DNA of 64,000 nucleotides from Pelagomonas calceolata (lineage: Eukaryota; Sar; Pelagophyceae; Pelagomonadales; Pelagomonadaceae): NCBI GenBank assembly GCA_918797485.1, contig CAKKNE010000002.1, positions 4,988,501 through 5,052,500 on the forward strand, written 5' to 3'. Numbering within the stretch: position 1 is the first letter of the stretch; every line of letters starts with the position of its first letter. A program made the position numbers and the translations under genes. Shown here in pieces: positions 1 to 64,000 of the stretch. Below the pieces are notes generated by a model, which saw nothing but the letters and a program-made list of their open reading frames with translations, searched no databases and was not told where the DNA came from.

Positions 1-156
1 GCCGCACTCGTCTATGGGATGAATGCAAAAAACTCTGACGCTAAGGAACGCCGAGGCTCTCTGGGCAGGCTGGCAGGCTCCGCGGCGCAAATGCATGCGT
101 CGTCCTTAGAAATTGGTGTGCAAATCACTTCAATCAATCGTTAATCAACCTGAAAT

Positions 157-1129
157 ATGAGTGAACAAGTTTCAAGCCCCAGCTCCGAGCAGGCAGCAAG
201 TCCAGTACCTGCCACTGCTGAGAGCAGCCAGCCGTCGAAGGTGCAGAGATATGCAACAGAAGCGGACGTGCTCGCGCTCATGACAAACGACAAGTTCAAG
301 AAGTTCTGCAAGAAGAAGTGCGGCGAGTGGGCGCCCGCGTCTCGCATCCCTAAACGCCATCGACGCGTGATCCGCGCAGGTGCGGTTGCGTCGCCTTCAA
401 GCGCTTCGCCAAGATGTCGCCGCTCGTCGTCCGGGCGAGAGTCGGGAGCCTCTGGTGCCAAAAATGTGGCCGATTGCTGTGCGAGGCCCACCGGAACCAG
501 CACAGCTGCGAGATGGAAATGCAAGAATTGGAGCGACGGCGGCGGGTCGACGTCGACGCGATTCGGGAAGGCATCAAGCGGCAGGAGGAGGAAAAGGAGC
601 AGCGCGCCGCCGACGCCGACGCGCTCAAGCGGGCCGAGGCCGGGGCCAAGGCGGCGCGCTACCGCATGTGGAAGGACCGGCGGCGCCACGTCGTATGGTG
701 TCCGGCGTCCTTTTAACTTCTGAACATCGCGGCGACGGCGTAGAGTTTTGTGCAGCTCACGCGCCATCGCAGGCGGGCATCTCGTCGAGCGTGGCGAGCA
801 TGGTCCAGCGCTGGAGCGTCCAGGCCGAGGCGGGGCGCAAGCGCGACCGGCTGCTCGACATCTACACGTCGTGCAACCGTATCAACCTGCGGCTCTGGAA
901 CGAGGTCTCGCAGCCGGAGATTTTGAGTGATATCGACATGGACGCGTGGAAGCGGCTCTGCCGCAACTACGCCGACGCCTGCGCGCTGACGGGAATGGTT
1001 ATATTGGTCGAGGGCGTCGAGCTCGACCTGAGGCTGCCCTGGCTGCGGGACGAGGACCAGGACTGGCTCGACGCGCCTCCACCTGATGCAAATGAGGTGG
1101 ACCTCTCGACGGCGGACCCGCCAAGTTAA
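157..1129 (+). CDS. AN1-like zinc-finger protein, three exons
   Basis: Modelled exons 157..317, 380..692 and 773..1129 give 276 residues with every junction in frame. The N-terminus is Ser/Pro/Ala-rich. After the first splice the protein reads CKKKCGCVAF and then WCQKCGRLLCEAHRNQHSC, a Cys/His spacing (CxxC, LLC, HRNQHxC) like the second half of AN1 zinc fingers. A charged helical stretch rich in Arg, Glu and Ala follows. Exon 3 encodes a soluble helical domain (Trp/Arg-rich) ending in an acidic tail. Both introns are short and the first looks like an introner. It converges with the ATP synthase d gene 33 bp away. AN1 proteins often act in ubiquitin or stress pathways; that role is inference here. 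Confidence 0.6.
318..379 (+). mobile_element. Introner-like intron in AN1 gene
   Basis: This 62-bp intron starts GTGCGGCG and ends ATCCGCGCAG, followed by GTGCGGTT: six of eight bases repeat on both sides, as a target duplication would. It contains the core CGCCATCGACGCG at 355-367 that recurs in other introns. Removing it joins two halves of the zinc finger in frame. Confidence 0.7.
693..772 (+). other. Short intron in AN1 gene
   Basis: An 80-bp intron (donor GTATGG, acceptor CATCGCAG) is required because the first frame stops at 714 and the second frame is open from 380 to 1129. It carries a GCGCCATCG core but no clear target duplication. Confidence 0.6.
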
Positions 1130-1162
1130 TATATATAAGTCTTAGTAGTCCCGAGCCGCGAC

Positions 1163-1785
1163 CTACACGGCGTCCTTGGCCCACTCGTGCTTGTCGATCT
1201 CGTCGTCGACCTCCTTCTCGATGTCCGGGTAGGCCTCGTAGACGTCGTCGACGGTCGTCGCGTGGCCGACCTTCTTGGCGACCATGACGTTCATCTGCTT
1301 CGTGAGCTCGTCGATGCGCGTCTTGGATTCGGCGATCTTCTGTTGTGCTTCGGCGAACATGGCGTCGTACTCGGCCTTGGCCTCGTCGAGCTCGGCAAAG
1401 GGCGGGTACTGGACGCCCTTGAACTCCTTCTCGGCCAGCCTGTGTGTGGAGGATGAGACGCGGCGCCGGCGTGGAGGCGGCGTGGAGACGATTGCGTGGA
1501 GACGCGGCGATGGCGTGGAGGTGGCCTAAACGGACGCGGTTCTACCAACGCTAGGAGCGAGGCGTCGACCTTGCCCTTGTAGGCGGCAAAATCAATCGCC
1601 GCGGGGGCGCTTGAGTATTTTTGTTTGAGGAGCTCGGCCTCGTTGAGGGCCATCTTCAAACGATTGAGCTCTTGTTTACCCTCGTCGGAGGTGACCTTCG
1701 CCTCCAACGCGCTGAGGTTCACGCTTCGCCTCGGGGCGGCCCTCGCGGCCCGCGCGGCGGCACGGGCGGTTGCTCGCGCCAGCAT
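1163..1785 (-). CDS. ATP5H: Mitochondrial ATP synthase subunit d
   Basis: Exons 1550..1785 and 1163..1439 on the minus strand give 170 residues. The N-terminus is Ala/Arg-rich like a mitochondrial presequence. The segment AAIDFAAYKGKVDASLLA aligns with the family signature AIDWxxYK of the F1Fo peripheral stalk d subunit, and the C-terminal part has the long helical region and the xVDDVYEAYPDIEKE motif seen in that family. It would sit in the stator of the inner-membrane ATP synthase. The start ATG at 1785 precedes the presequence. The two exons only join in frame if the intron is cut at GTTGGTAG. Gene is divergent from the WW/CCCH gene. Confidence 0.8.
1440..1549 (-). mobile_element. Introner-like intron in ATP synthase d
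   Basis: A 110-bp intron on the minus strand with donor GTTGGTAG and 3' end TCCACACACAG, followed by GCTGGCCG (five of eight bases match the donor octamer). It carries repeated GCGTGGAG/CTCCACGC and CGATGGCG core pieces shared with other introns. Confidence 0.7.
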
Positions 1786-2147
1786 CTTGGCTTTTATCCT
1801 TGCTTTTGCGAGTGTGGCAAATAAAGCGGCTTATCCACGTCGGCGGGGCGAGCGGCTGGGGGTTTCCCTGGCCGGTGCTGGCGAGACGTCCCAAAGAGTC
1901 AGAAGCACGGCTCTCCCGTGCACCTTGGTGGCTGGCGTGCTCGCTTGCAGGCTTTAAGGCCGGCGGTGGCTGAGGGCCGTGCTAGTGTCCTTATAGTTCG
2001 CTAGCTAAAATCTCAGAAGCGCAAAAAACGAGCCGTACGCGGGACCTGGGCAGTCGGTTGGACGTCAAACGACAGGCATCCGTCCCCCAGCGAGTGCTGC
2101 CGGCTGCGCGCGCCGTCGACGAGTCCTTGGGCAGCCCACCAGCGAGC
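1786..2147. other. Divergent promoter region
   Basis: Gene-free stretch between the 5' ends of the ATP synthase d gene (minus) and the WW/CCCH gene (plus). The only structure I see is the palindromic CTAGTGTC element at 1981-2005. The first in-frame ATG of the plus gene is at 2148; the frame is open further 5' but without ATG. Confidence 0.6.
1981..2005 (+). promoter_or_regulatory. CTAGTGTC palindromic 5'-flank motif, copy 1
   Basis: GCTAGTGTCC and CGCTAGC arms separated by 8 bp. It lies 143 bp upstream of the plus-strand ATG at 2148 and 196 bp upstream of the minus-strand ATG at 1785. Confidence 0.6.
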
Positions 2148-3098
2148 ATGCAGGCGCCCTTCCAGCCGCTCCCGGTCGTGCCCGCGCCCTGGATGGCCCA
2201 CCGCTGCCCGACAAGTGGCGCGGTGTATTACGTGAATCTCCAGACGCTCGCGACGACCTGGACGTCGCCCGTGCCGGCACCGCCGCCAGCGCCGGAGGAC
2301 GTGCCCTGCGCGACGTGCATGGAGTGCCCCTGCGCGTGCGCCGCCCGAGCCGACGAAGCGCAATCCGAAGCGCAAGCCAAAGCCTTAGAAGCAGTCAAAG
2401 CGCATACGGCGGTGCCGCAGAAATACAGTCATCACGAGGACGTCCCCGTCGACAGGTCGCGGCAGGGCCACGTCAGAGGTGTGTGCGTGGCCTTCAACCG
2501 GGGCTACTGCCGCCGCGGCGACGACTGCCGATATGAGCATGCATTCACGAGAGAGGCGCGTGAGGTGGCCGCGGCGACAACGTTCGTGGACGTCCGGGAG
2601 ATCCCCGCAGCCCAGGTCGGCAAGCAACCAAAAAAGCAGCCCTGCTTCGACCTGAAGCACAAGGGCTTTTGCGGGCGGGGCGCGGCGTGCCCCTTCGCGC
2701 ACACGGGCCACGAGGGCCTGCCGGCGACGCGTCGCCAGCGCAAGGCGCAACGGGCCGCGGAGGCGCAGGAGCCGGCCGCACCGGCTGAGTCCGTTCCGCC
2801 GGTGCGCGCGGTGACGGCGCCGGCGCCCGCGCGGCACCGCTCCGCCGAGCGCCCGCGCTCGCCCGTCAGCGACGACGACGACGTGGTGCCCCAGCGCGAG
2901 CGCGCGCCGCTGCCCGAGCGCCACGCGCGGCGTTTGTCTGGCGACGACGACCGCCCGCGGTGCGACTACTCCCGCGAGCGGCCCTCGCCGCGGCGGGACC
3001 GGTCGCGCGAGTGGCGGCGGGACCGGTCCCCTGAACGGTGGCGGAGGAGGCGGTCGCGGTCCCGATCGCGGTCGCGCGGGCGGCTGTTTTATGGATAA
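2148..3098 (+). CDS. WW / CCCH zinc-finger / RS-domain protein
   Basis: 316 residues from the first in-frame ATG. A WW domain lies near the N-terminus (PWMAHRCPTSGAVYYVNL followed by TTW and P). Two CCCH fingers follow: CVAFNRGYCRRGDDCRYEH (C-x7-C-x5-C-x3-H) and CFDLKHKGFCGRGAACPFAH (C-x8-C-x5-C-x3-H). The C-terminus is Arg/Ser/Asp-rich and ends in RSRSRSRSRG repeats. This combination is typical of nuclear pre-mRNA processing factors: CCCH fingers for RNA, RS for splicing-factor contacts, WW for proline ligands. No close orthologue is recognised. The gene has no visible intron. Confidence 0.75.
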   Translation: MQAPFQPLPVVPAPWMAHRCPTSGAVYYVNLQTLATTWTSPVPAPPPAPEDVPCATCMECPCACAARADEAQSEAQAKALEAVKAHTAVPQKYSHHEDVPVDRSRQGHVRGVCVAFNRGYCRRGDDCRYEHAFTREAREVAAATTFVDVREIPAAQVGKQPKKQPCFDLKHKGFCGRGAACPFAHTGHEGLPATRRQRKAQRAAEAQEPAAPAESVPPVRAVTAPAPARHRSAERPRSPVSDDDDVVPQRERAPLPERHARRLSGDDDRPRCDYSRERPSPRRDRSREWRRDRSPERWRRRRSRSRSRSRGRLFYG

Positions 3099-3499
3099 TG
3101 TGAAAGTTTTGTGTAAATCACCAGGAACTTGAACCTCCGCGCGACGGCGAATGAGCGCGGGCGGCCGCCGGCTGGGCAAGCCAGGCGTGTTTCGCTGGGT
3201 TCTAGAGGTCTGGAGCCTTCCCATCTCCTAGCAGAAACCGCAGACGGTCCAGCGGTCAATGGGCTGGGAGCGAGGTCCCAGAGGTTGCTTTTGTGCTGCA
3301 TTTTGAGCAATTTATCGAGCATATTTGATCGCGCCGCCGTCGTGAATAGTTGCTCCGATCTCAAAACGTCTCGCTAGAATAGTTCACGAGAACTCGCCCC
3401 GCTTCTAGCCCTACGTTTGATGATCATCGAGCATCACTAAGCACTGACCAGTAGTCGAAAACAGAGAGTAGTTAAGCGGTCACGGACGCTAAAAGGGAC
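3099..3499. other. Intergenic, no gene seen
   Basis: About 400 bp between two plus-strand genes, holding the 3' flank of the WW/CCCH gene and the promoter of the next. It lacks the CTAGTGTC motif. No convincing ORF, RNA gene or repeat was found. Confidence 0.5.
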
Positions 3500-4312
3500 A
3501 TGGCCACTGCGCACAGCAAAGACAATGGCTCTCCTACCTCGGTCGCCCACAAGTTAGACGACGACCAGACTGACTCCGTCGTCGTGCGGCGCGACGACCT
3601 CGTCGTTATCGACAACGCGGCGCTCGGCACATTGTGCGAGGACGTCCAGATCGCGAGTCGAAGAAACGCGGGCATCCTCGAGGTCGAGTGGTTCCGAAAC
3701 GGCGCCGAGCTTACGCTCTTTCAGACGTTCGCGAACAGGGCGGCTGCGGCGGCGCAGCACGAAGAAACGTGGACCGGCCAGGGGTTCAGCGGGCGCGTCG
3801 CCCGCTCCTGCCGACATGTCCGAACCGTCTTGTACGGTCGTGGTCGTGTCGTGGACGACATGCTCGCGACGCCCCTCGGCGCCGGCATCGAGACGTACGC
3901 GCCCCTCGGCGCGCCATTTCGCCGCCCGCGCGCGGACCCTGCCCCGGAGCGCTATCGAATGCGGTACGACATGGAGCTGGTCACGGGCGACCTCGACGCC
4001 GTCAGGGCGTTCCTCCGCGAGCGGCAGAATTTGGCGCGCGCCGACCCCGGCATCCTCGACTTCGAGTTCTACTTCTCCGCGCCCCGCTCGGTCACGCTCC
4101 TCGCGTGCTACGCCGACGCGGCGGCCCAGCAGCGGAGCTTCATCCGGTGGATGAAGGCAGACGAGATGAAGTCGGTGCTCGCGGTCAAGGACATCTATAC
4201 CTATGGCCGCGTGGCCTTGGAGCCCGGGGCCGCGCCGCCGCCGCCAGGTTGGACCGAGTTGATGCTCGTCACGCACCACCAGGAGCCGGTGGGCCGGTGC
4301 TTCCAGCGCTAG
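3500..4312 (+). CDS. Protein with two ABM-like ferredoxin-fold repeats
   Basis: 270 residues, no intron. Two segments share a pattern: NAGILEVEWFRNGAELTLFQTF...AAAAQHEE and, about 110 residues later, DPGILDFEFYFSAPRSVTLLACY...AAAQQRSF. Both resemble the antibiotic-biosynthesis-monooxygenase (ABM) dimeric alpha/beta-barrel pattern pGxxxFExy...fxlxExwxdxaAxxxH. I infer a tandem of ABM-like domains, of the kind that form a barrel within one chain. No signal peptide is seen, so it is probably cytosolic. Substrate is unknown. Flanked by intergenic DNA upstream and converging with the PDZ gene 53 bp downstream. Confidence 0.5.
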   Translation: MATAHSKDNGSPTSVAHKLDDDQTDSVVVRRDDLVVIDNAALGTLCEDVQIASRRNAGILEVEWFRNGAELTLFQTFANRAAAAAQHEETWTGQGFSGRVARSCRHVRTVLYGRGRVVDDMLATPLGAGIETYAPLGAPFRRPRADPAPERYRMRYDMELVTGDLDAVRAFLRERQNLARADPGILDFEFYFSAPRSVTLLACYADAAAQQRSFIRWMKADEMKSVLAVKDIYTYGRVALEPGAAPPPPGWTELMLVTHHQEPVGRCFQR

Positions 4313-4365
4313 TAGTTTTCCCTTCCCTAAGATAAGAACTTAGAAGCCAAAAAAACGCGGACAGA

Positions 4366-5806
4366 CTAGCCCTTCGTCGCGAAGCGCATGACGTGGTTGT
4401 GGAGCGCGGCGACGATGGACGGGTTCTGCGAGGCGAACTTCATCGTCTTCGTCCGCGAGTAGGGGTTCCGCAGCGCGAAGTACTTGACCGGCTGGTGCTC
4501 GCCCTTGTATACCTTGGACCTGTGCACAAAGCAACCAGTGAGTCTCGACGAGATCGTGGTCGCGCAGGATGAATCGAACGGAGAGAGACCGCACCGCCAC
4601 GCCATCGAGCTGGCGTCGCGTCGATGGCGTGCATTGGCGGAGACGCGCGCGACGGTTTGATTTATGCACTGCCTTGGACTGGATCGCCGAGCACTTGAAC
4701 GTGCCCGACAAGGCGTAGGCCTTGTACTTCATGCCCGTCAGCGGCTGGCCCTGGAACATGCGCACGACGATGTCCTCGTACTGCGCCTTCGAGGAGTACA
4801 GCTGGAGCACGTGGCGCTTCGCGACCGCGCCGCCGACGACGAAGAACATGCGCTGCCAGCCGGCCATCGACGACGGCGGGCCCGACCCCGCGGACTTTTT
4901 CACGAGCACCCAGCCCTTGGCCGAGTCGCAGGCCGCCATGGACTTCTCGAACACTAAATGGAGTGGCCGCGGCAGCGACTTGACGAGCTCGAGGCACCGC
5001 GCGTAGGGCAGGGCCGTCGCGTCCTGGCCGTTGATGAGGAGCAGCCTTGACCCGACGGCGACGCCCTTCTGCGCGGCCGCGCCGCCCTCGATGACCATGG
5101 TCACGACGGTCTGCTCGGGCCGCGCCTTCTTCTGCGCGGCCGTCGCGCCCGGCGCGAAGGCCGCGCGCCGCTCCAGCAGCATGCCGAGCTTGGCCTCGCG
5201 GTCGAAGGTCACGGTGTATGTCGGCAGCGACCCCGTCGTTGACGACTCCGGCTGCTGCAGCGTCAGCTGCTCGTTGCCGCCGTCCTCGGTGTACTCGGAG
5301 GCCACGGACATGGCGGACCCCCGTCGCGCCGGCTGCGACGGCTGGGACGCCTGGGACGCGGAGCCGCCGACCGAGAAGAAGTCGTCGTCGTAGCCGCCGA
5401 GCATGTCGCCGCCCGCCTGGCTCGGCGCCTGCGCCGGCGCGGCGTAGCCCATGGAGCCGCTGTTATCCGCCGGCGCGGCGGGCGGCGGCGCCGTCGGTTT
5501 CTGGTAGGACGTGTACGTCGGCCCGGCCTGGGGCACCTGGCTCGCCCCCGCGGGCGGCCAGACGGGCGCCGGCGCGGCCGGCGGCGGCGCGGCCGGCATG
5601 CCGTAGGGCTGCGGCGGCGGCGCGCCGTAGGCCGCGGGCGCGCCGTAGCCGTAGGGTTGCTGCATGCCGTACGGCTGCTGCGGCGGCGGCGCCATGGGCG
5701 GCGCCATCATCGCGGGCTTCTTCGCCGGCGCGACGGGCGCGGAGAGGCCCGCCAGCAGCTGCTCGTTGTGTTTGTCCATGGAACTGGACGTGAGGAAGTC
5801 GTCCAT
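4366..5806 (-). CDS. PDZ and PH-like domain protein
   Basis: Exons 4680..5806 and 4366..4519 give 426 residues. Residues 1-170 are low-complexity, rich in Pro, Ala, Gln, Gly and Tyr with QPYGM/QQPYG repeats. A PDZ domain spans about 196-289 (KLGMLLERR, VIEGGAAAQKGVAVGSRLLL, INGQDA). A PH-like fold spans about 296-426 (KGWVLVKKSAG, GWQRMFFVV, then after the splice KYFALRNPYSRTKTMKFAS and a final helix). It is probably a membrane- or cortex-associated adaptor. The splice is firmly set: only excision at the duplicated GTCCAAGG octamer restores the PH frame. Confidence 0.7.
4520..4679 (-). mobile_element. Introner with exact 8-bp target duplication
   Basis: The element occupies 4520-4671 and is flanked by CCTTGGAC at 4512-4519 and 4672-4679. 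Read on the gene strand, one copy GTCCAAGG gives the donor GT and the element end TTTGTGCACAG gives the acceptor. The ends are inverted repeats (CAGTGCATAAA against CTGTGCACAAA). Inside, CACGCCATCGA at 4598-4608 pairs perfectly with TCGATGGCGTG at 4621-4631. Confidence 0.85.
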
Positions 5807-6006
5807 TTTTTTCCGTCGCGCGTCGCGTAACGTAACCCCTGGGTCGCTCTCCGATAGCCTGAGAGGGCTTTTTTTTGGTGGCAGCGTCTAAGCGTCTATC
5901 GCGGGGCGCAGCGTCGGTCTACTGAAATTGCTGCTCGTTTCTAGAATCCAACGCCTGTGTAGGACAGCAGGTCTTCCAAAGCACGCGCTTGTGCTTTTTT
6001 TGGCTT

Positions 6007-6028
6007 GCTAGTGTCTTAAACCACTAGC
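6007..6028 (-). promoter_or_regulatory. CTAGTGTC palindromic 5'-flank motif, copy 2
   Basis: GCTAGTGTC...CCACTAGC, a near-symmetrical copy 201 bp upstream of the PDZ gene ATG and 14 bp beyond the stop of the amidase-like gene. Confidence 0.6.
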
Positions 6029-6041
6029 GTTTACATACGAA

Positions 6042-6665
6042 CTAGACCAGTACCAAGAAGAATGCCCCCGCGACCACCGCCGTGAGCGTCAGCAAGGCGC
6101 CGCCAAATAGCAAAGTCGCCGCACCGGCGTCCGACGACTTAGGGTCGAGCGGGAACTCGAGCTCGCCGCGTTCCAGCTCGTAGGCCGCCGCGAGTCGCAG
6201 GAGGATCGATTCGTTTCGGCCCACGAGCTGGAACGCCCGCGGCCGGAGCGCGTAGGGACACGCGCCGCCGCCGCGACAGCGCGAGACCGCGGCGGGGACG
6301 ACGACGAGCGGGAGGTCGGCGTAGTTGAACGGGACCATGTATCGCACGGCCTCGGCAAACAGTGTGGACGTCGTGACGATCTCCGGGATCTCCGCGGCCA
6401 GCGGCGCCGGCCGGCCCCAGACCGGCAGGAGCACCGCGTCGAGGTCTCCGAACGCGCGCGTCCACCGCGCCGCGGCCGCGCGCAACGCCTCGGCGCCGAA
6501 GATCGAGACGTATGCCCGCAGGTCGTCGTCGTGGCGGAACGCGCGCGCGAGGCGGCGCGAGACCTCCTCGAAGCTCGACGTTTGGCCGGAGCGGATGCGT
6601 TCCGCCGTCGACGTGTCGGCCGCTGTCGCGAGGTGAAGCAACAAGGGCGCCAGGAGACGCCGCAT
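6042..6665 (-). CDS. Truncated amidase-signature C-terminal protein
   Basis: 207 residues with an N-terminal signal peptide (MRRLLAPLLLHLATAADT) and a C-terminal hydrophobic segment (LLFGGALLTLTAVVAGAFFL). The middle matches only the last third of amidase-signature enzymes: DLDAVLLPVWGRPAPLA, VPFNYADLPLVVVPAAV, and FQLVGRNESILLRLAAAYE, equivalent to the family's FNxxGxPAxxxP and GLQLVGRxxxExxLLxxAxxxE. The catalytic Ser-Ser-Lys region is absent and there is no room for it before the neighbouring divergent gene. I infer a non-catalytic remnant or repurposed membrane-anchored fragment. Divergent from the gene at 6982. Confidence 0.55.
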   Translation of the reverse strand: MRRLLAPLLLHLATAADTSTAERIRSGQTSSFEEVSRRLARAFRHDDDLRAYVSIFGAEALRAAAARWTRAFGDLDAVLLPVWGRPAPLAAEIPEIVTTSTLFAEAVRYMVPFNYADLPLVVVPAAVSRCRGGGACPYALRPRAFQLVGRNESILLRLAAAYELERGELEFPLDPKSSDAGAATLLFGGALLTLTAVVAGAFFLVLV

Positions 6666-6981
6666 TTTCCTGGCCTTTATCTCAAGCGCTCTCGCCTCCG
6701 CCGGCTTTTTGAGTGATCACAAAATGGACACAAATTGATTGCTTGAATTCAGGAAGTCCTTCAGAGACCTTCAACACATTCGTGCATTTGCTCTGATACT
6801 GTGGAAGATTTCGTCTACTCTGGCGTGTAGTTAAGGCCCTGATACCACACAAAAGCATGAAACTTGTGCTAGCGTCCTGTAACACACTAGCAAACCATCT
6901 GGCATGAACAAGCACAGAGGCAGCATTGATCAACCGAGCGCGCCAAAATAGCACGAAAACTGCTGCGAAGTTCTCCCAGCG
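6666..6981. other. Divergent promoter region
   Basis: 316 bp, more AT-rich than its surroundings, between two divergent 5' ends. It contains motif copy 3 and nothing else I can name. Confidence 0.5.
6868..6891 (-). promoter_or_regulatory. CTAGTGTC palindromic 5'-flank motif, copy 3
   Basis: GCTAGCGTCC...ACACACTAGC, 24 bp. It is 203 bp upstream of the amidase-like ATG (6665) and 91 bp upstream of the plus-strand ATG at 6982. Confidence 0.6.
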
Positions 6982-7635
6982 ATGCATCTCCACCTCACTC
7001 CACTCATGCTGCTCCTCGCCCCCAGCTCTGCGCTATTGCAGGTGCACACGCGCCTGGCCAAGGCGATCCTGCACAAGGCCAAAGTCGACGCCATGCAGCA
7101 GCGGGAGGCGCTCTTGGCCCAGGCGGAACTACTCTTCGCGGCGGCGGCCGACATCGACGACGCGCTCGCGAGGCTCGAGCGCGGCGAGGCAATGGCAGAG
7201 CCGCCCGTCGTCACGCGGCTCGCGCCACCTCAACAACCCGAGGCGCCCGCGGAGACGGCGCTGCGGCGGCTCGGCGGCCGGGTCCTGCGCGTCGTCGACT
7301 TCGCGGGCGACGCGGCCGCGACGGCGCCGCTCGACGTGGCCCGCGCGGTCGCGCTCGACGCGGTGCACGTCCTCGCGTGGCGCGGCGGCGCGGGCGGCGC
7401 CGACGGCGTCGCCGTGGGCGATGGGCTCACGGCGCTCGCGGTGCGGCGCGACGACGGCGCGGGCCGCGTCGTCGTCGCGCTCGAGTGCGAGGAGCACGCG
7501 CGCCAGGTCGCGCACGTGATGACGTCGCTGGACGGCTTCGCCATGGAGGCCGCCCGCATCTCCCTCGACGCGGCGGCGGACGCCGTCCTGGCGCGGCGGG
7601 ACTGCGCGCTCGGCGTCGTGCTGCTGGAGGAGTGA
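6982..7635 (+). CDS. Unknown protein with signal peptide
   Basis: 217 residues. The N-terminus MHLHLTPLMLLLAPSSALL is a signal sequence, with no clear transit peptide after it. A helical Ala/Glu-rich segment (residues 30-75) is followed by a probable alpha/beta domain (VLRVVDFAGD, VHVLAWRGG, LTALAVRRDD, RVVVALECEEHARQVAHVM). I do not recognise the family. Signal plus Val/Ala start could fit secretion or plastid import. Single exon, divergent from the amidase-like gene. Confidence 0.6.
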   Translation: MHLHLTPLMLLLAPSSALLQVHTRLAKAILHKAKVDAMQQREALLAQAELLFAAAADIDDALARLERGEAMAEPPVVTRLAPPQQPEAPAETALRRLGGRVLRVVDFAGDAAATAPLDVARAVALDAVHVLAWRGGAGGADGVAVGDGLTALAVRRDDGAGRVVVALECEEHARQVAHVMTSLDGFAMEAARISLDAAADAVLARRDCALGVVLLEE

Positions 7636-7842
7636 CTCAGTGACGCCATCGCTGCGATCGTAATGTGTTGTGTCTAGCGCGGTGTCACGGTAATCTAGTT
7701 CGTCGTATCGGGTGTTACATAGGGGGTGGGCGGGGAGGGCGGGGAGGGGTACGGCCGTGACCGCGGGGTAGGGAGGGGGTGGACCGGACGCCACATGCGC
7801 CGGGCCCGGGGGAGAGCGGGAATTTTTTTTCCAGAAGACTGA

Positions 7843-9195
7843 TCACAGTTCTGCGGCCTGTGTGGAACGACATCGTCGCGAAACCGCGGCTCCTTCGCGA
7901 GACGCGTAGACTCTCACGGGGCCGCGTCGACGGCGAGCTTGTCGCGTCGACGCCGTCGCTGTGAACTTAAATTTCATTTCTACGCCGATTCGCACCTGCG
8001 TAATCTTCTGGAGCGCCTGGGGCTGGTCCTCGTCAAGAGGGACCAACGCGCCGTCGCCGTCGGCGAGCGCGGCGCCCGCCCCGCCCCGCTCGGGCTCGAC
8101 ATCGATCATCTCCTCGGCGTCGGGCAGGTTGGCCTCGTCCGTGAACATCGTCGAGATGTCCCACGAGTCCTTCCTCTCGGTCAATTTCCGCTCCTTTTGT
8201 CGCTGCCACGCCACGAGCATGGCGATGAGGCCGCAGAAAACGACGCCCGCGACGACGTAGAGCACGATAAAGCCCGCAGAAGCCGTCTGGGGCGTGCCGC
8301 CGCCGCCGCTGCTGCCGGATTCGGCGGCGGCCGCGGCGGCCGCGAGGGCCGCTTCGCGGACGGCCGCCGTCGTCGGCGCGCTGGTCGGCGCCGGGACGGG
8401 CGCGGGCGTCGGTTTTGGCGTCGGGGCGAAGACGGGGGCCGCCGTCGGCGCCGGGATCGGTTTTGATGAGGGCGCCATCGACATGGTCGGCTTCGGCGTC
8501 GGCGCCGGCACGGGCGCGTCCGACGGCGCCGGCGTGGGCTTGGCCGTCGGCGCCGCGTTGACGTCGCCGCCGGCGGCCTCGAAGGGCACGGAGATGGGCC
8601 CGCTGACCAGCCCCAGGCCGCCGCTCGCGAACTCGACGGCGGTGCCGGCGCCGGACAGCGCCAGCGTGTACGCGCCGTCCGCGAGGCAGAACTGGACGGC
8701 GTCCTCGGCGCCGCTCTCGAGCGTGCCGGTCTCGACCGTCGCGCTGTCGGAGGAAATGGTGTAGGTCTCGCCGCCCCAGCCGTCGGCGCCGTCCGTGTCC
8801 GTCAGCGTCAGCGTGTACAGCGAGTCGTCGCCGCAGTCCGGCGTCGGCGACTTCGTCGCCGGCGTCGGCTGCGCCACGGGCATGGCGCTGGGCATGGGCG
8901 ACGGCTGCGGCGAGGGCATATTGGTGGGGCCCTCGGTGAACAGGTACGAGTAGGCGCCGTCCTGGAGCTGCCGTCGCAGCAGCGACGACATGCGCTCGAG
9001 CTCGGCGGCGGACTCGCCGCTCTTGGCGGCCGCCCACCACGCGCCGTCGTCGGCGGCGCGCGGCGCGTCCTGGCGCGGCACGGCCTCGGCCTCCAAAGCC
9101 GGCGCCGCGCGTCGTCGCGCGCCCCAGGCGACGCGGTCGGGCGCCGCGGCGGCGCGCGCCGCGCCCACCGTCGCCAGCACGGCGACCGTCCTCAT
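7843..9195 (-). CDS. Pro/Thr-rich type I membrane surface protein
   Basis: Exons 7996..9195 and 7843..7857 give 404 residues. A signal peptide (MRTVAVLATVGAARAAAA) precedes an Ala/Arg linker, a short PxPSP stretch, a Cys-containing beta domain (DCGDDSLYTLTLTDTDGADG to FCLADGAYTLALSG), a PTPAP/PTxKP repeat region (about 200-265), an Ala/Gly/Ser linker, one membrane span at about 308-329 (FIVLYVVAGVVFCGLIAMLV) and an acidic cytoplasmic tail. The last exon would encode only AAEL. If the 138-bp intron is retained the frame stays open and adds an Arg-rich tail, so the C-terminus is uncertain. It resembles the two giant neighbours in PT-repeat architecture. Confidence 0.6.
   Translation of the reverse strand: MRTVAVLATVGAARAAAAPDRVAWGARRRAAPALEAEAVPRQDAPRAADDGAWWAAAKSGESAAELERMSSLLRRQLQDGAYSYLFTEGPTNMPSPQPSPMPSAMPVAQPTPATKSPTPDCGDDSLYTLTLTDTDGADGWGGETYTISSDSATVETGTLESGAEDAVQFCLADGAYTLALSGAGTAVEFASGGLGLVSGPISVPFEAAGGDVNAAPTAKPTPAPSDAPVPAPTPKPTMSMAPSSKPIPAPTAAPVFAPTPKPTPAPVPAPTSAPTTAAVREAALAAAAAAAESGSSGGGGTPQTASAGFIVLYVVAGVVFCGLIAMLVAWQRQKERKLTERKDSWDISTMFTDEANLPDAEEMIDVEPERGGAGAALADGDGALVPLDEDQPQALQKITQVRIGVEMKFKFTATASTRQARRRRGPVRVYASREGAAVSRRCRSTQAAEL
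7858..7995 (-). mobile_element. Stopless introner-like intron near gene end
   Basis: 138 bp (46 codons, no stop), donor CAG|GTGCGAAT and 3' end GTTCCACACAG. The inner start GTAGAAATGAAATTT resembles the end of the introner at 45264-45370 (GGAGATGAAATTTC). No clear target duplication. Splicing is inferred from family resemblance. Confidence 0.55.
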
Positions 9196-10301
9196 GTTCG
9201 GCGAGGCGTCGCCCGTCCGGCGCCGCCGCGTCAGAACTCCGCGCGTCGCGGACCTGCGGGGGATGGACGGTGAGCGTCGCGGCGGGGGGCTCTGGGGCGT
9301 TAGTTTGGGCCAAATTTGTTCGTTCGCGAATTATTCGGCTTTGGGGGTTCTGGGGCATTTCGGTCTCGTCGTGTGTGTCTGTGGGCCGTTGGCGTGGGCC
9401 CGAGCCGCGGCAAGTGCGTCCCGGGCCGCCGGCGCGGCGGCGGCGCCGGGCCGCCGAGGCCGGACGCCGACGTCGGATGTGCCGCGCCCGCGGAGCGGGG
9501 GCGCCGCCGCCGGGCCGTCCGTCCGCAGGCGTACGGCGCGCGGCGCGCACGCAGAGCCACCCCGTCGGCGGCGGCGACCCAGCGCGGCGCGGCCCGCCCG
9601 CTAGGAGGCGCGTCGCTCCACCGGCCGAGGCTGCCGCCGCCGCACGCTCCGCGCCGCCGGTCGGGCTGCCCGCGCTCCCGCAGATTTCCTGCCAGCCCCA
9701 TGAATTCGCAAACGCGGGTGTGAACCGAGCGTGTCTCGCGCTACGGGCGCGATAGCACAGCTAGCTTTGCCCTAAAATTTGCCGGAGGCCCAAGTTGCCT
9801 TTGTGCCAACCCCCGCTCGAGCGCCCGTGCCGAGCTGTCGTCGCGGGCAGTCAGGACCCCTCGTCCGGCCACGCCAGGGGTCCAGGTTCCCGGCAGGGCT
9901 GCCCCTCGGGGCAATCCATGGGAAAGGCTGCCATTTGGCTGCCCCTTCGGCTCGTATCAGTCTAGTATCGTTCCAGGGCTGCACCAGCGGCTGGTAGACC
10001 CTCGCGCGAGGCGGGGCTTAGCGTCGTGCTGTTCACCCCCCGCTCTTCGCTTGACGGCCAGCCGCGCCCGGACCACGCGGACGTCTCCGCGACCGATCCC
10101 GGCGATCCAGGGGCTGCACGGCACGGGGGATTCGGGGATTCGGCGCTCGGCTTGGCGCCGAGTCAAGCCGCGCGAGATTACGAGGCGAGGCAGCCATCGT
10201 CGGGAGGACGCGACGAGCACAGTAAAGCCCCAGAATCCCATACTTGCGCCGCCCCCCAAGCTCGCTTATAAGCTGCCCCCGTGCGCGAATAACAAACGCC
10301 A
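9196..10301. other. Large divergent intergenic region
   Basis: 1.1 kb between divergent PT-rich protein genes. 9230-9710 is extremely GC-rich with long frames on both strands but no ATG-anchored, compositionally normal protein. From about 10056 onward it is the 5' half of the tandem duplication. A TTATAAG box at 10266-10272 lies just before the ATG at 10302. Confidence 0.5.
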
Positions 10302-13300
10302 ATGAAGACCGCCGTCGCCCTCGCCCTCTGCCTCGTCGCCACCGCCGCCACCAGCGACGACGAGCAGGCCCAGGCCCGCGCGCGGCTGCTCCTCCAGCGG
10401 GCCGTGGAGAAGGTGCGCGCCGGCGTGGAACAGGGCGTCCAGGGCCGCGCGCCCGCCGCGACGGCGGGCGCCGGCGGCGCCCGCCGCCTGGCCGGCTCCG
10501 CCCACGCCGGCGTCATCAGCCGGGCCGTCTACCCCGAATCGGACACGACGTGCGCGACGACGCCCATGCGCTGGGACGTCGAGATGCCGCACGTTTTCAC
10601 GGACGGCGAATGCGAGAGCTTCACCCTTGGCGGGCAGACACTCTCGACCCGCAGCACGTGCGCCTCGGCGACGAGCTACTCGAGCAACCTTTACTCGGGG
10701 GGCTCCTGCTCCGGCACGCTCTTTGATACGGAGGAGGTGACGGACGACGCCTGCGCGCCGAACTATGACGCCTCCAACTCGTACTCGTACTCGTACTCGT
10801 TCTCGTTCTCGTACGGCGACCTGGACGGCTACGCGAAGTGGGGCTGCGAGGCCATTCCCGCGGCCGACGTCGCGGCCACGATTACGTATCACATCGACTC
10901 CGTCACGTGCGACGACGCCGCGCCCAAGAACTACCAAGTCTGGCACGCGGGCTGCCAACCTCAAGGCCAGACGTCGGTTAAGTACTCGTGCGACGCGACC
11001 GATGGTTTCCGCGTCAAGTTTTACACGAACGCCGACTGCTCGGGCAGCCCGAACGCGGAAGTGACCGCGTTCCAAGCGGACACGTGCAATCAAGGCATGA
11101 AGGTGACCTGCGGGTGCGCGGCCGGCGTCGGCTGCTCCACCTCGGTGGTGGACGTGCCGACGGCGGCGCCGACGAAAGTCCCGACGTCCCAACCGTCGCG
11201 CGAGCCGACGACCAATCCGACGCTCGTCCCGACGCCCGTGCCGACATCCATGCCGTCGGCCGTGCCGACGCCCGTGCCGGCGTGCTGCGTCGAGCACCAA
11301 TTTACCGAAAACGGGGAGGTGGAAGGCACGACGTGCTACGGCGGCCGCTCGCCGTGGGACGCCGCCACCATGACCGACCTGTGTACGGCGGGCTATTCGG
11401 AGTACGGCGCGGCGGCACCCCCCTTCCGCGATTGCAGGCAGGAGGCGGTTGACTCGGGGAACTGCGGCACGTACGAGATGTGCGTGGAGTGCGAGAATTG
11501 GTGGGACTGGGCCGAGGGCAAGTACTGGGCGAACGTCGGCTACGAAGCGTGCCCCGACTGGGTGGTCGACGCCATCAACGCGGAGGGGGCCACCGGCGGC
11601 CAGTGCGCGGATTGGGTCCGCGACGGCTACTCGTATCCCTCCGGTTCGTGCGGGGACCACGCCTGGGGCGCCGATCGCGACGGATACTCCAAGTGCGCCT
11701 GGCTGGGTAGAGAGCCCTATCCCGAGGGCGACCCCGGCCTCCACGTAATGGGGGACGACGCGGAGATGTGCTGCCCGAGCGAGGACTGGAGGTGGGCGAA
11801 CGGCTGTCGCCCGGACTACTGCACGTCCTCGGGCAACGACTGCTACGCCTCGATGGACTGGGGCGAGCCGGCGACCTGCTCAAACGGCTACTTTCCGACG
11901 CCGCCGAACCCGACTACGGACGACCCCGAGTACACGTGCTGCCCGAGCGCGACCAGTTATCCCGCCGGTTCGTGCGGGGACCACGCCTGGGGCGCCGATC
12001 ACCCTTGGAGTATTTCCAAGTGCGCCTGGCTGGGTAGAGAGCCCTATCCCGAGGGCGACGCCGCCCTCTACGCAATGGGGGACGACGCGGAGACGTGCTG
12101 CCCGAGCGCGGACAGCTGCTTTGTCCTCGTGGCGTTCGAGCCCGATCCAGCCACCCAGGCAATGTTGGGCCTGCCAGGCGGGGAGTTCTCGGTGGGCTTG
12201 AACGATGCCGGCAAAAGCTACCACCCCGATGAGGGCGGAAACGTGCACAGCAACACCTTTTTCACGGTGCAAACGACGGAGGGCACGAAGATGCTTCATC
12301 GCAGCACGGACAACAACATAGTTTTCCCGGACCTGCCGGACGAGTGGACGACGGACGCGACGCGGCCACCTCACATCGAGGGGGATTTCCTCATCAACGT
12401 CGGTCTGCACGTTCACTGCCAAGACTACGCGCCGGGCGCCTTTGTGAAAGCGCTCGGGAATGTGGGCTCCGCCGGGAGCTGGGTCGTCAACGGTGACGGG
12501 ACAATTTCGCCGTTTGATGCCCCGCACCTCATTCTTGGCTGGGGCGACTTCACCACGGCTAGTGGGTCGTGCGGGGCCGACAACATGAACATGGACCCGC
12601 AACCGAACAACCTCGTCCTCCTGGACTCCGCGACGGCGCTCGGGTGCGAGGCCGCGAGAGAGGCCGATCCCGCTCAGATGTGCGCGCCGGTCTTCCGCGC
12701 GAGAGGCGTCGACTGCGATGACGCCGGCCACGACCATGGCAGCGCCTGCGACGGCATCCACCTCGAGGCTGGGATGGGCGAGGTCTGCACCTGGGTGCAT
12801 CATGAGGACCACGGCTGCCCGATCGTGAACACCCAGTTGTGGGACAGCGAGCTCTGGAGCTGCGACGATCTGTGCGGCAGGGCTGGCGGGTGGTGCGAGC
12901 GCGCGGCTTACATGACCAACAATCACTGCGGGTCGGACCAGGCCTGGGAGTACGAGCTCTCGTGCGACCAGGGCATTCGCGACATCCGGACGTGGGGTGG
13001 TGAGCCGTCTCACACCTTGTGCTGGTGCCGGGCCGACTGGTGGCACTACTACGACGAAGACGACGACGACGACGACGGGTTAGGCGGCGGCTCGGAGCTC
13101 GTCATGTCCGGCGGCCTCGTCGCGATCGGGCTCACGTTCACGGGCATCACCATCGCGACCATCGCGAACCTGATGCAGGAGCAGTGCGCCCTGGGCCCGA
13201 CGATCATCTTCGAGGCCGGCACCACCCACCCCTACTACATCAGCCCCAACCTCTGCACGATCGGCACGCACACGTACGCCTCCAAGAAGACCGTGCGCGA

Positions 13301-13409
13301 CGCGTCGCCGCGCAAGGTCTGCCGCAAGTTCTGCGAGGCCGCGTCCGCCGCCGGGAAGCTGGCGCTCAAGCACGTCCAGGGCCTGACCTGCTACTGCAAG
13401 CGGCGGTAG
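10302..13409 (+). CDS. Giant Cys-rich PT-repeat membrane protein A
   Basis: 1,035 residues, no intron. Signal peptide MKTAVALALCLVATAAT. Residues about 50-280 form a Cys-containing domain with a Ser/Tyr/Phe dipeptide run (SYSYSYSFSFSYG). PT repeats (PTKVPTSQPS, PTLVPTPVPT) cover about 283-327. Then come Cys/Trp-rich extracellular modules including a duplicated GDHAWGAD...CAWLGREPYPEGD unit, a domain beginning FVLVAFEPDPATQAMLG, an acidic run (YYDEDDDDDDG), one membrane span at about 933-958 (GGLVAIGLTFTGITIATIA) and a Cys-rich basic tail ending CYCKRR. Cell-surface or scale-type protein by architecture; function unknown. Paralogue of the next gene. Confidence 0.75.
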   Translation: MKTAVALALCLVATAATSDDEQAQARARLLLQRAVEKVRAGVEQGVQGRAPAATAGAGGARRLAGSAHAGVISRAVYPESDTTCATTPMRWDVEMPHVFTDGECESFTLGGQTLSTRSTCASATSYSSNLYSGGSCSGTLFDTEEVTDDACAPNYDASNSYSYSYSFSFSYGDLDGYAKWGCEAIPAADVAATITYHIDSVTCDDAAPKNYQVWHAGCQPQGQTSVKYSCDATDGFRVKFYTNADCSGSPNAEVTAFQADTCNQGMKVTCGCAAGVGCSTSVVDVPTAAPTKVPTSQPSREPTTNPTLVPTPVPTSMPSAVPTPVPACCVEHQFTENGEVEGTTCYGGRSPWDAATMTDLCTAGYSEYGAAAPPFRDCRQEAVDSGNCGTYEMCVECENWWDWAEGKYWANVGYEACPDWVVDAINAEGATGGQCADWVRDGYSYPSGSCGDHAWGADRDGYSKCAWLGREPYPEGDPGLHVMGDDAEMCCPSEDWRWANGCRPDYCTSSGNDCYASMDWGEPATCSNGYFPTPPNPTTDDPEYTCCPSATSYPAGSCGDHAWGADHPWSISKCAWLGREPYPEGDAALYAMGDDAETCCPSADSCFVLVAFEPDPATQAMLGLPGGEFSVGLNDAGKSYHPDEGGNVHSNTFFTVQTTEGTKMLHRSTDNNIVFPDLPDEWTTDATRPPHIEGDFLINVGLHVHCQDYAPGAFVKALGNVGSAGSWVVNGDGTISPFDAPHLILGWGDFTTASGSCGADNMNMDPQPNNLVLLDSATALGCEAAREADPAQMCAPVFRARGVDCDDAGHDHGSACDGIHLEAGMGEVCTWVHHEDHGCPIVNTQLWDSELWSCDDLCGRAGGWCERAAYMTNNHCGSDQAWEYELSCDQGIRDIRTWGGEPSHTLCWCRADWWHYYDEDDDDDDGLGGGSELVMSGGLVAIGLTFTGITIATIANLMQEQCALGPTIIFEAGTTHPYYISPNLCTIGTHTYASKKTVRDASPRKVCRKFCEAASAAGKLALKHVQGLTCYCKRR
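10772..10815 (+). repeat. TCSTAC/TCGTTC microsatellite coding Ser-Tyr/Phe
   Basis: Hexamer-like tandem run (tcgtactcgtac... then tcgttc) inside protein A, encoding alternating Ser and Tyr or Phe. It is absent from protein B. Confidence 0.7.
11640..12110 (+). repeat. Internal module duplication in protein A
   Basis: Copies at about 11640-11775 and 11961-12110 share long identical blocks (ggttcgtgcggggaccacgc, gcctggctgggtagagagcc) and encode GSCGDHAWGAD...KCAWLGREPYPEGD...MGDDAExCCPS. Protein B has neither, so the module was gained, then doubled, in A or lost from B. Confidence 0.7.
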
Positions 13410-13809
13410 TGCCCCTTTCTTTTTGCTGTCTCCCCCCCCCCTTCTGCCTCGGTCGACCCGTCTATAACTCCCCTCCCCCCTTCGGTCGTCGACTCGGACA
13501 AGTTGCGTATAAACTTTTTCGTATCATGCTTATGACGGCTCCTCGACGATGGCGTGGTCGGCGGCGTCCCCTGCGGAAAGTAAATTTCCCCCCTCCCGCT
13601 TCGATGGCCGGCCAGCCGCGCCCGGACCACGCGGACGTCTCCGCGACCGATCCCGGCGATCAGGGGCTGCCCGCACGGAGGATCCCGGCGGCTGGCGCCG
13701 CGCCGAGGCAGCAATCCGACAAATCCGAGACAACGAGACCAAGCCATCGGCGGGAGGCGTACCGAGAAGTGCATCGGGACACACCAGCGGAGATAGCAGG
13801 GCGCGCAGC
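13410..13809. other. Junction of tandem duplication
   Basis: 400 bp between the two giant genes: the 3' flank of gene A with C-runs, then the relict tail of the tRNA-binding gene (minus strand, 13530-13580), a junction near 13580-13605, then the duplicated promoter of gene B. Confidence 0.65.
13530..13580 (-). pseudogene. Relict 3' end of tRNA-binding protein gene
   Basis: Minus-strand reading gives a short peptide ending AADHAIVEEPS then TAA, matching the ADDATVEEPS end of the intact gene at 17289. Only about the last 15 codons are present; upstream sequence is unrelated. It is a by-product of the tandem duplication. Confidence 0.7.
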
Positions 13810-16800
13810 ATGCTCCTCCTCGGCCGGTGCGCGCTCCTCAGCGCGTTAGCGTGGGGGCAGCAGCGCCCCCCCCGCAGCGGGCCGAAGGCGCGGCGGTCCA
13901 AGGGGCGGCGCGGCGGCGCGCGCCGGCTCGAGGACACGACCGTGCCGACGGCCGTCCCGACGTCGCACCCAACGCCCACGTTCCAGCCGACGGCCGTGCC
14001 GGCGACCGCGCCGACGGCCGTGCCCACCGCGCTCCCGACGCCGGTGCCTACGATATTCAAACCGTCGAGCGAGCCGACGTCGGCGCCGAACTCGGTGCCG
14101 ACGTCGCCGACGTCCGTGCCGACGTTCGTGCCGACGGCCCAGCCGACGTCGGAGCCGTCGCCCGCGCCGTCGCCGGCCCCGACGGGCGTTCCGACGGAGC
14201 AGGACCCGACGCCCGCGCCGACGTCACCGCCAAGCGCGGTGCCGACGTCGCCGACGAGCAATCCGACTCTCGTCCCGACGCCCGTCCCGACATCGACGCC
14301 GACGTCGGAGCCGACGCCGACGTCGGAGCCGACGCCGACGGCGTTTTCCCGCAAGCCGACCGGCGTCCCGACGTTCGTGCCGACGTCGGCGCCAACGCCC
14401 ACGTTCCAGCCGACGACCAATCCGACCCCCGATCCGACTCTCGTGCCGACGTCCGTCCCGACTCTCCCGGCAACCGCCCCGACCTCGGTGCCGACGGCCT
14501 TGCCGACGGCCGTGCCGACGCCCCTGCCGGCGTGCTGCGTCGAGCACCAGTTTAGCGCCACCGGCGAGGTGGAAGGCACGACGTGCTACGGCGGCCGCTC
14601 GCCGTGGGACGCCGCCACGATGACCGACCTGTGCACGGCGGGTTATTCGGAGTACGGCGCGGCGGCGCCGCCCTTCCGCGATTGCAGGCAGGAGGCGGTT
14701 GACTCGGGGAACTGCGGGACCGGCGACTGGGACACCTGCGCGGAGTGTCCGGATGCGGGTAACACTGGGAAGTACTTCGCGAACGTCGGCTACTCGATGT
14801 GCCCCGACTGGGTGGTCGACGCCATGAACGCGGAGGGGGCCGCCGGCGGCCAGTGCGCGGCTTGGGTCCGCGACGGCGGGACCGGCGCATTTACGAGCAG
14901 CTGCACGAGCTGGTTATCGGCGCACGAGCGCTGCCACGACGCGCATGCCACGGGAGACGACGTGAGCTGCTGCGTCGGGAGCGACATCCGGGCGACGTGT
15001 CAGTGCGCCTCGGACTACGAGTGGTGGGACGACCGCCGGCTCTCCGCCGTCGACAAGCCGCGGCGTCTGGGTCACTGCTGCGACTACGGTGCGTACTGCT
15101 CTTGCATGGAGTCGGAGCTCGGCGCCGGCTGCACTGCGCCCGACTGCGGCGGCGACTGGGACGAGGACGACGAGGAATGCGACATCGAGACGTCCGGCGA
15201 CCGCAGCTCCTCGCCAAGCGGCACGACGAATCACGGCGCCGGGAGCGGGTGGTGCTACAGCGACCTGGACGACCACGTGGGCTGCGCGGCGTCGCCGGGC
15301 GACTGCTGGGCGATGTGCCTAGGCTACTACGGCGACGGCCTGGTGGCCATCGACTGGTGGTCGGATGAGGGCGGCCAGTGCTACTGCCAGTACGACTGCG
15401 AGTGCATGGAGGACGTCGGCGACGGCGCAGGCTACACTGTCACGCGCGACTCGAGGGTCGGCGCGCTGCCGCACGAGTGTGGCCCCGACGAGGGCGATGG
15501 CGACCATGACTGGTACGAGGACTGGATGTGGGAGAACGGCTGCCGCCCGGACTACTGCACGTCTACCGACGGCGGATATGGTTACGACTGCTGCGCCTCG
15601 ATGAACTGGGGCGAGCCGGCCACCTGCGCGAACGGCTACTCGCCATGGCCGCCGAGTCCGGGCGACGACTGCCAATACACGTGCTGCCCGAGCGCGACCA
15701 GCTGCGAGTACGTCGCCGGCCAGCCGTTCGTCCTTGTGGCGTTTGAGCCCGATCCAGCCACCCAGGCAATGTTGGGCCTGGCAGACGGGGAGTTCTCGGT
15801 GGGCCTGAATGATGCCGACAAAAACTACATCGCCGACGAGACTCCAAACGTCCACAGCAACACATTTTTCACGGTGCAAACGACGGAGGGCACGAAGATG
15901 CTTCAGGTCTGTTCGAACCCGACGTGCCCCGACGGCAGCGCCGCGACGTGCTGCGACGTCGATGGAGACTGCGAGGACGGCGACGACGACTACTGCTGCG
16001 GCGCAGACTACTACTGCTCGAACGACGGGGCCGAATACGCGGCGACCATGGGCGGCGTGCTCTGCTGCTCGCTCGGCCACGCGAGCGGCGGCATAACTTT
16101 CCCGGATATGCCGGACGAGTGGACGACGGACGCGACGCGGCCGCCGTCCATCGACGAGGACTTCCTCATCAACGTCGGTCTGCACGTTCACTGCCAAGAG
16201 TACGCGTCGGGGGCCAAGGCGCTAGCGATCGGGAACGCGGGCTCCGCCGGGAGCTGGGTCGTCAACGGTGACGGGACAATTTCGCCGCATGATGCCCCGC
16301 ACCTCGTGCTCGTCTGGGGCGACTTCACCACGGCCTCGTGCTGGGAGTCCGCGACTGGGTACATGGACCCGCAACCGAACAACCTAGTCCTCATGGACTC
16401 CGCGACGGCGCTCGGTTGCGAGGCCGCGAGAGAGGCCGATCCTGCCCAGATGTGCGCGCCGGTCTTCCGCGCGAGAGGCGTCGACTGCGATCACGCTGGC
16501 CACGACCATGGCAGCACCTGCGACGGCCTCCACCTCGAGGCCGGGGTGGGCGAGGTCTGCAACTGGGCGCACGGGGAGACGCACGGCTGCCCGATCGCGA
16601 ACGTGCCGCGGCACCGGTGGGAGTCCGACCTTTGGTCCTGCGACCAGCTGTGCGGGGAAATTGGCGGGCGGTGCAACCGCGCGGCTTACATGAGCAACAA
16701 CCACTGCGGGTCGGACGTGACCGAGCAGTTCGAATTCTCGTGCTGGGACCACGTCAACGGAATGGGGGCTTGGGTCGAGGACTTCGATCCGGAGCACGCG

Positions 16801-17205
16801 CTGTGCTGGTGCGCGGCCGACGACACGGACCACTGGTGGCACTACTACGACGAAGACGACGACGACGACGACGGGTTAGGCGGCGGCTCGGAGCTCGTCA
16901 TGTCCGGCGGCCTCGTCGCGATCGGGCTCACGTTCACGGGCATCACCATCGCGACCATCGCGAACCTGATGCAGGAGCAGTGCGCCCTGGGCCCGACGAT
17001 CATCTTCGAGGCCGGCACCACCCACCCCTACTACATCAGCCCCAACCTCTGCACCATCGGCACGCACACGTACGCCTCCAAGAAGACCGTGCGCGACGCG
17101 TCGCCGCGCACGGTCTGCCGCAAGTTCTGCGAGGCCGCGTCCGCCGCCGGGAAGCTGGCGCTCAAGCACGTCCAGGGCCTGACCTGCTACTGCAAGCGGC
17201 GGTAG
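13810..17205 (+). CDS. Giant Cys-rich PT-repeat membrane protein B
   Basis: 1,131 residues from ATG 13810, chosen because it opens a signal peptide (MLLLGRCALLSALAWG); the frame is open upstream but without one. A basic linker leads to a PT-repeat stalk at about 44-240, much longer than in A (VPTAVPTSHPTPTFQPT, VPTSPTSVPTFVPT and similar). Cys-rich modules follow: CCVEHQF...CYGGRSPWDAATM, an extra Cys block at about 370-600 not in A, the FVLVAFEPDPATQAMLG domain with an inserted Cys block, acidic run, membrane span at about 1029-1055 and the CYCKRR tail identical to A. Likely extracellular; no enzyme motif seen. Confidence 0.75.
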   Translation: MLLLGRCALLSALAWGQQRPPRSGPKARRSKGRRGGARRLEDTTVPTAVPTSHPTPTFQPTAVPATAPTAVPTALPTPVPTIFKPSSEPTSAPNSVPTSPTSVPTFVPTAQPTSEPSPAPSPAPTGVPTEQDPTPAPTSPPSAVPTSPTSNPTLVPTPVPTSTPTSEPTPTSEPTPTAFSRKPTGVPTFVPTSAPTPTFQPTTNPTPDPTLVPTSVPTLPATAPTSVPTALPTAVPTPLPACCVEHQFSATGEVEGTTCYGGRSPWDAATMTDLCTAGYSEYGAAAPPFRDCRQEAVDSGNCGTGDWDTCAECPDAGNTGKYFANVGYSMCPDWVVDAMNAEGAAGGQCAAWVRDGGTGAFTSSCTSWLSAHERCHDAHATGDDVSCCVGSDIRATCQCASDYEWWDDRRLSAVDKPRRLGHCCDYGAYCSCMESELGAGCTAPDCGGDWDEDDEECDIETSGDRSSSPSGTTNHGAGSGWCYSDLDDHVGCAASPGDCWAMCLGYYGDGLVAIDWWSDEGGQCYCQYDCECMEDVGDGAGYTVTRDSRVGALPHECGPDEGDGDHDWYEDWMWENGCRPDYCTSTDGGYGYDCCASMNWGEPATCANGYSPWPPSPGDDCQYTCCPSATSCEYVAGQPFVLVAFEPDPATQAMLGLADGEFSVGLNDADKNYIADETPNVHSNTFFTVQTTEGTKMLQVCSNPTCPDGSAATCCDVDGDCEDGDDDYCCGADYYCSNDGAEYAATMGGVLCCSLGHASGGITFPDMPDEWTTDATRPPSIDEDFLINVGLHVHCQEYASGAKALAIGNAGSAGSWVVNGDGTISPHDAPHLVLVWGDFTTASCWESATGYMDPQPNNLVLMDSATALGCEAAREADPAQMCAPVFRARGVDCDHAGHDHGSTCDGLHLEAGVGEVCNWAHGETHGCPIANVPRHRWESDLWSCDQLCGEIGGRCNRAAYMSNNHCGSDVTEQFEFSCWDHVNGMGAWVEDFDPEHALCWCAADDTDHWWHYYDEDDDDDDGLGGGSELVMSGGLVAIGLTFTGITIATIANLMQEQCALGPTIIFEAGTTHPYYISPNLCTIGTHTYASKKTVRDASPRTVCRKFCEAASAAGKLALKHVQGLTCYCKRR
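13942..14530 (+). repeat. PT-codon repeat stalk of protein B
   Basis: Imperfect tandem repeats of CCGACG-type codons encoding PTxxPT. The array is about 590 bp here against about 135 bp in protein A, showing length turnover since the duplication. Confidence 0.75.
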
Positions 17206-17288
17206 TGCCCCTTTCTTTTTGCTTCCCCCCCTCCCCCCTTCGAACGGTCGTCGCCTCGGACCGATTGTATAAATCTTTCGTGTCATAC

Positions 17289-17816
17289 TTATGACGGCTC
17301 CTCGACGGTCGCGTCGTCGGCGGCCGCGTCCTTCTTCGCGGCCTTGCGGGCCTTCCGGGCCTCGCGCTCGGCCTTGGCCCTCGCCTTCTTCTCCTCCTTG
17401 GAGAGCTTCTCCTTCTTCTCGAAGAGGCCCTCGCCCTTTTGGATCGGCGCGACGGCGGAGACGTGCTCCTTCGGCCGAGGCTTGCTCGAGGGGGGTTGCG
17501 AGCCAACGTCGTAGTCGTCCAAGTACACGGCCGTCCCGGCGGACTTGCCCCAGAGCATGCGCTCGTCGCAGAGCATGCCTTCGCTGACGACGCCGCCGAC
17601 GTTCGCCTTCTTCACGGGCTCGTCGAGGCCGCTCACCTCCGCGCCGACGCGCGCCACGACGATGCGTTTGCCGACCTTCTCGGGCAGCACGTTCGGCGCG
17701 TTCGACACGACGGTGAACTCCTTCTCGCCGTCGCTCACGGTGCACTTCTTCAACTTATCCTTGCCCGCTATAGCTTCGACGGCCAGCAGCTCGCAGACTA
17801 CGATGTCGGGATGCAT
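17289..17816 (-). CDS. tRNA-binding OB-fold protein (EMAPII/Arc1-like)
   Basis: 175 residues from ATG 17816. The body follows the tRNA-binding domain pattern: DIVVCELLAVEAIAGKDKLK, CTVSDGEKEFTVVSNAPNV, GKRIVVARVGAEVSG and VGGVVSEGMLCDERML, comparable to DIRVGKI...HPDADxLY...VVSGL...V....KMRGVESxGMvLCAS. The C-terminus is a Lys/Ala/Glu-rich coiled tail. It would bind tRNA as an accessory factor of aminoacyl-tRNA synthetases. The frame continues upstream without ATG to 17873. Convergent with gene B, 84 bp apart; its 3' end was copied into the duplication junction. Confidence 0.7.
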   Translation of the reverse strand: MHPDIVVCELLAVEAIAGKDKLKKCTVSDGEKEFTVVSNAPNVLPEKVGKRIVVARVGAEVSGLDEPVKKANVGGVVSEGMLCDERMLWGKSAGTAVYLDDYDVGSQPPSSKPRPKEHVSAVAPIQKGEGLFEKKEKLSKEEKKARAKAEREARKARKAAKKDAAADDATVEEPS

Positions 17817-18022
17817 CGCCGCGACAAATGTCGGCTTTACGGTGCCCTGCTGCCTGCTGCAGCGACTGCACACTGCCAGCTAGCTGCAGTTGCGGTCCAA
17901 GTGGATGATCAATCGCCTTGGCGCGTTTGTGCGAATTAATCGTTATTGATCAAGAACCTTGGCGCAGTTTTTGCGGCAAACTAGTCGTTATTACACAACA
18001 TGTACGCGGATGTGGTACGGTT

Positions 18023-18045
18023 TCTAGTGTCTTACATACGCTAGC
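18023..18045 (+). promoter_or_regulatory. CTAGTGTC palindromic 5'-flank motif, copy 4
   Basis: TCTAGTGTCTTACATACG then CTAGC. It lies 55 bp upstream of the methyltransferase ATG (18100) and 207 bp upstream of the tRNA-binding gene ATG (17816). Confidence 0.65.
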
Positions 18046-18099
18046 TCTGAGTCGGTGCACCCAATGACTGCCGCTCATAGATACAGCATTGCTCGAAAA

Positions 18100-19014
18100 A
18101 TGAAGCTGCTCTGCCTTGCACAGCTCCTTCACTTCGCTCACGCTGCGCAGCCTGCCCTCAGACGCCGCTCTCTCATTGCTACTGCTCCGCTGACGCTGCT
18201 GCGGCCGGCGCACGCGGCCGAGCGCTACATCGATCAAAAGGTCGTCGCTGAACTAGGCGCCGACGGGCAGCCCGTCGCGTACGAGACCGTGCGGCGCCTC
18301 ACGGGCGAGGGCACGGGCCTGGATCTGTCGCGGAACGAGGACATCTCAGAGCGGATCTTCATCGACGCCGCGAACTGGCCCGCGGCGGCGCCCTTCTCGG
18401 AAAACGACTTCAAGCGGCTCGACGAGAATGACGACGCGCAGTTCTATCCCGCCCAGCAGCCGCGCCTGGTCTATCATATTGATGAGGGCGCCGTCGCCGC
18501 GCTGACGGCGTACTACAAGCGCGAGATCAAGCCGGGGAGTGACGTCCTCGACATCTGCAGCAGCTGGGTCAGCCACTACCCGCAGAACCTGAAGATGGGA
18601 CGCGTCGCCGGCACAGGGATGAACGAGCGAGAACTGCGGGCGAACACGCAGCTCACGGAGTTCACGCAGCGCGATTTGAACAAGGTCCCGCAGCTACCGT
18701 ACAAGGACCGGAGCTTCGACGTGGTAACGTGTGTGGTCTCCATTGATTATCTTACTCAGCCGATCAAAATCCTGAAGGAAGCCCGGCGCGTGTTGCGGCC
18801 GGGCGGAAAGGTCATCCTCTCGCAGTCTAACCGGATGTTTATGACGAAAGCGGTGCGGATGTGGGTCAGCATGGGCGACGAGGACCATCTGGAGTTGATC
18901 GGTCAATATTTGAAGTACGCCGGCGGCTACGGTGCGCCGGCGGCGTACGACATCTCCGCGAAGGGCCGCGGGGCGCGGGACCCGATGTATATCGTGACCG
19001 CGACGGCCGTGTAG
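18100..19014 (+). CDS. Plastid-lumen-targeted SAM methyltransferase
   Basis: 304 residues from ATG 18100. This start gives a signal peptide (MKLLCLAQLLHFAHAAQP) followed by a twin-Arg lumen-type signal (RRRSLIATAPLTLLRPAHA, then AE). ATG 18064 would bury the signal. The C-terminal half is a class I methyltransferase: motif I VLDICSSWVSHYP, acidic/Met loop, FDVVTCVVSIDYL, and EARRVLRPGGKVILSQS. The glycine-rich motif I is degenerate (CSSWVS instead of GxGxG), which is known in some algal and plant plastid members. Substrate unknown. Confidence 0.7.
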   Translation: MKLLCLAQLLHFAHAAQPALRRRSLIATAPLTLLRPAHAAERYIDQKVVAELGADGQPVAYETVRRLTGEGTGLDLSRNEDISERIFIDAANWPAAAPFSENDFKRLDENDDAQFYPAQQPRLVYHIDEGAVAALTAYYKREIKPGSDVLDICSSWVSHYPQNLKMGRVAGTGMNERELRANTQLTEFTQRDLNKVPQLPYKDRSFDVVTCVVSIDYLTQPIKILKEARRVLRPGGKVILSQSNRMFMTKAVRMWVSMGDEDHLELIGQYLKYAGGYGAPAAYDISAKGRGARDPMYIVTATAV

Positions 19015-19097
19015 CGTAATTGTTGTTGTGTCTACTCGCTGCTTCGATGGCGTCAAGTTGTTACGGTGCTAGGACTAGTGGCGACGCGTCGATGCGG

Positions 19098-19121
19098 GCT
19101 AGTGCCTTACATGCCGCTAGC
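19098..19121 (+). promoter_or_regulatory. CTAGTGTC palindromic 5'-flank motif, copy 5
   Basis: GCTAGTGCCTTACATG then CCGCTAGC, 24 bp, 182 bp upstream of the selenouridine synthase ATG. The gene on the left ends at 19014 in the same direction, so this copy can only serve the SelU-type gene. Confidence 0.65.
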
Positions 19122-19302
19122 TGTCGCTGCGGCTGGTCCAAAAAGCCCTGCTGCTCATCGAGCAGCGGTGTTCACACAGCGAAGGCTTATCTAAACAAAG
19201 GCTCTTACATTGGCAGAGCTCGGGCAAACCAGAACGCCACCCCTAGACGCGCCGTCGACGCATACACAGCCCACATCAACCACAGCGCTCTGACGCAAAA
19301 CG

Positions 19303-21168
19303 ATGCGACGCCACCTCGCGACAGCGCTCCTCGCGACCGCCGCCAGCGCGCTCGTGCCCCCGGCCGCACCGCGACGATCAAAAGCGCTGCGCACGCGCGA
19401 CGCGGGCGTCGCCCACAAAATTCCAATTATAGAGGGCGAGGCCGTGGACCCGGCCTCGGACCCGAGCCGGCCGCGCTGGCTCTACGCACCGTCCAAAGTA
19501 CCGAACGCGAGCCACTGGGACGTCGTCCTCGACGCGCGGTCGCCGTCCGAATTTGAAGAAGACCGCATTTTGGGCGCGCTCTCGACGCCCGTCCTGGACG
19601 ACGATGAACGCGCCGAGGTCGGCACGCTCTACGCTTCCAATAGTTTTCAAGCGCGAGTGCGCGGGGCTTCTTTGGTCGCCAACCGCCTCGCCCACATCTT
19701 ACAAGATGACCGCATCGCCACGCTCCCGCGCGACGCGCGCATTCTGGTGTACTGCTGGCGCGGCGGCGACAGATCGGGATCCTTGGCCCATGCGCTGTCG
19801 CGAATAGGCTGGCACGTGGCATTGTTACAGGGAGGTTATAAAGCTTACCGGAAGCTGGTGCGGGAGGCGTTGTATGAGGATAGTGAAGGTGCATTATTGA
19901 GGAACTGCGTGGCTATTGGAGGGGCCACGGGCTCGGGCAAAGGCCTTATTTTAGATGCTCTATCAGCGCGGGGCGCGCAAGTGATCGATCTGGAAGGTTT
20001 AGCGTCGCATCGGGGTTCTATCTTAGGGGCGGAACCTGGTGTAAAACAGCCCACCCAGAAGCACTTCGAATCGAGGCTCTACAACGCTCTGAAAGCGCTC
20101 GACCCGTCGCGGCCGACCTTTGTTGAATTAGAATCAGCCAAGATCGGGCGCTTGGATGTTCCTAGACCTATTTTTCGAAGGTTAATTGAAGCGCCCGTCG
20201 TGGAAGTGCAGGTGCCGGTCGAGAGTAGGGTAAAGTGGATCCGCGAGGGCTATTCGCACTTCGAGGATGGTGGCGAAGGCACGGCACAGCTCCGACGGTT
20301 GCTCGACTTCTGCGCGCCTACTGCTGGCAAGAAGACCGTAGCGAGGTGGAATTCGTTAATTGACCAAGAGGACTGGGATGCTTTTGTTACAGATATGCTC
20401 GAGAGCCACTACGACGTCGGGTATCAACGTTCTCGCGCTAGAGACCGTAGGAATGCCGGTGTGAGTCAAGAGGAGCCCTTCTACGTCGACATGGCCTCGA
20501 CGCGTGACGACGACGTGTCCACATGTGCAGCGCAGATCTTGGAGCGCTTTTCCCGTCCGAAGTTGCGGGTGGCCGTCCACAAGCCAAGTAGACAGCCGCT
20601 GACGGTCATGCACGCTTCATTACGAGAAGGAGAGACTGGTGAAGTCTCTGCAGAGGAACTTACGAACGACCAAATTGTGAAATTCGTGAGAGAGGAGGTC
20701 ACGGATCAGGAGGTCAACGAATTGGTTTGGCGCTGTTTGGGGTACAAACGGACGAGCGACGGCTGGAATGCCGATCATGTTTTTCCGAAGTGGGCCGCGA
20801 AGTACCCGCAGCCGCCCGATTTGATAGGTGTCACGCGGACCTACTCGAAGGACGTCGACGAAGTCGTGCTCAGGGCCAACCAGGCCCTCGTCGCGTCGAT
20901 CCCCATGAAGTACAAGGGGGGCATCAAGGAGCACCTCCGGAAAGTGGGCTGGACCGGGTATCTGCTGGAAGGCCTCACGCCGAACAAAACTCGTCGTGCA
21001 CAATGCGCGAATTGGGTGTTGTACTACCGGGAGGCGCTGTTCGGGAAGAGCCTGGAGGAATTGAAGGCGGCTCGATCAAGGGATATTGAGGCGGAGAACG
21101 AGAAGCTGCGGAGAGCGGGGAAGATGCTGCGTTCAGCGAAGGGGGAAGCTTCGGGTAAGGATGGGTAG
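19303..21168 (+). CDS. mnmH: tRNA 2-selenouridine synthase fused to DUF1823
   Basis: 621 residues, no intron. After a targeting-like N-terminus, a rhodanese domain (about 70-190) carries the SelU active-site motif VYCWRGGDRSGS with Cys151 and LLQGGYKAYRKLV. A P-loop domain follows (GGATGSGKG at 206-214, QVIDLEGLASHRGSILG, QPTQKHFESRL), all hallmarks of MnmH/SelU, which converts 2-thiouridine to 2-selenouridine at the tRNA wobble base using selenophosphate. Residues about 450-590 match DUF1823, otherwise a stand-alone cyanobacterial/plastid protein (VWRCLGYKR, WAAKYPQPPDLIG, TRRAQCANWVLYY). The fusion lies in one uninterrupted frame. Organelle location is inferred. Confidence 0.85.
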   Translation: MRRHLATALLATAASALVPPAAPRRSKALRTRDAGVAHKIPIIEGEAVDPASDPSRPRWLYAPSKVPNASHWDVVLDARSPSEFEEDRILGALSTPVLDDDERAEVGTLYASNSFQARVRGASLVANRLAHILQDDRIATLPRDARILVYCWRGGDRSGSLAHALSRIGWHVALLQGGYKAYRKLVREALYEDSEGALLRNCVAIGGATGSGKGLILDALSARGAQVIDLEGLASHRGSILGAEPGVKQPTQKHFESRLYNALKALDPSRPTFVELESAKIGRLDVPRPIFRRLIEAPVVEVQVPVESRVKWIREGYSHFEDGGEGTAQLRRLLDFCAPTAGKKTVARWNSLIDQEDWDAFVTDMLESHYDVGYQRSRARDRRNAGVSQEEPFYVDMASTRDDDVSTCAAQILERFSRPKLRVAVHKPSRQPLTVMHASLREGETGEVSAEELTNDQIVKFVREEVTDQEVNELVWRCLGYKRTSDGWNADHVFPKWAAKYPQPPDLIGVTRTYSKDVDEVVLRANQALVASIPMKYKGGIKEHLRKVGWTGYLLEGLTPNKTRRAQCANWVLYYREALFGKSLEELKAARSRDIEAENEKLRRAGKMLRSAKGEASGKDG

Positions 21169-21478
21169 CTTTCTCCGCGTCGACGGCGTCGGGGTGGCGT
21201 AACACTCGGTGCGGAGGCGTTGGGGTCTCGGGCATACAGTCAGACCCCGCCGCGTCGGCGCAGGTGTCGGCACTACCTATGGTGCCGAGCGCCGAGCGCC
21301 GAGCGCACCCCTTTCCGCCGGTCGAAACGCTGCTCCCCGCGTCTGTAGATAGGTTTCCATGCTTCCACACATGCCCTGCATACGAGCAAAAAAAGCGATC
21401 ATATATACCTATGGTGCCGAGCGCCACGGCCAGGCCTCAGCCTATCGCTAAGCAAGGCAAGACTAGTAGTAACATATC
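21169..21478. other. Convergent 3' flanks
   Basis: 310 bp between the stop codons of the SelU-type gene and dynein. A short direct repeat (GGTGCCGAGCGCC at about 21281 and 21413) is present; no gene seen. A CGCGTCGACGGCG core at about 21177 resembles introner cores. Confidence 0.4.
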
Positions 21479-24400
21479 TTACTTGGACGCGACGTCCATG
21501 ATCAGCGCCGTGCCGGCCAGGACCCACTTCGCCGCCGGCGCTTTGGTCTTCAACGGCGCTGAAAAGACGTACGTCGGCCCGCGCCGCAAATGCTTGTAGC
21601 AGGGACATTCGTAAATGTTCGACTCGGTCTTGTCCGCGGGGGCCGCCTTGCAGTTGATGACTGGCATGAGGCAGGTCATCTCGCCCGCCGCCGATGGAGC
21701 GAGCATGGCGCCCTGCATGTCCCACCGAGCACCCTCTAAAGATAGACCGTAGACGTAGGCGCCGTCCCGAGAATGGGCACTAAACTCCGAAGGCTCCATG
21801 CGCTTCGTGACCTCCGTCGCGACTCGTAGTTTGTCCAACTCTAGGGATTGGGCTTGTGCGGTCGTCTGCATCACGGCCGTCAAGAATGACGTCGGATTAA
21901 ATAATCCCGAGAGCCAAGTCACGACCGGGATGTCGGTCGGGCCTTGAGTCCACTCGCGGAGCTGCTCCAGTCGGCCTTTGAGGTTGGCCAGCCAGGTCGT
22001 CAAGCCCCGAATAGAGGGATAGGCGACCTTCGACCACGCGCCGGGTACCCTATCCAGGAATAACGCATCTTGCAAGCGCTCCATGTGGTCGCCCATGGTG
22101 AGCTCACCCTTGAAGCCTAGATCCAACTCTTCTAAGGTAGCGAGCATGGTTTCTATGAGTGCATTCATCAACTCGCACTCCTGCAGGAATACCGTATGAT
22201 ACGGCCCCGGCTCATCTAACAAGCTTAGAACAGCGTCGATGTCGAAGATAGCGTCCCTATGGTTCTCCAGGATATCCTGCAAAGCACTTTCAGCAACAGT
22301 TTGTTTCGACGCGCCTTCCTCGCCCGACGCCTCGTCGCCGGCCCCCAAGTCTAGGATGGATAGACATAGCTGCTCGGACTGGTCCGTCCGGAAGCCGATC
22401 TCCGCATTGGGGTGGAACCCGAAAGCCAATGGGCTGTCGCCCTGCATCGTCTGCTCGACGTGCTGCAACACCTTGTCGAAAGAGTCGGAAGTCTGCGGCG
22501 CCGCGAAGTACTGCAGCTTGACATCGGGGTACGGATACATGTCCATCTCGTCGAGGAGCTCGTCCTTCATGTAAAACCGCAAATATTCTTGACACACGAG
22601 TCGATCAAAATCGTTCACGATGTGGCCGCCGTACATGATCTCCCCAAATAAGTAGCGGAGGTCGTCCCAGGGCACCTTCGTGGGCGCGTTCTCCATGTAG
22701 TTTTTGAGGACCGAGGCCGAATTGATTAAGTCGCCCACCGCGAACGGGTAGTGCATGTTCCGGCCCTGGGCCCCGAACTTTCTTCTCTCGAGCATGACGG
22801 CGTGGAAATGGCATAATCCAAAAAGAATGCCCCGCGTCCTGCCTTCGAGCTCTTCATACTCTTCGCGACTGAACGTACAAAAAGCCTGTTTTATATTCGC
22901 TTTCAAGCCGCTGGGAGGATCAGACGTGAGCTTTATGGACCGGTCGAGGATGCCGATCGGGATGCTGTTCGACGGATCAGAAGACATGAACACGCGGAAG
23001 TTCTCGTGACTGCCGGACGAGGCATATTCATCTAATAATTTTTCCACTTTCTTCAGCCACCGCGGCATCAAATGGACGTTGTTCAAGATCACCCAGTGGC
23101 CACTGCGATGCGCCGCTTCCAACCGCTCCTGCGCGACGACGTCCTGCCCTTGACCGAGCGACACGTTAAAGTAGGTCTCGCCGGCCTTCATGCCATCTCT
23201 CTCGGCTAGCTTGTCCACGTCCGCCACGACATTCGCGCCCGGCGACAGCACGAAGTAGATCGGGACCGTGGGCGAGGCGTCGTCGAAGGCCTGCTCCAAA
23301 ACGCCGAACGAGTTACTATCCGCATCCAAGTCGGCGTAGCCCGAACCACCCGGCAATGTCGTGCGCACGAACTGCATCAACGCCGACGTCAGTCGGTCCG
23401 GCCGCAGACATCTAACTACAAGTAGTTTCCGGAACGGCCTCCTGTCTAAGTCTCTCCAATCTAAAGGTAGTTTTTCCGTCTCGGGCGTGGCATGATTGAA
23501 CCACTCCGCGAAGCGCGGCGCGTTCTCCTCCAAGTCTGAGGGTAATTTCTCGAACCCTAGAGCCTCGACATCTGCCAAGGCGCAGACCATGGCCCAGTTC
23601 TGCGGCTGGAGCCACGGCGCCGGCGGATCTCCGGGGTCGTCCTTCTGCGGGCCTCTTAACAAGAATGCCAGGGCCTCGGGCGAGTAGCCGCTCAAAGCGG
23701 CGATCTTGGACCACGCGCCGCCTTCCCCTCCGTCTTCTGGAGTATCATTTAGGCCCTGCTGTAGTAAGCCTACCACTACTTGTACTAGGAAAACTAAACG
23801 ATGCCTTTCAAACAGCCCGCGCGCGACCCACTGGAAGATGGTCCACCGCACGCTCGACAAAAGAGCGTCGACGCGTTTCTTCGCGTCGTCAGACATGACC
23901 GCGCGCTTCATGCCGTTGTAGAAGAAGGTCTCGAACGACGCGAGGGAGTACTGGTAGGCGTACTGGATCTTGTTGAGCTGCAGGAGCATGAAGTAGAGAC
24001 AAGAAGCTTCGGCCGCGACGGGCCGGTAGACCTCGCGCGCCTCGTTGATGCCGATCTCCGTCTCCTTGCCCTTGGCCACGGCTCGCGCGATCTCACCGGC
24101 AGTAGCTTTGGTAGATTCCAGACCCTCGATGAGAGGTATATCAGATAAAATGTCCGCGGGCGCGTTCGCGAGCTTGTAGAGTAAGTCATCCTCCAAGCCT
24201 TTCAGCTGAATTTTATATTCATTAAAGGCCTGCACGAGTTCGTTCTTCTGCTGCTCGATGTCCGCCCGTTCCCTTCCTACGACCTTCGCTAGTAGTTGAT
24301 CCTCGAGACCCGACTGCGTAACTATAAAATTGATGAGCGTGCACTGCGCCGCGATCTCGGGCTTGTAGTGCGGGTTCGCCAGCCGCGTCTGGAGGTATAA

Positions 24401-27400
24401 TTTAAAGTTCGCGTCGTACTCGACGTCCTCGCCGCCGAAGCGCAAAAACATCTGCCGACCTTTTCTGATGACCGTCCTCGCCAGTACCGGATCCAGCACG
24501 GCGTCGATCTGCTCCCCAAGATTCTCGACGATGACGCAGTCGCCATTTCTTATGGCTTCCGTAACTCTAAACACCCAGTTCTTCTCGCCTAGCTGTAGTT
24601 GTACTATACCGTTTCCGGTCGCGACCGGTTCCTCGTCGCCGGCCTCTTCGGGGTTCCTCGCGGCCAGCTTCTCCGCGAGTTGAGCTTGCTGGACCTTCAG
24701 CCGCGCCTCTTCATGCGACCGGATCCAGGAGATGCCCTGGAGCTGCGGGTCGACGATGAGCGGCCACCGGTTGCAGTTCGTGATGATGGCGCCGTTCTCT
24801 ATACTAATCCGGTCCGCCGGCAGGCCCTCGTTCTGCCACGAGGCCTTCTGGCTATCATTCGTGAGTAGATCGAGCGGCTCGATGCCGCTCGTCATCGGGA
24901 TTTCTCTTCTAACAAGATCGGCGATCCAGAAGTCGGTCGTTAATCGCTTTCTGAACTGACTGCCGAAGGCTCCTATGTAACTAACAAAAGCAGCGCCTAG
25001 CAACACATCCCCAACGAGCGTCTTCTCCACCGACCGCAACCGTTCGACTTCGACGGTCCACCGATCATATTCGGAGGCTAAACCATTCGTCAACCGCTCC
25101 GCTAAATTAAGTCGATCCTGGCAGGCGTTCGCCACGGCCTCGACCTTGGCTTTTTCCGACGTCGCTTCGAGAAATTGCATCTGCAGCGCGTCGAGCGCCT
25201 CGTTAATCTTCGCTAATTTGGCGTCGACGACGGCCAGTTCGCCTTCCGCTTTAGCTTTCACGGCCTGGGCCGCGGCCAGGTCCTCCATGAGCGGCCGGAT
25301 CTTCTTGTAGACTTTGTTGTACGTGATAATGTTCACGACCCAGTTGCAGAGGTTCGCGGCCGCGGCCGACTTGCTCTTCATCTTGTCGTAGGAGAAGACC
25401 GGATCATCCAAGTAGGGCTGGACGCGCTTCACGAGGTCTTCCGCGATGTCCTCGCCCTTGAAGTCGATCAGACTTTGCAGGAAGGCGTCGACCTGCGCGG
25501 GAATCGTACCATCACGGAACCGTCTCCGTGCACTCACGCGACGCGTCGGCATCGCGTCGACGTCTTCATGAAGACCACGTCATGCGCGGAGCATCGCGGT
25601 GTCTCGACGCGGTCCGAACGGCCTCAAATTCGAAAAAGAAACCATTCTCTCGTGGAGACGACTCATATCAAGGAAGTGAAGACGCCGCAATCGCACTTTA
25701 GCCATCATCTTCTTCGCGGGGTCCCAGCCCAGCCCTTTCTTGCCCGCGCCCTTCACTAATATTAATAAAGCGTCGGTCACCTTGTCCACGCCACTCGGTG
25801 GCTTCGCGAAGGACTTTAGTTCCGTGACGGAGGCCTTGTCGAGGCAGTTGACCGCGTCCTTCGCGGCGTCCAATGCCGGCTGCGCGACAGCTAAATCCGA
25901 CGCCGCGCTTTCTTCAATCTTCCTCGCATCTTGAGCTGCACTATCAGCACGGCCTTGAACTATTTTCGCGGCGTCCTGCTCGCCCTCGGCGATGGCGCGC
26001 TGCTCGCCCATCCTTTCCAGGAAAACGTCGCATTCGGCCTTCTTCTTGTTGACGTCGACCATCTTTATCTTCAAGTCCTCTTTCAGGGCCGTCACGTCCT
26101 TGTTCGTGTTCTTCAGTGTTTGTAGACCGGTGGCTAGTCTTTCAATTTGATTGCTCATCTCCTGTCGTCGCTCAGCTAACAAACTCTTGTAGAACGAGAT
26201 CAGCTCCAGGAACGACGTCGGCGTCACGTAATTGTAGCGCTTCTCGACGACGAAGTACTGCTCCGACTGCGCACCGACGGACGCGTGGACCTCGGCGACG
26301 TGAAAACAAATGTTGTCCGCGACGTCGGACGGCCCCAAATCCACTTCATGCAAGAAATGCTGCGCGACGCTCACGAGGGCGTCCTTGGGCCAGGGGTGGA
26401 ACCAGTCGATGGCCGTGCAGTTGATGAGCGCGGGGAACTTTCTTGCTCTTATTCTAAACAACTCGCCAATAGGTGAAAAACAAAGTACGACATGCAGGTT
26501 GTGCCGCACGCGCCCGATGAAGTACTCCATCATGCTGTCCGACGTGTCCGCCACTCCTTCCGCCTTCGCCGCGTTCCGCAGCGCGCCGAAGATCGCGTCG
26601 TACTCGTCCCGCGAGAAGAGGTCGGGGATGATCCCCGACGCCAGCACGTCGTTGATGAACACGAGAAACTTTTCATCCACAATCTGGGAATCCGTGAGCA
26701 GAAAGGTGATGGGTTCCGCGGGCTTGACGCCGGCCCTGCGGTACAGCTCCTTGAGCTCCTCCTTGAGCTCGCTGACGCCGAACGTGCTCGTGACGGCGAC
26801 CTGCGTCACCGCGTTCCCGCAGATGAAACTGGCTAATCTCGCCAGAGATTGCTTGCCGCTCCCGCCCACGCCCACGAGCAGCGCGTTCCCTTGCGGGAAG
26901 CCGATGATCCTCGCGATGCGGACGACGTGGAGCATGGCCACGTCGAACAACACGAGGTTCATGATGGCGTTCGCCTCGTTGTACTCATTCAGTTGATCGT
27001 GCAGGACCTTCTTCAGGGCGGCCATCGATTTTATGGGTAAGTACGCCCGCGAGTCGTCCATGGTCGGCGTCGCGAACGTCGTCCACGCGTTCGGCCGCTT
27101 GAATAACAATTCTTGATCATCATCAATCACCCTTTTCGCCACGTCCACGACGATCTCCAGGCACCGCTGGATCTCCGTATTACTTATCAGTCGGTCCGCG
27201 TAGACGCGCTCGCACTCGTGCATCCAGAGCCTCGCCACTTTCAGGCCGTCCCGCACGTGGGCATGGTGGATGCTACACAAGCCTTGGAAGACCGCACTCA
27301 AATCCCTCATATTGAAGTTGTAGTGGAACTTCACCGCGCTCGGCAGGAAGCGGCTCGCCATCTCGCGGTGGATCGCGAGCGTGCCGTCCACGATGCCCTT

Positions 27401-30400
27401 GCCGACCTTCTGTACTGACGAAGAGAAGGACTCCAAGTGGGCATCGAGGATGCTTCCGAAGATCATGGCCAGGTCCGCGTCCGAGCTCGATTGGCACCCG
27501 AAAGCCGCGAAGTGGCGCTGGTACCGTCCGAGCACCGAGAAGGACCCGGCCTTGTGGTTCTGCGCGCAGATGAACTGGCAGTCCACGACCTGCTTCCGCA
27601 AACTCAAATCGGCCCGGTCGTACCAGGACCCGTAGTCGGCGTGCATGCGCAGCAGCTCGATGGGCGTCTGCGTGCCGTACTCCTCCACGAAGGGCATGTT
27701 CAGGTCGTCGATGAAATACACCAGAACTTTCCCCGCCGGTGGACCATAAGATTTGCCGGACCGCTTCTCGATCGGCGCCTCGAGCTGGCCCTGCGTCGTC
27801 ACCGCGTCGGTATAAAAGTTCATGTTGATGGTGGCGGTGTCGTACTTCTCGATCGGTAAGCTTCTAAGAAAATCTCGCACCAAGACCGTTTTGCCCGTGC
27901 CCGCGGAGCCGACGAACAGCACGCCGTGGCCGTTCGTCTGGAGGTTCGTTGTTAGAGTTTTCAATGCTACGAGATCCGCCGTAGCCACGACTATATTCGA
28001 AAACTTGACCACACCGACCGGTTCATAGCGAGGGACCAATTCACTCCACTCGCAGACGTCGCCCGATGCCGGGTCGACGGCGTACTCGAAGCAGAGCCCG
28101 GCCTCCGGGAGTTTCAAACCTCCCTTCGCCACGTCGCGCCAGACCTCGTTAAATAATTGCCTGGAGTCCGTCGTCTTGTCCGCCGCCGCGCAGCCCCCAA
28201 AGGCCCAGATGCAGGCGTACAAAAACAACCGCTCGATCCGATGCCCGTCCTTCTCGCTCTCTGGAACTGCCGATAGATAGCCCTCCAGCAGGTGGCACAA
28301 GGCACTCACCTTGGAGATGGTCATGACCGGCGTCAGGTACTCTACACCTTTTTCTTTCAACATAGCTATCAGTTGAGGTATGTATTTATCAAAAAAACCC
28401 GGCAAGCAGCTCTTCTCGGTGTCCGAGTCTCGTCGTTCCGTCCACGACGTCGCGAAGGGCGCCCAGCCGATGTCCGTCTCGTTGATGAACAAGATACCCG
28501 CACGACTGACGGTCGCGGGCGTCGCGTTCCGCAGCGACTCAATTTCGAAGACCATCCGCATCGCCGGGGTGAGTGGAATTCTTTCGTTGGACACTAATGT
28601 CAACACCTTGTTGTCGTCCATGACCGTGTTCATGGACTCGATCCAGACCGCGTCGATGTCGCCGTCTAAGACGACCCACTGGTCCGTCTGGGCACTGGTA
28701 TAGGGCTGCCAGCACTTGCACATGTTCCTCATTACTATGCTGAGACACCCGTCCTTCCAGTCCTTGGACAGCGTCATGTAGCCGTACAACTCGTCGGACG
28801 TCACGGCCTTCGGATTGACCGCCTCGTAGACGCAGAGCGGCTTCGGCTGGTCCACGTTCTTGCACGCCACGAGCGTCTGGTAGATCGTCGACTTGCCGGC
28901 GCCCGGCGGGCCCAGCAGCATGACGCTATGCCTGACGTCGAGCAATTCTTGAAATTGCACGACCTTCGCGATGAAGACGTCTTCGCTCTGGAAACCGTTT
29001 TTCCGGGAAACTTTGATCGCCGTTTCCTTCAGGACCTCGTCGACGTTGGTAGCTAGCTCCAGGCCCGGGAACAGGTCCGAGATGAGCCGCAAGAACACGG
29101 GGATGTCGTTCGCGGGAATCTTGGGCGTGTTGAAGTCGCGCAGCGCTCGCATTAGAATGGCTTCCTCGTTGACTTTTGGCTCGGCTCTCTTTAATTTACC
29201 GGCGACTCTCAGGACCGACTTCACCGCTCGGAGCCCCCAGTCGTAATGCGCCTGCTTACTGAGTAGATCAGCACTCAAGGCATACAGCGTGTTGAACTTG
29301 ATCGCGAGCGGTCGCGCCGTGACGAAGCCTTCGCTCATCAACATGTTCTCCATGATCATCGCCAGGTCCGGCCGGATCATGGCGCAGGAACGAAACAGTG
29401 CCTTCAAATTCTCGGGCAGCTCCGTCCGCCCGGCATACCCCGGGTTCATCGTGATGTAGAAGCCGCACGTCGGCACGAGGCCGATCTCCTGCCCAAAAAA
29501 GTCGTAGTCGCCGACCTTGAGCGGTGGTGTCCCCGCCGGTAGCGTTTTGTATTCTCCTACTCTGTTCTCGGGGTCGGCGAATCGGATCGTGGCGTCTAAG
29601 ATGGTCTTCACTTGCGTAGCGACCACAGACAGCACCTCGATGGGGATGCGGTTGAACTCGTCGAAGCAGCCCCAGGCGCCGGCCTGGCTGAGACCCCGGA
29701 AGATGTCGGCCATGGTCTGGTAGTTCATCTGGTCGGAGCAGTTGAAGACGTAACAAGGTAGGCCCAGGTCGCGCGAGAGGTCCTTCGTGGTCTCCGTCTT
29801 GCCCGTGCCCGCCGGGCCGGCTGGGGCACCTCCTAAGAATAATCTTATGGCGGTCGTGAGTGTGACGTAGCATCGGTCGGTCAACGGCGTAATAACCAAT
29901 CGCCCGCAGTTGCCCACGTACTCGAAGCTGTAGACGCTTCGGTAGTCACAAATACGAATGTCCGCGTCCCTGGCATCGGCGGCCCAGTAGTAGCGCAGCT
30001 GACTGCTCCAGAGGAAGTCCTGCGCGTTTTCCACGCGTTTCGTGATCAACGCCCCGACGATGTCTCTACTATGAACATCGATCGTAATCAGCGTGATGAT
30101 CTTGTTCCGCAGCTCCTTCGATAAATCCCCTTGCACCTGCTTGATCAGGGCGTCGAGCCGGCCTTTGCACACATCTAAATATTTCTTGACCGCGTCGTCG
30201 GTCCCGTTCTCCAGGTCATCCAACGCCGTTTCCGTCTCTTCGGTCCAGACGATTTGGGACGTTATGAGGGCGATCTGCGCACAGTGGTAGGCGACCCACT
30301 CCTCGCGCGGGCGCTCCGTGTCCCACGACGACGCCTCCTCGAGAGCCGTGACGAGGCAGCCTCGCAGCGTATCGCGCATGAACGTCACGAGCTCGTTCAA

Positions 30401-33400
30401 CCACACTTCCACGGCGCCCTCCATCATGAAGTGGTCCTCGAAGGGCACGTCCTCGCCGTCTTTCGCGACCATGCTCGACGCCTCGGTCGGCGGCTTCTCC
30501 TTCTTCGGCTCGTCGTCACTCAGACTTTCGTCTTCGAGCTGCTCGAGCCTTGAGGGAAGCGCGAAGGTCAACCGGTCGATGCCGTCGAAGACGGCCCCGA
30601 CGTGCGGCATGATCTTTGTAGGATTATTACTATTCGAGAGGATGTCGAGCAGCGCCATGTTGGAGACGAAGTAGAAGCGCGGGAAGATGTTCTTCTTCAT
30701 GTCCAAGTATTCGGTCAGCGCCTTCTGGCAGAGCTCGAGCTCCTTGTACATGACCTCGAGCTGCTTTTCGCGCCCGTCGACCTCGCAGACACTCACCACC
30801 TGTTTCACGGCGAAGATCGAGGTCATCGTCTCCTTGAACTCGCCATCAATACCTTCGAAGCGCTTCGTATCATCAGGTAACTGCGCGCGGATGTCCTGGC
30901 TCCCGAGGAAGATGGCCTCGAGGGCCGCCCACGCGCGCTGCACCATCAACAGTATTCTCATGACCGCCTCGATCGTGCCTAGCGTCTTCTGCCACGCTTG
31001 TATGTCACTCCGGAAGAAGTCCACGGCCCGGCCCATGGCCGCCATGCTCTGCAACTGAATATTGTGCTCGTCCAGGGTCTCAATTAAGTCGTCTGGAGAA
31101 ACAATAACTTGCACCTCCGTATCTTTATGTCTAGCTAGTTCAAGGCAGGCAACACTCCAGAACTGCTCGATCTGTTTCAGCTTCTGCTCGACCTTGTTCT
31201 CCTTCTGCGCGACCTCGACGATCTCCATGATGCCCTCGACGTGCTCGTGGAGCTGCAACTTCAACAAATCGGCGAGGCAGAAGCCGGGGCCCTTGTCCAC
31301 CGGTTTATGACATTCGCTCGCGACGGCCTTCCAGTGGCGGTCGCGCATGCACGGGGACCGCAGCTCGCTTACGAGGGGTAAGATCGAGGCCATGTTTTGC
31401 ACCGACCCTTGCAGGCGCAGGTAGCAGGGCCAGTCCCTTAACCGCCGCGGGAGGCGCTTCACGTGCGTCGCGAGCTTCTTGCACTCGTCGACGAGGTCAT
31501 CTGGTCTTATGTCGAGCCATAACGTATCGCTCCAGCTGCCAAACAGACTCTCCACCACACCAACGCAGTCCCAGACCTGCTTGAGCAGTTTTAATTCTGT
31601 TCGTAGAGTAAGTAGTTCGGGAGCCTTTATTTTATTGAGCTCGAAGAGCTCCTGCAAATTCTTGAACGACTCGGCCTCCGCTTCCAACACCTTCATCCTC
31701 GCGTAGGTCCTGTCCATGCTCGCGTAGGCGTCCTTGATCCTATCGGAGGGCCACGTGAAGGGCCCGTGGGGCGCATCTCTAAATTCGCGGTGCGCGAGTT
31801 TGACCCGAGACACGTAGTCCGCGATGTCCCGCTTGATGAAGTCGACCATGGCGTTCTGGAGCGGCTGGATGCTCTCTTTCACGCGAAACGTCTTGTTCAC
31901 CGTGTTGTCCCAGGCCAAGGGCGCTCGCTCCAAAAAGTCCAGAGCCTCCTCCTCGCCCACTAACCCTAAATCCAATTCGATCGCGTTGGACTTGAGCAGC
32001 TCCACCGTCTCGCGCAGCGGCACGAAGGTCGCCTCCATGCCCGGCATGCGCTGGCGCACATCCCTAATATGCGACATGACGGACATGAGCGTCTCCTTGT
32101 CGCCGTCGTCGACCTCCTGGTCGAGGCCGACGTCGATGGCGTCCATGAAATCATATAATTCGGTGAGGTCGCCCATGAGCTTCTCCTGCAAATAGTTCGT
32201 GAAGCAGTACATCCACTTGTTGCACCACGTGCTCAATGCTTGTTTTACCGGCTGGCTCTGGATCCTCAAAAAATCGATCTCGTGCGTCGGCCTCATGTCG
32301 TCGACCTCGTGCTGGACGCCCTGGTAGAGCTGGATCTTCTCCTCGAACAGTTCTAGATTTAAACGCTCCGGCTCGGGCTCTTCCTCGGGAAGGTCTTCTC
32401 CCGAGGCCACGGAAGCCGCTTCGGGCTTGATGATAGCCGTCTCCAGGAACTCGGCGAACATCTCGTTCAAGTCCGTCGTCCAGAGGTAGTCGTACAGCTC
32501 GTAGTTCCGCTTCAGCTTCTGGCACCGCTGCTCCGTCAAATTCAGCCTTTGCTCGATGCAAGCTATGAAGCCCATGACCTCCATGTCCTCCATGAGCTCT
32601 CGGAGGTACGTCCCTTCGCCCGTGTCTAACCTTTTCACCTGCAGCGCCACGTCGTCGAAGTTCATGCACCAGTCGCGGAAGATCGTCCTCAATTCCCCCG
32701 GGCCGGGACCCACTTCAGGAATGAATTTGACGCGACCGTCGACCAGATCTAATTCAATCTCCAACATCGGACCGAGGGCCGTAGGCTTCGCCAAGTGCAC
32801 GGGGTCGAGCTGCTGCTCGAGCGCGGCGCACGACTTCACGACTATTCGTTTAAGCCCACCGACGATGATATTGTTCACGAAATCTAAATAGGCCTTCCAG
32901 TCCGGCAGGCCCTGGCTGACCTTGAGCTTCTTGTTCGTGTCCTTCATCAACAAATGGATCTCGTTGCCGCCCTGCGGGGCGCGGACGCGTAAGACGGCGT
33001 CGACGCGACCGCGTTTCTCTCGGACCCGCCGCCCGTCATCGGGAGATGGAGACGATGCATGACGATGGCGTGCGGTTCGGAAACGGACGCCGCGTCGCGG
33101 ACCTTCCTGATGGCGTCGTACCTTTCCTTGAGCGTCACCTTCTGGAGCTGCTCGAAGTCGTCGACGGGCTGGGCCTTGCCCGAGCGCTTGAGGAGCGGCT
33201 GCGCGGACCACGCGTCGAGGACGGCCTCGGCCTTCCGGAGGTTGTCCTTCATCTTCTCCACCACTAATTTGATCTCGTTCGCCGCCGTCATGCTCTCGTT
33301 GACGTACCTGCGCGGACGTCGACCAATGCTCCCAGACGCCGTCGCCGCGACGTCCCGGCACGACGCCGTCGACGCGGCCGCTTCTCTCGGAGCCACGCGA

Positions 33401-36268
33401 AGGCACGAAAGGACACGGCAGGACGAACAGGTCGATGTTGTTGCTCTTCCAGTTGAGGGGCTTCTTCTTGGACTTCTTCTTCTTCTTCTTGGGCGTTTGC
33501 TCGTCAGGAACGGCGTCCTCGAGCAAGTCCTGCGGGGACGTCGACCGGTGAGCTACGGATCTCCGAGCACCATCGAGATTTGTGTGGAGCGTCGCGTCGA
33601 CGGCGTTTCCAGCAGAGATGCGTCCGCGGGGACGCCATCGCGACTCCCCGAGCCGCCGCGTCTCGCGAGCTCGGCGCCGCGGCCTCCGAGCGACCCACGC
33701 GACCGTATCCAGAGAGAAACACCTCGCTCCGACCGCGCGCGACCCCGAATCGAAGTAAAACTCGAACTCGGAGGCGATACCTTGTGCGGCGCGATGCCTT
33801 GGGCTAGTACATCATCTAACAACTCTAGTTGTTTGGAGAGCAGGGGCCGCTCGACCGGCAGCATCTCGGCCTGCATCCAGTTGTAGACGTTGACCTGCGC
33901 GGGATCACGTGTAGACGCTCCGACGATCATGACGACGGCGTCGAGGCGTCGCGCTGACGCCGTCGACGCGTAGTTGAAGACGCTGAGTCAGCACCACGAG
34001 ATCCAAATTGCCCATATGTTTTCTAAAAGTCTCGGCGTGCTCGTAGATCTCCAGCGCGGCCTGGGGCGCCTCGAAGCCCAGTAGCAGGAAGTACTTGACC
34101 TCTCGGAGCAGTCTCACCAACAAAGGGTCAAAATTCACGTAGAGCAGGGGGTAGCCGAACTCAGGATCGTTCTCGGACCGCAGCAGCGGATTTTTTAATT
34201 TAGCTTGACTCGATTTCTCCATCTCGGCGCCCCAGGCCTCGATCTGCTCGCGCTCGTAGTCGGAGAGCTGGCCCTGGAAGGCCGTGTAGTCCTTGATGAC
34301 GTCGCGCGCCTCCTCGGACTCCATCACACTCTTGTCGAGCTTGCGGATTTTACTCATGGGCGTTTTTATGCGCTCCAACAGCCCTCGACACCAAGTAAGC
34401 GCACCAGCGATCGGCGGTAGATTGTGCGCGATCGGCGGCGCCTCTTTCCCTTCGATGAACATCTTCTGCATCGCTCTTACATCTTCACCTGCGTGGTCGC
34501 GACACTCGTAGGCTCTCGTGTGGTCACGACGACGCCATCGACGCGAAGTGGACACTGAGTCAGCACCGAACACGGACACCATCTGGACGTAGCGCTTCTC
34601 GAGCTCCTCCGTTATTACTTGTCTTGCTGTTAACCCCGCGAAACTGTCTAGTAATTTGAACTGCGCCCGCAACGTCGGCGCATCTGAAAAACCTTGCGAC
34701 AGGACGGACGCCAATCGTTTCTCGAGCTCCCGCACACTTGTCCGGAATTCGTAGAACGCGTCGTCGAACTCCTTGGCCTCGGTATCCAATAATCGATCAT
34801 CCCCATAAGATCGCACCCGATTGACCGCTTGCGTGAAGTCCGAGTGGATCTGTTGTACGGAAGTCGTGAGCACCTTGCCCTTCGTGCCGCCGATCTCGAT
34901 CTTACTAAGTTGGCCGAACTGCATCGTGGTTTCTGTCAGTTCCAACACATCATGGCACCGCTCCCAGAAGGCGTCGAGCCGCACGAAGACGGCGTTGTTC
35001 TGGACGCGCCAGGCGTTCAAAGGGCATTCGGTAGCAGCCTTGTCCTTGTACTTGAGGTAGACCTCCTTGAAGGCCGCCAGGACTCTGAGAGTTTCCTTGA
35101 GCGCTGATACGGCTCCCCTCGCATCGTTGGGATCTTCTGACTCGATGAGCTCGAAGACAGACATACTACCAAGATACTGCTGGGATTGCGCTACGAGGGC
35201 GTTGCAGACCTCCCGCACCAACACGACGAGTCTTGTCGGCGTGTTGTAGTGGCCCGAGCCCTTCCAGATCAGTAAGATCGTATGCACGACCGGCGGATAG
35301 ACTTCAGGCAATACGGAGTAGTCCGTGCAGTCCTCCAGCTGCTCGACCCACTTGCGCAAGGGCGCTAAGAACTTGACGTTGTCGTTCGCTTCAGCTCTAG
35401 CGTGGAAGAGCTCCTTGCACAGCTTCGCGAAGGGGGCATTATAGGTCGACTGCGCCTTGTCCAAGCACCGCAGGACCTTTCGCACACGCACGCTTTGCAA
35501 TTGGTCGAAGATCGAGTCCAAGTTTTTGCTTTTAGCAGCCCAGAAGTCAAGCTCCGCAACTGGACCGGGATGCGGTCTCTCATCGGTAGATAAACCCTCG
35601 GGATCCTCCTTGAGCACGGCTTTTATTTGCTTCGTCCACGTAATGATCGCGGACTCTAACGCGTGAATCGCGTCCTTACTGTCAGCAGGCCCTTCGGGCG
35701 CACCAGACGACGCCGTCGTGTTCTTGCTGACGGCCCAATCGGGAGGCAAGGGCAACGCAGTAGTACCTCTCGCATGGCCTTGCATGATCTGGACGTTTGC
35801 GACGAACGCCGCCAACCCCTCGTCGACCTCCTTTGCCACGAGGTCGCTCGCGTCGCCCTTGCTCACGGCGAGTAGTGGTGCTAATACGGTCATCGCTACT
35901 TGCTCCGCGTGCTCCAAGACACCGCTCGAGCATTCGCCCACGATGCACTGCCGTTGGCACTTTCCTACATCGAGCGGCTTGTCTTTCTCAATTTTGAGGA
36001 TATACAGGAAGCCAGCATCATCTTTTTTCTGCTTCTCCGGCGGTACGGCGGTGAGGATGACGCGACCGACCTTCTCGGCAATGTATAGTCCGCCGGGCGC
36101 GCCCTCGTCGGCGTTCGCGAACGCCTCGAGGAGGTCGTTTGCGCCCTGATCCCCTCGGAACTTCTCCCACATGTCCGGCGTCACGTGCTTGTAGGCGATG
36201 CGTATTTGTTGCAACAACCATCCTATCCTCTGATCGAGGACGGCGTCGCCCTGGGCGCCGCGGCCCAT
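21479..36268 (-). CDS. Axonemal outer-arm beta-type dynein heavy chain
   Basis: Seven exons on the minus strand (34567..36268, 33995..34488, 33781..33894, 33417..33529, 33064..33307, 25697..32971, 21479..25492) give 4,651 residues, the usual length. The tail and linker resemble DNAH9/11/17 (IAHNLPPIAGALTWCRG, LRLQGSVQNMASILPL). P-loops: AAA1 GPAGTGKT near 1941, AAA2 GPPGAGKST near 2244, AAA3 GSAGTGKT near 2579, AAA4 GVGGSGKQ near 2924. The coiled-coil stalk and microtubule-binding tip cross the last intron (MMAKV|DAFLQSL). The C-terminus has GLFNPTSFLTAVMQTTAQ and NIYECPCYK. A Lys-rich insert (KKKKKKSKKK) lies in the tail. Motor of flagellar beating. Confidence 0.9.
25493..25696 (-). other. 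Dynein intron in stalk region
   Basis: 204 bp, donor AAA|GTGCGATTG, 3' end TTCCCGCGCAG. It contains GTCGACGCG core pieces and stops in the upstream frame. Removal restores the conserved MMxKVDAFL of the stalk. Its 3' end matches the CGCGCAG group of introns. Confidence 0.75.
32972..33063 (-). other. Dynein intron
   Basis: 92 bp, donor ATC|GTCATG, 3' end GCGCCCCGCAG. It contains GCGTCGACGCCGTC. Needed to move from the frame encoding VSEPHAI to that encoding GGNEIHLLMKD. Confidence 0.65.
33308..33416 (-). other. Dynein intron
   Basis: 109 bp, donor CC|GTGTCC, 3' end GGTCGACGTCCGCGCAG, nearly identical to the 3' end of the next intron. Joins the LNWKSNN segment to YVNESMTAANEIK. The donor is the least certain of the set because four extra residues remain compared with other dyneins. 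Confidence 0.55.
33530..33780 (-). other. Dynein intron, longest
   Basis: 251 bp, donor AAG|GTATCG, branch-like CTCAC, 3' end GGTCGACGTCCCCGCAG. Its length and two separate core-like segments suggest nested or double insertion. Shares its 3' end with the intron at 33308-33416. Confidence 0.6.
33895..33994 (-). other. Dynein intron
   Basis: 100 bp, begins GTGCTGACTCAGCGTC and ends GATCCCGCGCAG. The first 12 bases are the same as in the intron at 34489-34566, so here the element itself seems to supply the donor. Confidence 0.7.
34489..34566 (-). other. Stopless dynein intron
   Basis: 78 bp, no stop in frame, begins GTGCTGACTCAGTGTC and ends CGACCACGCAG. Without splicing, 26 foreign residues interrupt a conserved dynein segment; splicing gives VFGEDVRAMQKMF, as expected for the family. 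Contains CGCGTCGATGGCG. Confidence 0.75.
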
Positions 36269-36654
36269 CCTTCTTTTGGGGCTGCCCTACTGTGGGCTTC
36301 GCTGCGCCGCGGCCCGAGGCGCGGTCTTGTAATAGCGGCCGCTCTAGGCTCGCGATGGGCTACGGAGCAGCTGGCTGCCTATACTTGAGGCTAGCCGGGC
36401 TGTCCGCGCCGCAATTGGCTTGGGCGCTGGGCTGTAAAACTTGGGGGATACTAGGACTAGTAAGTTTTCCATGCGACCTGCTCTTCCGGTGCGCGGAAGA
36501 CTAAACGTCCCTTGCGGACGGCTCGCTCGCCAGGCGTCGGCCTCCCGAATCGGCAAAAGACAGCAAAACAAGGGCTGGCCTCTCACGACTTTGTCCGGCT
36601 GGCATAGCGGCGCTGGTGCTGCCCCTGGTGCACGAAACGACTGCAACCATCCCT
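36269..36654. other. Divergent promoter, dynein and AIG1 GTPase
   Basis: 386 bp between two 5' ends. No copy of the CTAGTGTC motif; only isolated CTAGCC and ACTAGT words. No gene seen. Confidence 0.5.
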
Positions 36655-37464
36655 ATGGCCGAGTTTACCGATCAATTTGCAGAAAATGGGGGCATCTCGG
36701 GCCTCATGGAGGCGCTGGCCATGCACGGCGGCCTGCAGCAGCGCGTTTGCGTCGTCGTCGGCGTGACGGGCGACGGCAAGTCGACGACGGGCAACACCTT
36801 GTGCGGCCGCGACGTTTTCGAGACGAGCACGGGGCTGTGTTCGGCGACGCGCGGCCACGCGATCGGCACGTACACGGCCGGCGGCTCGTTACATGGGACC
36901 CTGTGGCGCGTCATCGACACGATCGGCTTCGAGGACTCGTGTTTGCCACAGGACGAGGTGGCGAGGCTCTTCGGCGCCTTCGCGGACGACTGCATGGACG
37001 GCGTCGACGCGTTTTTATTTGTGGTCAAGTGGGGCCGCTTCAAGCCGGAGCACGAGCGGGCCCTCGACGCCTTCGCTTCTAATGCGGGCGAGGACGCGCT
37101 GCGGCACACGTTGCTTGTGTTCACGCACTGCGATGTGGATAATCTCGATGCGATCTTGGCCTCGGACGCGGCGCCAAAATCATTAAGAGAAAGGTGGCTG
37201 CCTCGGCTGGCTGGCGCCGTGGGCGTCGACAACGAGCAGAGGCTCGTGGCGCGCGCGCGGCTGCAGACGGCGCTCGATGGACTCGTGGCTCGACTAAAGA
37301 ATGAGCGCTACAGCCACGATTCATTAAGGGCCGCGCAGAAACGGCGCGACGCCGCGCGCGAGGCCGACCGGGAGGCGTTCCGGGCCGCGGTGCTGGACTG
37401 GCGGAAGAAGGACGGACCCCTGGTCGTGGAGCGGTTCGGGCGGCCCGTGGAGAAGGATAAGTAG
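36655..37464 (+). CDS. AIG1/GIMAP-type GTPase
   Basis: 269 residues from ATG 36655. G1 is GVTGDGKSTTGNTLCG, G3 is DTIGF (in place of DTPGF), and THCD serves as G4. The STTGNTL after the P-loop is characteristic of the AIG1/Toc GTPase branch. The C-terminal third is a charged coiled coil (ARLKNERYSHDSLRAAQKRRDAAREADREAF). No membrane span or transit peptide is seen, so a cytosolic or membrane-peripheral GTPase is likely. Divergent from dynein; overlaps no other gene. Confidence 0.75.
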   Translation: MAEFTDQFAENGGISGLMEALAMHGGLQQRVCVVVGVTGDGKSTTGNTLCGRDVFETSTGLCSATRGHAIGTYTAGGSLHGTLWRVIDTIGFEDSCLPQDEVARLFGAFADDCMDGVDAFLFVVKWGRFKPEHERALDAFASNAGEDALRHTLLVFTHCDVDNLDAILASDAAPKSLRERWLPRLAGAVGVDNEQRLVARARLQTALDGLVARLKNERYSHDSLRAAQKRRDAAREADREAFRAAVLDWRKKDGPLVVERFGRPVEKDK

Positions 37465-37548
37465 TGGGATGTTGTCTTATTGTTTATATCGGGCTCACTG
37501 GCAGTAGCTTATTACTCGAACTCGAACGATGCGCCCTCGGGCGCGTTG

Positions 37549-39024
37549 CTACCGTTCTGCCACCAGCTCGCGAGCGTGAACCGACCGCAGGGCGATCGGA
37601 AGAGCCCGCCTCTCGCGCCGCGGGGGATGCTCGCGCGCCGGCGTGACCGCGTCGTCCCGAGAGTAGGCCGAGCGCCCCACCTCGAAGGCGACGCGGACGC
37701 CGTCGAGCGTCGCCGCCCAGCGCGCCTTCTCGGCTCCGAAGTCGCTGACGAAGTCCGTGGGCGCGTAGGACCCCTGCGTCGCAAAAATAGCGACCCCCGT
37801 GAAGATTCCATCGCGCTCGACGATCGTCGCGCCCAGCAGGCCCAGGCCCACGCTGTCCTCGCAGCACGTGATCCCGCAGCCCTCCGTCCATATGACCCAC
37901 TGGCAAAAGTCTCGGAAGGTCCGAGCCGTCGTCCCCGGCGGCAGCCGCGCGCGCATGGGCGTGATGTACGGCTGCGATGCCGAGCCGGGACGGACCATCG
38001 TTGTCGCCCCGCCGTCGTAATTCAGCTCCATGCTTCCCATGACGCCCTCGAGCCCGCCGACGCCCGGGCGGTTCGCGCCGACGACGGCGTCGATCTCACT
38101 CCACAGCGCGAAGGCCTCGGCGAGCGAATCGCACTCGACGACGTCCTCGGCGGCCGCCTCCGCGACGCCGCGCGACCGGAGGTCGGTGTAGATCCCCGGC
38201 CAGCCGGGGCCGTCGAGCGGGTCCCAGGCGCTCGCCGCGAGGCCGCCCGCCGCCTTCATCTGCGACAGCTTCGCCCGCAGCTGGGCCTCGGTCAGCTCCG
38301 TGTTGCCGGGCAGCGCCGAGCCCCAGTTCCCGAGCTTGGCCACGTCGAGGCGTAGCGCCGCCCGGTGCTCGAGCACGCGGCTCGCGCCGAGCCGCAGGCC
38401 CGGGTAGAACACGTAGAAGCCCACGGCCTCGTCGTCCGCGACCGGCGCCGTCGTCGCGTCCACGTCGCCCGCGAACGTCGAGAGCAGCGACCGCTTCGGC
38501 GGCGGCGTCGCGGGCAGCGGCGCGGGCACGATCACAAGGTTCGCCGGCTTGACGGCCACGGCCTTGGCCGACGGCGACGCCTTGGCGGCGTCGTACGACG
38601 GGTCGGGGTCCCGCGCGTCGGCGTCGTAGAGCGCCGAGAGCCGGGTCTCCGGCGTCGCGTCCACCGCTTTCACGGTCTTTCCCGCCCCGTCGACGAGGCG
38701 GTAGACCCAGGCGCGCTTCCCGTTGAGTTGTTTGCCCTTTTCCGACTGGAGGCCGCGGATCTCGCAGTAGACGCGGCCGCGGTGGCCCGACTTGCCGAGC
38801 CGGTGCGACATCCAGCTGAACGGCGCCGAGGTGATGCGCGCCCAGTCGACGCTGCCGGCCTCGGCGTCCGGGACCCGCTCGTCCTGGTACGCCGCCGGGT
38901 AGCCGCGCGCCCTTGGATCCGTAGAGAACTGCTTCTCCATCATCGCACGCAAATGCGGTGGCATGCTCGCGAGCATTTCGGCCGAGGGGCCCTGCCCTGG
39001 GCCGCCTCCCGAAAAGCTAGCCAT
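37549..39024 (-). CDS. Unknown 491-residue protein
   Basis: Single frame from ATG 39024. A short N-terminal segment with a Gly-rich start leads to HRGRVYCEIRGLQSEKGKQL and NGKRAWVYRLVDG, a small beta-type domain. A Pro/Ala linker and a larger C-terminal domain follow (FYVFYPGLRLGASRVLEHRA, CQWVIWTEGCGITCCED, GVAIFATQGSYAP). No family recognised. The last 35 residues are Arg-rich and unlike the rest; the true C-terminus may lie across an unrecognised intron. Motif copy 6 is 149 bp upstream. Confidence 0.6.
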   Translation of the reverse strand: MASFSGGGPGQGPSAEMLASMPPHLRAMMEKQFSTDPRARGYPAAYQDERVPDAEAGSVDWARITSAPFSWMSHRLGKSGHRGRVYCEIRGLQSEKGKQLNGKRAWVYRLVDGAGKTVKAVDATPETRLSALYDADARDPDPSYDAAKASPSAKAVAVKPANLVIVPAPLPATPPPKRSLLSTFAGDVDATTAPVADDEAVGFYVFYPGLRLGASRVLEHRAALRLDVAKLGNWGSALPGNTELTEAQLRAKLSQMKAAGGLAASAWDPLDGPGWPGIYTDLRSRGVAEAAAEDVVECDSLAEAFALWSEIDAVVGANRPGVGGLEGVMGSMELNYDGGATTMVRPGSASQPYITPMRARLPPGTTARTFRDFCQWVIWTEGCGITCCEDSVGLGLLGATIVERDGIFTGVAIFATQGSYAPTDFVSDFGAEKARWAATLDGVRVAFEVGRSAYSRDDAVTPAREHPPRRERRALPIALRSVHARELVAER

Positions 39025-39172
39025 TGGTGTGTTCGCAGCTTCTCAGCGATAATAAGCGCTGGCAGCTGCGCACAGTACGACCTGCAATGTCTGCGACGCG
39101 TAGACTGTGCAGGCCGAGCAATGCCGACTCCTCGGCAGCGCTCGGAGCCAAAAAAGCTCGGATCCGACGTTA

Positions 39173-39196
39173 GCTAGCGGGATGTAAGACACTAGC
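39173..39196 (-). promoter_or_regulatory. CTAGTGTC palindromic 5'-flank motif, copy 6
   Basis: On the minus strand GCTAGTGTCTTACATC then CCGCTAGC, 24 bp, in gene-sense orientation 149 bp upstream of ATG 39024 and only 3 bp beyond the stop of the next gene. Confidence 0.65.
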
Positions 39197-39199
39197 AAT

Positions 39200-40477
39200 T
39201 TAGTAGACCTCCTCCTCCTTCGGTCTGGGCGTCCCCTTGACGAAAGCCCCACCCGGACCCGTCACCTCCACCGCGTGCGTCCGCCCGTTGAGCTCGCCTA
39301 CCACATACTCGACCTCCTCGCCCGGCGCGAGAGACCGGAAGCCCGGCGCGTGGACCTGCGTCTGATGCACGAAGATGTCCTTCCCACCCGTCGCGGGACT
39401 GATGAAGCCGTAGCCCTTCGGGCGGTCGAACCATTTCACCACACCTGATAACCGGGCGCCCGCATCATGTGAGGCCTTGCGCGCGGCACCTTTGTCCAAG
39501 GCATCGGTTCGAGACATAGGCTCGTCCTCCTGCCGCTTGCCGAGCGTCCACAGCGCCGTCGCGCCGAGGCTCGAGGACCGCTCGAGGAAGTCGGCGCCGC
39601 TGCTGACCTTGCAGACGCCGGTGCGTAGCTGCGGGAGGTTGACTTCCTCTGGTAAAGCTTTGAGCGTGTGCGTGTCCGCGTATAAGACCGTGGCGCCGTC
39701 CTCGAGGGCCAGCAACGTCGCCGCGGCTCTATCGGAAGGCACGCCGCAGCCGTGCAAACCATCAACATTCGGCAGGGAAATGGACGCGCCGCTCGCTAGG
39801 CACGCGGCCGCGGCCGAGCCAATCCCGAAGGCGTGCGAGAGCGTGATGGACACGCACGCCGTGTCCGACGGCGTGAGCTCCAGATGGCGCACGGCGTCCT
39901 CGGCCAATTCGTCGATCGTATCATTGGTCAAAGGGCTCGTCGAGTTGTAGAACGCGTGGTTGTCGTGCGCGCCGCCAGAGACAGTCTCGCCCTCCCGTCC
40001 CATCGACTCCTGGTGCAGGTCCGCCGCGGGTAGGATCAGCGACACGCCGTGGGCCACGTGGCCGTCGTTCGGCGCGTCGGTGCAGAGGATGCCGCCGACG
40101 TCCAGCGTGCTCGTCAGCTTGGCGAGCGCGGCGTCGTTCTTGGCCGTGCCATCTGCGTGGGATTCGGGGTGGGCAATGTATCGCGTCGATGGCGTACGCG
40201 CGTCATTTTGACGGCCCCTCGCAGGACGCCGGGACAGGCATGCGACGCCGAGCGACGAGCACGCGAGCTGCACAACCAAGTTCTGCGACGTGTTTTGCAA
40301 ATCCGAGACGAGGACTTGGCCCGCCTCGAGGCCCTTGCTTTGCAGCACGGCTGCCGTCGCGGCCGCCCGGCGCTCCAGTGTGCCAAAATCCAGCGTGAGG
40401 GCCTCGGTCTGGCTACTGAGTGCGACAGCGGTGGGCCAGCGTTTGGCGGCGGCCTGGGCAAGCCGATAGAGAGCCAT
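39200..40477 (-). CDS. AMP-binding-like domain fused to cold-shock domain
   Basis: 425 residues unspliced, 400 if the 75-bp in-frame intron at 40153-40227 is removed. The N-terminal 310 residues follow acyl-adenylate-forming enzymes (LERRAAATAAVLQSKGLEAGQ, LACSSLGVACL|TAKND, LSHAFGIGSAAAACLASGA), but the Ser/Thr/Gly-rich ATP loop is degenerate (FYNSTSPLTND) and the C-terminal lid domain is missing. In its place is a cold-shock domain (GVVKWFDRPKGYGFI, KDIFVHQTQV), with RNP-like motifs for nucleic acid binding. Catalysis is doubtful; RNA or DNA binding is likely. Divergent from the PhyH gene. Confidence 0.7.
   Translation of the reverse strand: MALYRLAQAAAKRWPTAVALSSQTEALTLDFGTLERRAAATAAVLQSKGLEAGQVLVSDLQNTSQNLVVQLACSSLGVACLSRRPARGRQNDARTPSTRYIAHPESHADGTAKNDAALAKLTSTLDVGGILCTDAPNDGHVAHGVSLILPAADLHQESMGREGETVSGGAHDNHAFYNSTSPLTNDTIDELAEDAVRHLELTPSDTACVSITLSHAFGIGSAAAACLASGASISLPNVDGLHGCGVPSDRAAATLLALEDGATVLYADTHTLKALPEEVNLPQLRTGVCKVSSGADFLERSSSLGATALWTLGKRQEDEPMSRTDALDKGAARKASHDAGARLSGVVKWFDRPKGYGFISPATGGKDIFVHQTQVHAPGFRSLAPGEEVEYVVGELNGRTHAVEVTGPGGAFVKGTPRPKEEEVY
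40153..40227 (-). mobile_element. Stopless introner-like intron
   Basis: 75 bp, no stop, 3' end GAATCCCACGCAG, with the core CGCCATCGACGCG in the middle. Removal restores the acyl-adenylate domain segment SLGVACLSRHGTAKNDAAL. The donor (C|GTCCTGCG) is uncertain by a few bases. Confidence 0.55.
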
Positions 40478-40810
40478 GAGCCTGTTTGTGCTGCAAAAGC
40501 GTCGGTACGCTATGCCTAAGTCTGGTCTCGAGTTGGGAGAAGGCGAGTAGGCGAGTTAGCTAGCGGCGTAAAGACACTAGCAAGCAGCGGGCTTATTTGC
40601 GCGTATGACTTCATTAATGCCCTAATCTGAAAGCCAGGCTCATTTCGTGAGTCGCTACGGTCCATAGGTTGCAGCGAAGAAGCAGCGAAATCATTGGTGC
40701 GGCTGGTCTCACGTACAGAGCGATTGTGGACGGAGAGCGATTTGCAAACTGCAGAGAGCGCTTAAGTGTACACATCGCTGCCGAGCAACAGCGAGCAGCG
40801 GTGCAACGCG
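40478..40810. other. Divergent promoter region
   Basis: 333 bp between divergent 5' ends. Contains motif copy 7 at 40559-40581. The frame of the plus gene is open from about 40766 but its first ATG is 40811. Confidence 0.5.
40559..40581 (-). promoter_or_regulatory. CTAGTGTC palindromic 5'-flank motif, copy 7
   Basis: On the minus strand GCTAGTGTCTTTACG then CCGCTAGC, 23 bp; 82 bp upstream of ATG 40477 in gene-sense orientation and 230 bp from the plus ATG 40811. Confidence 0.65.
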
Positions 40811-43399
40811 ATGGCGATCGAGGACGCCATCACCAACGACCCGGCCATCGAGCGCCACGGCTCCGAGGCGGCGGCCAAGTACATGGCCTGGCACTGGGCG
40901 GCGCTGAGCAAAGCCGTCGCAAAGGGCGATCCGTGCAGTTGCATCCTGACGGAGTCGCGTCAATCGGACGACCGCCTCTACGGCTGCTTCCGCGCGTCGA
41001 TATCCGAGCCCGTCGACCGTTTGGACCTCAAGACGCCGACGTGGCGCGATCTGCTGACGTGCATGGCCGGGCGCGTGGTCGATTTCAGCTTCATGACCTT
41101 GCTGCGGCCGGACCCTTTGCAATCCTACGAGGCGCAGCGGTCCGAGTTGCTCGTCGTGCCGCGGGCGCAGTTTGTAATGGTCGAACTCGCGCGGCAACGG
41201 GAAGGCTGCTACGACGACCGGGACTGCTGCGTGAAAGCGGAGGCGCGGCACCTGTCGCGCTGCGCCGAGCGCCTGCGAAACGGGAACGACGACGCTCTCG
41301 TTGCGCTGGAGGCCGCGCCGCTGCCGTCGAAGGCGGTGCTCCGGCTCACGTCCGCGTCGCGCGCCCTGGCCGCAAAAGCCCGGAGCGGCAGCGACGCGGC
41401 GGCCCGCATCGTTGACGCCTGGCGGCGGCACCTCGAGCCGCCGGCGTCCGTTTTTGAAAAGAAAGGCGTCGTCGTGCGGCGCGGCGCGTTGGACGCCGAC
41501 GCCGTCGCCGCGTTGGTCCAGGCGGCCTCTCTCTCTCAAGCGGCCTTCGAGAAGGAGGTCCTGGCGCCACAGAACAAAACGATCCGCGACTCCTTCGACG
41601 ACGCCTCGGGGACGACGCGGCCCGGGAGTCGCGTCGACGTGCGCCACCGCGCCGCCGAGTTCGTCGCGCAGCGCCTTGGAACTTGTGAGGCCGAGCTCGC
41701 CGACGACGACCGCGGCGTCGGCACGCGATTATTAAGGGACCTGCTGCCTCTGGTGAAAGCCGCGCTGCGGACGGAGCGGCCGCGGCTGCTGTACTTCGGC
41801 TTCGTCCGGGCCTTCGCCGGTGGTACCGGAGACCAGCCGTGGCACCGCGACGCGGCGTCGCTCTTCGAGAGCGGTCGGGGCGCCTGCGACGCGCCGGACA
41901 CGCCACCCCACGTCGTCAACGTCTTCCTTCCTTTGGTCGACCTGACGAATGCGAACGGGCCGACGGCCTTCGCCCCGGGCACGCACAGCGACGGCGCGTG
42001 CCGCGACGCGCTCGCGACAATCATCGAAAGGGGCGACCCGGCCCACCAGATCTCGCCGCTGCTGAGCACGGGCGACGCCGTCATGTTCGACTGCCGCCTG
42101 CTTCATAGAGGGAGGGCGAATCGCAGTTCCAAGGATCGCGTCATCGCTTATTTAACAATTGCTGCGCCGTGGTGGCGCGACGACGAGATGTTCCATGCCA
42201 CGCAACCGACGACCGCCGCCGCGTTATTGGGCGAGGCGCTTTTGGGGAGGACGGCCGTTGACGATCATGACGACGGCACTGGCCACCCGCACTACACGCT
42301 GAGAATCGAAAGCATGGTGCGAGACCGGCCGGACCTCGCCGCAGCTTCGGCCTTGTTCCTCGCGCGCGCCTCCGACGACGTCGACGGGAAGTGGGCCGCG
42401 GCCGCGGCGTCGTCAACATCGCTTTCACGAATGCTGACGGCGTCGCTCGACGATCCGCGGCCGGCCGACGCCTTCGCGGACCGCTTCGAGGCCGACCTCC
42501 TTGATAACAATGGCCGCCGCGCGGACGCGCTGCGCGCGCCCCCAGCGCCCAACGGCGGCCTGTTCTCGTCGATCACGGACGACCTCGCCGACTGCTCGAG
42601 GCTCTACTCGGCCGCGGGGGCGCTGCTGAACGCGGAGGCGTACGGCTTTCCCGCTGATGCTGAGGGCGTCCCTCTCCTCGTGGCTCTGGCGAAGCGGGCG
42701 GCGCCCCAGAAGTCACGGCGCCGGCTCGAGGCTGCTTTTTCAAGTTGGTGGCATCGGGGCCGGGGCCGCTTCGAGCTCGTGGAACGCGTCGCCGGCGCCG
42801 GGGACCGGCCGGTGCTCGTCGTGGCGTTTTCGTCGCTGGGATCTGGTATTGCTAGACCTGAATGGCGCGGCGCGCTCTCCAAGGCAAAGGTGCCGTCGAA
42901 GGCGCGCCTGGACGTGCTGCATGTGCTAGACCCGGCGTCGTCGTGGTACCTGCAGGACGACGCGGCGACGTGGGCCGGTCCCGCGTTTTATCGGCGCGAG
43001 CTCGAGCAGCGCATCAGGCCCTACGGGAGCCGTGTGTTGTTCTTGGGCGACTCCATGGGCGCCTGCGGCGCGCTGCAGCATTGTGATTTGGCGGCGACGC
43101 TGGCGTTTACTCCACAAGTCGATCTGACGGACTACGAGGCCGTCCGGCGGCACGACCTCACCGCTGAACGCCGCGCATCGCTCCGCGACGCAATTTGTGA
43201 CACCGTCGGCCGCGCGAAAGGGCCGGTCTTGGTCCACTACGGCTCGGGCTGCGCCGAGGACGTGGCGCAGGTCGAGCTGCTCCCCGGCAGCGCGACGCTC
43301 GTCGCGCACGACTTCGACGACCACGTCCTCTCGGTCCATCTCAAGAAGACAGGTGCTCTCAAGGGGATCTTGGACGCGGCGATTGCTGGCGTGTTGTAG
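40811..43399 (+). CDS. PhyH-type dioxygenase fused to alpha/beta hydrolase-like domain
   Basis: 862 residues, no intron. Residues about 215-475 fit phytanoyl-CoA dioxygenase-like Fe(II)/2-oxoglutarate enzymes: FEKKGVVVRRGAL at the start, the iron motif WHRD (His344, Asp346), VVNVFLPLVDLT, TAFAPGTH, and distal LLHRGRANR (His near 431). The last 220 residues look like an alpha/beta hydrolase: VLVVAFSSLGSG, RVLFLGDSMGACGAL with Ser near 748 as nucleophile, TLVAHDFDDHVLSVHL. The N-terminal 210 residues are unassigned. No targeting signal. The pairing suggests oxidation and hydrolysis of one substrate, which is inference. Confidence 0.7.
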   Translation: MAIEDAITNDPAIERHGSEAAAKYMAWHWAALSKAVAKGDPCSCILTESRQSDDRLYGCFRASISEPVDRLDLKTPTWRDLLTCMAGRVVDFSFMTLLRPDPLQSYEAQRSELLVVPRAQFVMVELARQREGCYDDRDCCVKAEARHLSRCAERLRNGNDDALVALEAAPLPSKAVLRLTSASRALAAKARSGSDAAARIVDAWRRHLEPPASVFEKKGVVVRRGALDADAVAALVQAASLSQAAFEKEVLAPQNKTIRDSFDDASGTTRPGSRVDVRHRAAEFVAQRLGTCEAELADDDRGVGTRLLRDLLPLVKAALRTERPRLLYFGFVRAFAGGTGDQPWHRDAASLFESGRGACDAPDTPPHVVNVFLPLVDLTNANGPTAFAPGTHSDGACRDALATIIERGDPAHQISPLLSTGDAVMFDCRLLHRGRANRSSKDRVIAYLTIAAPWWRDDEMFHATQPTTAAALLGEALLGRTAVDDHDDGTGHPHYTLRIESMVRDRPDLAAASALFLARASDDVDGKWAAAAASSTSLSRMLTASLDDPRPADAFADRFEADLLDNNGRRADALRAPPAPNGGLFSSITDDLADCSRLYSAAGALLNAEAYGFPADAEGVPLLVALAKRAAPQKSRRRLEAAFSSWWHRGRGRFELVERVAGAGDRPVLVVAFSSLGSGIARPEWRGALSKAKVPSKARLDVLHVLDPASSWYLQDDAATWAGPAFYRRELEQRIRPYGSRVLFLGDSMGACGALQHCDLAATLAFTPQVDLTDYEAVRRHDLTAERRASLRDAICDTVGRAKGPVLVHYGSGCAEDVAQVELLPGSATLVAHDFDDHVLSVHLKKTGALKGILDAAIAGVL

Positions 43400-43446
43400 T
43401 AGGGTGTTAACTTAGGCTTGTCGTTGTACACACTCGTGCGGAAAAA

Positions 43447-43466
43447 GCTAGCGGACAAAGACACTA
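43447..43466 (-). promoter_or_regulatory. CTAGTGTC 5'-flank motif, copy 8
   Basis: GCTAGCGGACAAAGACACTA, 92 bp upstream of ATG 43558. It runs into the perfect 20-bp palindrome at 43464-43483. Orientation is opposite to the served gene, unlike most copies. Confidence 0.55.
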
Positions 43467-43483
43467 CCTAGGTACCTAGGTAG
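43464..43483. repeat. Perfect 20-bp palindrome
   Basis: CTACCTAGGTACCTAGGTAG equals its own reverse complement. It directly abuts motif copy 8 in a 158-bp intergenic gap. Confidence 0.8.
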
Positions 43484-43557
43484 CAAAGAGGCACCGGCGC
43501 GCTCTTGGCCGCATTCATCGTCAAATACACCCTTGCGACACACTAACGCTGCGCGCG

Positions 43558-44592
43558 ATGGATCAGGATCCTACGTACGACCGCTGCGAATCAGAAGCCC
43601 TCGCAGTGACGCTGGGCAGAGGCGACAAAACAAAGCTGATCTCGCAAGCACTGTACGGGCCCGAACGGTGGCCGGTCGGGAGACCCCGCGACGCGCGCAG
43701 CAAACTCCTGACCGGTGCCCTTGCGGCGAAGGAGCGGGTGCACTGGTGGCCCGTAGAGCCTTGGTTCCGGCACTACCGCGTCCCTTTCCAGGAGGGGCTA
43801 AGGGTGATCAGTTGGTTCGGACACGGCGAACGGCTCGCCAATTGCACGGTTCAGCACGTGGTGGACACGTTCCAAATCACCGATTGGGACTTCGACAAAA
43901 CTCGCGGGGTCTACCGCCACGCATTCTCCAATATTTTACCTTTAGAGCCGTCTCTTCACATTTCTTGCGATAGCTTGGTCAAAGCCATCACCGAAGCGAA
44001 GAATGGGATGCCCATAACGCCGGGCAAGGCACAGCTGGATACCTGGCGGTGGGCGCCGGCCGGCGTCGTGGAAGACACGATATGGTGGAGCGGTGCCTCG
44101 CGCTACTACGGCGGCCGCGCGCCCATGGTGAGGATGGCCGAGTTGCCCGACGACGCCCTGCGCTGCATCTGCGAGCAGCTCGTGCCCCCGGTCCTGCGGT
44201 CCTGCGGTCCCCCGCTAATTCACGGTACGGCGGAGTCCAACGAAGAATGCATGGCGGCAGCAAAGGAGTACTGTGACGAGCACACGACCGACGCGGCGCT
44301 TCTGGCATGCGACGAGGAGGATTTTTGTTTTGTGATAGGAGATTTAGATTGCCGGCGGGCGGACATACACGACAGAATAATACATTGGCATCGGCACATG
44401 GGACCTGTCGCTGTACAACTTCGCTTAGTCTCGCGGCACTGGCACCGTGCGCAGGAGAAGCCCACGAATCTCATGAAAGCTGAACTCGCGCGGTTGAAAC
44501 AGCACGAAGACATGCTGGAAAATGCGTACAGCCGTGCTCGCTCGGAATACAATCGGCGTTTCGACTCGCCCCACTGGGAATGGATGGGTTAG
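43558..44592 (+). CDS. F-box-like protein of unknown role
   Basis: 344 residues, no intron. The middle has an F-box-like pair of segments: MAELPDDALRCICEQLVPP and, after a long Cys/Asp-rich insert, VAVQLRLVSRHWHRAQ, comparable to LPxExLxxIxxxL...LxxVSrxWrxL. The N-terminal 170 residues are Trp-rich (VHWWPVEPWFRHYRVPFQ, VISWFGHGERLANCTV) and unassigned. The C-terminus is a charged helix. No leucine-rich or WD repeats follow, so a ubiquitin-ligase role is weakly supported. Convergent with the ATP-grasp gene. Confidence 0.5.
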   Translation: MDQDPTYDRCESEALAVTLGRGDKTKLISQALYGPERWPVGRPRDARSKLLTGALAAKERVHWWPVEPWFRHYRVPFQEGLRVISWFGHGERLANCTVQHVVDTFQITDWDFDKTRGVYRHAFSNILPLEPSLHISCDSLVKAITEAKNGMPITPGKAQLDTWRWAPAGVVEDTIWWSGASRYYGGRAPMVRMAELPDDALRCICEQLVPPVLRSCGPPLIHGTAESNEECMAAAKEYCDEHTTDAALLACDEEDFCFVIGDLDCRRADIHDRIIHWHRHMGPVAVQLRLVSRHWHRAQEKPTNLMKAELARLKQHEDMLENAYSRARSEYNRRFDSPHWEWMG

Positions 44593-44646
44593 GACCCGTA
44601 TGGCGGTGATGACTAGAAGTGTGTGTAAGTAAGTAAGACTACCATG

Positions 44647-46264
44647 TTACACAGCGTAGGTCGGCGACGGGATCTCCCCGGAGTACACCGTCCCGAACGC
44701 CGCGCCGCCCCCGTCGTCGGCCGGCAGGTAGCCGTCGATCCACAGGTCCACGAACCGCCGCTGCCACGCGTCCGAGAGCGTGTTGCCCCAGTAGGACGAC
44801 AGCGAGATCTCGTTCACGTCGACCTTGCCACCAGTAACAAAAACGTCGCAGCGCAGGTAGTCGGCGCCGACGCCCTGGGCCAGCCTCGAACACGTGTCCC
44901 AGACCTTTGGTAAATGCTCAACCAACGAGGACGAGAACTTGGCCCAGAATAACCCCTGGACGTAGCGGTACTCGCGGATGCACCGACTGTACTCCAGCGA
45001 CCCAAGGCCTCTACAAGTCCGCCGCCAGCCCCGATCGTGAAGCGACGGATCCTTGGTCTTGAACCACGTCTCCTGGGTCTTGCGGTGCGCGCGGATGTGC
45101 GAGTGATCATTAACATACCACTTCCCGAACCACTGCCCAGGAGCCCGGTTCTTCGGCCACTTGTAGCAGGCCCAGCCATCTGTTCGTACTAAAAATTCGA
45201 CCGTATCTTTATGTTGTGTTTTTCCTAAAATCATCTCTCCCACCACATCGACGACGGTCACGCCTGTGTGGATATCAACCAGTGAGTTAGGTTATCGTGA
45301 GCCTCCACGCCATCGAGCCGACGCGGTCACGGGGATGGCGTGGGGCGCCCGAAATTTCATCTCCACTCGGGGTCACGCCGTGCAGCGGCACGCCCCAGAT
45401 CACTTCTACCAGGACCTCCGTCGGTCTCATATCATTCCCGTCCGACGCGGCCGAGACCTTGCCCGGGTTGACCACATCTTGCAGTATTAAGCAGGGACTT
45501 GTCTGTGCGTACAGCTTATTTGTTACGGAAGCCCAGGTCTTACTCCCGTCATCAAAAACCGAGTCCATTTTTGTTTTGACCCACGAGACGTACTTGTCCG
45601 CGTTTCTCTTCAATTCTTTGCTGTCCTTTATATATAAAGTACTCTTCTGCTGGTGGATGTGGCCTACTTTAATGATTGCTGGGTATTCCTGTCCAAGCAG
45701 ATAAGACTTCAATGAAGCCGCCTCGATGCTCCGCCACGTCCGCCGCACTTTCGGATGGGGCAGCTTCAGCGTCTCGAGCATTTGCAACATGACACATTTA
45801 TCTTTCTCGATGGTGAAGCGCTTGTCCTTACTTTTATCCAATAAATTCCCCCATTTCCGCATCCTTAATTGCACCAACTCAGACCACGACGTCGGCCGCT
45901 GAGCGTCTTTCAAGGAAGAGCGAAGGTCGCAGTAGTCCCAGAGCGCGAATTTCGCGCGTCGCTGCCGGATCACGTTCCACCGCGCGTCCATGTAGGCGTT
46001 TATCAGTTTTTCATTTGCTGTATCTTTTGCGGCGGGCGGGATAAATACGTCGAGGAACTTCGTGGCGCGGAAGGCGACGTTGCTCACGACGATGGCGTCG
46101 TAATGGTGATATGTGAACGCTATGGTAGAGACTACTCCGATGGCCGCGCCGACGAGCTTGAGCTTGCTCCGCACGGGCCGCTCGTACTTGTCCTTCGGGC
46201 GGTCGAGGCGCTTCCTGACGGCGTCCTTCGCCTCATTCAAATTCGTTTTCAAGCGTTCGAGCAT
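44647..46264 (-). CDS. TupA-like ATP-grasp family membrane protein
   Basis: Exons 45379..46264 and 44647..45263 give 500 residues from ATG 46264. A hydrophobic segment at about 36-56 (KLVGAAIGVVSTIAFTYHHY) anchors the protein. The body follows the TupA-like ATP-grasp/teichuronopeptide family: LPHPKV, YPAIIKVGHIHQQKST for the ATP-binding lysine strand, LILQDVV and, near the end, LRCDVFVTGGKVDVNEISLSS for the metal/nucleotide loop. These proteins ligate or transfer to surface glycans or peptides. The exon junction lies exactly at a duplicated GCGTGACC octamer. Confidence 0.6.
45264..45378 (-). mobile_element. Introner with exact 8-bp target duplication, GC donor
   Basis: Element 45264-45370 (107 bp) is flanked by GGTCACGC at 45256-45263 and 45371-45378. 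On the gene strand it ends CTCACTGGTTGATATCCACACAG in pieces (branch-like CTCAC, then acceptor). Its inner hairpin pairs CCACGCCATC (45305-45314) with GATGGCGTGG (45334-45343). Retaining one octamer copy requires a GC donor; an in-frame GT donor 12 bases inside is an alternative. Confidence 0.85.
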
Positions 46265-46606
46265 GGTTGCGGCTGCCTGCTGCGATTGGTGCTGCCCACC
46301 GGCGGGCGGCAATGCGGGGCTGCCTCTGCGCTGCCGCCTGGCTTCGCGGTGGCTGTGCGAGGTATTTTAATCCCGCTGCTGACTTATTTGGGCAATCTGG
46401 CCGTCGCACAGGCAAATAAAAGCCGCGCGTCGACACAAGCGAACCCGTACTTTACAGCGTCGCGCGCGACGTCGACGCGTTCGACGCGCAAGCGACGAGC
46501 CGGGCGGCTCGAGGGTGCCGATGCACCGCCCATAAGTGCACCGCAGCGCGTCGGGCAGCCCTGCGATCCGTAGACGCAAGGGGTGTGCCAGCAAGGGAGA
46601 GCCACA
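46265..46606. other. Divergent promoter region
   Basis: 342 bp between ATG 46264 (minus) and ATG 46607 (plus). No CTAGTGTC copy; no gene or repeat seen. Confidence 0.5.
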
Positions 46607-48376
46607 ATGTGGCGCCCGCTGCTCGCCGCGGCGGCGGCGGCCTGGGTAGTAGTAAGAGCCGAGGACGCGCACTGCCACTGGCGCAGCTACGCGGCGCGCT
46701 ATGATGATGTACGAGCGGCCTTCGGCACCGACGAACACGCGCTACGAGAGCACTACTTTTCTTATGGTCGGAGCGAGGGCCGCACCTGTCATGATGAAAT
46801 GGAGCCCTTCGACTTCGTCCAGGAGCACTGGGTCGAGATCGAGGCGCCGTTGAACGGCGAAACCTTCGCGCCCGATTCGATCATCGAAACGACGGCGCGC
46901 GTGCACCAGTCCACCGTGCCGGCCTACGGCAACGCGACCCATGTTTCTTTGTCGATATTGGTCGCAAATATCGAGAGGACCTTCTTTTTGAGGAGGGGCG
47001 CGGCCCTCTCGGGTGTCGACGCGTTTTGTGGCGAGCACCCGCCGCTCGAAACTCAAAACTGCGCGAAACTGAAAACCACGCTGGAGAGTTTGGTGGCGCA
47101 GCTCCAGGAGAATGCACCGCCGGTGGTGCTGTGCTTTGTGGTCTCCGATGGAACGACCAGCACCGAGCGGTGTGATGCGAACCCCCATTCTTCATTCTCT
47201 GTTCCAAAGCCGGGGCGCTACACCATTGCCGTACGTGCTCAAGGCGCCCTCGGCAGTGCCGCGCGAGGCCCGCGAAGTGCGCGTTCCGTTGTTTCGGTGA
47301 ATGTGGGTTGCCCGGGGCCGACCATTGTAAAGCCGCGCCACGGCGCCATCGTTTCTAGAGAGATAGAAGTGGAACTGGAAGAGGAGGCCTGCGTCTCTAT
47401 CAATGGAGTGGAGAAGTGCGGTTCATTGTTGAGTTTCGCGGACCTTCCTCCTGGAAGAGTCGCCATACGAGCATCTACCGGAGATTGTCTCACGACGATC
47501 AGCGTCGACGTCCGTAGTCCCATCAGGGACTACGAGAGACCTCTACTCGTCACGGCCGCCTCCGAAAGATATGTACAGAGAAGGATGCTCGACAATTTAG
47601 TGGGCTCCTTACACTTCTGGGAGCCTTCGTCCACGATAGTGGTCTACGACCTCGGCTTTTCACCAGCATCGAGATCCAAGGTTTTGAGGTGGCGCGACGT
47701 TGAGTTGCGAGACCTGGCACCCGCAGTACAACGAGTTTTAAATGAGACGCCGCCACATACTCTACAAGCGTCGTCCTACGCGTTTAAGATGATAGTCGTC
47801 CAGGACGCTCTACGTACAGCCCGTAGTGTTTTGTGGATCGACGCGAACTGCGAGGCGCGACGACCGCTCGACGACGTCTTCCACCTCTTACGAGACAAGG
47901 GCCACTTCCTCGTGGAGCACCCGTATCGGTTTCCTACCACTCAATTCCACCACCCGGCCGCCGTGTCGCAGTTGGGTTGTGTTACTGAAGATTTCTCGCG
48001 GCAGCACTGCGCGACGACCTTCGTCGGCGTTGTGCAAGGTAGCTGGTTCGCCACCGACGTCCTGCCGAGACTCGTGGCGTGCATGCGGGATTCAGAATGT
48101 GTGAACCCGATCGGTTCGTCCCGGGACAACCACCGGCAGGAGCAGACCGCCCTCAACGCCATCCTTTGTGCGTTGCAAGCGCCTCCCGATGACGTCTGCC
48201 TGGCCTCCAAGTCATTCAGAATGACGGCGGATTTTGAAAATGATTTGGATGACATGCAGCCGACGCGCGACGAGACGGCCTGGAACGGCATGTATCTGTA
48301 TACGCGGCGGGACCACGCGATCAAGCCCTACCTGCGGTTCCTCCGTGCTGAGGCTCCCGTGGCGCTCGAGCTCTAA
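46607..48376 (+). CDS. Secretory glycosyltransferase-like protein
   Basis: 589 residues from ATG 46607, which opens a signal peptide or anchor (MWRPLLAAAAAAWVVVRAED). Next is a short RSYAARYDDVRAAFG...HYFSYGRSEGR motif of the type that precedes bacterial and algal glycosyltransferases. An Ig/beta-rich middle part (about 80-300) contains paired Cys. Residues about 310-580 resemble DUF1647/nucleotide-sugar transferase folds: LLVTAASERYVQRRMLDN, STIVVYDLGFS, VLWIDANCEARRPLDD (an extended DxD-like site) and NHRQEQTALNAILC. Lumenal Golgi/ER glycan assembly is likely. Confidence 0.6.
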   Translation: MWRPLLAAAAAAWVVVRAEDAHCHWRSYAARYDDVRAAFGTDEHALREHYFSYGRSEGRTCHDEMEPFDFVQEHWVEIEAPLNGETFAPDSIIETTARVHQSTVPAYGNATHVSLSILVANIERTFFLRRGAALSGVDAFCGEHPPLETQNCAKLKTTLESLVAQLQENAPPVVLCFVVSDGTTSTERCDANPHSSFSVPKPGRYTIAVRAQGALGSAARGPRSARSVVSVNVGCPGPTIVKPRHGAIVSREIEVELEEEACVSINGVEKCGSLLSFADLPPGRVAIRASTGDCLTTISVDVRSPIRDYERPLLVTAASERYVQRRMLDNLVGSLHFWEPSSTIVVYDLGFSPASRSKVLRWRDVELRDLAPAVQRVLNETPPHTLQASSYAFKMIVVQDALRTARSVLWIDANCEARRPLDDVFHLLRDKGHFLVEHPYRFPTTQFHHPAAVSQLGCVTEDFSRQHCATTFVGVVQGSWFATDVLPRLVACMRDSECVNPIGSSRDNHRQEQTALNAILCALQAPPDDVCLASKSFRMTADFENDLDDMQPTRDETAWNGMYLYTRRDHAIKPYLRFLRAEAPVALEL

Positions 48377-48788
48377 GTTGTTGTGTTCTGTGCCACCTGC
48401 GTCGACGGCGTTTTGTGAGTAGGCTTCGTGTCTAGGGCTCCACGTCGAGGCGTCGGCGCCGCGGTCGACGCGGCTCGACTACTAGCACCGCGACGGCAGC
48501 GTCAGGGAGACTTCTGCCTCGCCGGAACGCCGTCGCCGCGACCTCTGCCCGGAGTCGTCCGCGGGCTCGACCGTGGGTAGGGGGTCGCGTTGCGCGGCGC
48601 CAAAACAGACAGAGCAACATCTCAGATCCTTTTGCCGCGCGCGAGAGGCAGCCCGCCGCATAAACGAAGCTCCGGTACCCATTAAGCGGCAGCCCTTCGC
48701 ATCTATCGAAGGCTCCGGTACCCCTCGCGAAGCCAGCGGCAAAGCCCGAGCTTGCGCACAGCGTGCTCTTTGCCAGCTCCGCCAAAAC
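48377..48788. other. Intergenic, 5' flank of small membrane gene
   Basis: 412 bp. The next frame is open through part of it without ATG. A CTGCGTCGACGGCG core near 48397 resembles introner ends read from the other strand. A GAAGCTCCGGTACCC word occurs twice (near 48668 and 48712, second as AAGGCTCCGGTACCC). Confidence 0.4.
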
Positions 48789-49577
48789 ATGGGCCTCGCG
48801 GACGTCATCCAGCTCGCGAATTCGACAGAGGAGTACGGCGACGACACCGAGGATTATGGAATGTGGGCGACGCTGGCGTGTATATTAGCTGGTGCGGTCT
48901 TCACGTTCCTGTTTCTGGCGGGAGGGCAAGAACGACAGGAGCAGACGCAATCTGTGAGAGACGCCGAGGACGACGACGCGCGTACGGCATTGCTCAGAGC
49001 GTGTACGCGCGTTTTAAGCTGGGAGGCCGACTCGGACGACGAGCAGGAAAGTCGTGCGTTCGCTACCGCTCTCGACGATGCCCTGAAACGGGCGCGGTCG
49101 GTACATGACGGCCTCAGCACGATGCCGACGCCGCCCTCCGTGAATACCTGGGCCCAGCAGGAGCTCCAGTTGCTCGCTGAATCGGATTTAGAGGGCTCGT
49201 CGGCGGGTCTGGAGTTGGGTGCTACCGCATTAGCGCTGGCGACGACGCGGAGGGACCACTGGGAGGCCTGCGAGACGATCAACGACGAAGGTAGGGCAGC
49301 GGCTTTTGTCGTCGCCGCGTCCGAGAATGTTCATGCTTCGGTCCTACTGCTCGGGACGCGGTGCCGTCCTAGGATGCCGTGCGCCGGGGAACGCGGTTTG
49401 TTGGTTGTGGCCGCTGGCGCCCTGGCGGACGAGAATGGGACACAACACAAGCCCGGGAGTTGTCTGGCGTTCCGCCAATCAGCGACTCGTGTGTTGCGCG
49501 CGGACGCGGGGCCGGTCCTGTGCGTGCTGCTGCGCGTGCCGGTGTCCTGCGAGATGCTGCTGCCGGACGTGTCCTGA
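48789..49577 (+). CDS. Single-pass membrane protein, unknown
   Basis: 262 residues from ATG 48789. An acidic N-terminus (STEEYGDDTEDYG) precedes one membrane span (WATLACILAGAVFTFLFLAGG). The rest is soluble and helical, with acidic runs (DAEDDDARTALL, WEADSDDEQESR) and a C-terminal beta-like part with several Cys. No family recognised. No signal peptide, so the N-terminal span is probably an anchor. Confidence 0.55.
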   Translation: MGLADVIQLANSTEEYGDDTEDYGMWATLACILAGAVFTFLFLAGGQERQEQTQSVRDAEDDDARTALLRACTRVLSWEADSDDEQESRAFATALDDALKRARSVHDGLSTMPTPPSVNTWAQQELQLLAESDLEGSSAGLELGATALALATTRRDHWEACETINDEGRAAAFVVAASENVHASVLLLGTRCRPRMPCAGERGLLVVAAGALADENGTQHKPGSCLAFRQSATRVLRADAGPVLCVLLRVPVSCEMLLPDVS

Positions 49578-49965
49578 CCTCTCCCTCTCCGTGTAAATTC
49601 CTTTGCTGCTTGTGATTGAAGCCTGCTCCAGAGTAGATCTCCAGAGTGCTGGACCCGCGGTCCGCGGACCAATTTTTTTTTTGTCTTAAGGACACGTCCT
49701 TGATTGTGCCTTGCGAGGATTAGTGGGAGAGCGTAGCTGCCTTTATACGGCTACGCGCGTCGGGGATCGAGCTAACCGTCCATTGGCCCCAGTGTGAGCG
49801 GCGGAATTTGCGCGCGAGGACATACCTCGCGTAGTCGCGCTGTTCTGGCACGCCTGCGGACGCCACTGGTTGGCACAAGCGAGCGGGAACCGCGCGAGCG
49901 GCCGTAGAAAAAAAAAGAAGAGCAACAGCTAATAATCTAGGAGGAGCAAAAGCGGCCAATAGACC
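49578..49965. other. Intergenic with poly-T tract
   Basis: 388 bp. Contains a run of 11 T (about 49672-49682) and GGACACGTCC palindrome near 49690. No gene seen. Confidence 0.45.
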
Positions 49966-50806
49966 ATGGGGACCCTTTCGCCGGATCTGGTGACGATGTC
50001 AAAACCCAGCGCCGAAACACCGCGCGCCGAAACGCCGCCGGCCGGCGAGTCGCGCGCGCGCGACCGCGACGCCGTACGGCTTCGCTCGCGCTCGCGCCAG
50101 ACATGCCCGGTCCGCGGGCGCGCGCGCCTCCGACGCCGCACCGGTTCGCTCGCGCCCGCCAGAATCCGCGCCCGCTCACGCCGCGACCCCCCGCGCAGCA
50201 TCACGATCATCATCGCGTCCCTACTGACGTTGTTGGTATACTACTTGGTCCTAGCCTACTATTTCATAGGGAAGCCCCAGATTTTATGTCCGCACGTCCC
50301 GGACGCGGAAGAGGCCCAGGCCAAGTCCGGCAAAGAGTGGCTCCAGGAGGGCCTCGCCATCAAGGCCAAAAAGGTCTACAAGAACGGCGGCCTAGATGTG
50401 GAGATCGGTGTTCTGCGAGCGAAGATGCTCATGAGACTCTTCCTGATGATGATCCCCGTCATGTTTGGGGTCGCCTTAGCTTGGTCCCTGATCGGCGTGA
50501 CCGAGGCCGGTACCGCCAGATTAGGTATGTCGAACGTGCTAGCCAAAGACTTCGAAAAAAAGGGCCGGACGGACTCGAAAGCCATCGAATTGCGCATCAG
50601 ATATCTAGCGGTCCGGTTCTGGGTCGCGACCGTCGGTTCCTGGTTCTCGGTGATCCTCAGTCTGTACGTCTGCGACAAGTGGGACGAGCGCATAGGGCTG
50701 GCTCGACCGCCAGAAGGACCACGACGCGGGCGACTGGCCGGAGTCGGGCGCGTTCACGGGCGGCAAGCACGACCGCCACGACTCGTCCGACAACCTGAAG
50801 GCCTAG
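49966..50806 (+). CDS. Three-span membrane protein with a frame break
   Basis: ATG 49966 opens a Ser/Arg-rich N-terminus, then three membrane spans (ITIIIASLLTLLVYYLVL, RLFLMMIPVMFGVALAWSLI, FWVATVGSWFSVILSLYVC). After CDKWDERIG the first frame gives a low-quality Arg/Pro tail to 50910, whereas the +1 frame from about 50697 gives WLDRQKDHDAGDWPESGAF and a hydrophilic end stopping at 50806. One extra G in the GGG near 50696 explains it: either a sequencing error or a real frameshift. No family recognised; the N-terminus may be shorter. Confidence 0.5.
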
Positions 50807-50893
50807 TCGGCTCGTCCCTTGCTCGTGTTATATCCCCTCGTCCCCCTTCCCCATCCTGTAACACTAGAGCATCTATTGTTCGCGTGTCGCGGC

Positions 50894-50939
50894 GTGAGCT
50901 CTGCCTTTGACGAGGCTCCACCTCGACGCCATCGCGCAG
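50894..50939 (+). other. Possible 3'UTR introner remnant
   Basis: GTGAGCTCTGCC...CTCGACGCCATCGCGCAG has a good donor, the family core and a CGCGCAG end in 46 bp, lying between two convergent stop codons. It may be an untranslated-region intron of the membrane protein gene. Confidence 0.3.
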
Positions 50940-50974
50940 ACGTTCCAACTCTTAAAAACACACACGAAACATTT

Positions 50975-53860
50975 TTAGCGAGTCTTCGCCTTTTTCCGGC
51001 GAGGCGTCGCGTCATTCCCCCGCCGCACGACGACCTTGTGAGAGCGCCGCTGGCCCGTCGTTTTCCTACCTTTCCCCGCCTTGCGCTCCTTCTCGCTTCG
51101 CAGCGAACCGACGGACGCCCCTTGCGCGTTTCCATTGGAATCCTCGACGCCGGACAACAGGCTCCAGAGCGGCTCCGGTGCTCGACCTCTCGCGGCAAAC
51201 AAGTCAGAGTAGGCCCCGAGCACGTTCCGCACACTCTCTCCATTCTCATCGACGAACTCGATCCTATACCGAGCAATGCCTTCCTCGAGCCAGTCAGCCA
51301 ACGTATCCGCGCCACTTTGTGCTTGGGCATTGAAGACCGTGTTCCGGCAGCCCAGGTCCGCGAGCACCAGATGGTCCTGGCCGTTTTCGTCCTGTAGATG
51401 GATCTTGTGCCGCTCGCAGACGTGGCCGCAGTCCGCATACGAATTACCCTTCGACAGATATCGCGCATATAGACAATGAGACGAGTGGAAGATCGGTAAA
51501 TGTTGGTGGAGCACCGGCTCCAGCTTCATGCGTCGTTGCGGCGACAAGTTTCGCGCGAGAGACGCTATAGCCGAACCAGACAGGTCGTGTGCTGGGGTTA
51601 GTCTCTCAAGACCTTCGTCCGCGTACGCAGCGAAGGACACCGCGTTCGCAGCGTTCAATGAAAAGTCGCCTCGGATCTCCACGCCGCCGTGCCCCCTATT
51701 TAAGCTTTGGAGTTGCCCGGGCGACCTAGCTAATAAAGCGTCCGGCTTTAGGGCGATCAAGCCGTCCAGACCGCGCTCGCCTGGTAAAGTAATGCGTGGC
51801 GCGGCGACGACCGCGCGCAGACCGCTTTCTCTCACGACGTCGATGGACGCCTGATAGTTCGTCATTTCCAGGAAGTCGAGGACGACCTCGTCGACCAGAT
51901 CTGAGTGAGAAGCGAAGGCGCAGACCGCAATGACTTGTTCCGGGTCCCGTACCAGGACGGAGACGCGCGGCGTCACCGCCTCGACCTCAAGTAAATCTTC
52001 ATCGTTCAAGCCACCATCAGCACCAGCTTCGTTGCGCTTCTGCCGCGCGGCGCCGTAGTTCTGGGACGCGCTCCGTTGTTGTGGAGCCCGCAACTTTTTC
52101 AGTGACTCGACGGCCCGCCGCCTAGCCTGTTTTATGTCGCCCGCATAGCACCACCAGTCTCCTTGAATATCGACCGACACACCACCAAGGCGCCAGGGCG
52201 TGTCCCCCAGACTCCCGACCGCCTTCACAATCGTGGCAGAGGTCAGAGGCTGCGTCGCCGGCGGCTCGACTACTAAATCTTCTACTACGGAGTGCTGGCC
52301 GTCCGTCAGTTGCACGGTGAGCAGACCGTCGCGTACGGAGACGGCCACGTCCACGGAAGTACGCTTCACTGAAGATGATGATGCTAGTCTCTTGAGCTTG
52401 GCATCTACGGTACTGTCGGACGTGCGCCAGAGCAAAGCACCTTCAGACAACCAGGGCTTCGATGCTACATCCCGGCCGAAGGTCAATCTCACAAGACCGT
52501 CATTGAGTGGAGCGACGTCGTACAACGCACCGCCCACTTCGTCCTGCGCGTGGTCCGGCCCGCAGTCGATGACGACGCCGTCGCCCCGCTTCAGCCTGTG
52601 TGGACATCAACCAGTGAGTTACGTTCCGACATTTGATTTCCACACAGGGTTCAACTCTATGGCTGCGGAGGGCTCCACCACCAATTCCAAGCCCTGTTTT
52701 TTCGGGTAGACCTCCACGACCCTCCCAGCTAGCACGCCCCGGTGCCGCGGCGCGTTGCCGACGACGAGGGATTGGTGCTTGGGCCCTCTCAAAAACCCGG
52801 GCGTGAGGCCATCTCTCTCACTGTCTTGCCCGCGCGCGAAGACCTGCCTCAAGTCACTTCTGGTCACAGTTTCATCTTCTGTGGAATGGTCCCAGACCGC
52901 ATCAATAGCCTCCCTATAAGCTCTGGTGGTGGCCGCGACGTAGCGCTCGTCCTTCAACCTACCTTCGATCTTAAAACAGCTGACTCCCGCTTGAATTAGT
53001 GCGGGGACGTCGTCGAGGCCGCACAGGTCGCCCGGCGACAGCGCGTACTGGAGGCCCTCCTCCCTAGAACCGTCGACGACCACCGCATAGGGCAGTCTAC
53101 AGGCCTGGGCGCACTGGCCCCGGTTCGCGCTGCGGCCGCCCCAGGCTTCGCTGCTGAGGCACTGGCCGCTCCAGGAGATGCATAACGCACCGTGGACAAA
53201 CGCTTCCACTTCCGCGGACGTCCCTCTCGCGACAGAAGCGATTTCTTGGGTAGACAGCTCCCTTCCGACAACGACCCTCGTAGCACCCCGCTCCCGCGCG
53301 AACTCGGCGCCGTCCGCCGACGAGATGGATTGCTGCGTCGACGCGTGAATAGGTAATTCGGGCGCAACTTCTCGCGCCAGCGCCATGACGCCCACGTCCT
53401 GCACAATCACGGCATCCACCCCAGCCTCGGAGCACCTCCTTAGTAAGCGCTCGATCTCGTCGAGCTCCTTGTCGAAGGCGAGCGTGTTTAACGCCACATA
53501 ACCCTTCACTTCATTTTCGCGTAAGTACGCGATGACCTCGTCCAACTCCGCACCCGGATCGAAGTTCGTGGCCCGGGCCCGCGCGGAGAACGTCGATAAA
53601 CCAAAATAGACGGCGTCGGCGCCGTTATGTACGGCTGCTTTGAGCTGCGGCCAGCCGCCGGCGGGCGCCATGACCTCCGGTTTTTGCCTCAAGGTTATAC
53701 CGGGGCCCTTCACCTCGTCGAAGAGCTCGGGCGTCTTGCGGCGGCGCGGGTCGTCCTGTTTTGTGTTCTGCGCCTGCATGCGGGTGGTCCGTGCACCCTG
53801 CGGTAACGGCGGGGTCAGCGCGGCCGCCACCGCGCCGGCAAACAGCCATATTCTTTTCAT
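50975..53860 (-). CDS. U32 peptidase family, RlhA-like
   Basis: Exons 52656..53860 and 50975..52595 give 941 residues from ATG 53860. A hydrophobic start (MKRIWLFAGAVAAALTPPL) suggests organelle targeting. The catalytic-type domain starts PEVMAPAGGWPQLKAAVHNG, then DAVYFGLSTFSARARATNF, AFVHGALCISWSGQCLSS and GRSANRGQCAQACRLPY, the U32 signature with its Cys cluster. The second half matches the long RlhA/YdcP type, with HQHLPIFHSSHCLYARYL and CGHVCERHKIHL. RlhA hydroxylates a cytidine in bacterial 23S rRNA; a plastid or mitochondrial ribosome role is inferred. The Lys/Arg-rich tail is extra. Confidence 0.8.
52596..52655 (-). mobile_element. Minimal 52-bp introner
   Basis: Element 52596-52647: ends CTGTGTGGACATCAA and its inverted partner TTGATTTCCACACAG differ at one base. 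Flanks GCTTCAGC (52588-52595) and GGTTCAAC (52648-52655) match at six of eight. Splicing at the flank octamer (donor GTTGAACC) and the CACACAG end gives AIE|LKRGDGVVID in frame. Confidence 0.85.
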
Positions 53861-54022
53861 TGCCCCAGGCCTTAGTACTGAGCAAGGAGGCGCCGGGGCA
53901 ACCCGCTGTCGCTTGAGATCGTTGACACGCAGCAAATTGACGATTTCTATCGCTTCACAAGCTTCCGTGCAGTCCTGCCTTGCGAGTCTACGTCAATTGC
54001 AGCTGTCTTACGCTAAATAATG

Positions 54023-54041
54023 GCTAGCTGAAAGACACTAG
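54023..54041 (-). promoter_or_regulatory. CTAGTGTC 5'-flank motif, copy 9
   Basis: On the minus strand CTAGTGTCTTTCAGCTAGC, a shortened 19-bp copy 163 bp upstream of the U32 gene ATG, in gene-sense orientation. Confidence 0.55.
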
Positions 54042-54091
54042 AGAATTTTTTCAGATTACTATTACAAGGGAGAAAGACAGGGGATCGATCA

Positions 54092-54847
54092 TCAGAGCCC
54101 CGCGTACCACGGCTGCGCCGCCTTGGCGGGCGACTCGCCGTGGAGCGGGTTCACCTCGTCGCCGTCCGAATCGTCCTCGAACGGGTTCCGCGAGGACGCC
54201 GCGCCGACGCTCTCCTCGTCCGGTTCCGGCGGGTTGTACTTGTCGCGGTAATACGCCCGTAATTGATCGAATCTACCGGTCCGCGCGGCTTCGCTCACTT
54301 CCCGCCTCGCGTTCGACGCCGCCTCTTCGGCCGCCAGAGACACGCGTAGATCGTCCGCTTCCGACGACAGCGTCCTCGACAAATTTTTAGCAAGCGAGTA
54401 CCGTATCATTTCAAGCACCGCCCCGCCGAAGACGCCGCCGACGACGAACCAGTAGTAGTGCGACGCAGTTTGCTCCTCTGAAGGTGTGGCTTTCGCGACA
54501 TAGTCAAGACAGGAATCCTTCATCGTCGCCATGTATATGCCCGCGCCCGCGCCGACGATAGCTAACGGTATAGCAAGCAAGCCGGAGAGTCTGAGAGCGC
54601 AGGGGCTGTCGAAGACGGTCCCCCCGAAGCCGAGCGCCGCGCCCAGCAGAAAGGCGCCGGCCAGGAATAAACTAGCGTGGACGGCGCGCTGCACGGCGAC
54701 TTCGGCGCCGGCTTTATTGCTCCGGAGGTAGATGGCCAGGCCCAGAGCCGCGCAGCCGATGCCCGCGTCGGCGGTGTTTATCAAGAGCAAAGAGAACTTC
54801 TTGAGCATCTTGCAGCAGGAGGCGCAGCAGCCGGTGCGGTTCGCCAT
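54092..54847 (-). CDS. Tetraspanin-like four-span membrane protein
   Basis: 251 residues. Four hydrophobic spans lie at about 18-41, 54-76, 85-107 and 130-151. The N-terminus has CCASCCKM, suitable for palmitoylation, as in tetraspanins. The second loop is short and lacks the CCG motif, so true tetraspanin membership is uncertain. The cytoplasmic C-terminus is charged and contains NPFEDD, an EH-domain type endocytic signal, and NPLHG. Likely plasma- or endomembrane protein. Divergent from the WW coiled-coil gene. Confidence 0.6.
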   Translation of the reverse strand: MANRTGCCASCCKMLKKFSLLLINTADAGIGCAALGLAIYLRSNKAGAEVAVQRAVHASLFLAGAFLLGAALGFGGTVFDSPCALRLSGLLAIPLAIVGAGAGIYMATMKDSCLDYVAKATPSEEQTASHYYWFVVGGVFGGAVLEMIRYSLAKNLSRTLSSEADDLRVSLAAEEAASNARREVSEAARTGRFDQLRAYYRDKYNPPEPDEESVGAASSRNPFEDDSDGDEVNPLHGESPAKAAQPWYAGL

Positions 54848-55323
54848 GGTTTTCGGGGAGCGGCGCGTGCCGTAGCGCGATTGATTTTTGTATCAGGTCA
54901 AAGCGCACTGGCTGCGATTTTAAACAATCGACGCTGACGGCGTGCCGGGCTTCGAAATTCGTGATCTGTGAGCTCCGAGGACGCCTCGTTAAGATCCTAC
55001 GAAATGTGAGCCAAGCAGCGGCTGCGTCAAACGCAAAAAACGCCGGGACCAAAATGAACGCGCTAGCGGCATGTAAGACACTAGCAACGAGCCGTTCGTG
55101 ACTCAGACGCGTGCGGGAGACGAGTCGGAACACTAGATGGCGGCCCTACCAACGTAGCAGTCCAAGGCAAAGCAGCACAAGCGCCCAACCGCGTCGTTGC
55201 GTACGAATTTCGGCCTGTGCCGGCCGTGCGCGGGACAGCAACGTTGCTCGGGGCAGCCCGAGAACGCATTCGACGCCGGCGCTCGGCACGGCGCGCTCGC
55301 AAGGTCGTAGCCGAAACATAGCA
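54848..55323. other. Divergent promoter region
   Basis: 476 bp. Holds motif copy 10. The plus frame is open from 55111 without ATG until 55324. No other feature seen. Confidence 0.5.
55062..55085 (-). promoter_or_regulatory. CTAGTGTC palindromic 5'-flank motif, copy 10
   Basis: On the minus strand GCTAGTGTCTTACATG then CCGCTAGC, identical to the majority form. 215 bp upstream of ATG 54847 (gene-sense) and 239 bp from ATG 55324. Confidence 0.65.
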
Positions 55324-57164
55324 ATGGAGGTAGCACCAGCCGAGGAGCCCTGGCGCCGCGGCCTCTTCGACGACGACGATTACATGAAAGCGCCGGCGAC
55401 GCCGCCGCGACCGCCACCGGCACCAGCGTCAACGACCGACGACGCGCCGTCCAAGGCGCTGCGGGCGCTCGCGCGCGCGCTCGCGACACCAGAAAAGCCG
55501 CCGCCGCCGACGCCTCCTCCAGTGAAGCCGCCGTCGCCCGTCAACGTTCACCATGAGACGGACGCCGCGGCGGCTGCTGCAAAAGCCATGGAGTCCCGAT
55601 TTAACCACGCTACGGCGCGTTTGATGGAATCCGACCAGAGGCTCCACGCGGCCGAGAAGGAGAGAGATAGAGCTATAGATGGAGAAGCTAGAGCTTTACT
55701 TGAGCTCGAGGCCGCGACGCAGCGATGCGCCGCGGCGGAGGCCGCACGAGCGGCATCGGACGCGCGGTCTTTATTCATGGAGGCGCGGTCGCATGACGAC
55801 GGCGGCGACGCGGCGCGGCGGGCGCTGGCGGACGTGCGCAAGGAGCTCGACTCTGTAAGGGCCGAACTACTCCGGGAGAGGCACGCGCACTTTGAACGAG
55901 CGGAACCGCCCGACGCGATGGCAGAGACGTGGACGCGCGCCGTCGACCCATCCACAGGCTACGCCTACCGCTTCGACGGGAAGGGCAACTCCGTCTGGGA
56001 GGCCGCGGACCCGCCCGACGAACGAGAGGTCGAGGAGGCCTACTTTTCGACTGTTGAGGAGGAGGGTCCCCAGACAATGCTAGCGGCAACTCAGATCGAG
56101 TGCTCCCAGTTGAAAGCGCATTGTGCATCACTGCAAGCGCAGGTCGCGTCCATGCATCGCGACGCGGTCGCGCTGCGGAAGGAGTTCGTGAAGGCAACGG
56201 GCGACCGCGACGCCTGGCGCGCCGCCTGCGAGGACGCGCGGCGGCCGCCGCGCGACCCCGACGCCGCCAGCCTTCGCGCGGAATTGATGGAGGCCCGCCG
56301 CGAGCTCGAGAAGCGCGGCCGGGAACTCGCCGTTGAACGGTGCAGGGCCCAGGCGGCGGTCCGGAAGCGCGAGACTATTTTGAAACGGAACGAGGCGCTG
56401 GAGGAGGAGGTCGCGGCGCGGCGTCCTTCTTGCCATCGCTGCGCGTCGCGTCGAGTCGCGCGCCATCGTCGCGCGTCACGCAACACGCCATCGCCGCGTG
56501 TCACGGTCGAGTCGGGGGTCCAAAGTAAGTAACGACGCAGGTCGCGACGGCGAAGCGTTTGGCAGCGGAGGCGAAGCTCGCCGCGCGCGCGCGCCGGGGC
56601 TTCGACGCCCCTGATGTAATTGAGGCGCGGCGCGAGACGAAGGAGGCCCTCGGCAAGGCCGCGGATTTAGCAAGGGAGGCCGCACGCGTCGCGACGCATC
56701 TGGCCGGCGCGCGCACCGAGGCCGACGCCGCCAAGGCCGAATTAACAGATCTGAGAATCAAGCTCGCCGCGGCCGTCGAGGCGTCCACAGTGGAAAAGCG
56801 CAAGAGCTTCGCGGCGGCCAAAAACGCGGAGGCGGCGCGGGCCCAGCTGCTTAAACAAATAACAAGGGCCGACGCGCTCGCGGCCGGCAAGGCCTCGGCC
56901 GACGCCGCGGCGGCTCATTCAAAGCGCGTCGCCGAACGCGCGAAGGACGCGGCGCACACGCGCGTCTCGCGGGCCGCCGCCGAGTTCACGCGCTACCGCG
57001 AGGCCGTCGAGAGGCGCCTGCGGGACACGGCCCCGCCACCGCCGGCGGCGTTCGAGCGCATGGGCAGCGCGTCGGCGCGGCACCTTCGCAAGAAGCGCGT
57101 GTTGTCTCCTTCTGTCCACCCGCGGACGCCCGTGGCGACGACTCGGCGGGGGTATGGGCGGTAA
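55324..57164 (+). CDS. WW-domain coiled-coil protein
   Basis: Exons 55324..56409 and 56541..57164 give 569 residues. An acidic/Pro-rich start (residues 1-80, PPPPTPPPVKPP) is followed by a long coiled coil, then a WW domain (WTRAVDPSTGYAYRF...NSVWEAADPPDE at about 200-235), then more coiled coil, which continues across the splice (ALEEE|VATAKRLAAEAKL) and ends in a basic tail. WW plus coiled coil suggests a scaffold, perhaps cytoskeletal or basal-body, which is inference. Convergent with the lumenal protein gene. Confidence 0.65.
56410..56540 (+). mobile_element. Introner in WW coiled-coil gene
   Basis: 131 bp, donor octamer GTCGCGGC and downstream octamer GTCGCGAC (seven of eight match), 3' end AACGACGCAG. 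The inside holds three GCCATCG words. Splicing keeps the coiled-coil heptads in frame. Confidence 0.8.
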
Positions 57165-57209
57165 TTATGAATGTGTTTTTGAAACTACAAGCTTACCAGC
57201 GGAAACACT

Positions 57210-57901
57210 CTACTTCGAGATGCAGTAGCCGAAGAGCTTCCGCATGGACCCGTCGAGCTTGTCCAGTTTGGCGGTCAGCAGCGTGAGTTTTTTGGGAGTT
57301 CTCACACCCTCGTCGTTGTACTTGGACGCCGCCTCGGCCTCGGTTATGTCCTGAATGACCGCCCGCGTCAGGCGGTCGACGCCGCGCTGCGTGTCCTCGT
57401 CCCAGATGGGGGTGAGTTTGTTGAAGGTCGCGCGGACCTTGACGATGTCGTATTCCTTCTTTAGGACCTTCCCGACCTGTGTGGATATAAAACAGTGAGT
57501 GCGCCACGCGCGAAGCTAGCTCGATGGCGTGGAGGTCATGAGACGCGCCTCGACAATTTGGTTTATGCACTGTTTCCGACGTCGAACTGGTTGTCGTTGC
57601 TCAGCACCTCGCGGAGCTTCACCACGCCGACGGCGTAGGATTTGAACTCGTTCAGCGCACCCTGCACGCTGCCGCTCCGTAGCGCGTCTTCGTCGAGCAC
57701 AGCGTCGGCCGCCTTGACGATGTCCATCGAGTAGACGCCCTCGTAGGCGTTCGCGGCCGTGCCGATCAATGCGGCGGCGCCGCCAAGGAGCGCGTTGCCG
57801 AACCCTCGTCGCGCTACGGCGTGCTTTTGGGCGCTGGGCACTGACACAGGTGCCAGCGCCGTGGCGGAGCCAAGCATCAACGCGAGGATCACTCGCTGCA
57901 T
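57210..57901 (-). CDS. PsbQ-like thylakoid lumen protein
   Basis: Exons 57581..57901 and 57210..57476 give 195 residues from ATG 57901. Targeting is bipartite: signal peptide MQRVILALMLGSATALAP, transit-like segment, then a twin-Arg lumen signal (ARRGFGNALLGGAAALIG, ending TAANA before YEG). The mature part of about 145 residues is all-helical (DIVKAADAVLDEDALRSG, KLREVLSNDNQF, KVLKKEYDIVKVRATFNKL, LTRAVIQDITEAEAA), like the four-helix PsbQ'/Psb31 extrinsic subunits of photosystem II in red-lineage algae. Family assignment is by architecture, not a decisive motif. A GTCGGRAA octamer marks the splice. Confidence 0.55.
57477..57580 (-). mobile_element. Introner with 8-bp target duplication
   Basis: Element 57477-57572 (96 bp) flanked by TTCCCGAC (57469-57476) and TTTCCGAC (57573-57580). 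Inverted ends CTGTGTGGATATAAA and CAGTGCATAAACCA. Gene-strand 3' end is CTCACTG...ATCCACACAG. Splicing joins FDV|GKVLKKEYD in frame. Confidence 0.85.
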
Positions 57902-58218
57902 GGCTACGGACGTTTGCGGCTGGCTCACAGCCCTACACTTGCAAACGAGCGGATTGTGGGCGCCAAAAGCAAGTATGACAGGGACTTGAGGTGTCGTGGT
58001 CTAGAGCCCGTGTGACGCTGGCTGGACAAACATTAATCACTCTTTTGCTGCAAGTGCAGGCAATGCGAGGGCACCAGATGTTAGGGACCGTAGTATTGTG
58101 GCGCATTGCATGGCTGTGTTGGATGCCAAGTCGTTTCTCTGGTAGAAACCGCGCCTAGGAGCTTGCACTAAGTCTGCCACAGCACTGACAGCAGTGCAAT
58201 ACGCTATCGACGCGACGC
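57902..58218. other. Divergent promoter region
   Basis: 317 bp between divergent 5' ends, with no CTAGTGTC copy. CATTGCATGG/TGCAATAC words only. No gene seen. Confidence 0.45.
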
Positions 58219-59666
58219 ATGGCAAAAATGGGCAGCAAAAAGAAACACAACAAGCAAGAGCAGCCGCCGCGACGACCCACCTGGCTCATCGCCGCTGCCG
58301 TCGCCGTCGCCGCAGCCGTCGCCGCGGTCGTCGCGCAAAGATCGGATCCCTTCCGCGACCTCGACGACGCGGCGGTGGCAACCGCGGCCTTTGAGGCCCT
58401 CCGGGACGCTCAACCTAAACGAGCGAGGGCCGCCTTCGCCGAGCTCGTCACCCGCGACGCCGACGACTCGTTCGCCTGGTCGTGGCGAGGGCGTGCCGAG
58501 GTCGCGCTAAGCGACTTAGATGCGGCCGAAACATCCTATACGCGAGCGCTGGAGACGCTCCCGCGGCGCCTGTTTGATGAAGACGACAACGAGCGGCGAA
58601 CTATGAAAACAAGGCGCGCACAACTCATGTTGGATCTGGAACGCGTCCGAGGCCGGCTCGAGGCCCGAAGCGCTCCCATAAACTCCGTGACATATCATGA
58701 GATGGAGAGGAGGCACTGGCGCGACGTTGTTCCTAGTGACGAACCCCTCATCCTCACCGGTTTCTCCACCGTTTTAAGTTTGGACCTCATCACGGACCGC
58801 TGCGGTTCAAAACAAGTGAGATCGCGACGGCGCTCCCCGAACTCGACGGCCTGGGCCGCCATGAATGAAGGTGAAGAGACGACCATCTCCGAGTTCATTC
58901 ACTCTCAGCAAAAAGACGCCGCGGTCTTCGACTGGCCGTTGCAGTACTGCCCCGATCTCCTTTCAGAAATTGAGGTGCCGCCCTTCGCGGCCCTCGATCA
59001 TGTGGCGACGGCGTACGGCCCATCTTTATTTATATCCTTCTCTGCCAAGGGCGGCGGCCCGCACGTCGATAGTGGTAGTACGAAGTTCTGGCAGCACGTC
59101 CATGCTGGAAGGAAGGAGTGGTCGGCGGCCGGCGTCTCTGAACTTCGTGGGGCGCCTAGACGCCATCGACGCGACTCGTCCCTCGCAGGCGCGTCGCGTC
59201 CGTGCGGGACTGGCCTAGGTTGTTTGCCACGGATGACAACTGGAGACGGGCCTTCTTCCGCGACGCGCGGTGTTCTGGCATTTTTGGGAGTGTGCCGGCG
59301 GAATGCGACGACGGGTTTGGTGCGGCGCCCGTGGATTTGTTTGATGAGAGCGCTCTCCATAAAACGACGGTGCGGGAGGTCTGGCGCGGCGCCGCGCTAC
59401 CGGGCGAGGTCGTCTACATTCCCATGAACGCGCCGCACCAGGTCCGCAACGCGCCCGACGAGCCCACAATTGCGGTATCGATGAATTATGTCGATGGGGG
59501 CAACCTGGAGGCGGCGCGCGCGGCGAGTTGGGCGGCGCCGGCCTACCACCCGAAGTGGCTCGCGCGCCTCAAGGTGCACGGAAGGGCCGTGCCGGGGTCG
59601 CGGGCGCCGTGGTACGCGCGGCAGCGCATCGCGCTTGCTTCTGACGAGCAGTGGGTGGGGGACTAG
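58219..59666 (+). CDS. Membrane-anchored JmjC/cupin hydroxylase
   Basis: Exons 58219..59120 and 59189..59666 give 459 residues. A basic start and one membrane span (WLIAAAVAVAAAVAAVVA, about 21-40) make a type II anchor. A TPR-like helical pair follows (ARAAFAELVTRDADDSFAWS, AAETSYTRALETLP). The JmjC/cupin_8 domain carries iron ligands HVD (His282, Asp284) in GGGPHVDSGSTKFWQHV and the distal His in PGEVVYIPMNAPHQVRN (about 384), so Fe(II)/2-oxoglutarate hydroxylation is likely. The splice restores GRKEW|RVASVRDWPRLF. Substrate unknown, probably a protein in the ER/Golgi lumen. Confidence 0.7.
59121..59188 (+). mobile_element. Introner-like intron in JmjC gene
   Basis: 68 bp, donor TG|GTCGGC, 3' end CGTCCCTCGCAG, with the CGCCATCGACGCG core. 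Flanking octamers match poorly (three of eight), so the duplication has decayed or was absent. Confidence 0.65.
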
Positions 59667-60116
59667 GTTTTGTTGTTGGTTGTATCCCTGTCATCGGTTC
59701 CTGGTGCGAGACCACGGTGCCTCCGGTTCATAGAGGCTGCGAAGGCTACCAAGCGTCTCGTGGAGTGCTCTCTAAGGACGAGTGGTGGCATGGAGGGCCA
59801 CCGCGCGGCGCGCCGGCACTTTGGCGCGTAGCTCCGGTACTCCTGTGTGAACGGAGGACTGTTGTACCTGCTGCCGCAGTGCGGGGAGGCCTCTCGGCAA
59901 TTTTGCCGATCTCGCAGTGGTGATGCAGCTATGGCTCGACCTAGATTGCAAGGCCGTGATCTCCGCCCGTGAGCCAATATTAACAGCGTGCTGCGCGTCG
60001 ACAACCCGCCGCGTGCAAAGCTATCCTCACGCTGCAAAAGCAGCGGTCCATTTTCTCTCTACCGCGGCTTTCCGGCAGCGACCACTGCTAAGCCTTATCC
60101 AAGTGCCCGGACAGCG
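59667..60116. other. Intergenic, no gene seen
   Basis: 450 bp between two plus-strand genes. The next frame is open from 59988 without ATG. No CTAGTGTC copy or RNA gene noticed. Confidence 0.45.
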
Positions 60117-61094
60117 ATGATCAGACGAAGAGTGCACCTCTGCGCCCTCTGGGCCGTCGCCCAGGCCCTCGTCGCCGGTCCAGCGACGACGACGCGCGCG
60201 CCGCCGCGGCCGTCGACAGTCGTCGCCGCCGAGCCCGAGGTCGCCGCGCCCGAGGCGCAGAGCGCCCTGGACCTCACGCCGGCCGAGCGCGCCCGGACCT
60301 GCGCCTCGCTCGGCGTCAAGCACGGCGCCGCGCTCTCGACGCAAACGGATAAATTGGGAGGCGCCGCGCTGTGCACCTTCGCCGAGTACGTGCTCGACGG
60401 CGACGGCGCGCCGGTGCTGCTGCTCGACGCGCGCCGCGCGGAGCACAGCAAAAACCTCCAGGCCGACCCGCGGTGTAGTCTGCTGCTGCAGGCGCGGGAC
60501 CTGGACGACCGGGCGGCCGCCGTCGCGCGCGTGACCATCGCGGGCACGGCGACGCCGGTGCCCAAGAGCGCGGCCGACCGCGTCGTCCTCGAGACGCAGT
60601 TCGGCGTCGCGCACCCCTACGCCGATGCGCTCCTCGAGGACGGGCGCTTCGATCTCTGGCGTGTGGCCCCTTCCGAAATCTTCTATGTTGGCGGATTTGG
60701 CGTCGGCACGACGTGGGTCGACAAGGACGATTACACGGAGGCGAAGCCGGACGCCGTGGCTCACGAGGCCGTTGGTCTCTGTAAAACCCTCAACGGCGAC
60801 AAGCACGCCCAGGATCGTTCGACCATCGCCTCCACGCTGCTCGGCCTCGATGACTCCGAGGTACGCGTCGACGGCGTCGACCGACTGGGACTCGATGTGC
60901 GGGTCAAGACCCCGGATAGTACCGACGAGTACCGCATCGGCTTCCGCGTGCCCGCGCGAACGGTCGAGGACGCGAAAAGCGAAATCAACAAGCTGTTCCA
61001 GGAGGCGTGGGAGCTCGAGCAGGGCGTCGAGTACGCCGGCGCCTACGAGGACAAGCCGGCGGTGCTGAAGCGGGCGAGCGAGCCGGACCCGTAG
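60117..61094 (+). CDS. Plastid HugZ-like FMN-binding split-barrel protein
   Basis: 325 residues from ATG 60117. The start MIRRRVHLCALWAVAQALVAG and the Ala/Pro/Arg segment after it fit signal plus transit. The pyridoxamine-oxidase-like barrel covers about 75-215 (GAALCTFAEYVLDGDGAPVL, NLQADPRCSLLL, VARVTIAGTATPV, FDLWRVAPSEIFYVGGFG). The C-terminal 80 residues match DUF2470, its usual partner in heme-degrading HugZ and plastid GluTR-binding proteins (NGDKHAQDRSTIAS, RIGFRVPARTVEDAK). Likely role: heme or tetrapyrrole metabolism in the plastid. Confidence 0.75.
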   Translation: MIRRRVHLCALWAVAQALVAGPATTTRAPPRPSTVVAAEPEVAAPEAQSALDLTPAERARTCASLGVKHGAALSTQTDKLGGAALCTFAEYVLDGDGAPVLLLDARRAEHSKNLQADPRCSLLLQARDLDDRAAAVARVTIAGTATPVPKSAADRVVLETQFGVAHPYADALLEDGRFDLWRVAPSEIFYVGGFGVGTTWVDKDDYTEAKPDAVAHEAVGLCKTLNGDKHAQDRSTIASTLLGLDDSEVRVDGVDRLGLDVRVKTPDSTDEYRIGFRVPARTVEDAKSEINKLFQEAWELEQGVEYAGAYEDKPAVLKRASEPDP

Positions 61095-62588
61095 ATTGTA
61101 TGGAGGGGGAGGATATAGTATGCTACTACGTTTACTTAGTGACTCGCCCGAGTCGCCCCCCGCGCTCTACTTCCAGTCGACGTAGTGCTCGAGCGTCAAG
61201 CACGCATCGACGACCGACATGTCGTTCGAGTCGTTCGGCGAGTCCCAAATGAACCGCGCTACAAGGTTCGAGGGGGCGTTCCACCTCAAGACCAACCCGC
61301 CCGCCACCCGAGTCGGCACCCGAGTCCAGAACCGGAGCCGACGGCCCGCGCCCGGAGGGCGGGAGAAAAATTTTACGAGACGCTTCCCGAGTTTATGTTC
61401 GTTTCCACCCGTTTGTTGAGGGTAGATTCCATCTAGGCCGCCTGGGCGGGGGTGAGCTATGTTAGATGGTCTGTCAGAGCCTCGCGATTCGGCGAATCCG
61501 CGACTTCACGTTTATATATAAAGGGGCAGCTATTCCAGATCCGCGAGTATCAGCGACGCCACCATCCAGATGGACCATAACGCCGTTGTTCTATTCACGA
61601 TCAACCGACTTGCCCGTTCTCCGCGGACGACGGTGCGGAGACGGAGCACTGGAAAGGCCCCAGACCCGTGAGTTATGAAATAAAATTGAGTTTCAGGCGC
61701 TTCGGTTCCGGGACGGGCCAGCCAACCGGCCTGAACGTCTACTACATTGCTCCGAGACCCCAAGATGCTCGGCGCGGGTCGTCGGTCTCGCGGGCCCAAC
61801 ATCTTGCTTATATGAGCACGACACCCGGATCTGCGACCATCAGCCCGTGTACCATCGCCATGGACCATAACGCGATCATTTGTTTCATGACCGACGGACT
61901 TACGCGAGGTCCAGATAAAGATGTTCAGGTCCCGAGCGTGGGCAGCCAAAAGTACCCTTCTTATAATGTAGATGTCATATACTCGTAGTTGACTATCGCT
62001 GGGGTAGTATGGGGTCCAACGAGACCGCTACGGCGACTACTGGGGGGCCTCGGGTAATTGACGTTTTTGACGGGAACGGGGCGCCATCGGGTCCAAATTG
62101 CACACTTTTTTCGGGGGTAGATCGGCTCCTGGAGGCCTCTCGGGGTAGGTCTGGTGGTGGGTAGTCGGCTGTACCGCATAAGCCAGCGCTCGTGCCCTCC
62201 GAGGGCTCTGGAAGCCATTGCCAAGTAATTCATGGTCAAATGAGCCGCAGTGATGAGAGAATCGGTCGATTATGCCCCGAGCCCGGGCGCATGCGCTGTA
62301 GGCGCTTGCGCACGTCTACTACCGACCAAAAGCGACCCCCGAGAGACCTCCGGGCCACGCCTCGACAGGATTCCACCGACGCGGCCGTCATGGTGGGACC
62401 GTCAATATCGCGAATTAAAAAAATTATTTTTTCCGCCCCCCAGTAAGTGTCCCACCGATCTCTTTGAACCATGAACGAACGGAACGATAGTCTAAACACG
62501 AGCATGGCGTTTTTGCCCGAAGTTTCAAAAGCGGTAAAACTTGAACGGGTTGTGTGGATCTAAAATTATGAATCACGTATAGTTACGC
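61095..62588. other. Gene-poor stretch with decayed repeats
   Basis: 1.5 kb of lower, uneven base composition. No ATG-anchored ORF above 60 codons looks real. It holds a diverged direct repeat (about 61540-61615 and 61830-61905, sharing ATGGACCATAACGC) and an inverted repeat (GGAGGCCTCTCGGGG near 62128 against CCCCCGAGAGACCTCC near 62336). Confidence 0.5.
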
Positions 62589-63987
62589 TTACGATTTCTG
62601 GCGCTTCGCGTTTTCCTCATCCTTCACAAGCTGCTTGGCGACGGCCTGCACGTCGGCTCGGCATTCAGGGTTGCGGCGGAGCAGGGAGGCGCGCGCGATG
62701 GTCTTGGGCTCCATTCTCTGCCTCAGCACGTTATTAATGAAGGACGTGTCCCGGAAAGTGCGCTCGTTGCGCGCGGCCGCGGCGACGCCGCCGAGGTAGG
62801 CCATGGCGGTGACAGCTATATAAGGCATCGCCCGACACGCACCGTCCATTTTGGGCTTCTTCTGGAAGGTCGCTAAATCGAATTTACCCCTCATCCAACC
62901 CACCAAGGGATCAGCTGCTTTCCGTTCACCATCAATCGCCATGAGTGGGAATTCTTGCATGTTCAAAACGGGCTGGTTCAAGTACCTGTGAGAGAACGCG
63001 TTCCAGCGGAGCGAAGCCCTCACTCTCTCAAAATCCCGTAAAATACCGCGCCGTGGCCGACGCATCGACATCATTAGCCGCCCTCGTAGTAGCACTAGGC
63101 TTCAGCGTTGTCGGCTGTTGGCCCGCGTCGTCACCAGGAGCACCTCGCTGCCGCATCCTTGCAGCAAAACCAGACCGCATAGACGTCTGGCGCGGCGGCT
63201 GCACGGTCGGTGCAACCGGTGGCGGCGCAGGAGCTGTGGCCGGAGCCGGAGCCGCCGGGGCCCGGGTCTGCTGAAAAAAGTTATTAGTGATAGGTCGTGC
63301 GTTGTGGAGGGCTTCATCATTTTCAATTGCCTTTGTCAGTCGAACCTTCAAAGCAGCAACCGCATCGTCGCAAACAGTTTGCCAGTTGGTCGTGTACTGC
63401 GGATCGTCTATTTTATTCTGAAGGATCTGGAGGTCGTCGAAGAATTGACGCTTCAACCGCGGATCTACAATGATCGTTGCCGCCTCGACGGGCGACATCT
63501 CACCAAATACAAATTGCTTGAGCTTCTCCACCGTCGTGCTCAACATTGGTTTTGCGATGGCGTCGTCCTCGTATGATTCCAGCGGAACGTCTTCCTGTTC
63601 AAAGGGATTCACTACTTTAGGGCAGCTGATGCTGCTGCTAATCAATTCCTCGAGCACATACATCATCAAGACGCGCGCGACGCTCTTCGTATTATACCTA
63701 AGCGGGAAACCTTCACCGAACGTCGCGTGCCCCCTGAAGCCGCACCAGGACCTCTCCGGACCGCGGGTCGGCGCAGTGGCGGCGTGCGGTCGCGGCGACG
63801 GGTCGAGGCGCCGCCCCACGACTAGCGACGTGCCCCGGGCTCCGACGGAGACGCGCCGACCGAAACGCGGCCCAAACGCGCGTATCGCGGGGCTCACGCG
63901 ACCCCACCGACGCGGTTCGATTGGTGAAAGCTCAGTTTCTGACTCCGAGAACTACTCCTCGCCCTCGAGATATTTTTGAACGTCCAT
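62589..63987 (-). CDS. hAT-transposase-like C-terminal half, possibly cut by window edge
   Basis: Exons 63956..63987, 63047..63733 and 62589..62985 give 371 residues in frame. The segment AATIIVDPRLKRQFFDDL resembles the xAxxLDPRfKxxfF region after the RNase-H-like core, and the C-terminus (DPLVGWMRGKF, then AAARNERTFRDTSF, RQRMEPKTIARASLLRRN) follows the hAT dimerisation domain pattern DPLxWW...ERxFSxAG...RxRLxP...LLxxxN. A Pro/Ala-rich linker separates them. The DNA-binding and DDE parts are not in this window; the frame stays open to base 64000, so the 5' end may lie beyond. Could be a transposon copy or domesticated gene. Confidence 0.5.
62986..63046 (-). mobile_element. Introner in hAT-like gene
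   Basis: 61 bp, donor octamer GTATTTTA and downstream octamer GTACTTGA (six of eight match), 3' end TTCTCTCACAG. Removal joins ATAR|YLNQPVLNM in frame. Confidence 0.7.
63734..63955 (-). other. Probable first intron of hAT-like gene
   Basis: 222 bp, donor GA|GTAGTTCTC, acceptor GCGGCTTCAG. Inferred because the long frame lacks an ATG and the short upstream exon (MDVQKYLEGEE) joins it in frame. No target duplication seen. Confidence 0.4.
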
Positions 63988-64000
63988 AATAGGCATAGCA

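Follow-up and report, generated by a model that had tools for sequence, protein, structure and literature searches.

The window (the whole 64-kb stretch of Pelagomonas calceolata DNA analysed here) contains four introns that are clear copies of one repeated family, one decayed copy, and three further putative introns. The copies very probably derive from a non-autonomous DNA transposon of an already known kind, the introner. The features are as follows.

4520..4679, reverse strand: introner copy, a 160-bp intron (element at 4520-4671), with a variant 5′ end, CAGTGCATAAATCAA, and the 3′ end CACTGGTTGCTTTGTGCACAG
45264..45378, reverse strand: introner copy, a 115-bp intron with a GC donor, the 3′ end CACTGGTTGATATCCACACAG, and a decayed 5′ end
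52596..52655, reverse strand: shortest introner copy, only 60 bp as an intron, lying within a peptidase U32 gene and with both inverted ends kept
57477..57580, reverse strand: introner copy, a 104-bp intron within a PsbQ-like gene (Pfam E 0.0029, short of the family's cut-off)
33530..33780, reverse strand: decayed introner in a dynein heavy chain gene
318..379, forward strand: putative intron, 62 bp
56410..56540, forward strand: putative intron, 131 bp
62986..63046, reverse strand: putative intron, 61 bp

In each of the four clear copies, an octamer at the upstream border of the intron is matched by one retained beyond its downstream end. The two octamers are identical (8/8) for both 4520 (GTCCAAGG at 4672-4679, and GTCCAAGG retained at 4512-4519) and 45264 (GCGTGACC at 45371-45378 and 45256-45263), and match at 7/8 for 57477 (GTCGGAAA at 57573-57580, GTCGGGAA at 57469-57476) and at 6/8 for 52596 (GTTGAACC at 52648-52655, GCTGAAGC at 52588-52595). 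The spliced joins give frames of 299/50 aa for 4520 (coding score as LLR, 40.2), 299/204 aa for 45264 (20.4), 299/299 aa for 52596 (25.4), and 140/88 aa for 57477 (49.6), with 49, 83, 81, and 30 BLAST hits in the DNA searched, respectively, each count including the copy itself. Against the PDB, the spliced U32 protein showed weak matches only, and the spliced PsbQ-like protein showed 0 matches at E ≤ 1. The decayed copy at 33530-33780, absent from the seven places listed in the first-pass annotation of this DNA, has a 3′ end agreeing with the family at 15/21 positions, internal matches, and octamers of 4/8 (GTATCGCC / GACTTGCT); its match to the family has an E of 1.5e-6, with 0 hits in a reversed-window control. 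Its join is one of several open ones, and its 5′ border is thus a choice.

Genome-wide scans of the P. calceolata assembly (32.4 Mb, 8 contigs) showed the family to be a MITE with 15-bp terminal inverted repeats (TIRs) reading ..CACACAG outward at both ends, most often 203 bp long but as short as 52 bp in some forms, and with insertions flanked by an 8-bp duplication. The TIRs are present in the introner copies, the exceptions being the decayed 5′ end in 45264 and the variants in 4520 and 57477. The terminal 21-mer, allowing up to 3 mismatches, was found at 669 + 607 = 1,276 places, corresponding to approximately one per 25 kb, and the reversed pattern, used as a control, at 0; exact-pattern scans of viral contigs also gave 0 matches. 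A de novo search for TIRs plus a duplication in 264 kb returned 98 hits, as compared with 9 in one Markov control and 10 in a second, with the hits being mostly GC-rich or simple repeats and the CTGTGTGG family the sole one recognised. In RNA folding, the 60-bp intron was predicted to close on its own ends (z −2.35), while the 160-bp intron was not clearly more stable than shuffled sequences (z −1.06).

These figures alter the picture of abundance drawn in the first-pass annotation, according to which most introns in the window are introners, with a density of one per 3.4 kb pointing to a recent or continuing burst. By its own count, introners made up 7 of 19 introns, and by repetition they make up 4 of 19; the spacing of 3.4 kb is that of introns and not of introners, the four clear introners in 64 kb being spaced at approximately one per 16 kb. 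Furthermore, 13 near-full-length copies were found to be 86–97% alike (median 92%) with no two identical, and the burst is thus not supported.

Copies were then considered as a sample of 40, being 41 pairs minus L010, a 364-bp composite, and including the window copy 52596; the 30 loci were chosen for the closeness of their match to a single 3′ end, and the sample therefore favours intact copies. The 20-base flanks of the 40 copies are all different, showing that similar introns lie in many unrelated genes and that the similarity stops at the border. When end pairs were collected without any condition on duplication, octamers of at least 6/8 were observed in 39 of 47 pairs, 37 of these at 7/8 or better, with the remaining 8 having octamers of only 2–5/8; in the contiguous 264 kb, 9 of 11 pairs were at 6/8 or better. 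Mismatched pairs, drawn as a control from the 40 copies already picked at 6/8 or better, showed a mean identity of 3.1/8.

Frame and donor counts refer to 38 of the 40 copies, namely those whose coding strand offers a usable donor. After excision, 34 of these were stop-free and 4 were not, and the element, if retained, would introduce a frame shift or stop in 35, with neither in the other 3. Intron lengths of 206–214 bp were found for 12 of the 38, close to the peak near 210 bp published for introns of this species (PMC9481584). In comparisons with solved structures, a Trp-tRNA synthetase (antisense copy, GC donor) and a kinesin (antisense copy, GT donor) aligned gap-free within ten residues of the junction. 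An inositol 5-phosphatase (sense copy) showed a gap of one residue, located five residues ahead of the junction, and its alignment with the paralogue L032 has a single-residue gap exactly at the junction, so that exact restoration is not clean in this protein, and an XRN alignment stops three residues beyond the junction. Pfam stretches spanned the junction in 6 of the 10 junction proteins scanned. Matches spanning a copy were mostly those of the copy to its own locus, with only two intron-free paralogues, of kinesin (c33/L014) and of the phosphatase (c30/L032), both too distant to show the octamer.

Copies lacking GT or GC at the start of the duplication on both strands numbered 0 of 40, with 27.6 expected. 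Among the 27 copies with one donor, the coding score placed the host gene on the donor strand in 25 (Fisher p = 1.4e-5), the two wrong-strand exceptions being one weak (difference 1.8) and one strong (25.5). It is very improbable that the copies are ordinary MITEs in or near genes, unspliced and either tolerated or gene-inactivating. The 3 of 38 copies whose retention would leave the frame unshifted and free of stops are in line with such elements, but the tracking of the coding strand by the donor strand and the usable donor on at least one strand in all 40 copies argue against them, as do the conserved Trp-tRNA synthetase and kinesin proteins, which are whole after excision only, and the intron-length peak near 210 bp in published P. 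calceolata gene models (PMC9481584).

Relative to the gene, 24 of the 38 usable copies are antisense and 14 sense, with the own orientation of one of the latter (L020, 92 bp) undecided. Given the agreement of donor strand with gene strand in 25 of the 27 one-donor copies, both orientations are in use, and the element thus appears to work as an intron in both directions. This use in both orientations went unremarked in the first-pass annotation. The copying of introns by reverse splicing of RNA, a route suggested for fungal introners in which the choice of target would produce the octamer match, is strongly disfavoured and can be given next to no weight: the sharp borders of the repeated introns would suit it, but the inverted ends and the 8-bp duplications seen in 39 of the 47 end pairs would not, and reverse splicing of one RNA does not make both antisense and sense copies.

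The preferred reading is therefore that of DNA insertion followed by splicing. A MITE-type introner of one family would insert with an 8-bp duplication; the acceptor, ..CACACAG, would come from the far end of the element, whichever direction is transcribed, and the donor, GT or GC, would be the opening dinucleotide of the upstream duplication. Removal of the upstream octamer together with the whole element would leave one octamer and hence the original coding sequence, while insertions without GT or GC on the coding strand would have been purged. That one splice site is carried and the other co-opted from the duplication, with restoration of the coding sequence, is well supported by strand, frame, and homology, from which we infer the splicing itself.

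The duplications have T or C at position 2 and lean to A or G at position 7, and 13 of 40 are of the form GY...RC, as compared with 4.1 expected (p = 1.3e-4). They thus lean to GYNNNNRC beyond the demand of splicing, resembling hAT target bias. Movement may depend on a transposase supplied in trans, perhaps hAT-like and with a symmetric GYNNNNRC target preference. Whether such a preference, together with the symmetric CACACAG ends, would provide many insertions with donor and acceptor on both strands, making intron gain largely a matter of transposase chemistry, is evenly poised. GC donors were found in 10 of the 38 copies.

The three further putative introns are less clearly placed. The first-pass annotation had claimed octamers of six to eight matching bases at seven places, and this was borne out (8 at 4520 and 45264, 7 at 57477 and 56410, and 6 at 52596, 318, and 62986), as was its placing of the exon-intron borders, with the intron opening at the upstream octamer and closing on the terminal AG, which keeps one octamer at all seven. 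At six of the seven joins, the reading frame stayed open over a long stretch and scored positive for coding: the frames are 300/207 aa for 56410 (LLR 30.6; octamers GTCGCGGC / GTCGCGAC) and 299/131 aa for 62986 (LLR 11.3; octamers GTATTTTA / GTACTTGA), with that of 318, close to the window start, being modest (54 aa left, 111 right; LLR 2.7). The four introns treated above are repeated, while the 3′ ends of the other three have no close relative: those of 56410 and 62986 are unique genome-wide at up to 3 mismatches, and that of 318 has 3 matches including itself, the two extra ones at 3 mismatches. Thus, the introner mechanism is upheld for 4520, 45264, 52596, 57477, and the 40 sampled copies, and is unproven for 318, 56410, and 62986.

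For these three, a chance match resulting from the picking of donors that match is perhaps the likelier explanation, the other four being unaffected. Among 2,098 sampled AG acceptors, 20% were found to have a GT or GC 50–250 bases upstream at an identity of at least 6/8, and 13% when an open joint frame was also required; octamers of 6/8 being this common, none of the three, taken singly, can be told apart from chance. Chance is less readily reconciled with the 7/8 octamers and strong frame of 56410, or with a 30-bp internal stretch of 318 that weakly matches a family copy (83%, E 0.004). In addition, 3 of 15 further introns would be rare with fixed donors (p = 5e-4), although with five donor choices each the value is p = 0.04.

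A search for a transposase or autonomous partner gave one genome hit to the hAT dimerisation domain (PF05699), with no matching terminal ends in its 3.2-kb locus, the N-terminal side of which lies outside the view. The KDZ (PF18758) and P-element RNase H (PF21787) transposases had 0 matches in the genome, a result without weight, as the control genomes likewise came up empty. The gene containing 62986 was considered as a hAT-like partner from a by-eye likeness and a TIR-like CCACACAA within 40 bases past its stop, and was set aside as unsupported. The whole spliced protein matched no Pfam family at E ≤ 1, a piece of it resembled a hAT-like RNase-H domain weakly (E 0.07; 13.8 bits, where the cut-off is 27), and its best PDB match is a capsid protein (E 0.003). 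No second end was seen near this gene among the best 100 of 120 matches, ordered by mismatches and contig, with contig 2 apparently complete among the matches listed.

The origin of new spliceosomal introns is a long-standing question. This one genome lets two forces be separated, namely the target preference of a transposase, seen in the GY..RC excess, and selection for splicing, seen in the donor strand following the gene strand. The use of both orientations and the GC donors offer a clear way of testing what minimum a new intron requires. If the reading is true, the element would be a ready-made intron either way round, without splice signals evolved in one direction.

In Aureococcus anophagefferens, introners with an 8-bp duplication, from which one splice site is co-opted, were reportedly described by Huff, Zilberman and Roy in 2016. 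This alga is also a pelagophyte, with a short transposon and introns of approximately 200 bp, a likeness by description and not by sequence. The 210-bp intron peak of P. calceolata has been likened to Aureococcus introners (PMC9481584), and the Aureococcus elements are described as bearing direct repeats as well as TIRs whose length is constant (PMC7789003). In Gozashti et al. (2022; PMC9860276), the type in Fig. 2B has a TSD and TIRs, an element-borne 3′ splice site, and a TSD donor, the same as in the present family, and GC donors range from 0 to 50% by family, being common in some; the word Pelagomonas is absent from the main text. In contrast, Aureococcus sp. family 4, as presented there, carries both splice sites and the transcript gains 12 bp, whereas here nothing need be added (PMC9860276). 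The hAT element Hermes makes an 8-bp duplication biased at positions 2 and 7 (PMC8721813). The bias of hAT elements is of the T2/A7 type, in contrast to T or C at 2 and A or G at 7 here, and no hAT transposase with the present ends was found. Maize Ds elements, which are also hAT elements, are spliced out using splice sites from their ends and the duplication; they are single insertions, however, whereas the Pelagomonas family forms introns genome-wide.

The P. calceolata genome searched here comprises 32,445,274 bases in 8 contigs. In PMC9481584, the genome of strain RCC100 is given as 32.4 Mb, divided among six nuclear contigs, a plastid, and a mitochondrion, and has 16,667 genes with 0.45 intron per gene; its intron lengths peak at ~210 bp, which that paper compares to Aureococcus anophagefferens introner elements. 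The terminal 21-mer of the MITE-type introner family, whose ends are CTGTGTGGAAATCAA and TTGATTTCCACACAG, gave 669 forward and 607 reverse matches across the genome at ≤3 mismatches, with none in the reversed control. A contiguous 264 kb, made up of the window and a further 200 kb, together with 30 loci yielded 41 copies with flanking octamers identical at ≥6/8 bases, of which one composite was set aside to leave 40. The commonest length is 203 bp (6/40) and 13/40 are ≥195 bp, with shorter copies, many internally deleted, extending down to 52 bp. When the octamer condition was dropped, 39 of 47 end pairs still matched at ≥6/8 (8/8 in 23, 7/8 in 14, and 6/8 in 2), as did 9 of 11 in the contiguous part, sampled without picking by similarity; mispaired left and right octamers averaged 3.1/8. 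At locus L010 (1339–1703), 70 bases separate two copies. Introner ends at C3:118777 and C6:3790727 (loci L004 and L008) share an identical flanking octamer and an identical best upstream match; this probably reflects the end duplication that PMC9481584 describes for contigs 3 and 6.

None of the 40 duplications lacks both a starting GY and a final RC (Y, T or C; R, A or G), against 27.6 expected. Coding strand was assigned by a codon model from 112–120 bases on each side; the model, trained on 53 long frames, was correct for 372 of 400 test pieces taken from those same frames. Among copies with a donor on one strand only, the gene lies on the donor strand in 25/27 (reverse 15/16, forward 10/11; Fisher p = 1.4e-5), one of the two exceptions being clear (score difference 25.5), and therefore the element is used in both orientations. 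The 38 copies with a usable donor (GT in 28, GC in 10) comprise 24 antisense and 14 sense insertions, the element's own orientation in one sense copy being undecided. Excision leaves 34/38 stop-free, and retention would introduce a frameshift or stop in 35/38. Intron length is 206–214 bp in 12/38, and phases 0, 1, and 2 occur in 13, 10, and 12 of 35 scored copies.

Four of the 40 junction proteins, chosen because they looked conserved, were aligned to the PDB. Spliced Trp-tRNA synthetase (L030, antisense, GC donor) is gap-free within ten residues of the junction against solved Trp-tRNA synthetases (1o5t, E 1.6e-44), as is a spliced kinesin (L027, antisense, GT donor) against 7a3z; an intron-free kinesin paralogue (L014) spans the latter junction, with a one-residue gap about five residues before it. 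Restoration is less clean in an inositol 5-phosphatase (L024, sense, GT), which shows a one-residue gap five residues ahead of the junction against 3mtc and one at the junction against its intron-free paralogue L032. The alignment of the fourth, XRN (L018), reaches just three residues beyond the junction. Ten of the 40 proteins, picked by eye, were also scanned with Pfam, and in six of them a matched stretch crosses the junction.

Within the window, the octamer pairs of the first-pass annotation are present at all seven introns, with 6–8 of 8 bases identical, and at six of them excision of the upstream octamer plus element leaves a long open frame whose coding score is positive; the joined frame at intron 318 gave only a modest result. 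Introns 4520, 45264, 52596, and 57477 belong by BLAST to one repeated family; each of the four lies on the minus strand and has its CACTGG-type end on the 3′ side. Genome matches to the 3′ end number one for 62986, one for 56410, and three for 318, each count including the intron itself. Octamers can also match by chance: 2,098 AG acceptors were sampled from the window, and a GT or GC with ≥6/8 octamer identity could be located 50–250 bases upstream of 20% of them, while 13% combined such a match with an open joint frame. Introns 318, 56410, and 62986 may thus be either decayed introners or chance pairings. As read from sequence, the proposal of an 8-bp duplication supplying the donor holds for four of the seven and for the genome-wide family. 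BLAST queries with family copies located elsewhere in the genome recovered the four known introners and a decayed fifth, the reversed window giving no matches; weaker matches lie at 7343, 40180, 58201, and 59150.

Features of the window besides the seven introns
10032–17324 (+): two long frames, tandem duplicates ~3.2–3.8 kb apart with blocks 77–99% alike, accompanied by a degenerate 12-bp repeat array at ~13.9–14.5 kb
21479–36286 (−): dynein heavy chain gene, three long frames
33530–33780: decayed introner in the dynein gene, found by BLAST with family copies; octamers 4/8
59150–59196 (+): short stretch inside a frame with the family internal core CGCCATCGACGCGAC; possibly a further decayed introner
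62589–63951 (−): gene containing intron 62986

The claims that most introns in the window are introners, and of their density, found no support; nor did that of a recent or continuing burst. The 13 copies of ≥195 bp are 86–97% alike (median 92%), some octamers are imperfect, and the dynein member is decayed, so the family reads as a past burst followed by decay. Intactness is overstated, since the 30 loci had been chosen as those that best matched one end.

Duplications of the form GY...RC number 13/40, against 4.1 expected if one usable donor sufficed (p = 1.3e-4). Such a symmetric excess is unexpected under one-direction splicing and points to a target bias of the transposase. P elements, too, have an 8-bp palindromic target site. 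For the hAT element Hermes, PMC8721813 reports a strong bias within the 8-base duplication towards T at the second base and A at the seventh; a relaxed form of such symmetry, with Y and R, would fit the P. calceolata family. No transposase with the family ends was found in the genome, whose one hAT dimerisation match lacks matching ends at its locus. The gene containing intron 62986 has, by eye, a hAT-dimerisation-like C-terminus, and matches hAT-like RNase-H weakly (E 0.07); its C-terminal exon has a single genome match, namely itself. A TIR-like CCACACAA ends at 62550, <40 bases past the stop of this gene, and a search nearby for a second end to pair with it found none.

In the accessible portions of the open-licence literature on introners, pelagophytes, Aureococcus, and hAT target sites, no description was found for P. 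calceolata of a duplication-supplied donor, two-way use, or a GYNNNNRC preference; for this species, PMC9481584 alone turned up there. Beyond the first-pass annotation, the present comparisons add that the same element serves in either orientation and that a share of the donors are GC, together with evidence for a symmetric target preference. Insertions in opposite orientations are allowed for in a published introner method (PMC9860276). The family resembles the introners reported from Aureococcus (Huff et al., 2016; see also the accounts in PMC9860276 and PMC7789003).
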